Of a stretch of DNA of 64,000 bases, positions 1-64,000 are shown one piece after another; position 1 is the stretch's first letter, and each line of letters starts with the position of its first letter. The notes under the pieces are model-generated. The model saw nothing but the letters and a program-made list of their open reading frames with translations. It was not told where the DNA came from and ran no database searches. A program made the position numbers and the translations under genes. The DNA is from Megalonaias nervosa (taxonomy: Eukaryota > Mollusca > Bivalvia > Unionida > Unionidae). The stretch lies in assembly GCA_016617855.1 (NCBI GenBank), contig JAECUM010093569.1, forward strand, positions 57,499-121,498, given 5' to 3'.

Positions 1-127
1 TAAGTAACCTGGCTGTGGTAAATGTCCACAGCCAGAGAACTTGAGGTTCAAAATCAGCATTTTGAAATAGCCATGCCAAAAATAACCCTTGCAGAATGCT
101 CAATATGGCAACAAAACCTGAGTACAC

Positions 128-129
<2 letters not shown>

Positions 130-211
<82 letters not shown>

Positions 212-272
212 TCTGATGAAGCAATAAAGCAAAACCGGTCACATTCTACGTGTTGGTGTTGTTTATTTTATA

Positions 273-323
<51 letters not shown>
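130..323. repeat. (GT)n(AT)n and (AT)n microsatellites
   Basis: A GT tract runs from about 130 to 175, then AT to 209. A second pure AT tract covers about 276-323. Both are non-coding although they give artificial open frames. They lie in the intron upstream of the first visible exon. Confidence 0.97.
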
Positions 324-327
<4 letters not shown>

Positions 328-455
328 ATATTATAAATATTTTACTACACACAATTCCATGACACCATCCATAGAAACAAAAAAATAAGAAGAAAGCGGA
401 TACCAGTATTGAGGACAGTTTGAGAAATGCAGCCATTTGGAATATTTTATATTGA

Positions 456-585
456 ATTGGAATATACATAACAATCCTGGATTACTTCCCTATGGTCAAA
501 TGTAATGTTCCAGTATGAGTTGGAATATACATAACAATCTTGGATTACTTCCCTATGGTAAAATGTAATGTTCCAGTATGAGTTG
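456..585. repeat. 63-bp tandem duplication
   Basis: Two near-identical copies begin TTGGAATATACATAACAATC at about 457 and 520. Intronic. Confidence 0.9.
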
Positions 586-599
586 AAATTCATTTACAT

Positions 600-810
600 T
601 AGGATATACTATTTTATTACAACTCCATGGTCTTAAAACAAGTAACAGTAAGAAGTGAGAAGCAACAAGCTTTGTAAAATTCAACAAATAATATATTTCC
701 TTAGAATACAAAGTGAAAATGTAATAAAAAAAGGAACTTTCAATATTGTGAACTAAATCCCAGATAATCCTAGAATTACAGACACAAGTCCTAATGATTA
801 AAGTTCTGAC
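600..810 (-). mobile_element. LTR-like fragment, copy 1
   Basis: Shares the string AACAAGCTTTGTAAAATTCAA and the following AACAAATAATxTATTTCC with 6404-7270 and 9520-9650, then an AAATCC...AATCC..AGAATTA segment with the 6404 copy. The three copies are diverged. They are probably terminal fragments or solo LTRs of one retroelement; strand is inferred from the minus-strand pol remnant at 9960-12905. Confidence 0.5.
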
Positions 811-1270
811 ATAACATGACATGTAATGCTAAAAACATGACTTTTGACTGCCTTAACATGGCTTTTGACTCCCAAAACTCCGGACTCCGTTATGTTTTGA
901 AATACATTATTTTCTGTAAACTTAGAAAATTATGGATGGGTAAACAAATGGACAAAAATAATAAAAATATTGAAACTAAAGAAATTTTTTTTTTTTAAAA
1001 AGGGACTACTTTTGAGGAAGTTGATTCTTTTGAAGAAATGGCAGTTTTTACTACTTATAGAAGTCTACCTCCTTTTAATGAGAGCTATTATACAACTAAG
1101 TCATTTATCTGAAATAAACAACTACACACTTAATGACATCACTTCCTTTTATAAATATGAACTTCCTATACACACTTTATTTGACAAACCCTTCTCTGTC
1201 ATAGTAGATATTTTGTCAGGGCAGGAGATGTAGATAACTGTTTTCTTGTCTGTCTTGTTTTTTTTTTCAG
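811..1270. other. Upstream intron, no gene seen
   Basis: AT-rich sequence with a T9 run and then the acceptor tract of the first exon. No promoter or start exon could be supported. Confidence 0.6.
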
Positions 1271-1770
1271 GAGTTGATGTACTGGGCTTCCTCTCTCACC
1301 GGTCAGGGCAAAAAGGCATTGAAAAGCTATATCCTCGGGGATGGAGATTCATACAGGACCCACACTCATTAAAACCATCTGATATTCCATTTAAAAACTT
1401 TGACTATAAAAGCATGTCAGGGTTAACATTAGAATTTGTTGGACATTCGGAGTATAAAGATTTATCGACATTATTTGAAATATATTTATATGACAAAATA
1501 TTGCCAGTTTTACAAATAAATTTAGATGTAAATAGAAGAAAAGTAATTTTACGATATCAGGGTGAAAAATCTTATCAGAGAGTAACATTAGTATTCAGTG
1601 ATGTGTTGGACAGATGGAAGATATTAACGGCACAGATAAACAATACACATTTTACAGTTCTAGTGGGTTGTCAGGAACAGAAGTCTGTCTCATTGCAACA
1701 AGAACTTGATATCCCTCGGAAATCTCGAGTCACTGTAGCTAGTGACAGGAATGGGGAAAACAGATTTATT
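1271..1770 (+). CDS. Exon: thrombospondin N-terminal / laminin-G-like domain (main part)
   Basis: A polypyrimidine tract plus CAG ends at 1270 and a GTAAGT donor follows 1770. The exon enters with two bases of a split codon and leaves in phase 0. The 166-residue frame begins GVDVLGFL and includes a beta-rich stretch with FEIYLYD, LQINLDVN and FTVLVGCQEQ. The last resembles the strand containing the conserved Cys of TSPN domains (LYVDC-type). This fold is found at the N-terminus of thrombospondins, NELL proteins and collagens. An upstream exon must supply the first base of codon one and the signal peptide. No ATG here is a credible start. Confidence 0.85.
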
Positions 1771-2192
1771 GTAAGTATGCTGCCCAATTCACTGCCATAC
1801 ATTTTAATAAATTTTGGAAGTGTAAACATTTTCACATTTATCTGAATGTCTTATCATACATGCAATTTCAGTTGAATTAATGCTTTTTCCATCATGGACT
1901 GAATATAGTGGTCATCATGGATTGTCCACATCATAACTTGTAATGGACAGATTAAATTAACCCAATGTCACAACATTATAATTATGTAATTGTGTATGTC
2001 CTCTACATCACATGGAACTTACCTGTTGGCTCAGTTACAGTAAACAATGCCATTTAATATACAAAGACCCGCTGACTATAATGAATTCATGTACATGTGA
2101 TGTGAGAGATGAACCATAAATTTTCGAGCAAAGAATGCTGAGACTGTTTAGATGTATCACAAAATACATAAAGTTTCATTATAGTAAGTTTC

Positions 2193-2193
<1 letters not shown>

Positions 2194-2236
<43 letters not shown>

Positions 2237-2248
2237 GAGAGAGAGAGG
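2194..2248. repeat. (GA)n microsatellite
   Basis: An almost pure GA tract with one GGG interruption. The flanks (1771-2193 and 2249-2762) show nothing recognisable. Confidence 0.97.
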
Positions 2249-2774
2249 GTGGTATGCTTTTAAATGAATAAAAAGAAAGAAAAGAAATCACATGCAGATA
2301 TAATTGGATTTCATTCCATTGTTAAACAGTGCAGGAAATGCTGTTATATAACATGTTCCCATGCAAGGAAATACACATAGCACACTCCAAATACAACCTC
2401 TGTTAGTCCAGTCTGTTTAGTAGTTGCTACCCAAATATACAAGTCCTTGTGTCACATTTTCTTAGGAACTAGACACGTGTTTACTTTTTCTGTAGGCCAG
2501 CAAATTTTATGCAGATTGTATGAAGCCCATGATGCTGTATTCTATAACCAACAGCATAAAAATTTACTTACAACTGCTGGTTTTGGTCATCTGACGCATT
2601 TACATGTAATATTAGAAAATGGATGGATGAACATAATGAAAAAGTGCAATCATGTAAGTTTTCAGTAGGAGATAATCTTGTATATAATATTTTCAGTTAA
2701 TGAAGATGTAATTTATTTGGTACAGTACATTCTTTCAATCCACATGAGAAATACTGCAAACTGTACCTGAATGA

Positions 2775-3029
2775 TTGTTGTTGTTGTTGGTGTGGGGCTT
2801 AACGCCATTTTTCAGCACAAGATAGGCTATACATGGTGGCCAGTATTGATGGTGGAGGAAGAAACCGGGAAATCCGCAGAATGAACCACCGACCCACGAG
2901 AAGCTACTGGCAAGCTTTCTCACATATCCACATTTGCCGAATCTTAGACTCGAACCCACGCAGACAGAGGTGAGATGGCAGTGATCCGTAATGGAGAGCG
3001 CTTTAGACCACTCGGCCGCTCGGGGCCCC
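2775..3029 (-). mobile_element. tRNA-derived SINE family A, with target-site duplication
   Basis: On the minus strand it starts GGGGCCCCGAGCGGCCGAGT with an A-box-like GAGTGGTCTAAAG and a B-box-like GGTTCGAGTC, and ends in a (CAA)n tail (TTG repeats on plus). The 12-bp duplication GTACCTGAATGA flanks it at 2763-2774 and 3030-3041. Other copies are at 17618 and 28397. Confidence 0.88.
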
Positions 3030-3041
3030 GTACCTGAATGA

Positions 3042-3742
3042 AAAGAGAATATTATTTATCAGTATGGTTACTAATATTTTTGCATTTTAACCCAATTGCT
3101 CAACATATTTTGACTAACTTTGACAGATAAAGCTTTAAACCTTTCAGATTTGTGCACATTATGTAGATGTGCCATAAGATATAGCTACCATTAAAAGAAA
3201 TTTTTGAAGCATTTAAACAACTTTATCTTACAAAAAATACCAAACAGAATGTGACCATCTTTGACAGCATCCTGTCATAAAGTCCTTTCAATACTGGACA
3301 TATATTGTTGATGTGCCATCAATTACGGATGAAGATAAAGAAATAGAGAAACCTTGAAACCCTGTTTTCATTAGATTGCAACAGAAAGTTTCCTACTGAC
3401 CTCGGTGTTGTGCAGACAGCAGTCAGCTGAGCATTGCCAGGCTCAATTAGGCCAATTGTTAATTATATTTTGGGCATATAGTCAGTTATTAGTAAAAATT
3501 ATTATATATGATTTCATAAGTATCCACAACCTTAACAAATGTTATAAAAATAGAGAGGACAAAGACTAAATATGATTTATATAGATTGCTAGTGTATCAA
3601 AGGTTTGAGGGAATGAAAATGAAATACAATACAATAATTCAGAAATTCATTAACATGGAATTTGTTTTGGTACACTATAATTCAAACTATAACTAGATCT
3701 TTTGGAACAGTTTTGAATTTGTCCTCTCACTCTCTCTTTCAG
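3042..3742. other. Intron, nothing recognised
   Basis: Unique-looking AT-rich intron ending in the CTCTCTCTTTCAG acceptor. Confidence 0.5.
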
Positions 3743-3815
3743 GGGTTACTGTTTGAGATTAGATACTACCCTTCAGCTGAGTCCTCCCATCTTTGCAGTG
3801 GTTATGCTGCCACTG
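3743..3815 (+). CDS. Exon: C-terminal edge of the TSPN/LamG domain
   Basis: The exon lies between a CTCTCTCTTTCAG acceptor and a GTAAGG donor. It enters in phase 0 and ends in phase 1. It encodes GLLFEIRYYPS followed by AESSHLCSGYAAT. This matches the closing strand of TSPN domains (an F-x-G-x-I-x-x-L/I-x-I-Y-P type pattern followed by a Cys). Together with the preceding exon it completes one domain. Confidence 0.8.
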
Positions 3816-3939
3816 GTAAGGTCTCATTTTTTATGTGGCTGCCATAAAGCATAGCATAAAATGTCAAGACATCAGTCATCTGTCATTGATTCCTAGTTTG
3901 TTTCTGCACTTTAACCTGTGTTTTTCACCAGACTCAGAG

Positions 3940-4740
3940 CAGACTTTGTAAATAACTTACATTTAGGGCGAGAAAGAAGCCTATCAAATTTGGGGTCAGT
4001 GGTCAAGGTCAGTGAAATACAAATGTTGTCCACATAATAATATTAGTTGCACAGCACAGACCTGGACTAAAATGTGGATGGCTTGCACACAGAGTAAGAA
4101 GCTGATTCATTTTGTGGGTCAAAAGATCGAATGTCAAGGTCTCCGTTACTGAAAGCAAAAAAGTGCTTTCTGTACAGTAACATTAGACATGGACCTGGCT
4201 TTGTGAAAGGCTTGGACATAGAGTAAGGAAGAAGCCTATCAATTTAAGGGTTGAAGGTCATGGTTACTTTGAATGAAGAAAAATTCTTTCTGCATCATAG
4301 CTTTATTTGTATGTCGGGACCTGATGTAAATTTGTGGATGATTGCATATGGAGTAAGATACAAGCCTTTTGATTTTGGGTTCAAAGGTCATGGTTGTGGT
4401 TGAAATGTGAAAATGGTTTAATAATGCATGATATTTGTTCAGAAATTTCAGTTCACACCAAAGTTTGTGGATGGCTTGCAAATTGGATGAACCCCATTAC
4501 TTTTGGGGTTGAATAGGTCAAGGATCAAAGTTGTGCAGAAGCAAAATGGTTTTTGCATAATGAATTCAGTTCTAAACAATGTACCTTGACCAAAGTTTGT
4601 GAAGGACTTGCACTTATGTTAAGGAACCAGCCTATATTTTGGAGTGAAAAGATTAAAGACAAGTTTATTGTGACTCAAACTTTGGATGGCTTGCAGTTGA
4701 ATTTTGAAAAAGATAATCAGAAAATAATGGATTCTGGACT
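3940..4740. repeat. Degenerate about 150-bp repeat units containing AGGTCA-like motifs
   Basis: Each unit repeats the pattern TTTGTGGATGGCTTGCA ... AGTAAGxAxxAAGCCTxTxxATTTTG ... AAAGGTCAxGGTCA ... GAAxxAxAAATGxTTTCTGCA. Related blocks occur at 34250-35010 and 52040-52590. Dispersed repeat family of unknown class. Confidence 0.7.
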
Positions 4741-6236
4741 GTAAGTTTACCTAAGTCAAGGTCATTGGGACATGTTCATCTTTTCCATGCTGCCTGGAAA
4801 TTGGAAAAACTTCTGCAGAAAGAATAGCTATGTTCCTGTTTGGGAAAGCCCATGCATTTTGCAAATATTGATCACAGTTAGGAATAAGCTGGGAATTTTC
4901 AGCTGCCACTTGATTCCCAAAAATAGAAAACTGAGTCATAATGAAGAGATTGGTAATTAAATTTATTAAGTTCTTATTGGAATTTTTGGAAGTTGCGGAA
5001 CTCTTGCATCAGTTGAGATACAATTACTGTACTGATCATTTGGGTGCTTACCCTAAACAATTTATTGTCAATGCAAGCGCTCAACTGACTGGATTCGTCA
5101 AGTAGACTCATTACCTCTTAGTCTATAACATATCAGTATCTTTTTTTCTTTAGAAGTTATGAGGACCAGTCTAACATCACAGTTTATCAATATGGCTGCA
5201 ATGTGACCATAGTGAGTGTTGAGAAAAATAAAAAAGCTTTTCTTCACTAGTGGCTCTATTGATATGTAAAGTTAATAAAAATGTTTTATGATAAATCTTA
5301 GCTTATTACTGATTAGCTCACACTGGAAACATGAATTTATTCCTAGACCTTGGCTGAATACTTAAGAGATGATTCCAATGATAAATGTATTTGGGTCCCC
5401 ATCCCTAGAATTGGGAATTTTTATTGCAGAACAAGCATTTTGGGAATTTGTATTGCAAAACAACTATTTTGAGAATATTTAGAATATTTGGTGAATTTCA
5501 ACACATAGTCTTATGGTTTTTAACCTCCTATCCATCATCATGAGTAATTTTTGTGCAGTTTATTTTCATATGTTATTTATGGTTTATTAAAAGTTAATAT
5601 GGTTGGGGTTTGTGTTTCTGAAGCAGATTTAGTTATATAATTTTGTTTTTTTTTTGTAGCAAAGTTTCTTTCATAAATAGCAGCAGTAATAGAGGTTGCT
5701 GTTGTTGTTGCTCTTTTGGACATAAAACAGCTTTTTTAATAAGTTCTTAATATGAAACAAATGTACCTTTTTAATTCGTGTAACATAATATGAATTTAGG
5801 CAGCATGTAATAATTTTGTTTGTTACTTGAATAAAGGTGCTTTAGGATCACATGTCACTGTTAGCTTTATATCAAATTAAAGTTCAGTTATGTTTTAAAG
5901 GAAAGGAATCTTTGCAGCACATTTATCAAGTGATGCAAGTCAACAAACTAGAATACTGAACACTATTAGAAGCTACATTCCCTTTTCAATGAAAAAAAAA
6001 AAAACAAAACAAAAAAACCCCATGAAATAGTATGTTACAAAAAGCATGATTTTGCATCATTGGAAGTAATGGAGGTTGAAAGAACCCTTCAGCACAAGTC
6101 CAAGCATATTTTGGCAAACGAATCTCAGGCTGTGTGTTGAATTCACATAATTTAAAACACAAAATGTGTCTGTTGATTACTACCAGTATGTATTGTCAAC
6201 TATCAAAGCAGCTAGTTAATAAACTTTTTAGTTGAG
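4741..6236. other. Intron, nothing recognised
   Basis: AT-rich sequence with short poly-T and poly-A runs (for example near 5992). Open frames here look like chance. No exon supported. Confidence 0.5.
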
Positions 6237-6410
6237 AAAGGAAGACATATCTGTCTCTGTGAGAATGGACAGTTTGTCTGCTTGCTTGTCAGCTTTTTGT
6301 CAATGCACATATCTGTCTCTGTGAGAATGGACAATTTGTCTGCTTGCTTGTCAGCTTTTTGTCAACGCACATATCTGTCTCTGTGAGAATGGACAATTTG
6401 TCTATTGTTA
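6237..6410. repeat. 62-bp tandem repeat, interrupted
   Basis: Three copies of a unit containing ATCTGTCTCTGTGAGAATGG and CTTGCTTGTCAGCTTTTTGT. The array resumes at 7275-7350 after an inserted block, so that block entered the array. Confidence 0.9.
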
Positions 6411-7270
6411 CGTGTCTAGGCTCGTACAAAAGTAACAAGAAAAGAGTGAAGCCAACAAGCTTTGTAAAATTTAACAAATAATTTATTTCCCTAGAAAAAC
6501 AGGATAAAAACGAGAAAAAGGACTTACGGTTTATGAATCAAATCCAAAATTAATCCAAGAATTAAAAAAATATAAGTCCTATCAAATAAAAGTCCTAAGT
6601 GAATCACAGTTTGAATCCCGATGAAATTCCAAGATGGAAGGCGATGACGTCTTCGATAACCTTCAAAGTGTTGTCATGTCAACAGTCCTTGTTTAATCAC
6701 AAAGAATAATATTCCAGTTTTTGAATTCTGAATAATTTCAATAAATGTCTTTGTCCAGGGAAAATAAATTACTTTAAATTGAATAAAATAAAAGAAATTC
6801 AGCTCAAACTGGTCACAACAAAACACATTTGAGCTTCAAAGGTTAAAACACAACTTGCTATTTCTTCTCAAGAAAACGACTATACAGTAAACTAAGATGT
6901 AAAACAGATTCCCGGATGGGGTCACTTGATCACCTCTCTACAGAACAATGTAGAAACATTACATGCCTAAAATCACGTACTCTAGTATAGCCTTAGCTAA
7001 AATCAATGATTTTTACTCTAGAAATGAATATAAAAAAGTTGTTTACACCAAAACTGACACTGGTTCTGAATCTAGGTCAGCAAAAGATATAATGTTTCAA
7101 CTACTGGCTGTTTATCAGGTCCATCAGAACTGAATTAAATTTCTATTAAAAAAAAATAAAATCCAATAGACAAAATTATCATTACAATGACATGTAATGG
7201 AATAAAATAAAAATAAAAAAAATTAAAAACTAACAAACAAGTAATTAAGTTACATATACATAACATTATA
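6404..7270 (-). mobile_element. LTR-like block (possible solo LTR) inserted into the 62-bp array
   Basis: About 870 bp splits the 62-bp minisatellite. It shares its left 100-200 bp with 600-810 and 9520-9650. No coding sequence inside. A clear target duplication was not found. Confidence 0.55.
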
Positions 7271-7274
7271 CTCG

Positions 7275-7350
7275 TCAGCTTTTCGTTAGATGTATCTGTC
7301 TCTGTGAGAATGGACAATTTGTCTGCTTGCTTGTCAGCTTTTTGTTATTG
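7275..7350. repeat. Resumed 62-bp tandem repeat
   Basis: Continues the unit seen at 6237-6410. The following stretch 7351-8290 has no recognisable feature. Confidence 0.85.
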
Positions 7351-8299
7351 CACTTACCGGTATGTTGGAGAATTCAAATACTTAGAGGTTTTCATGCTAG
7401 GCAATGATTCAGGCAAAATAGAGTCTACTGATTCACCCAAATAGGCTCCAGAAAAGATGTCCACTTCAGCATAAGTTGATTTCACAACATTCCCCTGCCC
7501 CATTTTGTTTCAGTACAGTGTAGTAATAGTCAAAGTACAAACACTGACTTTTTGTAAATTTCCTTTTTAAATAGGAAGGTGGAAATATAGAAAAAAAGTT
7601 ATTCATTCTGTAGTCAGTTTTGGTGCTGATGATCATAAATACCAGAAGTTAGATTGCTTTCTACAGAATTCCAGTCAAAAATTCACACATGATCCATGAA
7701 AAACAGGAAAAATTCAATTGTGTAGTTGAATCTGAATCAAATTGTGACTCAGTGGATGTATCCAGGTACATTACTACTAATAATAATCATTGGGTCCAGT
7801 ATTTCATCACACAGATATATTGAAAGAGACCATCATGTAGGGAAACAGTTGTAATTTGACTGACCTGTTTTGGAGGTTGCTGTTTTAAGTTATACAAAGT
7901 GACTGTATTAAAGCAATATTAGAAAAATGTTGCTATTTTTAGAAACTTCTAATAATGTTTCTTCTGCGTTTTAATTATCTGAAATGAAAATATGCAAAAA
8001 CAGTAGTTTCAAGTGTTTAGATTGAACTTATTATACTTGCTTCTATTTTCAACCACATCATCCTATTCTGGCTAGAGAGAGGTAATTTCTGCCAATTACT
8101 GGAGTCCAGGTTGGATCCTGACTTGTTATAATTACATGCACTTCAGAGTAATGCAAAACAGAATGGAATAAGGGAAAAGTTCTGGCAAGCAAGATTAGTA
8201 GCATTTGATTGGGATATTTTAAAATAAAAATTCTGGGTGCCAGATGTCCCCATACAATTAATATAGCCAAATCAAAACTATGCTTAGAAATTTGCTGAC

Positions 8300-8425
8300 A
8301 ACTTGGGCAATTTCAGTGCAGATTCCTTTATTCTGGGTGTCGGCAGTTTCAGTGCAGATTCCCTTGCTCCGGGTGATGTCAGTTTCAGTGTAGATTCCCA
8401 TGCTCTGGGTGTCAGCAATATACAG
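8300..8425. repeat. 39-bp tandem repeat, three copies
   Basis: Unit contains TTTCAGTGCAGATTCC followed by CTxxGGGTGxxGxCAG. Gives a chance open frame. Confidence 0.85.
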
Positions 8426-8953
8426 TCCATAGATGTTAGGTCACACCAGTTGGTTATGTCAGAGATTTGTGGTTTGCATTATTTGTCAGGCACTCACTGT
8501 AGTTTAGACTGTCATGAAACTTGATTAGTACATTTTTTAGGAATAGTTTTTTAACCTTTGAAAAGCAGGTTGCAGTAACTTGCTTCTTTGTTTTTTAGTG
8601 TCAGTTCTAGGTTTTTGGATGTCCACTAGCAAAGCAGGTGAGACATTTCATTCTGTAGAATGTTTGTTCTGGCAGTGAAACCTCATTCATTTAGGAGTAT
8701 GGATCCTGAAAGGTACTTTCCATTGCGTTAAAGTAAGTCAATGTAGGCAGATGTTCATGCTGTGGAGATTGCTTATTGTTACATTCGGGTTCTTTATGTT
8801 TGTTATCACATGAAACTTTCCATGTGCTTGCATTCTTAAGTGTACTTTTTGGCTGAACTAATGCATTTTCAGTACATCCAGCAGTGGAATAATAGAAGGA
8901 TAAAAAGCTTAAAACCTTGAACCTCATTAATGGTTAATTTTCTCTTTTTTAAG

Positions 8954-9069
8954 ATATTCCTCAGAGAGATGAGGGTTTCCTGAAAGATGCAGGGAGCAGT
9001 GACAGGCTGCATGTACTGGAACAAGAGATCCTACAGCTTAACAGAATGGTCACAATGCTAAAAGACCAG
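8954..9069 (+). CDS. Exon: predicted coiled-coil linker
   Basis: Acceptor TTTTTTAAG, donor GTATTG; phase 1 in, phase 0 out. The exon encodes 39 residues ending in LHVLEQEILQLNRMVTMLKDQ. Hydrophobic residues at roughly heptad spacing (L, L, I, L, M, L) suggest a short coiled coil. TSPN-VWC-EGF proteins commonly carry an oligomerising helix at this position. The exon spliced after it continues with LTQRVSYLE, which extends the heptads. Oligomerisation is inferred. The donor is not a perfect consensus. Confidence 0.7.
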
Positions 9070-9519
9070 GTATTGTCTACCTGCATGATAGTCATATAAA
9101 ATTCTCAATGATCTCCATCAACAAGGTTGCCTTTTTACAATTTTCTTCATATTATTCATCCAGATAACACTATACCTGTCTGTAAATGAGTCAAGGTAAA
9201 GAGTGATTTGTCTGTGAGGCAGTTATCTTTATAAGACAGCCACATTTGTCGAGACCCAACATAACAAAATCCAAATAAAATAAACCTCCAGATAACAACC
9301 ACCTCTATTACAGGTAGTTTCTTGTTGGAATTAATGGTGGCTTCTTTACACAGGTTTCACAGTGTCTCAGCAAAACTATTTTAAGGAACTCGGTTGTTGT
9401 AAAGTCAAACTACCATTAATACACAGTGTGACATAGTAGTGCAGCATCATTGGAGTGCACAGACAGTTATTCAACAAAATGGTTGTGTGCTGTACTGTTA
9501 GGTTAGCATAACAAAATGG

Positions 9520-9650
9520 ATGTTATTACAACTCTATGGTCTTAAACTAAGTAATAGAAAAGAGTAAAAACCAGCAAGTTTTGTAAAATTCAACAAATAA
9601 TTTATTTCCCCAGAATACAAAGTGAAAATTGATAATCATCAGAATATTTA
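9520..9650 (-). mobile_element. LTR-like fragment, copy 3
   Basis: Matches 600-740 closely (TTATTACAACTCxATGGTCTTAAA, then TTTGTAAAATTCAACAAATA). It lies downstream, in the minus sense, of the Gypsy pol remnant, as a 3' LTR would. Confidence 0.55.
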
Positions 9651-9959
9651 ACCTACACTTATAGGGAAATGTTAAGTATGTATTATTTGTTTACAAATTA
9701 AAAACATCATCAGTATCTCTGGTCAGGAACACAGTGAATTTGGACAAATTTAAGTCCAAAATACAATTAAACGTGACACACAGTAATGGAGAAAAAGCAA
9801 AACCTAACAAACAATATGAATTAAATATATATAACACCTCCCCTTATAAAAAAAGCAAAGATTTATACACTAAAGCTTTCATTTAACTATTAGTCAAATA
9901 TACACATAATTAAAAATTACATAAAATGAAATCTTATGAATGAAACAAAATATATACAA

Positions 9960-10263
9960 ATATAATACTTCTATACTCGTGAAAGTGCATCAGCAATTAG
10001 ATTATCTTTCCCTTGATTTGCCTGATGTCAATATTGTATTCCTGCAACATTCCACCTTATTATTGATTTTTGTTTTTCATCTTGCCATGAATGTAAGGGT
10101 GTTGTGATCACTGAATACAATTATCAGAGAAGGAGCTGAACTAATGTACACTTCAAAGTGTTGCAAAGCCATTATCGAAGCCAAACATTCCTTCTTGATT
10201 GTGGAATAATTTCTCTGGTGCTTATTAATCTTTTTGAAAAATAGCACACTGGATGAACTACCA
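9960..10263 (-). mobile_element. Gypsy-type retrotransposon remnant: RNase H region
   Basis: Reverse translation resembles the RNase H part of Gypsy pol (a HPVCYFSK-type segment followed by SDHNTL-like residues), with stops and frameshifts. The sequence is dead. It is continuous with 12109-12905 once the inserted element at 10266-12106 is removed. Confidence 0.75.
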
Positions 10264-10265
10264 TA

Positions 10266-11483
10266 TTTGCCGGCCTATAAGACGATACTTTTTGACCAGA
10301 AAATCTTAGCTTTTTCTTATACTCCACATCGACTTATATATGGATTATGTCATCCGAATCTCTTAATGATATTTTTTGTATTGAAAATAGTTCTCCAAGA
10401 GTAAAAAAAATAATGTGTAAGAAATATTTCATTTTGGGAAAGAGATTGTGTATGAAAAAATATAGGATCCCACATTGAGTATTTTAAACAATTGCATGAT
10501 AGTCAGTATTAAAAATTAACATCAGATGTAATAGGGCTAAAGCAGCATGCACCAGTAATGTACGTTGTTTGTAATGTACATTGTTTAAATTTGATTACAT
10601 ATATGTGTGTTAGAATTTTCAAGTTAGAAGATGAATAACCGTGACAAAGACATTCCATCACAATTTTAGTCTTGCACCTAATGATCAGATAAAACGTATG
10701 CCCCATTGAGAGAGAGAGAGAGAGAGAGAGCAGGAGCAAGATGTCTTCACGATTGTAAATCTGTATTGTTCACTTACCTGATGACTGATTTTACTCATGT
10801 ACAAGTGCAGTACCATATTCCATTATCAATTAATACCACTAGGTAAGCAGTTCCTTCTAGTTTTTGTTGCCACTTCAATTATTAAAAGAATCACATGGCA
10901 TTGTAGTGGTATTTACATGCTAATTAAATATGCTACAGCTGTATTCAGTCATTCCAAGATAACACCTGTTTGAGGTCAAGATTTGGCAGACCAGATCAGA
11001 TTAGCAAGGCTACCAGTAGAAAATGAGGCTACCCATGGATACCGTACCATATAGTGAAATGAAATGCCAGGTGGTTACTAGTGTAAATTTCTCAGCCAGT
11101 GCCTTTTTTGAACTTGCCGACAGAACCAACAGCATTTTAAAGTACATCTGGCATGAGCAAAGGTAAAAAACAATTGCTGTCTAAGTGCAGGAAGAGTACA
11201 TGTACTTTAAACAAAATCTTATTTGTTGAGAATGGAGCTGTCGTTATACTTGCAAAGAAAATTAGACAGGATGCAAAATGGTCATTCTTGGGATTTAACC
11301 TAATGGAGACTATATGAATATAACTATTATCAATATTTAAACCCTGAAGGAGTATGGTATGTATTTTCATAGTTTACAATTTCTGTTTCATTTATTAATG
11401 TTTTCTCTCTTTGACAAAAGCTTCAGCAACATGGGGGCAATAAGGTAAAAAAAACAAACAACAAAACCCCTATGAAGAACTGA

Positions 11484-11542
<59 letters not shown>

Positions 11543-12106
11543 CATCAGACCATATTTTATTTTGATCTAGAGGTGCAAGAAGAAAATGGTGATGGAATAC
11601 ATATGCATCCTTCTCTCTGGATCTCTCTTCCACCCCCAAACCTTCCCCCCCCACCCCCGAAAAAGCATTTTAGTATTAATAATGCAATTTCCCTATTGCT
11701 GGTAATCTGAAATAGCATACAGTGATACTTGTAATATTTATGAAACCGGAAGTTATTATAATTTAATTCTACACAGGATCGTGTGTTTTATTCTATCTGT
11801 AATTCAGTAAATTTTGGGGTCAGCATAATTATATGTAGCTAAAAGTACATAATACATTTAAAATACTTTGTGTGAAACAAATTAGGAACTTTTAGTTACA
11901 TTTAATGATCATGACTTGAAAGGTTACTAAGTTACAGAGAGGATAAAATTCGCGATGCTGTGTGGAACAAAGTGAAAAACACAATCCAAGGTATTGATCT
12001 GGCCTCATCTTATACACAGCATCGATTTATATATGGATGAAGAATGGAAAATTTGCCAAATTTGTGGATTTGACTTATACTCTGCATTGACTTATAGGCC
12101 GGCAAA
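10266..12106. mobile_element. Non-autonomous TIR DNA transposon inserted in the Gypsy remnant
   Basis: The ends are inverted copies: TTTGCCGGCCTATAAG at 10266 and CTTATAGGCCGGCAAA ending at 12106, flanked by TA. The element is about 1.84 kb. It splits Gypsy RNase H from RT, which fixes the insertion boundaries. No transposase frame was seen. It contains (GA)n at about 10706 and (CT)n at 11487-11539. A diverged lone right end occurs at 46081-46100. Confidence 0.8.
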
Positions 12107-12108
12107 TA

Positions 12109-12905
12109 CATTACACATTTTTATATTTTTGATTCAATACTGTACCAAACCCAACATCACTTGCATAAAATGACATTTTAAATGATTGACTGAAATTTTT
12201 GGAGCTGAAAGAACTGGTGCACTCTTAAGTATGGCCTTTAACTTATCAAAAGCCTTCTGACATTTTTCAGAATGCTGTAACTTGATTTTCCTGCTTAACA
12301 AATTGGTTGGGGGTCAGTAATTATGGAAAAAAATTGGAGCAGAATTTCCAATAATATACAGCCATGCCCAAATAACGCATCAGCTACTTTTTACTGATAG
12401 GCACAAGGAAATGAGAGATAGCCTTCCCCATAACTTCTAATGGTTTAAGTCACCCATATCCCACAATATGTCCTAGAAATGTAACACAAGCATTGCAAAA
12501 ACTCACTTTTACATAAATTAATTGTAAAATTTTCATAACTGAGTCTATCAAAGAATTTCTGAATTGTCAGTAAATGATCTTTCCAGGTGTCATTATAGAT
12601 GATGACATCATCAATGTAAACATTACAATTATCTAGACCAGATGCAGTCATGTTCATTAAATGTTGAAAAGTACAAGGTTAACCTTTCATCCCAAACAGC
12701 ATCACTTTATATTGATAAAGGCCATCTGGAGTTATGAATACCAAAATTTCCTTTACCCTTTCTGCCAGTGGAATTTGCCAGAATCCTATCAAAAGGTCGA
12801 ATTTGGTGACATATTTTGCATTTCCAGTTTTGTCATGCAGTCATTGATTCTAGGAAACAGGAATGAATCTGTTTTGGTCACATGGTTCACTTTTCTGTAG
12901 TTGGT
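12109..12905 (-). mobile_element. Gypsy-type retrotransposon remnant: reverse transcriptase region
   Basis: The minus-strand frame at 12445-12657 carries VYIDDVIIYNDTWKDHL, the YxDD active-site box and following helix of Gypsy RT. Further conserved pieces (a DGLYQYKV-like segment near 12715) lie upstream in other frames. Multiple stops and frame changes show it is inactive. Confidence 0.85.
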
Positions 12906-13835
12906 GCATATTTACTGAACCCGCATATTTCAGGTCACTATCCTAGTGCCTTAACCACTTAGTCACTGCACCTTGTCTAATGGAGAAAACAATAGAGAAA
13001 GTGAAGTTGAAAGCCAAGGGATGTTCTAGGAAGATATATATGGGACCCAGGGAAGGCACTTTTAATGTGGTATAAGTGACCCAGCTGATGTAGTTTAAAA
13101 TTTTGTATTAATTTGTATTAATTTTGTATTAATTTGTATTAATTTTGTATTAATTTCACATGAACTCTTGGAGTATTCATTATACCCTGTCATATATTTT
13201 TAACTGACTTGCCAGGGTACCGTCTGTGTTTAAATGGAACAGCCCTGAGTTTCTTTGAACTCACAAAGGCTCAACAAGTTCCTGCACATTTTGATATTTT
13301 TCGCTTAAAAAGCAATTTAGGCTATGAGATCAGTTGATAGATGTCTTTTGTTTTCAGTGTCCAGTTTTGTAAATATAACATTTCTTTGAATAAAATGTTT
13401 TGGAGACATTTAATGATTATCTACAGGACTAAAAATTATAATATGAGTGCCAATTCAATTTAATATTTGGAACACCTCATTTTTCATCATGTCAAGTGAG
13501 GAAGGGCCATAATACACTTTTCTGCACATGGTGCTGATCTGGAAATATGGTTTGAACGATTTTTGGAATTTATAAAATAAGCTTTTATTCTTTGACCTTT
13601 CTCAGTGCAAACCTTTTAGTGCATATGAATGCTTTTCTATTGTTTCTCTTTATGCACATTTGAGCATCTGTGGCACACTTTAAAAACGATTGAAGCACAC
13701 TTTTTTTGGGATGCAAAGGATTCACACACTTTGATCAGGATTTGTTCACTGTCCTGGAGGGCATCATGTTTTCTTCAGGTGTAGGCATTGTTATGATGGA
13801 GTAGCTTGCACTGATCTCATGTGCTGTCATACAGT
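12906..13835. repeat. Intron with TTTGTATTAAT repeat and tRNA-like decay product
   Basis: About 13093-13157 repeats TTTGTATTAATT several times. Around 12916-12975 is a weak minus-strand tRNA-like segment (GAACCCGCATATTTC ... CTTAACCACTTAGTCAC), possibly an old SINE. Nothing else seen. Confidence 0.5.
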
Positions 13836-13839
13836 TTCC

Positions 13840-14292
13840 TTCAGGACAGCAACATGGAGTCCAGACAAGCGAATCATGATTCTTTTCCAACTAGAAAAAG
13901 ATCTCCAGATGAAAAAATGGCATACTCTGAGAATCACCAGCCAAGAAAGAGAAAAGATTTAGAGCACAGAAAAGTAACTGTTGAGTGCAACTTTAAAGCC
14001 AAATGGTGGAAAGAATTCCCTTGGCTGGAATATGGCACATACGTTTGGAAGACCCGTTTGACTTGGGTTTGCATGATTGTGAAGACTGCAGAGGTGAAAT
14101 AACCCTTTCATGACAGGGTCTAAGAATTTTAAAAAATCTGCCTTTGTTAACCACGATGCATCTGGAGAACACATAAGATCTTCAATGGCATTCTTCCACA
14201 ACAAAGAAGTCTGTAAGCTTGCAGAGAAAAATGCATTATTTGGATTACAAAGGGGGAGGGTCATTGTAGTTTTTGTAATGATTAAGATGTAA
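13840..14292 (+). pseudogene. Frameshifted fragment resembling a TTF-type zinc-finger / hAT-derived protein
   Basis: The frame at 13821-14102 contains FKAKWWKEFPWLEY. The frame at 14110-14292 continues MTGSKNFKKSAFVNHDASGE. These are typical of the N-terminal zinc finger of ZNF862-like, hAT-derived proteins, but the two parts are in different frames and the Cys-rich link is broken. No splice signals join it to the host gene. Probably a transposon-derived remnant. Confidence 0.55.
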
Positions 14293-14900
14293 TTTGTTGG
14301 TTTGTAACTTGGCTGCAATAAGAGAAGACTTAAAAGTTTAAGAGCAACTTATTAAAAGGAAAATGAACTATTACACTCTATGACTTTAGGAAGAAGTAAA
14401 ATAAAACTAATGAAAGTACAAACTTCATGACATAGGCAGTAAATTAGTCATTTAGTTAAAAAGCTGGTTTATGTGCATTTTTTTATTGACTTATATATGG
14501 TATATGTTGTGTAGGTTTATAATTATGCTAAAAAGGATCAAAGAGACCTAAAAGTGCAGCTATAAACTAAAAAGAAAATGAACTGTTGACTCAATGACTG
14601 GGCAATGCATTTGTTTCATTATAGTGCATCTTTGATGATTTGTAATTTTCAGACAGAGAGTGGGAGCATTTAATGCAAGTTGTAATTTCGTATGTTCAGC
14701 TGAAAAAATTAAGGGGGGCAATTATTGCTCAGTATATTCTCAAGCCCCCACATTTTTCACTATTCCCCAGGATGTTTTTTTTACCCCCAATAATACACCC
14801 CTAGGGGATACAGATTTTAACATCCTTTGAAAAGCATAATTTATTTCGTACAAAATTTTATGAATTTTAGACCTAATATGTTTTTGTTTTTGAAGGAGGA

Positions 14901-15436
14901 ATGCACACAAGCCACAAAGTCCAGGCAAATACACACAAGCCACAAAGTCCAGGCAAAATTAGGTTGCAATTACTATGCACAAAGTCCAGGCAAAATTAGG
15001 TTGCAATTACTATGCACAAAGTCCAGGCAAAATTAAGTTGCAATTACTATGCACAAAGTCCAGGCAAAATTAGGTTGCAATTACTATGCACAAAGTCCAG
15101 GCAAAATTAGGTTGCAATTACTATGCACAAAGTCCAGGCAAAATTAGGTTGCAATTACTATGCACAAAGTCCAGGCAAAATTAAGTTGCAATTACTATGC
15201 ACAAAGTCCAGGCAAAATTAGGTTGCAATTACTATGCACAAAGTCCAGGCAAAATTAAGTTGCAATTACTATGCACAAAGTCCAGGCAAAATTAGGTTGC
15301 AATTACTATGCACAAAGTCCAGGCAAAATTAGGTTGCAATTACTATGCACAAAGTCCAGGCAAAATTAGGTTGCAATTACTATGCACAAAGTCCAGGCAA
15401 AATTAAGTTGCAATTACTATGCACAAAGTCCAGGTA
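14901..15436. repeat. 37-bp minisatellite, about 14 copies
   Basis: Unit GCACAAAGTCCAGGCAAAAT followed by TAGGTTGCAATTACTAT. Copies differ mainly by TTAGG/TTAAG. The first two units are diverged. Confidence 0.97.
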
Positions 15437-15592
15437 AAATTAGCTTTGAAATTACTAAGTCCATATTATGCTGATTGGATTATATGTTCTTTCCACATTT
15501 TGTTTTTTCAGATTTTCAGACATTTCAGACATTTTTCTGCAGTAGAGGCATGTGTTTTACAATCACATATCTAGTTGTTATGTAATTTTACC

Positions 15593-15990
15593 ATGTTTTC
15601 CAACAATATATGTTACCATGCGTTCAGAGGGTATATTTTACCATGTTTCAGATGGCAATGGTATTTTACCATGCTTTCAGATGGTATATTTTACCTAGCT
15701 TTCAGATGGCAATGGTATTTTACCATGCTTTCAGATGGTATATTTTACCATGCTTTCAGATGGCAATGGTATTTTACCATGCTTTCAGATGGTATATTTT
15801 ACCATGCTTTCAGATGGCAATGGTATTTTACCATGCTTTCAGATGGTATATTTTACCATGTTTTCAGATGGCAATGGTATTTTACCATGCTTTCAGATGG
15901 TATATTTTACCATGCTTTCAGATGGTAATGGTATTTTGCCATGCTTTTCAAATGGCATATTTTGCCATGTTTTCAGAAGGTATAATCATT
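15593..15990. repeat. About 54-bp higher-order minisatellite
   Basis: Alternating half-units TTTTACCATGCTTTCAGATG plus GCAATGGTA or GTATA. It is open in all three forward frames because the unit lacks stops, but shows no domain. Confidence 0.96.
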
Positions 15991-16446
15991 TACTATGTTT
16001 TAAGAAGGATTTGGTATATCATGCATTGATGCTAAGATGATTTGGTCAGGTGCAGTATTTAGTCAGGTACAAGTCAGGTACAGTATTTAGTAGAATACAT
16101 GTATAGTGTTCCATTCAGTTTTGTAGAGATGTCTAGCTGCTATTCAGCAATGTTTTAGCAGAAGAAAATGCAAAGAGACCAAGTTGCAGTAGTGGGATTT
16201 AGCATTCCATTGCTACTTAATAAGAACATTTAGCAATTTTTAGTATTGTTTTAGTAGGGATGCAGCAGGAGTATAAATTAATTGACATAACACTGAGGAA
16301 ATCAGCAATCTACTACAAATATATTAAAGAAGAAACAGATGCATTTCTGTATGAAATTTGCAGCTAGATGAAATCCTGATATAAAAAACACTTTGTTTAT
16401 AGTAGGCATTTTGTAGACTGTTTGCAGGACACACTCTCTTGTAACA

Positions 16447-16666
16447 TACCATATGTACTCATGTGTAAGTCCAGTCTAACTGCAAACTGCAAAGACCCTC
16501 AGCTGCTGTCATTATAATGTGCTGACAGATCTGGGTCAGTGCAGTTTTTTAGGAGTAATCAGTAGAACAAGCAATGTAGACCCTAAACTGGGGTGTATTA
16601 TGCGACATCATATCAGGGACTATGTTGTGTGCTGTTGGTCTGGACTTATAAGTGAGTATATACCAT
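16447..16666. mobile_element. MITE-like element with terminal and internal inverted repeats
   Basis: Left end ACCATATGTACTCATGTGTA ... TCCAGTC; right end GGTCTGGACTTATAAGTGAG ... ATACCAT, an inverted match. Inside, an AACTGCAAAGACCC segment faces GATCTGGGTCAGTGCAGTT. Related copies lie at 31545, 45223, 49450 and 51686. Confidence 0.7.
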
Positions 16667-16785
16667 AACAGGGTAATAGTACCATTTAGCAATAATGCAT
16701 CACTGCTGTATGGAATAGTGCTGCTGTAGTTTGCCTAAGGATTAGTACAGTGTCAGAATGGCTTTACATGCAACCAGTCAGCAGA

Positions 16786-17010
16786 GGATGCTGGAATATG
16801 ATGGGGCTGGCGTAGGGATGCTGCTGGAATACAAAGGGGCTGGCTTAGGGAGGCTGCTGGAATACAAAAGGTCTGGCTTAGGGAGGCTTAACTGGAATAC
16901 AAAAGGGGCTGGCTTACGGAGGCTGCTGGAGGCTGCTGGAATACATAAGGGCTGGCTTAGGGCGGCTTAACTGGAATACAAAAGGGGCTGGCTTAGGGAA
17001 GCCTAACTGC
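16786..17010. repeat. About 30-40-bp GC-richer tandem repeat
   Basis: Unit CTGGAATACAAAAGGGGCTG plus GCTTAGGGAGG, about six irregular copies. Confidence 0.9.
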
Positions 17011-17146
17011 ATTTGGATACTCAAGGTTTGTATGATAGAGTATCCACTGTAAGTGGATGTAAAATTTTCAGTCCACAACATGTAAATGTACAGTATATTT
17101 CTGCATACAGTCTATTGGGAACACCTTAATTACCCTTTATTCCCAG

Positions 17147-17265
17147 ACCAGATATAGCTCAGTGATTAGCCAGTGATTGTTGAAATAGTTATCTTAATGG
17201 TGTGGGTTTGAATCCTATCATCAGATCAGCCCAAGTTTGCCACCACTGTGCCCTCGGCAGTGTAT
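17147..17265 (+). mobile_element. tRNA-like SINE fragment
   Basis: An A-box-like TATAGCTCAGTGATTAGC and a B-box-like GGGTTTGAATCC 50 bp later, without a foldable intact tRNA. Likely an old SINE head. Confidence 0.45.
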
Positions 17266-17321
17266 AACCATCATATTTTGTTGTACTATAAAATACTAAA
17301 GCAAACCCATTATTTCCACAG

Positions 17322-17453
17322 ACAACAAACTTGACGCAGAGGGTTTCATATTTAGAGACCTGTGCATGTCAAACTGAGTGTGTTCACCAGGGACGGATCT
17401 TTGACAATGGAGAAACATGGAGCAAAGATGTCTGTACCATTTGTATTTGCAGA
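17322..17453 (+). CDS. Exon: end of coiled coil and first two-thirds of VWC domain 1
   Basis: Acceptor TATTTCCACAG, donor GTAGGT; phase 0 on both sides. The 44 codons read TTNLTQRVSYLE, then a cysteine-rich segment TCACQTECVHQGR, then IFDNGETWSKD and CTICICR. Spacing of C-x-C, C-V-x-x-G, G-E-x-W-x-x-D-x-C-x-x-C-x-C is diagnostic of a von Willebrand factor C domain, the chordin/thrombospondin type. The domain is completed by the next exon. Confidence 0.88.
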
Positions 17454-17617
17454 GTAGGTATAGATTTCCTTGCTCTACTTTTTGTCATCAATATGTTTAC
17501 AAATTTAAAGAGTGAGAAGTCAGTATTTTTAATATTCCTCCGTTTAAATGGTTAGAAGTCAATATTTGGTTTTTTGAAGAGGTTATTTATGTTGTAGTTA
17601 GGTCTACGTCTCATTGG

Positions 17618-17862
17618 TTGTTGTTGTTGTTTAATGTCTTTTTCAGCACATGATAGGCTACACATGGCAGCCAGTATATTTGGTGGAGGAAGAACCTGGT
17701 AAAACTCAAGAAGATCCACTGACCCATGGGAAACTACTGGCAGGTTGTCTCACATATTCACATTGGCAGAGCCCAAGACTCAAACCCACATGGACAGAGG
17801 TGAGATGTCAGTGGTCTGTAATTGTGAGCACCATAGACCACTTGGCCACCTGGGAACCCTAG
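17618..17862 (-). mobile_element. tRNA-derived SINE family A, copy 2
   Basis: Same body as 2775-3029 (GCACATGATAGGCTACACATGG, then TGGTGGAGGAAGAACC). A short duplication CTCATTGG flanks it at 17610-17617 and 17863-17870. The right-hand duplicate is the first unit of the adjacent tandem array. Confidence 0.82.
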
Positions 17863-18122
17863 CTCATTGGTTGTTATGCCTATAGCTCATTGGTTGTTAT
17901 GCATATAGCTCATTGGTTGTTATGCCTATAACTCATTTGTTGTTATGCCTATAGCTCATTCATTGTTATACCTACAGCTCATTGGTTGTTATACCTACAG
18001 CTCATTGGTTGTTATGCATATAGCTCATTCATTGTTATACCTACAGCTCATTGGTTGTTATGCCTACAACTCGTTGGCTGTTATGCCTATAGCTCATTGG
18101 TTCTTATGCCTATAGCTCATTC
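17863..18122. repeat. About 24-bp minisatellite grown from the SINE flank
   Basis: Unit AGCTCATTGGTTGTTATGCC plus TAT, about 11 copies with point changes. The core CTCATTGGTTGTT equals the left flank plus SINE tail junction at 17610. Confidence 0.93.
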
Positions 18123-18784
18123 GACTTCAGTGATAAAAACTATCTTGAAAAGAAGCCTTTTTGAAGGTACAGAATTAGATGCAGTAAAAGGCATTGCAGT
18201 AGTTATGTTTCCATTTGGTGAGTTTTATTTTTAAATATTTAGGTAATTATCAAAATTAAGAGTTTAAGGTCAAAGTAATGCCAGATGTTTTCATCTACAT
18301 CTTTGCTAGTAATGGGTTTCTTGTCCATATGTCAAAAGTTATGGATGCTGAATTTAATTACTAGCTCAGTATTCCAAGATTTCACTGAGCTCATTGTTTG
18401 CCATAACATGGGAGGATTGTGACCCTGTAGACAAAACCTGATTTATTACTCAAGGTTTAACAAACTTTCAACAAATCATTTTACTCTGGACAAATTCAGG
18501 GATCATTTGACAACTGTGTTGTTTTTATCATTAAACCCATGCTCTGTTTATCCCCCAATCCCACAGATCAAGTTCTGGAGGGTATAATCGAGACAGTTTG
18601 TACATCCATGTCATTTTTGTTTACCTTACATCTTCTTAAACTCTTGGAGATATCTTCATGAAATTTGATATGCTTTTGTATCATGACTAAACAATGTGTT
18701 CTGTGAAACACAGAGTTTGTCTTGTCAACACTATAAGAGTTGTTTCCATTTCCAGACATATCTGATGTATTTTCATACAATTCT

Positions 18785-19165
18785 ATCATGCATTTGTATC
18801 ATGTCAAGACTCTGTTGTCCCATGCAGCTCTATATGGATTTGTGTCATGTCAAGACTCGGTGTCCCATGTAGCTCTATATGGATTTGTGTCATGTCAAGA
18901 CTGTGTCCCATGCAACACTATATGGATTTGTGTCATGTCAAGACCCTGTTGTCCCATGCAGCTCTATATGGATTTGTGTCATGTCAAGACTCTTGTGTCC
19001 CATGTAGCTCTATATGGATTTGTGTCATGTCAAGACTGTGTCCCATCCAACACTATATGGATTTGTGTCATGTCAAGACCTTGTTTCCCATGCAACTCTA
19101 TATGGATTTGTGTCATGTCAAGACTCTTGTGTCCCATGTAGCTCTGTATGGATTTGTATGGTGTC
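18785..19165. repeat. About 55-bp minisatellite, seven copies
   Basis: Unit CTATATGGATTTGTGTCATG plus TCAAGACTCxTGTGTCCCATG(C/T)AG. Open in two forward frames but Cys/Met-rich repeats have no sign of splicing into the gene. Confidence 0.95.
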
Positions 19166-19179
19166 AGGATGTCAGATAG

Positions 19180-19480
19180 GCCAGTATTAGAGTAGCACAG
19201 CATTAAGTTTTCGTATCTGAAAAAAGATAGGCCAGTATTAGAATGGCACAGCACTAAGTTTTCACATTTGAAAACAGATAGGCCAGAGCATAAAATCACA
19301 TGGCTTAAACCAGCTGCACAAAGCAAATTAGGTAATAATAGATATATGTTCACATTAATAATTCAATCCAGATTTGAGGTTAAAGAAAAGCATTCAGTTT
19401 TGATGTCACTGATGTAATTAATTATGTCACATTGTAATTTTGATGTCACTGATGTAATTAATTATGTCACATTATAACAT
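19180..19480. repeat. Two short tandem repeats
   Basis: Three copies of a unit with GATAGGCCAGTATTAGA around 19175-19280, and a 58-bp duplication with TTTGATGTCACTGATGTAAT at 19398 and 19437. The remaining intron to 19774 is featureless. Confidence 0.8.
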
Positions 19481-19774
19481 GAAGACCTGAAGATCTGGCA
19501 TGGAATTCATACAACTTTTCAAGTAAAAAAGACTCAAGTTCTTAATTTAAAACATAATCAGAGAAATCCATAATTAAATTAATGCAAAAGTGTAAACATT
19601 TACAGGAATATTTTGTATGACAAAAGTAACATAAGCTAAAAATTTACAGTTATCATTAGCGAAAAAATTTAAATCTGAAAAGACCCTCAGTTCTTAGTTT
19701 GACATTGTTGAATCTATCACTTGTAGTTGGTTCTAATATTCTTCAGAACATTTTTCTGTTATAATTCATTTCAG

Positions 19775-19823
19775 GATGGCAAACCACAGTGTGTCAGGAG
19801 GATGGACATTGAACATTGCCATG
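19775..19823 (+). CDS. Exon: end of VWC domain 1
   Basis: Acceptor ATTTCAG, donor GTAAGT; phase 0 in, phase 1 out. It encodes DGKPQCVRRMDIEHCH and completes the VWC pattern C-x-C-x-x-G-x-x-x-C-x(8)-C. The 3' part of this exon together with its donor is the founder-like first unit of a minisatellite that continues to 21379, so many alternative donors follow. Reading through from this exon into the second unit meets TAG, so using a downstream donor in this frame would truncate the protein. Confidence 0.8.
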
Positions 19824-21379
19824 GTAAGTACTGTGATACAGTGTGTCAGGAGGACAGATAGTGAACATTGCCATGGTAAGTACTGTGATACAGTGTGTCA
19901 GGAGGACAGACATTGAACACTGCTATGGTAAGTAATGTGATACATTGTGTCAGGATGACTGACAGTGAACATTGCCATGGTAGGTACTGTGATAGTGTGT
20001 CAGAAGGACAGACATTGAACATGGTTAGTACTGTGATACAGTGTGTTAGGAGGACAGACATTGAACATGGTAAGTACTGTGATACAGTGTGTCAGGAGGA
20101 CAGACATTGAACATGGAAAGTACTGTGATACAATGTGTCAGAAGGACAGACTTTGAACATGGTAAGTACTGTGATACAGTGTGTTAGGCAGACAGACATT
20201 GAACATGGTAAGTACTGTGATACAGTGTGTCAGGAGGACAGACATTGAACATGGTAAGTACTGTGGTACAGTGTGTCAGGAGGACAGACAATGAACATGG
20301 TAAGTACTGTGATACAGTGTGTCAGTAGGACAGACATTGAACATGGTAAGTAATGTGATACAGTGTGTCAGGAGGACAGACATTGAACACTGCCATGGTA
20401 TGTAACATGATACAGTGTCAGGAGGACAGACATTGAACATGGTAAGTAACGTGATACAGTGTGTCAAAAGGACAGACAATGGACACTACCATGGTAAGTA
20501 CTGTGATATAGTGTCAGGAGGACATGCATTATACATGGTTAAGTAACATGATACAGTGTGTCAAAAGGACAGACAGTGGACACTGCCATGGTAAGTACTG
20601 TGATACAGTGTCAGGAGGACATGCATTGAACATGGTTAAGTAACATGATACAGTGTGTCAAAAGGACAGACACTGGACACTGCCATGGTAAGTACTGTGA
20701 TACAGTGTCAAGAGGACATGCATTGAACATGGTTAAGTAACATGATACAGTGTGTCAAAAGGGCAGACAGTGGTCATTGCCATGGTAAGTACTGTGATAC
20801 AGTGTGTCAAAAGGACAGACAGTGGACACTGCCATGGTAAGTACTGTGATACAGTGTCAGGAGGACATGCATTGAACATGTAAGTAACATGATACAGTGT
20901 GTCAAAAGGGCAGACAGTGGACACTGCCATGGTAAGTACTGTGATACAGTGTCAGGAGGACAGACATTGAACATGGTAAGTAACATAATACAGTGTGTCA
21001 AAAGGACAGACAGTGGACACTGCCATGGTAAGTATTGTGATACAGTGTCAGGAGGACAGACATTGAACATGGTAAGTAACATAATACAGTGTGTCAAAAG
21101 GGCAGACAGTGGACACTGCCATGGTAAGTAACATGATACAGTGTGTCAAAAGGACAGACAGTGGACACTGCCATGGTAAGTACTGTGATACAGTGTCAGG
21201 AGGACATGCATTGAACATGGTTAAGTAACATGATACAGTGTGTCAAAAGGACAGACAGTGGACACTGCCATGGTAAGTACTGTGATACAGTGTCAGGAGG
21301 ACATGCATTGAACATGGTAAGTAACATGATACAATGTGTCAAAAGGACAGACAGTGGACACTGCCATGGTAAGTAATGA
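19790..21379 (+). repeat. Minisatellite of an exon end plus its 5' splice donor, about 33 units
   Basis: Units of about 44-53 bp carry GTGTCAxxAGGACAGACA, TGAACA(TTGC)CATG and GTAAGTACTGTGATACA. The first unit spans the real exon end (to 19823) and its GTAAGT donor. Most units retain CATG|GTAAGT, some have GTTAAG, GTAGGT or GTATGT. Two subtypes (long, with CACTGCCATGG; short, with TTGAACATGG) alternate in the second half. Confidence 0.97.
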
Positions 21380-21949
21380 GCTGTACGGATAACTGCTATC
21401 TCAGAAGTTGAATATGTTAATCATTGGTAATGATGAAATTCATTGTTTACTTTTTTAAATGCACTCTGATAACTTTGCTAATAATGTTGTGGCATGTGGA
21501 TTAAATTTTTCTAATGGAAGGGAAATAATAGGCCTCTATTTGCTTCACATGAAAAAGTTGTCATCTAAATTAGTTTGTGAAAGCTCAATATAAGCAGTTC
21601 ATTACATAAAGAATACATCAGTTTTGGAATCACCATCATGAAATTTGCAATTTTTAATAAGGAATCATTAAAAACATCTCTCAATAAATATAACATTTCA
21701 TGATGAAATATCAATAAATGAAAATGATGGTATACGCTTACTGATGGCAACACTGTAAGAAAAAAAAACCAATTAAAGAAGTCACGTTAAGTGAAATTCA
21801 TGTTTGAATTTTATCATTTAACGCCATTATAATTCCCATAATTGTAATATGCCCTCATTTGAAATCAGATTAGTCAGTTGACTGTCATGGCAACATTTCT
21901 TTGACAACCTAAAAGCTTACTCAGTGGCTAAGCTGACTTTATCTTAACA

Positions 21950-22160
21950 ACTGATGGAAACGTAACGGTGTTTTGATGGTTCAACCTAATTGTCATATTG
22001 TCTGGAAACTTAACAATGTTTGACTTGACAATAAAAGCTAATTGTCAGATTGTCAGGAAACTTAACAGTGTTTTGACTTGATGATACAAGCTAACTGTTA
22101 GATTGTCTGGAAACTTAATGACTTGATGATACAAGCTAATTGTCAGATTGTCTCCAGCTG
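21950..22160. repeat. About 55-60-bp tandem repeat, four copies
   Basis: Unit with CTAATTGTCAGATTGTCxGG and AAACTTAACAGTGTTTTGAC. Sequence 21380-21949 shows nothing recognisable. Confidence 0.85.
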
Positions 22161-22369
22161 ATTACAGTCGTGTAAGACGTCAACATCTCACAAGCATCAG
22201 AGTGTAGGTCAGCATTATTTCTTGTTAAAATTACACGCTGTAGACAACTCCAGAGTTTTTAAAGTTGTGTAATCTTTAGATTATTCTTCAAAATTTACAA
22301 TGATACTTTTGAAAATAAATTGTTCCAATAAAATGTAGATATTTTTGTAGTTTCTCATTTTGGTTGATT

Positions 22370-22980
22370 GTTTATGGGATGGTGTATTGTTTGTTGTCCA
22401 TCAATCAGTTAGCACAAATTCTTATTACTACTTCTCCAAAACTACTTGGGGGATTGCAATGAAACTTTACACACACACAGTTATCCCTTAGTTTAGCTCT
22501 TCCTAAATGGTGCTACTTGGATATCCAGTATGGCCGCTACAGTGACCATCTTGAATAAGTTGTTATTGCTACTCTTTCTGAATGGATGGTCATATCAACA
22601 TGGGTTTTTCTCATGATGTTTTGTTGGTCTTAAATAAAAATAGTTCTGATCTGATTGTCCAGTACGACCACCAGAATCTTGTTATTACTACTACTCCTGA
22701 AGGGATGGTCACATGAATATGGGGTTTTTACCACTAGACTTTTTAGTATACCAGGTTGGTCATCAATGAAAATTGTGCCAATTGTGCATCGAATATGTCT
22801 GCAATGATGGCCCTCTTAAAAATCTTGTTTTCACTAATCCCCTCTGAAGGGTAGTCATATGGACATAGAGTTTTCACCAAAAGACTTCTGATGATGTCTA
22901 CTTGGTCCTAAATGATAATGGTACCAATCTTACATTCATTATGGCTACCACTGCACTTGTTTTAAAAAATACTGTTATTG
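22370..22980. repeat. Dispersed about 130-150-bp repeat family 2, copy 1
   Basis: Units repeat TTATTxCTACTxCTxxxGAATGGATGGTCATAT, GTTTTTCACCAAAAGACTT, TGATGTCTAGTTGGTCCTxA and CCAGTATGGCCxCC. The same family fills 27830-29480. No protein. Confidence 0.75.
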
Positions 22981-23998
22981 CTGAAGAATACCAAGATACT
23001 TTCAACACCTTTCTCTTTCATTCTTGTTGGCCAGTAGAGTGTTGGTCTCTTTAAGGGACTTTTATTCTGGATGTATTGTTCTTGAACAGTGCAAGTGCCC
23101 AGTGAATGTATTAGTGCAAACGACATGGAGCTGTATACACTGTCATGTGCTGTTGACAATGAATTGTATATGGACAATTAAAATCACTCTTGAGAAATTA
23201 ACCAGTGCAAACATAATAATGGGTTGGTTGGCTCTTGTGGTTCCTAAGTGTAATTCCAGCTATGAAGGTTTAGTTCATTTGTGTTGTTTATGATGAATAC
23301 ATATAGCTATATTGTTGGATCGAATTGAGTACTACATGTCAACATTTTTCATATTAAAAATCTGTCATTGATTTATTAGTGCTAACCAGAATTTGTTTCC
23401 TTGCTTGCTTGCTCCTTTGCTTATGTTGAGGTCAATATTTACTGCCCCATTGCTTTTGAGTTACAGAGGGAGAGGTACATAGGATTAAATGATCATGGTT
23501 GTATATTTATCAGTGTATATTTTTTACTTAAACACTCACTTTGAGAGTGGGTAAATTTTACTTTGCAATAAATGCCCAACTAGGGTCATTTCTGATTGGG
23601 TAAATTTTACAATGTGATAAATGCCAGATGTTCATATAATCCTTATGATTATCTTTTTCCTCTTTTTGTTGACTCGGCGGATTTGATCACCAAAATATTG
23701 GCATTTAGGTAGCACGTAGACTTCTTTCATGAGCCTCATCTGTGACCATTAATGGTCAGTCGTGTCATAAAATGGAAGCAGAAAATAGGAATTTTTTAAG
23801 GATATAGCCTTACTATCTACTTTTTGAAAATATTACTGTGAATTCATTTTTATTTTTGTGGGTATCCATTTTTGGGGCTTTGTGAAAGCGACATTTATGT
23901 CAGTATCTGATTTTATTAAATGGGACTTATTATTATTTTGATCATTTTAAAAAAAATTCAAATATGGACATTAATCACTCTTTATATTTACATTTTAG
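22981..23998. other. Intron, little recognised
   Basis: A short imperfect duplication (GGGTAAATTTTAC..TGxxATAAATGCC) occurs around 23550-23620. No exon found before the EGF acceptor at 23998. Confidence 0.5.
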
Positions 23999-24226
23999 CC
24001 CCTTGTTCAGAGAATCCCTGTCTGAACCATGGAGTCTGTATAGATATTCAAGAAATCCCACATGGGGGTTTTCATTGCATGTGTCAACCTCCCTATGGTG
24101 GGAATTTGTGTGAGAACCGTCAGAACCCCTGTGTGTGGCCAGCAGAGGCGGGAATCTGTGACCAGGTCATTGTGCGATACTACTATGACAGATTTACACA
24201 ACAGTGTCGACAATTCAACTTCACAG
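23999..24226 (+). CDS. Exon: EGF-like domain 1 and first half of Kunitz domain 1
   Basis: Acceptor ATTTACATTTTAG, donor GTATAA; phase 1 both sides. Residues 2-39 form a six-Cys EGF domain (APCSENPCLNHGVC, then CMCQPPYGGNLCE). The rest is a BPTI/Kunitz start: NPCVWPAEAGIC, then RYYYDRFTQQC and FNFTG. Kunitz spacings C1-x8-C2-x15-C3 are exact. The residue after C2, at the inhibitory P1 position, is Asp instead of Lys/Arg, so trypsin-type inhibition is unlikely. The intron splits the domain just before the conserved GCGGN, as in the second cassette. Confidence 0.92.
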
Positions 24227-24689
24227 GTATAACATTTTTTTTTGAGTAGGCAAAATTATGATGGACCATCTGTTTATTTAGCAGGAAATCAGTTATACTT
24301 GGCATTGAAATGCATTTGTTCACTTTAAATGGTATGTGAAATAGAAGATCAGATGTTAGGCACATTTGTTAGCTTTGAACATCACAGTTTTATTATTGTT
24401 TTGTCATTTAGTGAACTGACTGAATGACAATGACATAAATTACTATAGTCAGTTGCATTTTACAATATGCCTATAAAAGTATTAAAGGCTTATCTAGTGT
24501 ACCTTTTAAAGAATTTTAACATTTATCTTGTAGCACCACTTGATCATGCTTATTTTTGGAAGGAAGTTTGTTCCAATATCACAATATAGTGTGTAATTGT
24601 GCTGTCATTCTGTTAATTCCTGTATTTACATCCTTTGTTTTCATGCATAACTTGTAAAAGAATGTAACATCTTTGTCTCTTGTCTTGTT
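24227..24689. other. Intron, nothing recognised
   Basis: AT-rich, no repeat or exon seen. Confidence 0.5.
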
Positions 24690-24905
24690 GGATTATTTGC
24701 TTAAGTTTCTTTGGATGGGTTTACTCTAACCCTTGGACTGTATGCTCAAGTTTCTTTGAATGGGTTTACCCTAACCCTTGGACTGCATGCTTAAGTTTCT
24801 TTGGATGGGTTTACCATAACTCTTGCACTATATGCTTAAGTTTCTTTGGATGGGTTTACCCTAACCCTTGGACTGTATGCTTAAGTTTCTTTGCATGGGT
24901 TTATG
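24690..24905. repeat. About 46-bp tandem repeat with CCCTAACCC
   Basis: Five units with GCTTAAGTTTCTTTGGATGG then GTTTACCCTAACCCTTGGACT. Contains the telomere hexamer on the minus strand. Confidence 0.93.
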
Positions 24906-25254
24906 TTCCTAAAGTATTTTTGCAATTCTGTTTCATTAAATCTTTTAAAATTAACCTGTTATTCAGTATCATATATCCTGCTTTGTGCTGATATGCAGCT
25001 GAACTCTGTGCATACATGTATACATTTTGTTTAAATGATGTCATAAGGTCAGACCCCAAAATGGGTAATTTACCAAACGTGTATCTATTTGCATTTTATC
25101 TGCAATCAGAAATACATTTTAAAATCTATGCATTTGCATTTCATTTTAGTTTCATGTATCATTCATTGTGCTGCATTTTGCATTTCTCTTCTTCAGTCCC
25201 TTTATATTTATCAGTTCATTATACATTCTATTTGCATTCCATTGTCATTTAACT

Positions 25255-25880
25255 ATTACAATTACCCTTTTCAGGTTAGGGTTAGGGTAAGGGTTTATTG
25301 TTACAGTTACCCCTTTCATGTTTGGGTTAGGGTTTACTGTTACAATTACCCTTTTCAGGTTAGGGTTAGGGTTAACTGTTACAATTACCCCTTTCATCAT
25401 AGGGTTAGGGTTAGGGTTTACTGTCATTGGGTTAGGGTTAAGGTTTACTGTTACAATTACCCTTTTCAGGTCAGGGTTAGGGTTAGAGTTTACTGTTACA
25501 ATTACTCTTTTCAGGTTAGAGTTAGGGTTAGGATTTACTGTTACAATTACCCCTTTCATGTTAGGGTTAGGGTTAGGGTTTACTGTTACAATTACCCTTT
25601 TCAGGTTAGGGTTTACTGTTACAATTACCCTTTTCATGGTAGGGTTAGGGTTTACTGTTAACAATTATCCTTTTCAGGTTAGGGTTAGTGTTTACTGTTA
25701 CAATTACCCTTTCCAAGTTAGGGTTAGGATTCAGGTTTACTGGTACAATTACCCTTTTCAGGTTAGGGTTTACTGTTACAATTACCCTTTTCAGGTTAGG
25801 GTTTACTGGTAAAATTACCCTTTTCAGGTTAGGTTTAGGGTTAGGATTAGGGTTTATTGGTAAAATTACCCTTTTCAGTT
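25255..25880. repeat. Interstitial telomere-hexamer minisatellite with acceptor-like motif
   Basis: About 17 units of 33-55 bp: TACTGTTACAATTACCCTTT then TCAG followed by one to three GGTTAGGGTTAGGG hexamers. Each unit carries CCCTTTTCAG, an acceptor-like sequence, ahead of the Kunitz exon at 26083. Open in all forward frames because of composition. Confidence 0.95.
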
Positions 25881-26082
25881 CTGTGGTTCACCAACCATTC
25901 AGCATATTTTTCTACCTTACTGTATTAAATCTTTTGTAATCCTCATCTCATTCTGGTTTTGTCATCAATGTTCAGTAAATTTTATACCTTTGAACCAGAT
26001 TCCAATGTTGATTCTGAGATTTTTTTAAAAATGTTTCTTTCTGAGTATCAAAATAATTTGCATAAGGGCTGTATTTTTTTAG

Positions 26083-26219
26083 GTTGTGGTGGGAACATCA
26101 ACAACTATGAGACATTTGAAGACTGTCAGAATGTGGCTTCAGTTGGTGCCTGTTGTTTCCGTCAGTATTCTGTGGGGTTGGAAAATCCCAGTGATAGACA
26201 GGAAAAGAAAGGATGTAAG
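26083..26219 (+). CDS. Exon: second half of Kunitz domain 1, degenerate at its last Cys
   Basis: Acceptor GTATTTTTTTAG; the chosen donor is GTTAGA after 26219 (phase 1 in, phase 0 out). The exon encodes GCGGNINNYETFEDC then QNVASVGACC. The sixth Kunitz Cys is replaced by Ala (codon 26136-26138), where the second Kunitz domain of this gene has Cys (NRCQIGACC). A stronger-looking GTAAGG donor sits 5 bp upstream at 26215 but leaves the wrong phase. The 26219 junction also restores the C-x7-C spacing (GCK joined to MLSLAECQS) seen intact at 58003-58029 in cassette 2. Confidence 0.82.
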
Positions 26220-26584
26220 GTTAGAATTTTTGACTCACCTGCTAAGCAGAGAATAGAAACAGGCATCTCTTCTGACATTGTTGTCATTGATGACACAGGC
26301 ATCAGTGTTAAATTCGTTCAGTTAGCGTATTTTTTCTGACACTTTACAGTGATGAAACTTGATGGGTGCATTTATCATAGTGGGTAGAGTTCATCACCAG
26401 CAGACAGATGTGTCAGTGACTTACTTTTCATGCTTTAATGACTTTGCTGGATGTTTAGAATATGTCCTGGTAGAGCAGGAGACATAACATTCTGTGGAAT
26501 TTTATCTTAGCTAACTATTTTTCTTGTGTGCTGAAAAATGGTGTTTAACCTTTAACAACCAACCAACCAACCATTACTACTTTT

Positions 26585-26712
26585 GGTCGTGCAGCAGTCT
26601 TCCAGGACTGTAGCAGTAGTTGTCTCCCATGACTATAGTAGGAGTTGTCTCCCATTACTATAGCATTAGTTGTCTCCTATGACGGCAGCAGTAGTTGTCT
26701 CCCATGACTAAC
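26585..26712. repeat. About 33-bp tandem repeat
   Basis: Four units with TAGCAGTAGTTGTCTCCCAT. Followed by featureless intron to about 27160. Confidence 0.85.
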
Positions 26713-27164
26713 AGTAGCCCAGTTTCTGTTTTTCAGGACATTTGCATTAGTTTGCCTTTCTCCTCAGTGAAAAGAAAGGTCTCATTGTAATATTTACAAT
26801 ATTATTGATAGTTAGGCTTAGAAAGTTAGAGGCATTACCTAGTTGATATATTAAAGTCCAATCTAGAATGCATCATCAGCCTTTGTAATAACTATGGAGA
26901 TGCATTCCAAAATGTTCTTTAGCAAATGATTTAATTAAAAATTTAGTATCCCTATCATTAGCTATTGCATGTACCAGTTACATAAGTATAAAGGTCTCAC
27001 AAAAAGAAGAAAAAACCCCAAGAAAAACAGTCCAATAATTATTGCTGTATTTGTACAAGGTTTATCTCAATTTTAAATGATTATAGTTAGAAGTTTAGTC
27101 CAACATATTATGCTGCATATTCCTGTTCATATGTATTGTTAAAGTGGTACCCATATGATGACAT

Positions 27165-27340
27165 CCATAATGTAAGGAAGTGAGGACCTGTATAAAGACA
27201 TCTATAATGTTAGGAAGTAAGGACCTATATACAGGCATATAAGGTTAAGAAGTGAGGACCCATTTAAAGATATATATAATGTTAAGAAGCAAGGCCCTGT
27301 ATAATGACATGTATAATGTCAGGAAGTGAGGGCATTATGT
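27165..27340. repeat. About 41-bp tandem repeat
   Basis: Four diverged units with AGGAAGTGAGGACCTxTATA and AGACATxTATAATGTT, immediately upstream of the VWC exon acceptor. Confidence 0.85.
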
Positions 27341-27375
27341 AATGGAAAATATATTTTTTTTCATGATGACTGTAG

Positions 27376-27596
27376 ATGCTGAGTTTGGCTGAGTGTCAGT
27401 CCACACACAGACAGGTTGCAAATAATATTGAGACAGAGGTCATTTCATTTTACCCTGGAGTGTCATGTGAGGATGCAGGATGTGGAGTGACCCCAAGTGG
27501 CTGCACTGTTGGAAGTAAAACATACCAAATTGGGGAAAGAGCAACACTTGGCTGTCAAGATTGTACTTGTGACAGCATTGGACAGTTCATTTGCAG
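27376..27596 (+). CDS. Exon: VWC-like Cys-rich domain preceding tyrosinase-like domain 1
   Basis: Acceptor GACTGTAG, donor GTAATA; phase 0 in, phase 2 out. It encodes LAECQSTHRQ, then VISFYPGVSCEDAGCG, GCTVGSKTYQIGERATLGC and QDCTCDSIGQFIC. The segment is alignable with the domain ahead of tyrosinase-like domain 2 (VVRFSPGKQCEDVQCG, GCIHGNKTYKLGE, CQYCKC). The G-K-T-Y-x-x-G-E-x-x-x-x-x-C-x-x-C-x-C pattern is VWC-like. It sits directly against the tyrosinase-like domain, so the two probably form one unit. Confidence 0.85.
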
Positions 27597-27829
27597 GTAA
27601 TAAACCTTATAATATTATTTTATTTGTCCATGGTGATAGTGGAAGGGGGCATTTTTCTGGTCTTCTTCTTCTTCATCTATTTGTTTATCTAGCCATCTTG
27701 TTTTTCTTGTCTGCCTAGAACTAATATTTAAGACTTAAAGGTAAATTCTTGTTCCCTGATTTTCTATTTTGTTAATCTTGCATATTCATGTCAAGATGAA
27801 TAAAGTATTTAAATTTTTGGACATTTTTA

Positions 27830-29480
27830 TCGTTCAAGTCATACAAAAGTTGTCATTTACTGTGATATTCAGTGGGTTTTTGGGAAGTGGGATTATATTT
27901 AATGACATATATGGATTTTTAGCTCTATGAGTCACAGACCAGAAGAACTTAAAGGTGGTCTGTTGTCTGTCATCAGTCCAACCATCTGTTAGCACAAGTT
28001 TGTTTCTGTCTAGTTATTATTGCATCTTCAAATTGTGTCAAGATGCATGAACCCATTTAACATTTTCATAATCTTTCTAGTCATACAACTTGTACAGTTT
28101 TTCAGAAGTTGTCATTTACTGTGATATCAATAGGAATTTTGGGAAATGGAATTGTGTTTCATGCCATGTACTGATAATCAGTGGATTGTTAGGAAAGGTC
28201 TGCTGTTTATCATCCATCTGTCCATATGTTAAAACAAATTTGATATTGCTTCTCCTCCTAAACTACCTGGAGGATTGCCATGGAACTTACCAGAAGAGCT
28301 TAGGGGATGGTCGGATGTATATTGTCTGTCATCCATCATCTATCATTAGTTCCCCAAAACTGTTGATGAAACTTTACACACACATTTATCCAATGGTTGT
28401 TGTTGTTGTTGTTGTTGTTGTAGGGTTTAATGCCATTTTTCAGCACAAGATAGGCTATACATGGCGGCCAGTATTAATGGTGGAGGAAGAACCAGGGAAC
28501 ACCCTGGAAAGAACCACTGACCCACAAGAAGCTACTGGCAAGCTTTCTCACATACCCACATTGGCCGAGACCGAGACTCGAACCCACACCGACAGAGGTG
28601 AGATGGCAGTGATCCGTAACGGTGAGCGCTTTATACCACTTGGCCACTCAGGGCCCCCTTATCCCATGGTCTAGTTGGTCCATAATAAATATGGTCTAGA
28701 TTACACATCCAGTATGGCCAACTTGGGAACCATCTTTAAATTCTTGTTATTGCTACTCCCTGGGAATGAGTGGTCATGTCATCATTGGGTTTTTGCTAAA
28801 AGACTTCTTGTGATGTCTAGTTGGTCCTTACTGAAAATGGTGCCAATTGAAAATATTTTATCTCTATTCCTTATGTATGGATAATTGTATTAATATAAGG
28901 TTTTCACTAAAAGACTTATGTCTAGTTTTGTCTCAAATGAAAATTGTGCTAATCTGACATCCAATATGGCCACCAAAGCAGCCATCTTGAAAATTCTGGT
29001 ATTACTACTCCTGAATGGAAAGTTAGATCTTGAATATAGTGTTATCTTAACTCCTTCAAATGGATGGTTAATTCAACATGAGGTTTTAACCAATAGATTC
29101 CTTATGATATATAGTTTGTGCTAAATGAAAATGGTGCCAGTCATACACGAGTACAAATGACACAATCTTTCTTAAAAAACTTGTGATTACTCTCCCCGAA
29201 CGTATGATCGCCATGACAATGGGGTTCTCACCAAATGACTTCTAATGATTCCTTCTTTGTCCTATGGTGGCAGTATGAAATCCAATATGTGCCCCACAGA
29301 AGCTAATATGAAAGTTTTGTTATTGCTGAATAATATCAGCAATGGATTCAACACTTGACAGTTAAATGGAAGAAATAATCTTAGCTTGAATTCATTGAAA
29401 TTCTTTTCACCCATTAGAGCATCAGTACCTTTAAAGGACTTTTGTTTGCAAGTAAGATTGTGAAAAATATGCCATTTGCC
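27830..29480. repeat. Dispersed repeat family 2, copy 2, holding a SINE
   Basis: Same unit as 22370-22980 (GATGTCTAGTTGGTCC, CCAATATGGCCACC, GAATGGAAAG) repeated about ten times. A family A SINE is inserted at 28397-28668. A few chance open frames only. Confidence 0.7.
28397..28668 (-). mobile_element. tRNA-derived SINE family A, copy 3, with target-site duplication
   Basis: (TTG)n tail at 28397-28420 on plus, body GCACAAGATAGGCTATACAT, B-box-like GGTTCGAGTCTC on minus, GGGGCCC head at the right. Flanking duplication TTATCCAATGG (28386-28396) and TTATCCCATGG (28669-28679). Confidence 0.88.
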
Positions 29481-29540
29481 GAAAGATTCTGATACAACTA
29501 ACGCTTGATACTATTTACAGATAAACATTTTTTTGCACAG

Positions 29541-30445
29541 TTGTAGTCACAAAGCTGTCAGGAAAGAGATCCGAGACATGACACAGGAAGAAGTTCGACA
29601 GTTCCATGCAGCAATACAACAGCTGAGACTTGTTGGACCTGGAAATCCTTGGGAAGAATTCCGAGACAAATATATGTGGCACACTATGCATGCTAATGGT
29701 GGTCCATTTTTCTTGCCATGGCATCGTACGTTTCTTCGCCAGCTTGAACAGCGTTTACAGCAGATTGACTGTAGTATAACTCTGCCATTTTTTGATTTTA
29801 CAACTGATGTTGGTAACTTTGCCGATGCCATTATCTGGCAGCCAAACTATTTTGGAGGGGATGGTGATGGAATTGAAGGATGTGTACCTAATCAGCCTTT
29901 TGGCCCAGTAGGGTCATGGAGACCATGTATCACTAGGAAATTCAACCCAAGTATTAAACTACCAACTTTAGTTGAGCTCGCCATCGCTCTTGCTAGTGAT
30001 GACTACACTGAAATGAGCACATGCCTTGAAACATATGTGTCATACGTCCATACCTATGTAGGTGGTGACATGGCCACCCCTTCTGCAGCATATGATCCAG
30101 TGTTCTATACAGTACATGCCTATATTGACATGCTGTTCTGGTGGTGGCAACAAAGAGGCAACAACAAGTTCAAATACCCTGGGGAATTTGCTAAAATTCC
30201 CATGGTTCCATTCAACATCTTTCCCACAGATGTCCTTGACCTTGAGAATGACCTTTGTGTGACATATATGCCACCATCATCAGGTCATTCTTGTAACATT
30301 ACTACAGAAGAGGATGGATTAAGGCCCATGAGAGGGGACATAACTCCAAATATATCTCCAGATATCAGAGGCAATATTATATCAGGTTATGATGCTGGTG
30401 GTTATGACAGGCGTGGTTTTGACAGATTTGGATTCAGAAAGAATG
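29541..30445 (+). CDS. Exon: tyrosinase-like domain 1 plus start of pentapeptide repeats
   Basis: Acceptor TTTTTTGCACAG, donor GTAAGA; phase 2 in, phase 1 out; 301 full codons. Tyrosinase landmarks: RKEIRDMT at the start, FFLPWHRTFLRQLE (CuA region), LPFFDFT, VGGDMATPSAAYDP and DPVFYTVHAYID (CuB signature). Candidate copper ligands: His at 29680 and 29689, His of PWHR at 29722, His at 30049 and His at 30115. Against the usual pattern, the position nine residues before the PWHR His is Asn (29695). The first CuB His is Val (30037). Activity is therefore doubtful. The exon ends with the first G-[YF]-D units from about 30385. Possible N-glycosylation sites are CNIT and NIS. Confidence 0.93.
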
Positions 30446-30654
30446 GTAAGATGTTTTATTTCAAGCTACTTAATCACTTTTGATCTCTTTAAATCAGTTT
30501 GGGCCATTATTCTGTCACTAGCAGCTATCCATGACTGTTTTAGGGGTATATATGGAAGAGGAAGTGAGAGAAAGTCAGAAACTGGTTGGATATTGGATGT
30601 TGCCACCAAGGGAAGATGACCATTATCTTTATTATTGTTGTTGTTTGAAGCATA

Positions 30655-30915
30655 CCTTGCCTTGAAATCTTGTAATAAAGAGAATAAAACATATTGATCA
30701 CCTTGCTTTGAAATCCTGTAGTTGAGAGATATGAGAATAAAACATACATGTCACCTTGCCTGAGAATCCTGTAATTGAGAACTAAGTGGATAAAGCATAG
30801 ATCACCTTGATTTAAAATCCTGTAACAAAGAGCTTGAGAGTAAAACATACAGATCACCTTGCCTCAAAATCATGTATTTAAAAGCATTGAGAATAAAACA
30901 GATCACTTTCTGTAA
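30655..30915. repeat. About 50-bp tandem repeat between GYD exons
   Basis: Five diverged units with ATCACCTTGCCTxxAAATCCTGTAA and GAGAATAAAACATA. The rest of the intron (30446-31100) shows nothing. Confidence 0.85.
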
Positions 30916-31100
30916 CTGACAGCCATGTGAACAAAAAGCTCAGTAAAGAGAGCCATAATAAGTAAAATAAGTGCATACAAGATTTCCAGAAATGACATTA
31001 TGGAATGTTGTTGTGCAAAGTTTAATTTTTCTTCTACCTTTTTGCCTAGTAAATTATTCAGACACCATGTTAAGAATTTTTCATGGTGTTTGTGCTGCAG

Positions 31101-31286
31101 GTTTTAACCGAGATGGGTATGACAGACAGGGCTATGATGTGGATGGTTATGACAGGTATGGGTTTGATCGGAAAGGGTATGACCGCTATGGTTTTGATCT
31201 GAGTGGCAAAGACAGAGAAGGGAACTCAGACCAGTCTGGTAGATTTGGTCCTGACGGATATGATGTAAATTGCTTAAACAGAAAAG
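31101..31286 (+). CDS. Exon: G-[YF]-[DN]-x-x pentapeptide repeat array (cassette 1)
   Basis: Acceptor TTTGTGCTGCAG, donor GTAAGT; phase 1 on both sides. It opens GFNRDGYDRQGYDVDGYDRY and continues with GFDRKGYDRYGFDLSG, then degenerates towards DGYDVNCLNRK. The period is five residues: Gly, aromatic (Tyr/Phe), Asp/Asn, usually Arg/Lys, variable. Such Gly/Tyr/Asp/Arg-rich sequence is likely flexible and sticky. Tyrosines would be candidates for hydroxylation or cross-linking, which is inference. Confidence 0.9.
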
Positions 31287-31387
31287 GTAAGTGCATTGGC
31301 ATCCATCTTCAATAAACCAGTTGTTTTCATGGAGCTTACCTCACATCCATATGAACCCTGATCATAAAGGAAATATTTGTACTTCTT

Positions 31388-31492
31388 ACCTACCCAACCA
31401 AAATGTTTTACTTTTCCTACCTACCCAATCAAAATGTTTTACTTTTCCTACCTACCCAATCAAAATGTTTTACTTTTCCTACCTACCCATAT
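31388..31492. repeat. 33-bp tandem repeat
   Basis: Three units of CAAAATGTTTTACTTTTCCT ACCTACCC. Confidence 0.92.
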
Positions 31493-31544
31493 ACTTGCAT
31501 ATATGTTGTGTTCATCTGCAAACAAAATAGACCTTGATCTGCCA

Positions 31545-31745
31545 TTGCATAATGCATTAGCAGATAAGGGCCTGTGTGTGTTGTACTAATTACTCCTAAC
31601 AAACTGCATAGAACCAGATTTGCCATTGCTTAATGCACTAGCAGATAAAAGCCTGTGTGTGTTGTACTAATTACTCATAACAAACTGCATAGAACCAGAT
31701 CTGCCAGAGTATTAGGTGACAGCAGATCTGGGTCTGTGCATTGTG
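31545..31745. mobile_element. MITE-like family member, internally duplicated
   Basis: GATCTGCCATTGCATAATGC and CTGCATAGAACCAGATCTGCC match the interior of 16447-16666 and 45223-45436. The left half is tandemly duplicated. Confidence 0.6.
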
Positions 31746-32675
31746 TAGGTGCATTTGATTGGTATGCTAGAATATACAATACTGAAAAAACTTACAAAAA
31801 CAATATAATCTTCTAGAAGAGCTGGGTGCTGAGAACAATTTAATGCTGCATTATTTCTGAATATACCACAATTACATTAGGGGGATCAACAATTTAATTT
31901 GGCAGGGGGGGGGCAGAGGCCTTACACTTTTTTTTTACAAAAATTCTGTCTGTCAGTAGCTGAAAAAATATTTTGCTCTGATTTACAGCAAAATAACACC
32001 ATATTATATACATTATATTATTTGAAGAAAAACTATCTTGAAATATAAAAAAATATGAATTGCAGAAATATTTATTATATTATTTATTATATTATTGCAC
32101 TACATTAAAATCAGTTCTGCTTTGTATTATCACATTAATTATGTCTTTTGTATCATATCAGTGTTGGGTCAGCTCATTTAAACAGATCAATCAAATCCTG
32201 TTTTGAATATTGTTGTGTACTTAATATAATTAAACTACCTTAAATTAGCCTACTCATTCACAAATGTGATTAAAGATAGCAAGGCAACCAACAAAATGAG
32301 TACTTAGTGAAATTAAAAGCTTTGTTTCACAGATATGGTTGATTGTGATGAAGTAAGTTTCAGAGTTTGTAGTTAACTTAAAGTTACCAACAAAATGAGT
32401 ACTTAGTGAAATTAAAAGCTTTTAAAACAGATATGGTTGATTGTGATGAAGTAAGTTTCAGAGTTTGTAGTTAACTTAAAGTTCCTAATTGGCACTCAGA
32501 GAATTCCTCAAGGATGAGAAGTTTCACTATACTTGTAATGAAATCATTGCATCAGTATTTTACCAATGGAACAATTTTTAAAATCTAGTTTTGACATTGA
32601 TGGTTGTTTTGTGAAATAAATGTCACTTGTATTTGAAAATAGAAATCTTGTTTGCTAGTGAATCAACAACATCAA
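31746..32675. repeat. Intron with a 98-bp direct duplication
   Basis: ACCAACAAAATGAGTACTTAGTG starts two copies at about 32287 and 32385, each ending in GTAGTTAACTTAAAGTT. Otherwise AT-rich with T and G runs near 31905-31935. Confidence 0.8.
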
Positions 32676-33150
32676 AATGCATTCACATAATACACAGTGT
32701 TCTTGCATTCACATAATACACAGTGTTCTTGCATTCACATAATACACAGTGTTCTTGCATTCACATAATACACAGTGTTCTTGCATTCACATAATACACA
32801 GTGTTCTTGCATTCACATAATACAGTGTTCTTGCATACACATAATACACAGTGTTCTTGGATACATATAATACACAGTGTTCTTGCATACACATAACACA
32901 GTGTTCTTGCATACACATAACACAGTGTTCTTGCATTCACATAATACACAGTGTTCTTGCATTCACATAATACACAGTGTTCTTGCATACATATAATACA
33001 CAGTGTTCTTGCATACACATAACACAGTGTTCTTGCATACACATAATACACAGTGTTCTTGCATTCACATAATACACAGTGTTCTTGTGTTCACATAATA
33101 CACAGTGTTCTTGCATACACATAATACACAGTGTTCTTGCATACACATGA
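32676..33150. repeat. 26-bp minisatellite, about 18 copies
   Basis: Unit CACATAATACACAGTGTTCT plus TGCATT or TGCATA. Produces Cys-rich minus-strand open frames that are artefacts. Confidence 0.97.
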
Positions 33151-34249
33151 AGGCTGTGGAAACCAGTTGTAATAATGTTCATGATCTTTCAGGTGTTTTC
33201 AAAATAAAGGTAATTTGTACAGGAAAATGAACAACCTTGGTAGATAAAGGTCTTTATTAACAATTATTCCCAACACTATTGTAAAATGGATATTCAGCCA
33301 TTAGCAGCCTGGTTGCCCCCTCCCCCCTCCTGTGTTGTCCTGTGGGAATATTATAACTATTTTTGTTGGAGGTCCCTTGGTAAACTTGCACCCATGCTTA
33401 TAGTGTGGTCTTTGGTTCTGGACCCCTTTGTCCATGTGTAATTGAGAGAGAGATGTATATATGCCAAAGGCTTTTATGAAGGTGGTCAGCACCTTAGAAT
33501 CCTTAATTTAACGAAGATGTCAGGCAACCAGTGGAATGAAATTAAAGTTGATAGAAATTAGGTCCCTCTTTCACCAAACAACAGACCTGCCAGTGCTTAC
33601 AGTTTGACAGATCTTACTGAAATGACCCCTTAATTATGGACTTGCAGAATAATAGCACAAAATATGCAACTATGATCACTTTGGTCAAATCTGTATATTG
33701 GCTTTTATGTATTTGGTCTGTATCCAGGTTTTCATATGAGTTTCAGTGTGGTTCGTCAGGGAACCAAACTGATTTTACAAGAGTACCTCAAATGCTTTAA
33801 GTTTAGTACCTGTGCTTGTAAAAATGCAGGATATTACATTTATTGGGCATCATACCATGTCAGTTGGAGTATTTGCTCATAATGGGACAGATGATTGCCA
33901 CTACCGTATAAAATTAAGAAACATAAACAAGGCCTACATTGAGTTGAGAGATTGAGCAGGGAGTCATTGATTTCCAAGGGATTTCTGAAACTGAATGGAA
34001 TCATTAAAATCTAAATATTCTTTACAACATTTTAGTTGAACATTATTTTGTTTCTGCTGCATAAGATCACACTTATGAACTTGTTGAATGCATGTTTTCC
34101 AGGTCTGGACTTGATTTCCAGGTCTGAACATTTTAAAGGCATATTTCCAAGTTAGCAATTTCAGTGCATTCTATTTTGTTACACCTTACTGAAGATAGGT
34201 CTAAAAATAAATAAAATGTTAACTGCCTTACTGAGAAGGTCTTTTTAGG
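33151..34249. other. Intron, nothing recognised
   Basis: No repeat unit, exon or transposon feature was identified. Confidence 0.45.
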
Positions 34250-35010
34250 GTTGGAAGATCTAAAACAATATACACCAGCCATTTTTGTCAGTTTTTATAT
34301 GCCCCCAGAATGTGGAGTGTATTGTTGCAATTTTGTCCATCCATCTGTCTGTTACCAGTTTCATTGCTGTGTAATAAATTATCCATCATTAACAGCTAAC
34401 AAACATTTGGGATGGCTTACAGTTGGGGTATAGAAGAACCCAATGGATTTTGGGGTCAAAAGGTCAAAAGCTATGGTCACAGTGACTGAAGAAGAGAAAA
34501 AATGGCTTTCATGCAAGTCAAGTTCTCCATTATCTTCAGTTATCATACTTTGTGGATGGGGTAAGGAAGAACCCTGTTGATTCTAGAATGCAGTACCGGC
34601 CCTAGGATGTGCGGAGCTCAAGGCAGTATGCAGGGCCCAAGGCAGCAAGTGATGAGCACGGGTCCCAAGCAAAATATTGCATTGCAGAGAAGCATAGGAC
34701 CCAAGGCAGTTGCCTCATTCGCCTAGCCCTAGGGCTGGGCCTGTTATGTACAGTTCAGATGTCAAAGTCAGTGAGAATGAAAGAAGAATATTTTTCACAG
34801 AATCACTTTAGTTCTCCATCATCAACATTTTAGCACATTGTGTGCATAGCTTGCACCTGGGGTAAGAAAGAACCCTATTGATCTTGTGGTCAAAAGAACA
34901 AAGGTCAGGGTCACTGACTGAAAGAAGAAAAATTATTTCAGCAAAAGAATGTTAGTCCTGTATCATACTTAAACCAAACTTTGTGGATAGCCTGCAACAG
35001 GGGTAAGGGA
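34250..35010. repeat. About 150-bp AGGTCA-type repeat units, copy 2, with an inserted hAT-like MITE
   Basis: Units like 3940-4740 (TTTGTGGATGGCTTGCA, GGTCAAAAGGTCAAAxGxTATGGTCACAGTGACTGAA). At about 34590-34745 a GC-rich segment with ends CAGTACCGGCCCTAGG and CCTAGGGCTGGGCCTG looks like a hAT-type MITE with imperfect terminal inverted repeats. Confidence 0.6.
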
Positions 35011-35044
35011 GAAAGCTACTGCTGTTTAGAAAAGCATTAAACAC

Positions 35045-35490
35045 AGGACAGGTGTATAGTTTGCCCTTCATAGTACTTGTGTTACATACAGTTTTCATAC
35101 TTGACAGGCATAAAATGTGCCCTTCATATTACTTGTGTTGCATACAGTTTTCATACTTGACAGGCATATAATGTGCCCTTCATATTACTTGTGTTGCATA
35201 CAGTTTTCATACTTGACAGGCATATAATATGCCCTTCATTTTACTTCTGTTGCATACAATTTTCATATTTGACAGGCATATAATATGCCTTTCATAGTAC
35301 TTGTGTTGCATAGAGTTTTCATACTTGACATGCATATTCTGTGCCCTTCATTGTACTTGTGCTGCATACAATTTTCATACTTGACAGGCATATAATATGC
35401 CCTTCATACTACTTGTGTTGCATACAGTTTTCATACTTGACAGGCATATAATGTGCCCTTTATTGTACTTGTGTTGCATACAGTTTTCAT
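35045..35490. repeat. About 59-bp minisatellite, eight copies
   Basis: Unit ACTTGTGTTGCATACAGTTT TCATACTTGACAGGCATATAATGTGCCCTTCAT. The remainder to 36146 is featureless. Confidence 0.95.
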
Positions 35491-36146
35491 AAGTGATTTG
35501 TCTAAATTGTTCAAGATCTCTTATTTATAAATTTAGGAATTTTTCTGTGAACTTTCCTTCTTCATGAAATATGAGCCAGATGATGAAGTTATTCATACAA
35601 AGATTTAAATTCCTTGGTTGACACCAGGTCCTGAGAACCTTATTAATATAAACAACAGTAGTAATTAAGTATTAATAGTTGATTTATAATTTATACAGTT
35701 CATACATGGAAGGTACATGTACTTGTTTGTCATGTCACTCAGTATTTGTAAATAAAATAGGGAGTAAAAATTGTATGACATCACTCCTCAACTAAAATAT
35801 TTCTCCTTCTGAAGTAAATACTTTCCAGAAATACTAAGATGAATTTTACTCTAGGCTTCATATGTAAATGTTCAAAAATCAGAATCATTAGAACTTCTGA
35901 AGATACACAGTATCAAAATAATTAAGTCTACCTTTTAAAAATTCAAGCATGCTGTAAGGTTGAATAAAAGAAAATGAGCTACAGATAGTTTATAATTTTA
36001 ACAATGGAATGAAATAATAAAACTAATAATCCTTCTTCCTGGCATTCAGAACTTTTAAACTAATACAAAATATAATTTTAGTTCCTAGCATCATCCTTTA
36101 TGTGAATATATTGCTTGATACATTAGAATCATACTTTTTCAAACAG

Positions 36147-36386
36147 GGTTGACACATCTTGGATTTGACAGGTATGGATTTAACATCAATGGCTATGATT
36201 TGGGGTATTGCAACTACTTTTATAATGGACCATTTGCCACCATACAGTCACAGCGGCTCTGGCACATTCTACAGGTACAGAGTAAAAGCTTCTTGATGTC
36301 AATTCCAAGAATTTGTCCAGGGATAGAGGCAATACCTATAAATTGGCTTCAGCAGTACTGGATTAAAGATATCAAAGATGTCACAG
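36147..36386 (+). CDS. Exon: last GYD repeats and RICP tail domain (cassette 1)
   Basis: Acceptor TTTTTCAAACAG, donor GTAATG; phase 1 on both sides. It begins LGFDRYGFNINGYDLGYC, followed by NYFYNGPFATIQSQRLWHIL and a segment ending SIPRICPGIEAIP. The tail matches CNRFFLGPMYVIIKRW and VITRICPAV in cassette 2 (59452 onward). It is therefore a conserved about 50-residue unit with two cysteines, not repeat decay. I do not know a name for this domain. Confidence 0.9.
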
Positions 36387-36679
36387 GTAATGACATACCT
36401 TTCTCTTAATTGACAAAATGATCAGTCTTTTCTAAAGAAGTAACGTTAGTGTTCGGAATCAAATAAAATTTCAAGATTTTTATCAGCTGTTTCTGCTAAG
36501 TATTTGATGAATGATTCATAATTTATTAATTTGCCCACATGATTTGTTGCTTTTTACTACAAAGGCACACTACTGAATTTAGACCAAAAATTAGTTACTA
36601 AATCATAATCGATTAACTGGTCATTTCACTGAAAGTGACCAATTTTTGACCAAAATTGATTAATTGGATCAACACTAGA

Positions 36680-37080
36680 TAACATGGTCTTGTGGTAGAT
36701 GCTGCTTATTCCAGACAGATGGTCATGGGTTTGAGTCCCACTCTGGCCATAATGTTGTTGTGCCCAGGAGCAGGATCCTAAATTGTCTTGTCCTGAAGTG
36801 GACCTAGCTAAAATGGGTACCATTACTTATGGTGGAAATAATACTAGTGAAAGTAGGTTACTGATGTATCTTGTCCCACTTGAGGATCTCAACTAATCTG
36901 TCTCTGTCTGTCTGTCTGTCTGTGTATCCATCCTGTGAAGTCCAGTGCCTTATATATGGGAGTCATCCACTGTTAGTCATTTCACACCATGAAAATGGGG
37001 TCAATATACTCCATGAAAACTTGGTAAAGTCCAGTGCCTTATATATGGGAGTCATGCACTGTTAGTCATTTCACACCATG
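36680..37080. repeat. tRNA-like SINE fragment and a direct duplication
   Basis: 36680-36745 has GGTCTTGTGGTAGATGCTGC and GGGTTTGAGTCCC, A/B-box-like. A (TCTG)n tract follows near 36900. AAGTCCAGTGCCTTATATAT starts two copies at about 36939 and 37026. Confidence 0.55.
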
Positions 37081-37489
37081 AAAAATGGGTAAATTCACAC
37101 TATAAAACTTCATAATTTCACACCATGTTACATAAGGATAATCTCTATCAGTCCCCACAAAATGTTGCATTGCTTCAGATCACACCTCTTCTACCATAAC
37201 AGCAACTTATATAAATAACTTAAATAAATACAAAATGGTACAGGTCACCTTACACAAATGGGCTTGCACAGTTCATCTGCTATGCAAAGTATGTTATCTG
37301 CTTGCTAACTAAGGAAATCAGTAAACACAGTGTAAAATGCAATGATCAATCTAAAGCCATACTGTCAAGATTTCAAAATTTCCAGGAAAGATGGTTAAAA
37401 GAGCTCAGTTGGTTACATGCTGATGATGATTGTACTGTCTTGTGTGTGAGAAACACACATCTATTAATAAACAGTCAACTTCCCAATCA

Positions 37490-38260
37490 GCTATAATTCA
37501 AGGTACCACAACCCTGCTAAGATACAAGAATTCAGCTTTAATTCAGGATATCATGGCCCAGCTAAGACACCGAAATTCAGCTATAGTTCAGGATACCACA
37601 ACCCTGCTAAGACACCAAAAATCAGCTATAATTCAGGATACCACTGCCCTGCTAAGACACCATAATTCAGCTTTCATTTGGGGTACTACTGCCCTGTGAA
37701 GACACCTGATCATGTTATTGCCACACAGAATTAGTTGCAAAACCATACATTGATGCTTCCAGGTTTATAGTAGAGTTACAGAACATGGGGTGGTATTTTG
37801 AGATTTGACCTTGAAATGTTATTGAAAATATATAGCACATTTAAGGAAGATTGCTTGCAAAATGTTGGAGTATTTAACTTCTTAAAATTGATATTTTGCA
37901 TCCATTACATAATCTCTAACAAATGTACAACTTGGTGTGGAGTGAAGGGTCCACACATTACATAATCACTTACAAATGTACAAGTTGGTGTGGAGTGAAG
38001 GGTCCACACATTACATAATCACTTACAAATGTACATGTTGGTGTGAAGTGAAAGGTCCATGCATTACATAATCACTTACAAATGTACAAGTTGGTGTGAA
38101 GTGAAAGGTACATGCATTGCATAATCATTTACAAATGTACAAGTAGGTGTGAATTTTCTTTCTTCACTCTTAGTTGAACACCCCCAAATAAGGGTCATTA
38201 CATAGAACCCGTTCACTAATCTTCCCTGAAATAAGGGTCATTACATAGAAATGTATATGT
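37490..38260. repeat. Two minisatellites (43-bp and 63-bp)
   Basis: 37490-37705: five units with AATTCAGGATACCAC and CTGCTAAGACACC. 37905-38150: four units with ACATAATCACTTACAAATGT ACAAGTTGGTGTG. A short duplication (AATAAGGGTCATTACATAGAA) follows. Confidence 0.9.
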
Positions 38261-38655
38261 TGGTGAGAGAGTATGACTTAACACAAAGAAAAATGTATGC
38301 TAGTGAGTGAATATGACTTACACAAGGAATAGTATATGTGGGTGAGTGAATATGACTTACACAGGAATAATATATGTTGGTGAGTTGGCTTATGCAAAGA
38401 TGAGTATATGTGAGTAAATATGACTTACACAAAGAATAGTATATGTTGTGAGTGAATATGGCTTACACAGAGGAAGTTATATGCTAGTGAGTGAATATGA
38501 CTTTCACAAAGAATACTATATGCTAGTGAGTGAATATGACTTACACAAAGAATAGTATATGTTGGTGAGTAAATATGGCTTACACAAAGAATAGTATATG
38601 TTGGTGAGTAAATATGGCTTACACAAAGAATAGTATATGTTGGTGAGTGGATATG
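38255..38655. repeat. About 40-bp minisatellite, ten copies
   Basis: Unit GTATATGTTGGTGAGTGAAT ATGGCTTACACAAAGAATA. Confidence 0.95.
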
Positions 38656-38884
38656 GTAGTTATTGAAATAACAGCATTTGTCTGAAGCAGAAAGCATGCA
38701 GGTCCAATTTATGTCAAATTGTAGATCATTGAATATTTTTGAAGGTCTGTACACTCTTCATTGACTTTACTATTTTCTTGTACAGGACTGTTGTTAGAAT
38801 TATAAATAATGTACAAGAATTTTTCTTTTTATTATTTCAGTGAAAGACAGAAGTGACAAATGTGTCATATTACTTCTAGTCTCT

Positions 38885-39165
38885 CCTAAAGTTCATAGAT
38901 ACACCTAGGGAAATAAGTGATGTCATATTGATTACATTATAATACGCCTAAGGAAATAAATGATGTAATAATACCCCTTGGGAAATAAGTGATGTCATAA
39001 TATACCTATGAAAATAAGCAATGTCATATTGATTACATCATAATACACCTAGGGAAATAAGTGATGTCATTAATTACATCATAATACACCTAGGGAAATA
39101 AGTGATGTCATAATACACCTAGGAAAATAAGTGATGTCATATTGATTACATCATAATGTAATTAT
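38885..39165. repeat. About 44-bp minisatellite with TGATGTCA
   Basis: Units CACCTAGGGAAATAAGTGAT GTCATATTGATTACATCATAATA, six or seven copies. TGATGTCA resembles a CRE half-variant, but no regulatory role can be shown. Confidence 0.93.
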
Positions 39166-40356
39166 CATGGTACCTAGAGCTGTGCAGCAGGAGTGGATTT
39201 TAATGCATACAACCTTAAACTGGTTGAACCAGTCTGTATGATTGACAGCTTAGATGATAATTATTTATAGATTAGTATTAGTATAATCCCCATTAGGGAG
39301 TTAAAAACAGGATTTCCAAACTCGGTGGTTGTACCTGTACAGATGTGAGACTATAAAAACAACCAGAAACATATATAAATAATCAGGTACCTGTTAACTT
39401 TGCTAAAAAGTCTTTTCACTGCTACCACCAGAGAGAAAATACCATAGCAGAATTAAATATCTATTTATACTCCAGGATTATGTTGAATAATGATTTACTT
39501 GATATTACAGGTATGTTATCTGCGACAGATATATAAAATATTATCATAAATTTAGAAGCATAAACTGAAAATAAAAATGATATTAGGAATTATCATATCC
39601 TTGTATTCTTTTTCTCCATTAACTTTACGTTGTCAGAATTATGCAGTATTTATCAGTACTTAACAACTTCATACTGCACAACATGTGTGCCTAAAAATAA
39701 TATAGTGTGTTAGGAACTACTTTGTAATGAAACCATGTACACTCATATAGTAGATGCTTTCGGTTTTGGTTGATTAGATTTGTTTGTGAATGAACTAAAC
39801 AAGCTGTTTTATCCATTTGAAAGTATGGATGATAAAGTTAATGATGTGGACAAGTTCGCTGAGTCAGAAACGAAACTTTAAAACAAGCAAATGAATGAAT
39901 GTGATATTCACAATGTCAACAGCAAACATGTGAGATGCAATAATTGAAAATACCATTCTGATGATTTAAACAGTTATCTAGGAGAAATAATTGTAACGTT
40001 TCACAAATAGAATGGTTCAGACTATGACCTGTGCTCTCTAGGGTATATTAAAATAGCATAGCATACTGAGGCCAAGGGTTATCACATATTTATCAGAGAC
40101 ATACTATTTTACAAGTCAGTCAAAACACTAAATTAGAGAAAAAGATGAAACTGAAGGTTTGGTAGGAAATTAAGAACCTCAGAGTCAATAAGCCAAGACA
40201 ATGAAAAAGTATTATTTCTGCTGGCTAAATGGACTGTCATACAACAGCTGCTTTGCAATTTTCCCCATTTAACTATTTTAATACAATGAAAGGCTAATGA
40301 TAGAAGACATAGACATACACCATACGATACATGTCATAGCTGGGTCCCTCCAACAG
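39166..40356. other. Intron, nothing recognised
   Basis: AT-rich, no repeat or coding signal found. Confidence 0.5.
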
Positions 40357-40366
40357 CATTCATGCA

Positions 40367-40691
40367 GACTGCTCCAGTGGCCTAGTGGTTAGAACGTCTG
40401 CCTCGGATGCGGGAGGTTGCGGGTTCGAACCCTGAACGAATCATACCAAAGACTTTAAAAAATGGTACTAATAGCTGCCTCGCTTGGCGTTCAGCCTTAA
40501 GAGGTTAGTGTTAGGACTGGTCGACCTGGTGTCAGGATAATGTGACTGGTTGGGACATCATGTCACATGTCTGCTGCATGATGCCCCAGTGCTAGACTTT
40601 ACTATAAACTGTCACACTACAGACATCATAGCGATATGACTGAAAAATTGGTAAAGCTACGTTAAAAATCTAAATCACACCTACTCACACA
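40367..40691 (+). mobile_element. tRNA-derived SINE family B, with target-site duplication
   Basis: A-box TGGCCTAGTGGTTAGAACGT and B-box GGTTCGAACCC 40 bp apart, then a about 230-bp body ending AAGCTACGTTAAAAATC and a CA-rich tail. Duplication CATTCATGCA flanks it (40357-40366 and 40692-40701). 40702-41596 shows nothing. Confidence 0.9.
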
Positions 40692-41596
40692 CATTCATGC
40701 AAGAGACAGGTTATAAACTTGATGTCTTCTTTAGCTGGTAAAAAGAATGGTAATAAATATACTTACATTTCTGCATCTTGAATTTCCTCAAAATGTACTT
40801 TCTTAGTTATTTCGGCAAATCCAAATGACATTACCTATATCATGGAAAGCCTGATACACACCAAAATTGTACTGTAATTTCAACTACATTCCAGCTTAAA
40901 TCACATTCTTCTTACTGCACTGAATTAATCCAATAAATCCAGTCCATCATAAGCAGAAAATCAGAATTGAATTGGATCAACAGAAAAACAAAATCCATTC
41001 ATTCCAGATCAATTGGAAAAGTTTTTCAATGTGCATTCATTCAAAATATAACTCTAATTTTCAGTTTTAATTAGACCAAAATGAGAATTTTTTGAAAACT
41101 AATGTCGAGTGCACAACAAAGTTCAAAGGTTACTGGTGGTGCTATTAGTGCTTTAATATTGTTGCTATGTTTTGATCAATCTATCATTGTGTATTTATTT
41201 TGAAATACAGTGTAAATTTGTTTACTTTGTTTCTTGTAGTGTATTACTTTATTATTAAGCCTTAGGTAGGAAAATGAAATTAGTATATATTAGAAAGGTT
41301 ACTGCATTTGTATGAGAAAACCATAACATGTTTTTTCAGACTAATACTGCACTCCCAAGACTGTGCAGTATTGCCCAGGAAAAATTCATTCATATTTTCC
41401 CATACAAATGCAGTAGCCTGTAAGTACTACAGTTTCATGAATTTATTGTGGAAATATCTGTGCAAAAATATTACTTGAATGTATGTAGTACGTGTCTTGC
41501 CCTTGAGTAGTTTCCAAAACTGATGTTTGTAATTATGCTCAAGTCGGTAATTCCCAACTTTTATGATTTACTGTTATCTTTTGCTTATGTTTTTAG

Positions 41597-41842
41597 AGAT
41601 GGTCCCTGTGATCACACCCACTGAAAAAGTCTCTGTAACATCAGCCAGATTTTGTTTTGATGTGGATTCCCTGCTGACATCTTGTGTGTGCAACACAGAT
41701 GTGGCAGTGTGCTTCAATAACCCTTGCCTGAAGGAGAAATGCCCAGCATATCCCGAGGCCCATTGTCGTGTTGACTTTTGTGGAGACTGCACTGCAGAAT
41801 GGTACTTTGATGGCAAGTTGGTAGACTGTATGGAGGATAGAG
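41597..41842 (+). CDS. Exon: Cys-rich module with CP-x-YPEA-x-CR and CGxC motifs, copy 1
   Basis: Acceptor TATGTTTTTAG, donor GTTAGA; phase 1 on both sides. After a Thr/Val/Ser-rich lead (PVITPTEKVSVTSA) come RFCFDVDSLL, VCFNNPCLKEKCPAYPEAHC and CGDCTAEWYFDGKLVDC. Cassette 2 repeats the pattern (LCF, VCPPNLCDGRKCPG, YPEAVCRINRCGGC, EWY, VIQC). The compact 6-8 Cys pattern resembles small Cys-rich modules in invertebrate matrix proteins, but I cannot assign a family. The donor is the weak GTTAGA; a GTATGG inside the exon at 41828 would delete the conserved last Cys. Confidence 0.85.
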
Positions 41843-42365
41843 GTTAGATTTTTTGTATGATATTGACCATGCTAGCGTATTTGTAAGTCTCACTACATCA
41901 GTGTTACAGTATATAATGTAACCCTTTTCTGTCCATATGTATTTCCATCTGTCTGCCTGTCACCTGTCAGATATTACCTAACATTGTTTCATGGACCTAT
42001 GTGTATCTAATATTTATATTTTCTATTCCACACACTTTTGGATAGAGTTATGGCCCTTGACAATTAACTTCATATTTTGACATGGTTTTATTTTACTGAG
42101 ACTTAATTTGACAGTTTGGTACAAGCATTGTTTCTTAGACTTACATGTGCCTTTAATGGGTTTGATCTCATCCACCCCAATTTGGAAAGAGTTATGCCCC
42201 TTTTCAAGGATATTCTTACCTTTAAGTAGAAACTAGGAATGTTGCTTGCAATCAGCATAGTTCAAGAACTATTCAGATATTCCAGTTGAATTTGGTAAGA
42301 CCATTTTCCCTCAGATCTTGTTGTGCATGTTATGCATTTTGACTTGTCTGTACTTATTTGGACAG

Positions 42366-42674
42366 ACCACTAAAGTGGCCTAGTGGTTAGAGCGTCTGCC
42401 TTGGATGCAGGAGGTTGTGGGTTCAAACCACGGCCAAGGCATACCAAAGACTAATTTAAAGAATGGTACTAGCGGCTGCCTCGCTTGGCACTCAGCATTA
42501 AGAGGTTAGTGTTAGGACTGGTCTGCCTGGTGTGAAGATAATGTGACTTGGTGGGACTTTATGCTCCAAGAATGCGGCATGATGTCCCAATTCTAGACAT
42601 CACTATAAACTGCCACAATGCAGACATCTTAGCGATATGACTGAAAAATTGTTAAAGCTACATTAAAAATCCAA

Positions 42675-42754
<80 letters not shown>
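42366..42754 (+). mobile_element. tRNA-derived SINE family B, copy 2, with (CT)n(CA)n tail
   Basis: Same body as 40367 (GTGGCCTAGTGGTTAGAGCG, GGGTTCAAACC, CGATATGACTGAAAAATTG). The tail is a pure CT then CA microsatellite from 42678. Flanks ATTTGGACAG and TTTTGGACAA suggest a worn duplication. 41843-42365 and 42755-43539 show nothing else. Confidence 0.9.
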
Positions 42755-42755
<1 letters not shown>

Positions 42756-43539
42756 TTTTGGACAACTTCATATCATTACATGTTTCAAATTTGCAGATAT
42801 TTCTCCAGTTAAGTATGCTGACTCTTACAGACATCCAGGAATACCAATTTTTCAAGATTCATTGAAAATGTATGGTCTTAATGTATAAAATTAGACTTGT
42901 GTCTGGTTTCAGGCATTAATAAAAGTTTTAACTATATAGCAAATAGAAGTTGAGAGACGCTTATCAGTAATACAGTTATTTGCATTGTAAAAGAATATGG
43001 ATCTGCATAGTATGCTCTGGGTTGCATCTAGTGTTCATTTTTGCATAACTAAAATTGTGTTGGTGACACCATGGCACAGAATCTTCAACACTGTTTGGCT
43101 TTTTTGGCATAAAGTATCTGTGACTATTAAAAAAATAATTCCTAATGTACTGTTAATATTTTTTAATTGATTGATCATATTGTTGAGAAGCTGGATTAAA
43201 TTCCCAAGAGGAAAATATTTTAGACATAAAAATCACTATGCCTTGGTTCAATTTCAACTGCAGTTATGGTCAGTTGATGAGCCTCAGTATAAAACTGAGA
43301 TTATTGATTGGTTGTAAAGTAGCTACCTTGTTTGGCTTCTTTCAAAACCAATTTGCAACAAGTGAGCACAATGACAGTTGGAAATTTATTAAGCTCTTCT
43401 TTGACAAAGTAGATTTTAGCTTGTGTGTCTAAGAATGGGATATTATTACTTTGTGATATTCCTTCGAGCTCATCCAGAATGGTGGATTTTCTTTCTTTTT
43501 TTTAGACAGATACTTTTATTTCTTGTAGCATAAATAGTA

Positions 43540-43975
43540 CCTGTACTTGTCTTTACTATGTTAATGAACAGATGGTCCAATTCTACTTGTCTTTTCTATG
43601 TTAATGAACAGATGGTCCAATTCTACTTGTCTTTTCTATGTTAATGAACAGATGGTCCAATTCTACTTGTCTTTTCTATGTTAATGAACAGATGGTCCAA
43701 TTCTACTTGTCATTTCTATGTTAATGAACAGATGGTCCAATTCTACCTGTCTTTGCTATGTTAATGAATGGATAGTCCAATTCTACCTGTCTTTGCTATG
43801 TTATTGAACAGATAGTCCTATTATACCTGTCTTTGCTATGTTATTGAACAGATAGTCCAATTCTGCCTGTCTCTGCCATCTTAATGAACAGATGGTCCAA
43901 TTCTGCCTGTCTTTGCTATGTTAATGAACAGATAGTCCAATTCTACTTGTCTTTACTGTGCTATCCAATAGAAGG
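43540..43975. repeat. 40-bp minisatellite, about 11 copies
   Basis: Unit TGTCTTTGCTATGTTAATGA ACAGATGGTCCAATTCTACC. Remaining intron to 44866 is featureless. Confidence 0.97.
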
Positions 43976-44866
43976 CCATCATTTACCAGTCTTTGCAATG
44001 CTGACCAATACATGGCCCGCTTTTAGAAAGGTCATGGGCCACTTGACCCACTCAGAAGCAAACCAAGATGTACCGTACTTCATGTAATTTTTTGTACATG
44101 AAACAATAATTATTAATTTCAGTGTACGAAAAATTATATTTAAAATAAGTATTTATCATTTGGTGGTACTGACCGTGTATGAAATAGAAAGGGATCTTAC
44201 CTGAAAAAGTTCTACGGAACATATGCTACTAGACAACCTAACAGTAGAAACATACAAAGTAAACATATATTTTCTGTCTCATTCTGCTCTCAACTGAAGA
44301 ATCAGTCAGTCATGGCTGGGAGAGTTGGTATAGTAAGCAGTCTGAAACTAAAGCTAATATTTACTTAGCATTTTGAACAGAATCTTGTGACGTATTTTCA
44401 GCTTCATTTGCATGATTATACTTGTTGGAATTTATATATATATTTGCAGTATGATTTCCAGGGTGGGGTCACATGTCCCCCCTTGAGCTATGCTGCGGGT
44501 GCCCATGCTTATGCATTTTCCCACCAACAATTAACTATTAAGTTTTGTAAAAACAAAATAGCAATACTATATTTTCGATTTTTTTTGCAAACGTAAATCT
44601 CTTTGTAGAAATTTTATGTCTGATAATTTAATGGATTTTTCAAAAAATGCAAAGTGATATGTACAAAAAATTATGATACATTTAAATAAATTGTTATTTT
44701 GATAAGTGGATTGTGAATGAAAAATTAAAGGATAAGAAAAATACATGAAATATGGTAACATTGTCTCAAATAGAGTTTTCTCCAACAGAAGAAAAGCAAT
44801 ATTGATTTTCCTCTAATAATCTCTCTTAATGTTCATAACTGTATTCATGATTTTACTCTCCTGTAG

Positions 44867-45025
44867 ATTTCTGTAAGCCAAACCCATGTCAGAATGGTGG
44901 TGTGTGTGTTCCCTCAATATGGCCAAATGAGCCTGAGAAGGTCACTTGTATCTGCCTTCCTAACCTGGATGGACATCTCTGCCAATACAATGTTGAGGAG
45001 GTCTGCAGTCTGCCTTTTAGCACTG
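44867..45025 (+). CDS. Exon: EGF-like domain 2 and start of Kunitz domain 2
   Basis: Acceptor CTCTCCTGTAG, donor GTAAAT; phase 1 on both sides. It encodes DFCKPNPCQNGGVCVP, a longer loop WPNEPEKVTC, then ICLPNLDGHLCQ (six EGF cysteines) and EVCSLPFST, the first Kunitz Cys. The exon is short, and the longest open frame over it lies in a different frame, so it is easy to miss. The Kunitz C1-x8-C2 spacing is exact after splicing to 48153. Confidence 0.9.
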
Positions 45026-45165
45026 GTAAATGATCTGTATGGATTCCATAAAGTTTATTTTTGTATAAATAATAGTTAATGGTGATCTGTACAGATTCCG
45101 TAAAGATTATTTTTATATAAATAATAGTTAGTGGTGATCTGTATGGATTGCATAAGTTTTTTTTT
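45026..45165. repeat. About 60-bp tandem repeat starting at the splice donor
   Basis: Three units with GATCTGTATGGATTCCATAA and TTATTTTTxTATAAATAATAGTTA, beginning within 10 bp of the EGF-2 exon donor. Confidence 0.88.
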
Positions 45166-45222
45166 TGTATAAACTTGAAAAGAAAGTTATTCTTGAAGGT
45201 ATGGTTCAGATTTGCTCATTGT

Positions 45223-45436
45223 ATCAGATATATTCACTTATAAGTTGAGTCTGACTACAAACTGCACAGACCCAGACTTGCTGTCATATGATTCACTGGT
45301 AGATCTGGGTTCATACAGTTTAGTAGGAGTAATAAGTAGATAAACAATATAGACCCTGATTTGCTTTTGCATTATGCAGCATCAGATCAGAATCTATGTT
45401 GTATGCAGTTGGAAGTGACTTTTAAGCATTCATTTA
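45223..45436. mobile_element. MITE-like family member
   Basis: Left TATTCACTTATAAGTTGAGTC, interior ACTGCACAGACCCAGACTTG facing GATCTGGGTTCATACAGTTT, right GTTGGAAGTGACTTTTAAGC, parallel to 16447-16666. Confidence 0.68.
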
Positions 45437-46929
45437 ATATGAACATCTGCATCTGATTGGCTAATCTCCATATTACTGAAGTCTTTCCGACTGTTTCACC
45501 TGCACTTGTGAAAATTGACATGTTAATATATTTCAGTAATGCAACTATACCAAAAACATTCTGACATAATTTGCATATTAGGGCAGCTTTTTATCTTCAG
45601 CTGTTTGTCAAACCCATACTACTTTGGACCCTATTTAACATATTCTTGTGAAAGTTGGTATGTGAACGGATCTTAAGGATGATTCAAACTTCCATAACTT
45701 TTACATTTTCAACTTGTTACACCCATTAGTATCATCAACTATTTCACCTGCACTCTTGTAAATTAGCATGTGGATGACTCTTAAGGAGAGTGACTCAGCT
45801 GTACTAAAAGTAGGTCAGTGTGATATAGATTCTCTGCTTGAGTGATGTTTGTATTTTCATCCATTTATTTTGTTACATCCTATGTATCTGTAACCCAATT
45901 ACCTGCCTTCTCAAGGTAATTGCTATATTTTTTGGTACACAGTCTCTTCCCCAAAATCATAATTAATATTTTACATGTTAGTATTTGAACTTTGGAGTAA
46001 AATATACATTTTTTACACATGAAAACTTTACTGACAGAAGTTAAAAACAATTTGAATGACTTAATTCATGTATAACTTCCTATCGACTTATAGGTTGGCA
46101 AATACTGTACGTCTAAATAGACTTTGTTTTGACCCCACTTGGATAATTTGGAGACAGTTAACATTTCAGATGCATCTCAGGAGACCTCTAGTCAAACAGA
46201 AACAATTGAAGTTTCTCAGGATTGGAGTCAGCTAGGACAAGACTACAGGTGGTGAACCCGATTGGAACATTGCCCTGCCATTGTGTTTGGTGATTTGCGT
46301 CTGGGGGGGTACACCACATATATTACAACAGTGAAGGTCGATATTATTTTAATTGTGACTTTGTCTTCTTCAGCCACCCTGTTGTTCCATGTGAATGAAA
46401 GTAATTCAGACTATAGTTAGTGGTGATGAATTACATCTGATGTTTTTTCCTCAAGTTGATGGAAAAGACAGAGGACGTTCAGATTGGTGATGAAACTCAA
46501 AAAAGATCTAGAAAACTTAGGGAGAGGTCATGGTCAGTTAATGCTAGAAAAGCCAGCCATGCTCATGCCTCTCCAGACTACAGATTGTGAGAAAGGCACC
46601 TGCTAACGTTAATACAACAGATTAACTTCTGTCAACAGAATAATGCAAATGCAACTATAGGGTGGATCCATGAAAATTTCAACACAGCACATGATACATG
46701 GAAGGGAAACAGGAAAGATGTTTGTTCAGGTGTTATGGATAAATTGATACCATATTGTAATTTTCTTGACTCCTCTTTTTTAGAAGCCTGGGGAGGGCAT
46801 AGCTGCCAAGTGTCCTGTTTTCCCATATTTGTCCTGTAATTTGAACCTGAATACAGGTGTACATTTTTCTTGTTAAAAATCTTTCATTTAGTAAAAAATA
46901 AAAAAATTCCCTTGCAATTTCCTGTTTAG
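45437..46929. other. Intron with a lone transposon end
   Basis: 46081-46100 (CGACTTATAGGTTGGCAAAT) resembles the right end of the TIR element at 12091-12106. Otherwise nothing recognised. Confidence 0.45.
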
Positions 46930-47690
46930 GATGGGCACTCGGTTCCAATCTGACAGAAACATATCACATGTATATAGGGACAGAGTTCTAAAATATGATT
47001 GGTTCATTCAAACTCAAGGCTACCGTTCCTGTCTTTCTCCGCCATATTGGATTGCGCAAACAGTTGCCACTATCAGTGTATCTCATCTCTGTAATATTCA
47101 ACTTCTAATCAAAAAGAAAAGCAGAAGATTCAGAATTTTCTTCAAGAAAGAAAAGAAAACAGAACTGAAAGGACAATTGTGCCATCTTGTTTAGATTTGT
47201 GAAACCATCTGATGAAGGAGAAAACTTTACGTTTTGCAAATTGTGTAGTGTGATTTCACTACTGGGTATGGAGGTGTCCATGAAATAAGATAGCAACAAA
47301 AAGCAAATAAACATCAGTTTGCAGCTTCATCATCAACAACTCAGTCTCAACATACGACATATATAAATACCTTGATGTCATTCAATTGAAGTTCGGTTTA
47401 CAAAATTTCTTTTAGAAATGAACCTTCTTCTTTCATTTTCTAGTGTTACTGGCAATTTATTTCACACACGTTTTCCAGACAGTAAAATTGTAAAGGATTA
47501 CTTTTGTGCTACAACAAAAACAGTTCAGAAAGAAAATCACACAGAATTCAGATCATCAATGAAAGATGGTACATTGGAATCGATAATGACTGAAGAAAAA
47601 AAAAAAAAAAGGTGTGGAAAAGTTCCTATAAACAGCCTGTGTCTGAGTGTGAGGGTTCCCCATTCAGAAGATGCAAGAGTGTAACTTTGA
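46930..47690 (+). pseudogene. hAT/BED-type zinc-finger remnant
   Basis: Plus-strand frames give FVKPSDEGENFTFCKLCSV near 47188 and, after stops, NLLLSFSSVTGNLFHTRFPD at 47421 with SKIVKDYFCA. These resemble the zinc finger and start of a hAT-related protein common in invertebrate genomes. Broken by stops; not linked to host exons. Confidence 0.45.
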
Positions 47691-48061
47691 CATTAAATAA
47701 TTAAAATAATTAAGTAAAGGTACTGTCCTATTTTACTGATGGTTGTATATGTTGTAAATAGTTATTTATGCATTAAAATTTTATAAGTCAGTATTTGTTC
47801 CTGAAAATCAGTATTTTTGTCATAAGCAGTCAGTATTTTTGTACTCGGGGGTTGGCAGCTATGGGAAGGAGAGAAAAAAATCCCATATCTAGATAATTCC
47901 TGGTAGCATCAGGCCTTAACTCCAGTTCTTTAGCATCAGTTCTCCACATGTGCTCCTGTTTATGATGGAATTTGTGTATCCAGGTAAGTGCCTTGCAGGT
48001 TGATGGAATTTGTGTTTACAGGTAAACACCTTATTGGCTGAATAGGTGTATGAAACCATAG

Positions 48062-48152
48062 ACTTTAATTACTGTTGTTCATATTTGTTTTATTTCAGGG
48101 AGGGTTAGGATTAGGGTTTTTATTACTATTGCTCATATCTGTTTTATTTCAG
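48062..48152 (+). repeat. Duplicated 3' splice region before Kunitz exon 2
   Basis: TTATTACT(AT)TTG(C/T)TCATAT(C/T)TGTTTTATTTCAGGGA occurs twice, giving CAGs ending at 48098 and 48152, 54 bp apart. Using the first adds TAG in frame within four codons. The spacer includes GGGTTAGGATTAGGG. Confidence 0.85.
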
Positions 48153-48360
48153 GGAACTGTGATCAGCAGATTGAAAGATGGTACTTTGATTATAAGACCC
48201 AAACGTGTCAGAAATTTGTGTACACGGGTTGTGGTGGAAATGGAAACAACTTTCTGACCCAAGAGACTTGCCAGAATCGGTGTCAGATTGGAGCATGTTG
48301 TGTTAGATCCCCCTTGTACAAGAACCAAATCATTGGATATGACTCCCAAGGCTATGATAG
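48153..48360 (+). CDS. Exon: Kunitz domain 2 and first GYD repeats of cassette 2
   Basis: Acceptor TCTGTTTTATTTCAG, donor GTATGT; phase 1 in, phase 2 out. It encodes GNCDQQIERWYFDYKTQTC, FVYTGCGGNGNNF, ETCQNRCQIGACC, then IIGYDSQGYD. All six Kunitz cysteines are present, unlike domain 1, and an extra CC follows as in domain 1. P1 is again Asp. The GYD repeat is fused straight onto the Kunitz domain. Confidence 0.92.
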
Positions 48361-49449
48361 GTATGTCCTATCAAATTAATTTGTTTATGCTTTGAGGATC
48401 TTGACTTTGGTAAATGCATTCCAAATGAAGTAAAATTAAAGGAAAATATGAATGGAAGAGATACACAAACAATCAGAATGCATTTCTGAGACCATCAGTG
48501 AATGTACAATGTTTACAAATGCAAGTAGAATACAGATTTGGTAAAATCACATGTTTCAGGGCATTGAAATAAAATGGATCTTCTCTCACTTTAAATTCCA
48601 TCATTATTGATCCCATGAAAATAAACTGCGTCATCATTGACCTCATGAAAATAGTTGCTGAAAATTTGCTGAACAGACTTCTGTTTTTATGTTATGTAAC
48701 TATTATCATTGCTGATCATCTTTAAGTGATAATTGCTGAATTTTGTGCACATCGTGGAAGGGATTAAGGTCCATCTTGGGAATGTGGATTTTCAAAAAAA
48801 CATAATGCATATAAAGTAGTTCATGGTGCACTGAATTCTTCATTATATTTTTGTTTCTTTGTTTTAACTAACATAATAACTTTTTCACTGGTAGCATAAA
48901 AGACTTCATCGATATGCAACTGTTGTTTGGCAAAAAAGGAATTTGTGCATGGCACAGTTAATTGCATGTACATCTTTTTATAAAAAACTATTCAAACCTA
49001 TTAGTGTTGGACACTTTTTGATCCAAATTAAATCTTTCTGAAGTTTGAATAATTTGCATGCACATTTTGGAACAGGTTTTTAATACTTTTATCTGCTTAA
49101 AATTCTTAGTAGAACTGTTATTTACAGATGCAGGTTAATTTTTGTCAAATAATAACTCAGTAAATCTAGGCAATAGAGATGGAAAGAAATAATTTCATCT
49201 AGTGCCACTAAACTTGTCAATTGTCTTTGTTTTTCCATTAAGTACTTTGTGCATGTTATATAACTGCATGAAAGTATGCAGACAAAGCACAAAGCACTTA
49301 ACATATAGTACAAACAACAACCAGAATTGCAGGCAGAAGTTCAGACAAGGCTAGACTGGTTTTCCATAGTTCTGTAAGATTAAAAACTGTTGGAAACAAT
49401 GCCAGGTAACAGTCTGCAAAGGTTGTTTGTAGACCACACTAATTCACAG
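48361..49449. other. Intron, nothing recognised
   Basis: AT-rich, no repeat or exon seen. Confidence 0.5.
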
Positions 49450-49585
49450 TTACAAAATTTGATCCAGCTGCAAACTGCATAAACCCAGATCTGCCACCAC
49501 AACATGTACCAGCAGAGCTGGGTATGTGCATTTTGTTAGCAGTAATCAGTAGAACAAACAATACACATCCTGGTCTGCAGGTGAA
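49450..49585. mobile_element. Worn MITE-like family member
   Basis: CTGCAAACTGCATAAACCCAGATC and AGAGCTGGGTATGTGCATTTT match the inner inverted repeats of 16447-16666; ends are lost. Confidence 0.5.
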
Positions 49586-49619
49586 TTATACATGTAATTA
49601 TGTTTTTTATTATCCACAG

Positions 49620-49729
49620 ATATGGTTTCAATATTGATGGCTTTGACAGAAATGGACAAAAGAGAACAGTGGATAATGGCATCAAGTCGGGTTCACAGCG
49701 CTTCAATCAAGATGGATTTGATTGGCAAG
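49620..49729 (+). CDS. Exon: GYD repeats and linker
   Basis: Acceptor TTATTATCCACAG, donor GTAGAG; phase 2 in, phase 1 out. It encodes RYGFNIDGFDRNG, then a less regular QKRTVDNGIKSGSQ and RFNQDGFDWQ. The pentapeptide period is kept at both ends. Confidence 0.87.
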
Positions 49730-50269
49730 GTAGAGACTTTATTTAGAGGCGGATGCAATTCATAGTCAAGTTGCAGTAAAATATAAATTTGGAAAACATC
49801 TGCACATATTTTGTCATTTCAACACTATAGTGAAGGTTAAACACTTTCTGGTCAGTCATACATCTTAATTGAAAATCTCTGTTTTGTTTTGTTGTCAAAA
49901 ACACACATTCATGACATGATAATACTCCTCATCATTCGACCAGGAAAATCTTTAATTCTTCAGGATGATAGTGCCAAAGACATAGTTGATAAAGAGCATT
50001 CTAACATCATACCCTTTCAAGTCTGTGTACACAGTGCTGACATACCATCATATATAGCTGCAGCTTCTAACCCATAATAATGGCCAGCTGCTATTGCATT
50101 GAACTTTGAGGCCAGATTTGAGCAGATGAGCAATGTCAGATACACTTGGGTCTCTTGCTTGTTGATGTAGCTTTATTGTGACCTAGTTTTATCACCATGC
50201 CCTATTTTATATGTGGAAATGTTGTTTTTTTTATTAATTTGATGACAGTGATAATTTAACATGGTTCAT
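49730..50269. other. Intron, nothing recognised
   Basis: No repeat or exon signal seen. Confidence 0.45.
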
Positions 50270-50965
50270 ACATGGAATAATCCTTGAATCAGAGGGATTA
50301 TCTTGAAAACTCCTTGAATTTAGCAAAATAGTTGTTTTTCCCTTGTTTAAGTCCTTGAATTTAGCAAAATAGTTGTTTTATCCTTGTTAAGTCCTTGAAT
50401 TTAGCAAAATAGTTGTTTTTCCCTTGTTTAAGTCCTTGAATTTAGCAAAATAGTTGTTTTATCCTTGTTAAGTTCTTGAATTTATTGAAACACTCCTGAA
50501 GTTTATGAGAGGAAGAACAAAATGATTAAAACTAAAGGAAATAATAATAGCAGTAAAATAATGAATAAACAAATAAATGTGGATAAAATTGGGTGAGTCA
50601 AAAACACATGACACCAGTTGTTATTAGATGGAGTAACAGTCCTTTCCTGTAGTGGCAAAATTATGAGTTGTTCTGTTACTTTACTGCTTATTTATGCAGT
50701 GATAGGCAAGCAACATGTGGAGAAAGTTCAAATTTCATAAGAAAAAATACTTCTTGAAACGTTGTACAAGTTCTTGAAAAAAAACTGCAGGGCTGTACAA
50801 ATCATGGTAAAAACACAGAAATGCTGTACATATCATGTTTAAAAATCAGCAGGACTACTCAAATCCTGTTTAAAACTCAGCATGGCTATACAAATCATGT
50901 TTTAAACTCAGCAGGGCTATACAATTCATGTTAAAACTCAGCAGGGCTGTATAAATCATGTTTAA
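50270..50965. repeat. Two tandem repeats
   Basis: 50270-50485: 59-bp unit with GTCCTTGAATTTAGCAAAATAG, four copies. 50815-50965: about 34-bp unit with AATCATGTTTAAAACTCAGC, five copies. Confidence 0.88.
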
Positions 50966-50989
50966 CACCACTATAAAGATGCTGCATAT

Positions 50990-51545
50990 TGTTATGTATA
51001 TTTGTATTGTGTGTTTAACTTTTGTCCATAATTGTAGATTGTAATGATAATTTGTAAACAGCATATTATATAGCTACTTTTTGTCCATGATTGTTTACTT
51101 GGATTTGAGTTCAGGACATTGGTTTTTCCCTTGTAATAAACTTGGTCTACCAGATGTTGGTCAGGTTGATTATCCAAAACTGAAGCAAAGGCACAGCCTT
51201 GTTTACAGTTTTGGGGTAATTTTCCATTACAATGATGGAGCATTTTACAGAAAAGGTTATCCTGAGAGAGGTCAAGTGGGTTATTCATTCCTATTTTAAC
51301 ATCTCTCAAGTGGAATCAGTATTTTAGTTGTGTTTTGTTATAACTTGAGAGAATTTATTTATTTCATTTATTCATTGGAATTACAAAGTGAATTCATTAA
51401 AGGACATTCTAGATGATATCATTGTTACACATCAAGATTGTTGGCACATTAGCTCATCTAGGACTATAGTCACATCAGCACATTCCATACTGGAATTTTT
51501 TCTGAGCACTATACTTTTAGACTTGTGATCGAACTTTTAAGGCTG
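50990..51545. repeat. Dispersed block shared with 62200-62830
   Basis: Collinear matches: TTGTATTGTGTGTTxxxTTTGTCCATAATTG, AACAxCATATTATATA, TTCATTGGAATTACAAAGTG, AATTCATTxAAGGACATTxT, CTTTTAGACTTGTG. Unknown element or old intron duplication. Confidence 0.7.
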
Positions 51546-51685
51546 TTCGCAATTTAAGTCACAATACTGTATGTTCCTTTTAAATTTTCACTTTGTGGTC
51601 TAGACAAATACACTATTTGTTGAATTCTACTAAACGTATTCATTTTACTTTTTCTGTTACTTGGTTTAAGACCATAGTCATAACA

Positions 51686-51810
51686 AGAAACTTACAAGTC
51701 AAGTCCAACTGCAAACAACATAGATATTGATTTGTCATTGCATAATGTGCCAGCAGATGTGGGTCTGTGCAGTTTTGCAGTTGGACTCGACATATAAGCA
51801 AGTATATTGT
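51686..51810. mobile_element. MITE-like family member, short
   Basis: ACAAGTCAAGTCCAACTGCAA at the left and TTGCAGTTGGACTCGACATAT at the right are inverted copies. Confidence 0.7.
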
Positions 51811-52039
51811 TTGACAAATCTTGTGCCGTGAGTTCAGGACAACTGGAATGTATTTTGTCCGGGCTACCTTCGGGTAGCCAATATAACTGCTACTAATTGA
51901 TGTCATGACTTGCCAGTCAGTTTTTTCAAAACATGGCTGAAAATGTTTCATAAGAGATAATAAGTAATAATGTTTTTATAATAAGAGGTAGGGAAATTAG
52001 GTCAAAATGCTAAACTTTTTACATTATGGTGCTGTTATA

Positions 52040-52590
52040 AGGTCACTCAGTTTTTGCTGGATTACAATATTCTTTTCCATTTAACCCACTTGGCCATCAT
52101 CAGATTTTTATGTGCTAACCATAAGGCAGAGTGTGTTATGATGCTGTACATGCACTTTGATCAAGAAAAACCCTCTCAATCCTTTTGTCAGAAGGTCATA
52201 TGTCAAGTTCATTGTGACTGGAAGAAGGAAACTGGTTCTACACAATAAAATTAGTTCCACATCACATAGTTGGACCAAACTTTGTGGATGGATTATAGGA
52301 AAAAAGTCTTGATTTAAATTTCAGAATGTCAGAGGTTAAGGTCAATGCATATGAAAGAATAAAAATAGTTTCTGCACAGTAACATTAGTTCTACATCACA
52401 GACTTGGAGCAAACTGTAGATGGTTTGTACATGGGCAAAGGAAGAATCCTTTTAATTTTGTCAAATTCAGTTTGACTGAAAACAGAATGGCTTCTGTAAA
52501 AAATTTCCAGCCATGGACCATGTACCTTCACTAGGGTATGTAGATACCTTTGTGGATGGCTTTTGCTTCGGGTAATAGAGAAACCTTTTG
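52040..52590. repeat. About 150-bp AGGTCA-type repeat units, copy 3
   Basis: Shares TAACATTAGTTCTACATCACA, TTTGTGGATGGxTT and AGGTTAAGGTCAATG with 3940-4740. Confidence 0.62.
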
Positions 52591-52592
52591 AT

Positions 52593-52800
52593 TCTGAGGT
52601 CTTTAGTCAGTCATAGCCTACTGGTTGTACAGTCTCATGGTCGCCCACAAGGCTGCATGCTATACCCTGTCAAATGCCTTCTGAGGTCTTTAGTCAGTCA
52701 TAGCCTACTGGTTGTACAGTCTCATGGTCGCCCACAAGGCTGCATGCCATACCCTGTCAAATGCCTTCTGAGGTCTTTAGTCAGTCATAGCCTACTGGTG
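52593..52800. repeat. 88-bp tandem repeat, 2.4 near-identical copies
   Basis: CTGAGGTCTTTAGTCAGTCA begins three units, spaced 88 bp. Almost no divergence, so recent. Confidence 0.95.
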
Positions 52801-52965
52801 CCTATATGGAGGACTGTTATAGAAGGGGATGCCATATAAGTTGCCATTCACTGTATTCTTGAAATTAGTTGGACCATGCTACAAATGATCTGTCCATTAG
52901 CACACATATGCAAAATCTGAAGTATTCATAAACAGAATTATCATGAATTTGTATGTCTTATACAG

Positions 52966-53131
52966 GCTTTGACAGGAATGGATTTGATGATGAGGGATTC
53001 AACCACATTGGTTACAACAAAGAGGGATATGACAGCGATGGGTTCAATCTGACAGGGTACAGTCTGTATCGTGAATATGATGGCGTGGTTGACTATAACC
53101 ATGAGGGCTATGATAAGGAGGGATACAACAG
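52966..53131 (+). CDS. Exon: GYD pentapeptide repeat array
   Basis: Acceptor GTATGTCTTATACAG, donor GTAATT; phase 1 in, phase 2 out. It encodes GFDRNGFDDEGFNHIG, YNKEGYDSDGFNLTG and YNHEGYDKEGYNR. The repeat is more acidic here (Asp/Glu at positions 4-5) than in cassette 1. A decayed copy of its 3' two-thirds lies just downstream (53140-53247). Confidence 0.9.
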
Positions 53132-53139
53132 GTAATTAG

Positions 53140-53247
53140 GGATATGCCAGGAATGGGTTCAGCATTACAGGGTGTAGTCTGTAATGTGAATATAATAGTG
53201 CTATTAACAAGGAATGCTGCTATAAAGAGGAATATGGCAGGAAATAA
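53140..53247 (+). pseudogene. Decayed copy of the adjacent GYD exon
   Basis: GGATATGCCAGGAATGGGTT CAGCATTACAGGGTGTAGTCTGTAATGTGAATAT aligns with GGATATGACAGCGATGGGTT CAATCTGACAGGGTACAGTCTGTATCGTGAATAT in the exon at 52966-53131 and continues to the exon end. Indels and stops disrupt the frame and it has no acceptor. Confidence 0.8.
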
Positions 53248-53515
53248 GATACATAGAAATTTTACACTATGAACAGAACTTTTTATGAGAGATATTGGCC
53301 ACAAAATGTCTTAAAAGGAATAGAGAAGAGCTATATGAAAGCAAGATTAAAATTTATATTTTAAATTTTGGAGTGATGTAAATTCATTTTTTGGGCATGG
53401 CATCATTTTATTTGGTTATCTCAAAAACTCTCATTTCTGGTTGTATGTAAATTATTGTATATGCCTTTTCCAAATATGGCATTCTTGACAATTGTATGTT
53501 TGTTTGTGTCTTTAA

Positions 53516-54790
53516 ATCTGTAGTTTCTGTCAATCATGAAGTCTACACAAAAGTTGTACCCCTCTTGGTAATTAAATTCCAGGTTTGTATTAATCATGAA
53601 ATCTACACAAATGTTGTACCCCTCTCGGTAATTAAATTCCTGGTTTTTATTAATCATGAAATCTACACAAATGTTGTACCTGTCTCAGTAATTAAGTTCC
53701 TGGTTTGTATTAATCATGAAATCTACACGAAAGTTTTACCCCTCTCAGTAATTAAATTCATGGTTTGTATTAAGCATGAAATCTACACAAAAGTTTTACC
53801 CCTCTCAGTAATTAAATTCATGGTTTGTATTAAGCATGAAATCTACACAAAAGTTGTACCTCTCTCAGTAATTACATTCATAGTTTGTACCCCTCTCAGT
53901 AATTAAATTCATGGTTTGTATGAATCATGAAATCTACACTGAAGTTGTACCCCTCTCAGTAATTAAATTCATTGTTTGTATTAATCATACACAAATGTTG
54001 TACCCCTCTCAGTAAGTAAATTCATGGTTTGTATTATTCATAAAATCTGCACAAAAGTTGTACCCATCTCAATAATTAAAATTCATAGTTTGTATTAATA
54101 ATGAACTCTATGCAAAAGTTGTACCCATCTCAGTAATTAAATTCATAGTTTGTGTTAATAATGAACTCCATGCAAAAGTTGTACCTATCTTAATAATTCA
54201 ATTCCTGGTTTGTATTAATCATGAAATCTACACAGAAGTTGTACCCTTCTCAGTAATTAAATTCATGGTTTGTATTAATAATGAAATCTACACAAATGTT
54301 GTACCCCTCTTAGTAATTAAATTCATGGTTTATATGAAGTATGAAATCTACACAAATGTTGTACCCCTCTCAGTAATTAAATTCATGGTATGTACTAATC
54401 ATGAAATCTGCACAAAAGTTGTCCCCATCTCAGTAATTAAAATTCATAGTTTGTATTAATAATGAACTCCATACAAAAGTTGTACCCGTCTCAGTAATTA
54501 AATTCATGGTTTGTATTAATAATGAACTCCATGCAAAAGTTGTACCCGTCTCAATAATTCAATTCCTGGTTTGTATTAATCATGAAATCTACACTAAAGT
54601 TGTACCCCTCTTAGTAAGTAAGATTCATGCTTTGTATTAATTATGAAATGTTCACAAATGTTGTATCCCTCTTAGTAATTAAATTCATTTTTTGTATTAA
54701 ATCATGAAATCTACACAAAACTTGAACCCCTCTCAGTAGTTAAATTTATTTTTTGTGACAACGATGAATTCTGCACAGAAGTTGTTCCCT
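53516..54790. repeat. About 60-bp minisatellite, about 21 copies
   Basis: Unit GTTTGTATTAATCATGAAAT CTACACAAAAGTTGTACCCCTCTCAGTAATTAAATTCATG. No stops in several units, giving artificial open frames. 54791-55736 after it shows nothing. Confidence 0.96.
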
Positions 54791-55736
54791 ATGAATAATT
54801 ACAAATGCTTGGTAATGAATGAAATTGATGTGAAAAATAACTGTTTCCCACTGTTTGTTAATATATAGAAGTTTTTCCAGGACATGCAATTGCGCAAATT
54901 CCATTATCATTCATTCTGCACAGCATCACGAATGACGTGTGTCTGTAGCTCAGTGAAGTTTCAGATCAGCATCATTAAATGTAGCTAAAAATAACTAATT
55001 CGTTTCATGCACAAAGTATTTCAACACCATTCAGATCAACGTAGAACATAACGCATCTGATTGTACATGCTAAAACAGGGTGGTCTGCTTACATTAAATT
55101 TTTTATGTCGCTATGACCGGAAGAGTTGTTTGTTTATTAAGGAGTGAGCAGCTTTCTTATTTGGCATAATGAAGCTGCCTTCCTTAGATTTCTTTGCAGT
55201 ATCAAATATGGTCTCTTCCAGCACTTGGGACATCCATGGCAGATTACATGTACACAGACCAGTCTTTTTTCAGCATGTATTGGATTGATGGTGTTGCACT
55301 GTATGTCAGTATGATGTATGTTTAAATCATTCGGGCATGAAATATTTCAGCACATTTAGTGTCGTGAAAATTCAGTGAGAAACAGACACAGATATCATTT
55401 GTGATGTGCAGAACGAACTAAAAATTTAATGATACCCCCTTTTTCTGTCCCCTCTTTAAAATGTGACAATGTATGAAAATAACACATGGACCATTTTTCA
55501 TGAGCCTAATGAAACCTGTAAGCTACATTAATATTTTATTGCTGAATTGGATTATGGAATTGTTTGGTTTCTGGATCAAATGCAAAATGAAGCTCATACT
55601 AAGTATATTTTGCAACTGAGTAATAAGTTACTTTTATTAATTTTATAGTTATTAAAAATATTATACTAACTACACTTGATAATGTTGTGCAATGACTGAA
55701 ATATCTGAAATGAAATTCTGTGGTGTCTTTTTCTGT

Positions 55737-56086
55737 GTGTGTGTCTGTGTGTGTGTGTGTGTGTGTGTGATTTGGATTTTTAACATAGCTTTAACAGTGT
55801 TCCAGTCATATCACTTCAGTGTCTGCAGTGTGGCAGTTTATAGTGATGTCTAGCACTGGGGTATTATGCCGCAGACATACATCATCATGTCTCACCCAGT
55901 CACATTATCCTGACACCAGGCCAACTATTCCTAAAACTAACCTCTTTATACTGAGTGCCAAGTCAGGCAGCTGCTTGTACTGTTTTTATTAGTCTTTGAT
56001 ATGACTCAGCTAGAGTTTGAACCTGCGACCTTGCATCTGAGGCAGATGCTCTAACCACTTAGGCCACCAGAGTGGTCTTGTCTTTC
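55737..56086 (-). mobile_element. tRNA-derived SINE family B, copy 3 (minus strand)
   Basis: (GT)n at 55737-55768, then ATTTGGATTTTTAACATAGC, and the reverse-complement tRNA-like head GGTTAGAGCATCTGCCTCAG / GGTTCAAACTC near 56015-56075. More diverged than the other two. Confidence 0.85.
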
Positions 56087-56209
56087 TGTTACAGTTCTAA
56101 TGCATACAGCATAGAATCATAGACATAAAATACTAACACTGTCACACTGCCAGTAATGAAAATAAACAGCTGTAAGTTTAATCTTTATTCACTGAATGTT
56201 ATTTATCAG

Positions 56210-56795
56210 ATATGTTTTCTGTAACATTCTGCATGTGGTATCTTTAACATACTGCAAGGTGTCTCTGTAACATACCACAAGGTGTCTCAGTAACATGGGT
56301 CTCTGTAACATTATGCAAGGGGTCTCTATAACATAATGCAAGGGGTCTCTGTAACATGGGTCTCTGTAACATTCTGCATGTGGTATCTTTAACATACTGC
56401 AAGGGGTCCGTTTAACATACTGCAAGGTGTCTCTGTAACATTTTGCAAGGTGTCTCAGTAACATGGGTCTCTGTAACATTATGCAAGGGGTCTGTATAAC
56501 AATGTAAGGGGTCTCTGTAACATTCTGCATGTGGCATCTTTAACATACTGAAAGGGGTCTGTTTAACATACTGCAAGGAGTCTCTCTAACATACCACAAG
56601 GGGTCTCTGTAACATGGGTGTCTGTAACATAACAGTAAGGGGTTTCTGTAACATGCTGCAAGGGGTCTCTGTAACATACTGCAAGGGGTCTTTATAACAT
56701 ACTGCAAGGGGTTTCTGTAAAATGGGTGTCCGTAACAGAACAGCAAGGGGTCTTTGTAATCCACTGCAAGGGGTTTCTGTAACATACTGCACGGA
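56210..56795. repeat. About 25-bp minisatellite with higher-order pattern
   Basis: Unit TAACATACTGCAAGGGGTCT CTG, about 24 copies, interrupted by short TAACATGGG(T)GTCTG units. Confidence 0.95.
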
Positions 56796-57299
56796 GTCTA
56801 CTCATAGATACAGTTCTCCTATAAAACTATCCACTCCTTGAAAATTGAAACTCCCCACTTACAAAAACAGTAGAGGGGAAATTCCGTCTCTGAAAATCCT
56901 TGAGAAATTACAGAACATAAATGGAAAATTTTATATTTAGTTTTGAAATCTACAAAAGAAAAAGCCCAGTACCCCAAATATTCTCAATTTAAAAATGGAA
57001 CTTTGTGTCACACATGAAAACGTAAAATGCTTAAATTATTCCAACTTTAGTCTGTTTTTTATAGTCCCTAACTCCACAAATGTCTTGATTAGGAAAATGA
57101 ATCTTGAAATCGCATGAATAGTCTAAGGGTGTTATAAATTTTGAAATCTTGACACTAAAATGAAAATGTTCCTGTAAATACAATTAACACAAGAATAATC
57201 TCTGTTTTGGGGCCTTCTTCTAATATGGTTTTCACAGCATGATCTCTCTTTAGTGCCCCTCATTATGATATGGTTCCTGTTTAGTGGTAGAGAAATTGT
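56796..57299. other. Intron, nothing recognised
   Basis: No feature seen. Confidence 0.5.
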
Positions 57300-57780
57300 A
57301 TTATCATGTGTTTCATTATAAGGCAGTATACTGTATGGCTGCCATGGACATTGTTATAATGAGGTAGTATTATATCATGTACTTCACTATAAAGCATACT
57401 CACTACAAGTCAGTATTCTGTATGGCTGCCATGGACATTGTTATAATGAGGTGGTATTATATCATGTACTTCACTATAAAGCATATTCACTACAAGTCAG
57501 TATTCTGTATGGCTGCCATGGACATTGTTATAATGAGGTAGTATTATATCATGTACTTCACTATAAAGCATACTCACTACAAGTCAGTATTCTGTATGGC
57601 TGCCATGGACATTATTATAATGAGGTAGTATTATATCATGTACTTCACTATAAAGCATCCTCACTATAAGGCAGTATTCTGTATGGCTGCCATGGACATT
57701 GTTATAATGAGGTAGTATTATATCATGTACTTCACTATAAAGCATCCTCACTATAAGTCAGTATTCTGTATGGCTCCCAT
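57300..57780. repeat. 81-bp minisatellite, six copies
   Basis: Unit with CAGTATTCTGTATGGCTGCC ATGGACATTGTTATAATGAGGTAGTATTATATCATGTACTTC. Low divergence. Confidence 0.96.
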
Positions 57781-57926
57781 AGATAGTGTTATATAAAGGG
57801 AGTATTGTATGCATAATTTTGGGGGGAGCAGATATGTCCCAAAATATGAATCAGAAAAAAATATTTTACAGCAAGAAATCATTTCATTTATTCTTTTTAC
57901 TGCTACAAGTTTTATTTTTTTTTCAG

Positions 57927-59585
57927 GGCTGGTTTGAATTGCCATGGTTACAATCGCCAAGGATACAATGCCTATGGTCTTGCAGCAGGTTATACCTATA
58001 GATGTCGTTCACGCACTATTCAAGCCTGTCAGTCACTTGAGAAGCGACCTGGACTTAGTGTAGTGCGGTTTAGTCCTGGCAAACAGTGTGAAGATGTTCA
58101 GTGTGGTGAGAGTTGTGGCTGCATACATGGGAATAAGACATACAAACTTGGTGAAACATTTCGTATTAGTTGCCAGTATTGCAAATGCTCCCTGACAGGT
58201 GTTGTAGAATGTGAATGTTCAAAGATTGGTCATCGTAAAGAGATTCGAGATTTGACTCGAGATGAAATTGAACTTTACCAATCTGCAATACAAATTCTTA
58301 TGAAAAGAGATGGTAAGTCACACTCAAAGTGGTTCGAATTTGTGAGGATGTATGCAGAACATCTTCCTCAGGCCCTTGGAAATGTTGCGTCTCTGCCGTG
58401 GCATCGGTACTTTCTGAGAATGGTTGAACAGGAGTTGCAGGCAATTGATTGTCGAATAACCATTCCATATTTTGATTGGACACTGGAGGCAGGTGCTTTG
58501 CAGAGATCCCGAATTTGGGCAGCAAATATGTTTGGTGGAAACGGTGATAATGTCACAGGATGCATAAATTACCACCCATTCAAATCGTATTTTCCTCCAT
58601 TCTTGGCTCCGTGTATTCGACGCAGATTCAATGTCAGTGTGTCATTACCAGATGCCATTTCCATCCAGTTTGCACTGAATGACCCTTTGTATGAGAGGTT
58701 CAGGATACATATGGAGATGTTTGTTGGGATTGTTCAGTCATGGATAGGGGGTCACATGGCCTCAGAATTAGCACCTTATGATCCGTTATTCCATTCGTTA
58801 TTGGCCTACATCGACAAATTATGGACAGACTGGATGAATAAACATGAAAATGGTCTTCTTTTGTACCCACAGGATCATCTGTATATACCCATGTATCCAT
58901 TCAAAGCAAGCCCAGAAGATGTGATGGACTCCAAATTACAAATGTGTGTGGAGTATATTCCTTTGTCGGAGGCAGCTATTTGTAATATTACCCTGCCTAA
59001 CTATGGCTATGATAGCCATGGTTACAGTAGGTTGGGGTATGACAGAGAGGGATACGATAAAAGTGGGTATAATATGTTTGGGGTGGATAGAAGTGGTAGG
59101 TTAGACGATAGAGGATTATATAACATTTATGGATTTGATAGATTTGGTTATATGAGGAATGGGTTTGATAGCATGGGATTTGATAGATTTGGTTTTTGGA
59201 TTGACTCATTTAATTTAGATGGATTTGATGCTGAGGGGTATGACAGATCAGGATATGATAGATACGGATTTGATCGTAGAGGCATTACACCATATGGCTT
59301 CCACAAAAATGGAACATGGCTGAATAGGATCCCGCCAGACCTCTTTGATTCCTATGGATACAATAGATACGGATTTGACAAGTTTGGATTTGACAGGCAA
59401 GGGAATGATGTTTTCAGATTCGATTCTCTTGGCTATGATGCTGAGAGGTGTAACCGATTTTTCCTTGGTCCAATGTATGTGATCATCAAAAGATGGATTG
59501 AGAAGCAGTTGGAGAAAGTGAACAATATTTCTTTAAGAGTCATAACCCGGATTTGTCCAGCAGTCACCAGATTTCCAGAATGGAG
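57927..59585 (+). CDS. Exon: VWC-like, tyrosinase-like domain 2 (copper ligands lost), GYD array and RICP tail
   Basis: Acceptor is a T-rich tract plus CAG ending at 57926; donor GTAATT; phase 2 in and out. Order: CHGYNRQGYN; Cys-rich VWC-like domain (about 58003-58222); tyrosinase-like domain (about 58231-58990) with HRKEIRDLT, ASLPWHRYFLRMVE, IPYFDWTLE, SWIGGHM and APYDPLFHSLLAYID; a long GYD array (about 59005-59445); and a CNRFF...RICP tail. His remain at 58360 and 58402. The position nine residues before the PWHR His is Leu (58375). The CuB positions are Val (58723), Gln (58735) and Leu (58801), so no CuB His is left. The frame is fully open over 552 codons with conserved Cys and Trp, so this is a maintained non-catalytic domain, not a pseudogene. 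Cassette 1 spreads the same content over four exons. Confidence 0.95.
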
Positions 59586-59689
59586 GTAATTAAAAGTCTT
59601 AAGTTTTATTAATTTTGCATCAACTGTTTAACATGTTTAATTGGTGTGTACAAGTTACTCTTTGTGTCTGACAAATCTTGTCTGATACC

Positions 59690-60300
59690 CAGGGACTACC
59701 AGAATGCTGAATGTGGGCTATTACATACTTTGATCTGGAGCCCAGAGACTACCAGATTGCTGTGTCTTGGGTATCCCATACTTCAGTCTGAAACCCAGGA
59801 CTACCAGTATGCTGGATCTGGGCTACATCATAGTTTGGTATGGAGTCCATGAACTACCAGATTGCTGAGTCTGGGCTACCACACACTTCTGTCTGGAGTC
59901 CAGGGGCAACCATATTGCTGTGTCTTGGGTATCCCATACTTCAGTCTGAAACCCAGGACTACCAGTATGCTGGATCTGGGCTACATCATAGTTTGGTATG
60001 GAGTCCATGAACTACCAGATTGCTGAGTCTGGGCTACCACATACTTCTGTCTGGAGTCCAGGGGCAACCATATTGCTGTGTCTTGGGTATCCCATACTTC
60101 AGTCTGAAACCCAGGACTACCAGTATGCTGGATCTGGGCTACATCATAGTTTGGTATGGAGTCCATGAACTACCAGATTGCTGAGTCTGGGCTACCACAT
60201 ACTTCTGTCTGGAGTCCAGGGGCAACCATATTGCTGGGTCTGGGCTGCCAGATCAGTCTGGAACCCAGGGCCTATTAGAAAGCTGGGTCTGGGCTACCAA
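59690..60300. repeat. 158-bp higher-order tandem repeat
   Basis: Built of about 50-bp subunits (ACCCAGGACTACCAGTATGC, TGGATCTGGGCTAC). TTGCTGTGTCTTGGGTATCC recurs at about 59758, 59916 and 60074, so a three-subunit block was amplified recently. Confidence 0.94.
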
Positions 60301-61422
60301 ATGTTGAATTTAAGTAGTCCACTGTGCTACTACATAACAATAATAATTAGTTAATCAATTCCCAAACTCCAAAAATATTTTTTAGAAAGAATAATAATTT
60401 TAAAAATCTCCTTACAATGACAGCTGGAAGACTTCAGCTTACAATTTCATATTAATGTGTTCGTTCAAACCTGTTGAATTAAAGCAAGGTACCAGATGCA
60501 GTGCTGTTAGTATTCTGGGCTGTAGTTGAATTTTGCATTTATTTAGCACATCGTGACTATAGTTTTCGCATAAGGGGATTATTTAAAGCCGAGGAAACTA
60601 GAGAATCCAAGGAAAACAACCAGCCCTTGATGGATGATTGGTTTAGTTTGGTGTTGACTGGTGTGGCATCACAAGTAGGTTATTTAGTGCCAAGGCAGTT
60701 GAAGTAAAGTGCGTTGCCTAAGGACACGTCATTAGTAGTCAACCCAGGCTGATCCGATGGTAGCATTCTAACCAGCAGGGTCACTGCAAGTCCAACAGTC
60801 TAACCTCCTTGCCACCATGGCTTCTACCTTCATTTTTCTTCTCTTTTGAGGTAGGTGAGCACTTTGGGACTATTTTACATTCTGGAACCCACAGGTGGTT
60901 TGGATGGATGAATATTAATTCTTGCTTGTTCCAGCTTGTACATTGTGCCTGTAATGACAGTGGTGCAAAGTAGGTACATTATTGAGAATACCAAAAAGGA
61001 TGTTTGAGTGACAGATCTAATCAAGAGATGGTGTCCATTTCAGTTTTAGATATACATGCACAACAATGTGCAGACACTTACTTGCTCATAATAGATTGCA
61101 AAAGGAAACTCTTCAGTTTTACATATCCAGTAACCTTGTTTGTTTTTGTCATTAAAGACTGCATGATTTGTTAAGTTAATTGGACAATTTTCTAATAAAT
61201 ACATTTGACTCCTTCTGTGAATATACAGTTGAATCTGCTTGTCACAAATGGTGAAACCTTAAAGAACCTGTAAAATTTGTTTGTTAAAATTAATTTTGTT
61301 ACAACCAGGAAAGATTACATTGATTATATAACCACAAAAGCAAATTAGCTTTTTACTATGTCTAAAAATTTGCTGATGATAATTCAAGTTTGTTTCAAAA
61401 GGTTTTTTATTTTCTGCTCAAG
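60301..61422. other. Intron, possible old SINE only
   Basis: 60700-60830 has AAGGACACGTCATTAGTAGT and CATTCTAACCAGCAGGGTCAC, reminiscent of a minus-strand tRNA-like SINE. No exon before 61423. Confidence 0.35.
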
Positions 61423-61581
61423 GTATACTCAGAACTGGCTGCATCGTGGTGATCAGATTCCGCTGATTGAGACCATTCAGAATGAGTTGGACCAGAGTCG
61501 TCATATCAACCTTGACTATTTCCCTGAACGCAGTAGTGTAGGAAAGGATGAGGTGTGGTTACCATTGTCTCCTGATAGAAG
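61423..61581 (+). CDS. Exon: linker between RICP tail and Cys-rich module 2
   Basis: Acceptor TTTCTGCTCAAG, donor GTAGAG; phase 2 in and out. It encodes YTQNWLHRGDQIPLIETIQ, then DYFPERSSVGKDEVWLPLSP. There are no cysteines. It probably continues the tail domain (compare NWLQQYWIKDIKDV in cassette 1). Residues W-L near the start are shared; the rest is not recognisable. Note an RGD tripeptide (HRGDQ), a possible integrin motif only if exposed. Confidence 0.85.
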
Positions 61582-61853
61582 GTAGAGAAATACTGTAAAA
61601 TACTTTGGCTTTAAAGGTCAAACTTTTGATTATTTTCATTTAGTACTGCACATCAATGTGCATTTCTCATTTTAGGTGCATTTTTCTACTGATAATCACT
61701 TATTTTATTCTGCGGTATGAAAATTGCTACTAATTTATTTGTCAGTAAAAGGAATGTTTGGTCACCTTTTAGAGCTGTTGATGAACATTTACCATGTGAC
61801 AGATTTTGTCTTTAATCTAAAGTCTGCTAAAACCATTGCTGATTTTGTTCCAG

Positions 61854-61948
61854 ATTGTGCTTTGTGACCTACTACTATACTGAGTGTCCATTTGGTCAGT
61901 TTCCCATGGTGTGCCCACCTAATTTGTGTGATGGAAGGAAATGCCCAG
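61854..61948 (+). CDS. Exon: first half of Cys-rich module 2
   Basis: Acceptor ATTTTGTTCCAG, donor GTAAGG; phase 2 in, phase 1 out. It encodes LCFVTYYYTECPFGQF then VCPPNLCDGRKCP. It aligns with RFCF...VCFNNPCLKEKCP of 41597-41842, but here an intron interrupts the module between KCP and YPEA. Confidence 0.88.
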
Positions 61949-62199
61949 GTAAGGCGAGTACAAATATATCTCCTATCAAAAGCCCATGGAGCCCATTTAA
62001 AACCCATTGCAGGTTCAGTGTAAACTTTCAGTTAAAACACTCATTAAAGATGGCAAACATAATTAGCATCGTTTTGTTTCCAAGCTAGTATTAATCCTGT
62101 AAATTGCAAAGAATTAGCTATGAGTCATGTTTAACTCTACCTCTGCTTCCTAACAGAGATTCTAACTTTCAGCGCAAGCTGGTGTTATGCACATTTAAT

Positions 62200-62830
62200 T
62201 TGTATTGTGTGTTGGCTCTTGTCCATGATTATATGCTGTGTATATTTACTTTGTATTGTGTAATTGACTTTGTCCATAATTGAGGGTAGGAGTTGGGTCT
62301 ACCTGAACCATGTCTTTTCTTGTGAACAACATATTATATATTAAATATTTGTCTTTCAATTTAGATTATATTTTAAGATCATTATTACTTGGAGGTAAAC
62401 ATGCTGACAGATATTGAGTTCAAGGTCTAGTTATTTTCAGAAATTTGGATTGTTCTTGAAGCAAGTTATTTTATGAATTTGATAGGAAAATTACTCTCAT
62501 CATGGTTCTGTTATTGCATCTTAGTTGTTTATGTGTTGTTTACTTCAGAATTACTCCCTCCATATCTTAACATAAGTCTTAATGAAATCAGTTTTAGTTG
62601 TGTTCAGTTTTAGTCTGATCAGATTTATTTAAATTATTCACTGGAATTACAAAGTGCTCAGTAATACATTCAGACTAACTTTATTGGAATTATTGTGAAT
62701 TCATTCAAGGACATTTTGAATTATATTGTTGTAATACATTAAGACTGTTGGAACATCAGCATTATTCCAGGCTATGGAATTCATTCAGAACTCTATATTT
62801 TTGGACTTGTGTTAGAACTTTTAGGACTAT
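62200..62830. repeat. Dispersed block, second copy
   Basis: Collinear with 50990-51545 (see there). Order and orientation are preserved. Confidence 0.7.
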
Positions 62831-62831
62831 G

Positions 62832-63310
62832 GGAAGTGAAAAAAGTGGCATCCCAAGATAGGAGCCCAGCTGTTTTAGACAAGACCCATGGGAAGTGAAG
62901 AAAGCAATCTGATTAAAATTAGATATCCACTGTCCTACATGAAGATTTGATGATGACTGCTTAGGGGTCATGTTCTGGTGACCTTTGAATTAGCCATTGG
63001 AAATGTTGTTTTCAAAATCTGAAAGTGAATCAGATTGTTTGGTACAAATTCATGTTCTTCATCCACACTGCTCTGTCTCCAAATGCGAAGATATAAGACT
63101 TCATCTGATTGGCTGATAAAATTAGAGATTATGGTAATAACATAGGTCACCAGAACATGACCCCTTAGTGGACACTGTCAGATCTTCATGTACAGCAGTG
63201 GAGATCTGATTTTAATCAGATTGTGAAGAAAGTGGCATCCCAAGATAGGAGCCAACCTGTCTCAGACAAAACCCATGGGAAGTGAAAAAAGTGGCATCCC
63301 AGGATAGGTA
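62832..63310. repeat. About 58-bp repeat split by a foldback element
   Basis: GGGAAGTGAAAAAAGTGGCATCCCAAGATAGGAGCC units at about 62832, 62890 and 63224, and again at 63278. The foldback element at 62905-63223 interrupts the second unit. Confidence 0.85.
62905..63223. mobile_element. Foldback MITE with about 80-bp terminal inverted repeats and 9-bp target duplication
   Basis: Left end CAATCTGATTAAAATTAGAT through AGGGGTCATGTTCTGGTGACC; right end is its inverted copy ending ATTTTAATCAGATTG. TGAAGAAAG is duplicated at 62896-62904 and 63224-63232. 9-bp duplications and long TIRs are typical of Mutator-like elements. No coding capacity. Confidence 0.88.
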
Positions 63311-63404
63311 GCTGCTTAATAGAGGTTCATTTGAGCAGTAATGGAGATTTAGAAAATATGTCTGGTTATGACAGATGTTCGATTAATATCTCTGATAATT
63401 GCAG

Positions 63405-63497
63405 GATATCCAGAAGCAGTTTGCAGAATAAACAGGTGTGGAGGCTGTCAACATGAGTGGTACAGTGGGATCACAGGGGAGGTGATACAGTGTACAG
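63405..63497 (+). CDS. Exon: second half of Cys-rich module 2
   Basis: Acceptor TCTGATAATTGCAG, donor GTAATA; phase 1 on both sides. It encodes YPEAVCRINRCGGC, QHEWYSG, EVIQCT, matching YPEAHCRVDFCGDC and EWYFDGKLVDC of module 1. In module 1 the next exon is an EGF domain, so an EGF/Kunitz exon may follow beyond 64000. The gene continues because there is a good donor and no stop. Confidence 0.88.
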
Positions 63498-64000
63498 GTA
63501 ATAAAATATCATAGGAAAAACATGACATCTCCACTGTGGTGATACCACTTTTGGAACCATTTTCTTTTCCCATTTAGGAAATACATATTTCCATATGTTA
63601 GGCCCCTTTCATTTTTTTTCTATGCTCTGTCTCTTCCTCTCTTCCATCTGGATGAACAGATCTTAGCCTATTTCATTTTTCTTCCTCTGCTCCTTTTTCA
63701 TCACTTCCTCTCTCTCTCTCCATCTGGATGAACAGATCTTAAACTATGTCAGGATTGTAGACCCTTTAGTATGCACTTAGTTAATCAGTAAGGAGATGCC
63801 ATGAAGAAATGCCAGAAATTGAACTCAAACCAAAAGGTATGCTTCAGGTATTATCTTTTTCTATAATTAGTTTTCCAAATGAACCATGCAAATTTTTGAT
63901 GACTGAACTTTCTTGACCTGTTGTTATTCAGTATTCTGTGGTAGCCTGGTTGTGTCACTATATTTATTCAGAACATGGTATATTATGAACTGACATTAAC
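63498..64000. other. Intron at window end
   Basis: Contains a duplication around CATCTGGATGAACAGATCTTA (about 63646 and 63720). No exon found before the edge. Confidence 0.55.

Follow-up and report, generated by a model that had tools for sequence, protein, structure and literature searches.

NELL proteins contain a series of calcium-binding EGF domains (EGF_CA) flanked by VWC domains. Kunitz-type protease inhibitors have a basic or hydrophobic residue at P1, and invertebrate tyrosinase genes are often read as encoding enzymes that harden shell, cuticle or tunic. The tunicate phenol oxidase Tuphoxin is described, in the available parts of its report, as a secreted protein with EGF domains, a thrombospondin-type module (a TSP type 1 repeat) and a single alpha tyrosinase domain near mollusc haemocyanin, the copper histidines of which were confirmed by its authors; the sole mention of Kunitz found in those parts is in the reference list (PMC9395347). 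The type-3 copper site is formed by six histidines in the pattern H1(n)H2(8)H3 and H1(3)H2(n)H3, as given in the accessible part of PMC3658974. In the portions available of mollusc shell matrix and mantle studies, Kunitz, EGF, tyrosinase and VWC appear as single domains on separate proteins, with no combined architecture (PMC8700984, PMC6641155), and a further paper contains the words Kunitz, tyrosinase domain and thrombospondin (PMC4460706).

In the window, the whole 64,000-nucleotide stretch of Megalonaias nervosa DNA analysed here, we joined 20 forward-strand exons with AG/GT borders between positions 1271 and 63497 into a single open frame of 1,888 amino acids with no stop, with consistent phase at all 19 junctions of this hand-joined model. 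An earlier sequence-only reading had proposed 20 exons in one phase-consistent frame, and our rebuild arrived at the same outer coordinates; its gene model of a NELL-like head followed by a duplicated cassette is, as a model, well supported. Support beyond phase was found for 17 of the junctions, four of them thinly, while junctions 5/6 (head to cassette 1) and 12/13 (cassette 1 to cassette 2) were made on phase and splice sites only. The introns range from 272 to 8,252 bases, several being long, and for exons 2, 5, 7, 13 and 15 two start phases give an open frame.

An automatic chain search at equal penalty scored 330 on the forward strand versus 8 on the reverse strand, with codon weights trained on the exons of the hand model itself. 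At a penalty of 8, the chain had 24 exons and shared both borders with 15 of the 20 model exons; exons 1, 10 and 11 differed at one border (1774, 31050 and 36274, respectively) and exons 2 and 3 were absent. Among its six additional pieces, 2826-2969, 17647-17799 and 40386-40503 were left out because they lie inside dispersed repeats, 2185-2251 because it is of low complexity, and 5154-5211 and 13845-14093 because they match neither NELL2 nor the other cassette. A penalty of 6 gave more small pieces, placed 3743-3815 in another frame and started exon 3 at 8965. Borders fitting the NELL2 or cassette alignment were preferred, so the model is hand-chosen where the automatic chain differs.

The head (exons 1-5) follows the domain order of NELL1 and NELL2 (NEL): TSPN, coiled coil, CxC, first VWC. 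Exon 1 (1271..1770), a single open frame, encodes most of the laminin-G-like TSPN domain, which ends in exon 2 (3743..3815), an exon with a good acceptor and donor and fitting phase. Exon 3 (8969..9069) encodes coiled coil; its acceptor was picked by phase over 8965 or 8967, either of which could be used if a further exon exists. Exon 4 (17322..17453) contains the end of the coiled coil, the CxC and the first half of the VWC, and exon 5 (19775..19823), also found by the automatic chain, continues the VWC with CxCxxGxxxC. In a PDB sequence search, the joined head matched three NEL/NELL2 chains with E-values of 3.3e-9 to 4.0e-9 over model residues 67-275, an alignment that starts in exon 1, runs through exons 2, 3 and 4 and reaches seven residues into exon 5. 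Exon 1 by itself had no Pfam match and no PDB match at E up to 10, and the only laminin-type Pfam signal on the head was Laminin_G_3 (E 0.029). The VWC of exon 4 alone scored 26.6 bits (E 7.3e-6) against a Pfam cut-off of 27.6, with no gain from exon 5, and 25.8 bits in the joined head. The TSPN-VWC head proposed earlier was thus recovered through the NEL/NELL2 match, with its VWC falling just under the Pfam cut-off.

The 3' end of exon 5 lies within a minisatellite, and a second GT donor in exon 4 (exon end 17457) allows an in-phase join to exon 6 that skips exon 5. A search of the window for the remaining part of the VWC gave no convincing exon, the candidates being mostly tandem repeats. 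Exon 1 begins mid-codon, and translation probably starts in an exon located before the window. The window showed no signal peptide, a feature of the secreted alpha-subclass tyrosinases, so that secretion is something we infer. Compared with NELL1 and NELL2, the VWC looks shortened and is followed by Kunitz, tyrosinase-like, GYD and Cys-rich units, and the EGF_CA series is replaced by one EGF per cassette; the Pfam EGF_CA profile gave E 1.7 on exon 6 and, for the joined pieces, was not among the matches with E of 1 or less.

Cassette 1 starts with exon 6 (23999..24226; Pfam EGF 2.3e-8, Kunitz 4e-7), which encodes an EGF domain and the first half of a Kunitz domain, and exon 7 (26083..26219; Kunitz 0.031 alone) adds the second Kunitz half and a CC segment. 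Joined, these two exons gave a Kunitz match of 4.9e-15 (55.9 bits, cut-off 21) over profile positions 2-51 of 53, and the EGF of the joined cassette scored 29.6 bits, above the cut-off of 21.5. Exon 8 (27376..27596) is a VWC-like Cys-rich unit that had no Pfam match alone and aligns with its counterpart in cassette 2. The tyrosinase-like domain and the start of a GYD block are encoded by exon 9 (29541..30445; Pfam Tyrosinase 6.4e-26; 89.1 bits and E 6.9e-25 joined, cut-off 22.6). The GYDxx pentapeptide block continues through exon 10 (31101..31286) and ends in exon 11 (36147..36386), which also contains an RICPG segment and aligns with exon 17. Exon 12 (41597..41842) encodes a Cys-rich PEAHCR..CGDC unit that aligns with exons 18-20 and had no Pfam match; its sole PDB match, a metallocarboxypeptidase inhibitor at E 0.73, was not significant and was rejected as chance.

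In cassette 2, exon 13 (44867..45025) encodes an EGF domain and the start of a Kunitz domain, aligning with cassette 1, and exon 14 (48153..48360) the rest of the Kunitz domain and the start of a GYD block that continues through exons 15 (49620..49729) and 16 (52966..53131). The joined Kunitz domain matched over the full profile (1-53 of 53) at 1.6e-18 and 67.1 bits (cut-off 21). The VWC-like unit, the tyrosinase-like domain, a GYD block and an RICPA segment are all encoded by exon 17 (57927..59585; Pfam Tyrosinase 2.2e-18; 62.8 bits and E 7.6e-17 joined, cut-off 22.6). Exon 18 (61423..61581), placed by phase and a weak alignment to the end of exon 11 and the start of exon 12, is a linker ahead of the Cys-rich unit, which is divided between exon 19 (61854..61948) and exon 20 (63405..63497; YPEAVCR part), both aligning with exon 12. 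Exons 12 and 20 leave the same phase, and exon 20 either continues into a further exon beyond the window or stops soon after; the third cassette suggested by the earlier reading would be situated beyond the window. The earlier claim of EGF, Kunitz and tyrosinase domains in both cassettes held for the last two; for EGF it held in cassette 1, the cassette 2 domain scoring 20.1 bits, just short of the cut-off.

The alignment of the two cassettes covered 661 positions, of which 239 were shared (E 3e-120), and their EGF-Kunitz stretches were identical at 48 of 103 (E 4e-22). Exon 17 alone matches four exons of cassette 1 in unchanged order. This homology bears out the duplication that had been read from the sequence, and the equal order of units is broken at one place, where cassette 2 has an extra GYD block between the Kunitz domain and the VWC-like unit; a motif scan of cassette 1 turned up no counterpart. 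GYD-type motifs numbered 52, compared with 9.4 on average and at most 18 in 1,000 shuffles, and the GYDxx register was unbroken across five splice junctions (9/10, 10/11, 14/15, 15/16 and 16/17). Together, the cassette alignment and the motif excess place the domain arrangement beyond chance. Introns 5 and 12 and the border following exon 20 are all in phase 1, and since phase-1 introns flank both modules, an internal duplication was possible without breaking the frame. A search for relatives of the GYD block in the PDB gave 11 matches at E 0.4 or worse, including teneurins and designed repeat proteins, which were set aside as chance.

Both tyrosinase-like domains belong to the central domain family PF00264, which they share with tyrosinases and mollusc haemocyanin units, type-3 copper proteins of the alpha subclass, and their leading PDB matches were haemocyanins and tyrosinase 1wx2, of mollusc and Streptomyces origin, respectively. 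No haemocyanin beta or cupredoxin domain was among the Pfam matches at E up to 1. We then read the copper site by the six-histidine pattern given above. The CuA H2/H3 slots are N/H in cassette 1 and L/H in cassette 2, and the CuB slots are V/H/H and V/Q/L, so that three of six histidines are clearly kept in cassette 1 (CuA H3, CuB H2 and CuB H3) and one of six in cassette 2 (CuA H3). A conserved histidine upstream of CuA (model positions 527 and 1365) could be the first CuA ligand. With most copper ligands gone, a point on which the label 'tyrosinase-like' in the earlier reading was silent, the likely function is a different one, and the domains look structural rather than catalytic. AlphaFold2 with no alignment or with the two cassettes as alignment gave mean pLDDT values of 33 and 34, so low that the fold of these domains is known from sequence only. 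In the Kunitz domains, a reading of the sequence placed all six cysteines in cassette 2 and all except the sixth in cassette 1. Both have Asp after the second Cys (GICD and GNCD), at the P1 position as defined in BPTI, where neither a basic nor a hydrophobic residue was found, and both domains look structural rather than inhibitory.

We consider it most probable, at about 0.6, that the exons make up all or part of a single gene, which would encode a large secreted protein of the extracellular matrix, with a NELL-type head and a two-module arm in which tyrosinase-like and Kunitz domains would be structural. Because junctions 5/6 and 12/13 were joined on phase and splice sites, there is room for two neighbouring genes. 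An in-frame TAG stop immediately follows the exon 12 donor, itself unusual and weak (gttaga), so that exon 12 could be a last exon, and nothing beyond phase links it to exon 13. Two or three neighbouring genes, namely a NELL-headed one that would end at exon 12 and, in tandem with it, a relative made of cassette 2 with an unseen first exon of its own, nevertheless seem doubtful to us, since exon 13 starts with an acceptor and no Met, the 3,024-base gap between exons 12 and 13 contained no exon in the automatic chains and both modules are symmetric in phase 1, as would suit a duplication within the gene. No promoter was seen in the window, and a rough scan of the gap for a signal-peptide exon was negative, a result of little power because the five other stretches examined, including that upstream of exon 1, were likewise empty. 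One transcript running through cassettes 1 and 2 is likely.

An active multi-domain matrix phenol oxidase resembling Tuphoxin, the tyrosinase domains of which would oxidize the GYD tyrosines of their own protein, would agree with the clear family membership, with the tyrosine-rich repeats adjoining the tyrosinase-like domain and with the joining of EGF and TSP1 to tyrosinase in that protein as far as its report is available (PMC9395347). We regard this as quite unlikely given N and L at CuA H2, V at CuB H1 in both cassettes and Q/L at the other CuB slots of cassette 2. The locus also differs from the available description of Tuphoxin in having TSPN instead of TSP type 1, for which Pfam gave no match at E up to 1 in any of the three joined pieces, and two tyrosinase domains instead of one. 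A decayed or mis-assembled locus, whether a pseudogene or unrelated exons lined up by chance, might account for the minisatellites, retroelement pieces and several long introns, but an uninterrupted frame of 1,888 codons, Cys patterns common to both cassettes, the cassette homology and the unbroken repeat register make it very improbable.

Under the single-gene reading, the product is most likely an oligomeric extracellular-matrix protein and a new combination of known domains. Our literature searches found no description of a NELL head combined with Kunitz and tyrosinase domains, in agreement, as far as those searches went, with the earlier remark that no such protein was known. The TSPN-coiled coil-CxC-VWC head would associate chains and bind matrix or cell-surface partners, as a head of the NELL kind, and the two copies of the module (EGF, Kunitz, VWC-like, tyrosinase-like, GYDxx and Cys-rich) behind it would form a long arm, the second copy of which may have arisen by duplication inside the gene with the frame intact. 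The tyrosinase-like and Kunitz domains would serve as folded spacers or as surfaces for binding rather than as an oxidase and a protease inhibitor, and the GYDxx blocks, rich in Tyr, Gly and Asp, would likely serve cross-linking, with their tyrosines oxidized by another enzyme, or cation binding. More tentatively, the locus might represent an undescribed NELL-derived class of matrix proteins, with tyrosinase and Kunitz domains as structural repeats, phase-symmetric cassettes (perhaps three or more) and cross-linking GYDxx arms. In such a class, the inactive-looking tyrosinase domains may dock an active tyrosinase or carry its substrate.

If the single transcript is real, exon shuffling has turned a NELL-type secreted protein into a repeat protein here, and the tyrosinase fold was retained while its copper site decayed. 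An enzyme reading from the tyrosinase domain name alone would mislead here, and the locus offers a candidate, open to testing, for a cross-linked matrix protein rich in tyrosine. Searches of the exon 17 protein against viral and prokaryote contigs gave 5 and 19 pattern matches, respectively, with no relative confirmed, and Rfam at gathering thresholds gave no match. The window as a whole is rich in minisatellites and contains retroelement pieces.

The sequence-only reading had proposed twenty exons in one frame between positions 1271 and 63497, and rebuilding the chain from splice borders (AG/GT), open frames and phase bore this out: 20 AG/GT-bordered plus-strand exons were joined into 1,888 residues with no stop, and phase was consistent at all 19 junctions. 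An automatic search for exon chains, run across the full window with one penalty for both strands, scored 330 on the plus strand versus 8 on the minus strand. As 19 exons of the model itself had served to train the codon weights, this contrast is partly circular; the minus strand shows no chain comparable to the plus-strand one. Both borders were recovered for 15 of the 20 exons and one border for three others, while exons 2 and 3 were missed. The six additional pieces proposed by the automatic chain were rejected from the model.

The two cassettes that follow the N-terminal head (exons 6–12 and 13–20) aligned with 239 identities over 661 columns (E = 3e-120), and their EGF-Kunitz parts were identical at 48 of 103 positions. 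The earlier claim that the units recur in the same order holds for the series VWC-like, tyrosinase-like, GYD block (a run of GYDxx pentapeptides) and RICP segment, which cassette 2 carries entirely in exon 17 (1,659 bases) and cassette 1 in exons 8 to 11. It does not hold after the Kunitz domain, where cassette 2 has an additional GYD block before its VWC-like part; scanning both strands for the motif gave no such block in the corresponding interval of cassette 1. The cassettes also disagree in where introns fall, both within the Kunitz domain and between their VWC-like and tyrosinase-like parts; introns were therefore moved, gained or lost after the duplication. Since the introns that precede exon 6, separate exon 12 from exon 13 and follow exon 20 are all phase 1, both cassettes are phase-symmetric modules, which can be copied within a gene with the frame unbroken. 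A Cys-rich unit (..CPAYPEAHCR..CGDC..EWY..) is present in both cassettes (41597–41842 and 61854–63497); its exon 12 copy matched no Pfam family at E-values up to 10, and the unit may be a small domain not yet described.

An intron divides the cassette 1 Kunitz domain into halves with Pfam E-values of 4e-7 and 0.031, against 4.9e-15 when joined, and the joined domain of cassette 2 covered profile positions 1–53 of 53. In both, Asp directly follows the second Cys, at the position that is P1 in BPTI, and the cassette 1 domain has no sixth Cys. Judged by these residues, neither domain looks like a trypsin-type inhibitor.

The tyrosinase-like domains were detected by Pfam at 6.9e-25 (cassette 1) and 7.6e-17 (cassette 2). 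Their top NCBIfam model was tyrosinase MelC2, at 103.6 and 85.9 bits, well below the curated cut-off of 450, and haemocyanins, whose multiple units sum in score, led the PDB search. Aguilera and colleagues (PMC3658974) describe the copper-site pattern as H1(n)H2(8)H3 for CuA and H1(3)H2(n)H3 for CuB, with Phe four residues before H3 in each and Asp four residues after CuB H3. Against this pattern, the slots CuA H2 and H3 and CuB H1, H2 and H3 are occupied by N, H, V, H and H in cassette 1 and by L, H, V, Q and L in cassette 2. The slots were placed with some confidence because the CuB Phe and Asp are present in both domains; of the two, only cassette 1 retains the CuA Phe, cassette 2 having Ser there. 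CuA H1 has no fixed spacing in the pattern, and a His conserved in both domains could be this ligand. The loop after this candidate, however, would be much shorter than usual. With this His counted, cassette 1 would keep at most four of the six ligands and cassette 2 at most two, and a normal binuclear copper site would not be expected from these residues.

The model contains 52 occurrences of the motif G[YFL][DNSKRH], about three of them outside the GYD blocks; 1,000 shuffles of the protein gave a mean of 9.4 and a maximum of 18. Of the 51 spacings, 44 are multiples of five and 36 are exactly five, and the register of five is preserved over junctions 9/10, 10/11, 14/15, 15/16 and 16/17. Tyr makes up 11 to 13 percent and Asp 12 to 15 percent of the three blocks measured.

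At the N-terminus, a PDB search with residues 1–283 matched three NEL/NELL2 chains (E = 3.3e-9 to 4.0e-9); the alignments cover residues 67–275 (66–275 in two chains), from exon 1 into exon 5. This likeness is not visible from Pfam alone: exon 1 by itself had no match, and the joined head gave only Laminin_G_3 (E = 0.029) and VWC (25.8 bits, below the cut-off of 27.6). No signal peptide was seen within the window, and a crude scan found no signal-peptide exon between the cassettes, a result that says little because five other stretches were likewise negative.

By our own count, 5/6 and 12/13 are the two junctions for which phase and splice borders are the sole support. Four others are thinly supported: 4/5, where the NELL2 alignment covers seven residues and joining brought no gain in VWC score (26.6 to 25.8 bits); 7/8, where the cassette alignment starts two residues upstream; and 11/12 and 18/19, where the stretches are poorly conserved. 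Exon 5 is short, has two open phases and sits on the margin of a minisatellite. Past this exon the VWC domain seems incomplete, and a second donor of exon 4 (exon end 17457) would skip exon 5 in phase. The minisatellite (19786–21375, region 19775–21375) starts within exon 5 and repeats a 52-base unit about 33 times with 77% matches. It includes the 3' end and splice donor of exon 5, with CATGGTAAGT found 23 times and GTAAGT 25 times versus 0.4 expected under even base use; the exon end and donor seem to have been amplified in tandem within the following intron.

The nearest published architecture found is the ascidian Tuphoxin, a protein secreted into the tunic whose alpha tyrosinase domain, close to mollusc haemocyanin, is combined with EGF and a thrombospondin type 1 repeat (PMC9395347); its authors regard the TSP1-tyrosinase joining as a tunicate innovation. 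The present model differs in having a TSPN head instead of TSP1, largely lost copper sites, and added Kunitz and GYD parts. In the parts seen of two shell papers (PMC8700984, PMC6641155), Kunitz, EGF, VWC and tyrosinase domains occur, but each on separate proteins. No description of the combination was found in the literature searched, which lacked most subscription papers, and on this literature evidence the architecture may be new.

Heads of NELL and thrombospondin form oligomers via a coiled coil, and they bind to glycans as well as to partners on the cell surface. The head of the model would bring together several long arms, which would consist of small disulphide-rich domains, inactive-looking tyrosinase folds and Tyr-rich GYDxx blocks. 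From their Tyr and Asp content, these blocks may be suited to oxidative cross-linking by a partner enzyme or to cation binding.

The introns are dense with minisatellites whose units measure at least 26 bases, several of which hold long spurious open frames; they lie at 14941–15457, 15609–15977, 25281–25842, 32678–33148, 35047–35491, 43544–43954, 53532–54806, 56218–56799, 57313–57793 and 59689–60297. Intron 3 contains retrotransposon fragments on the minus strand, opposite to the gene (10077–10274 and 12445–12678; RNase H, PF17917, 7.6e-12; reverse transcriptase, PF00078, 1e-7). Three copies (78–88% identical) of a dispersed repeat of about 237–255 bases, which mimics exons in frame searches, were found at 2775–3029, 17617–17849 and 28403–28657, and a second family of about 150–160 bases (76–84% identical) at 40340–40520, 42363–42521 and 55929–56078 (minus strand).
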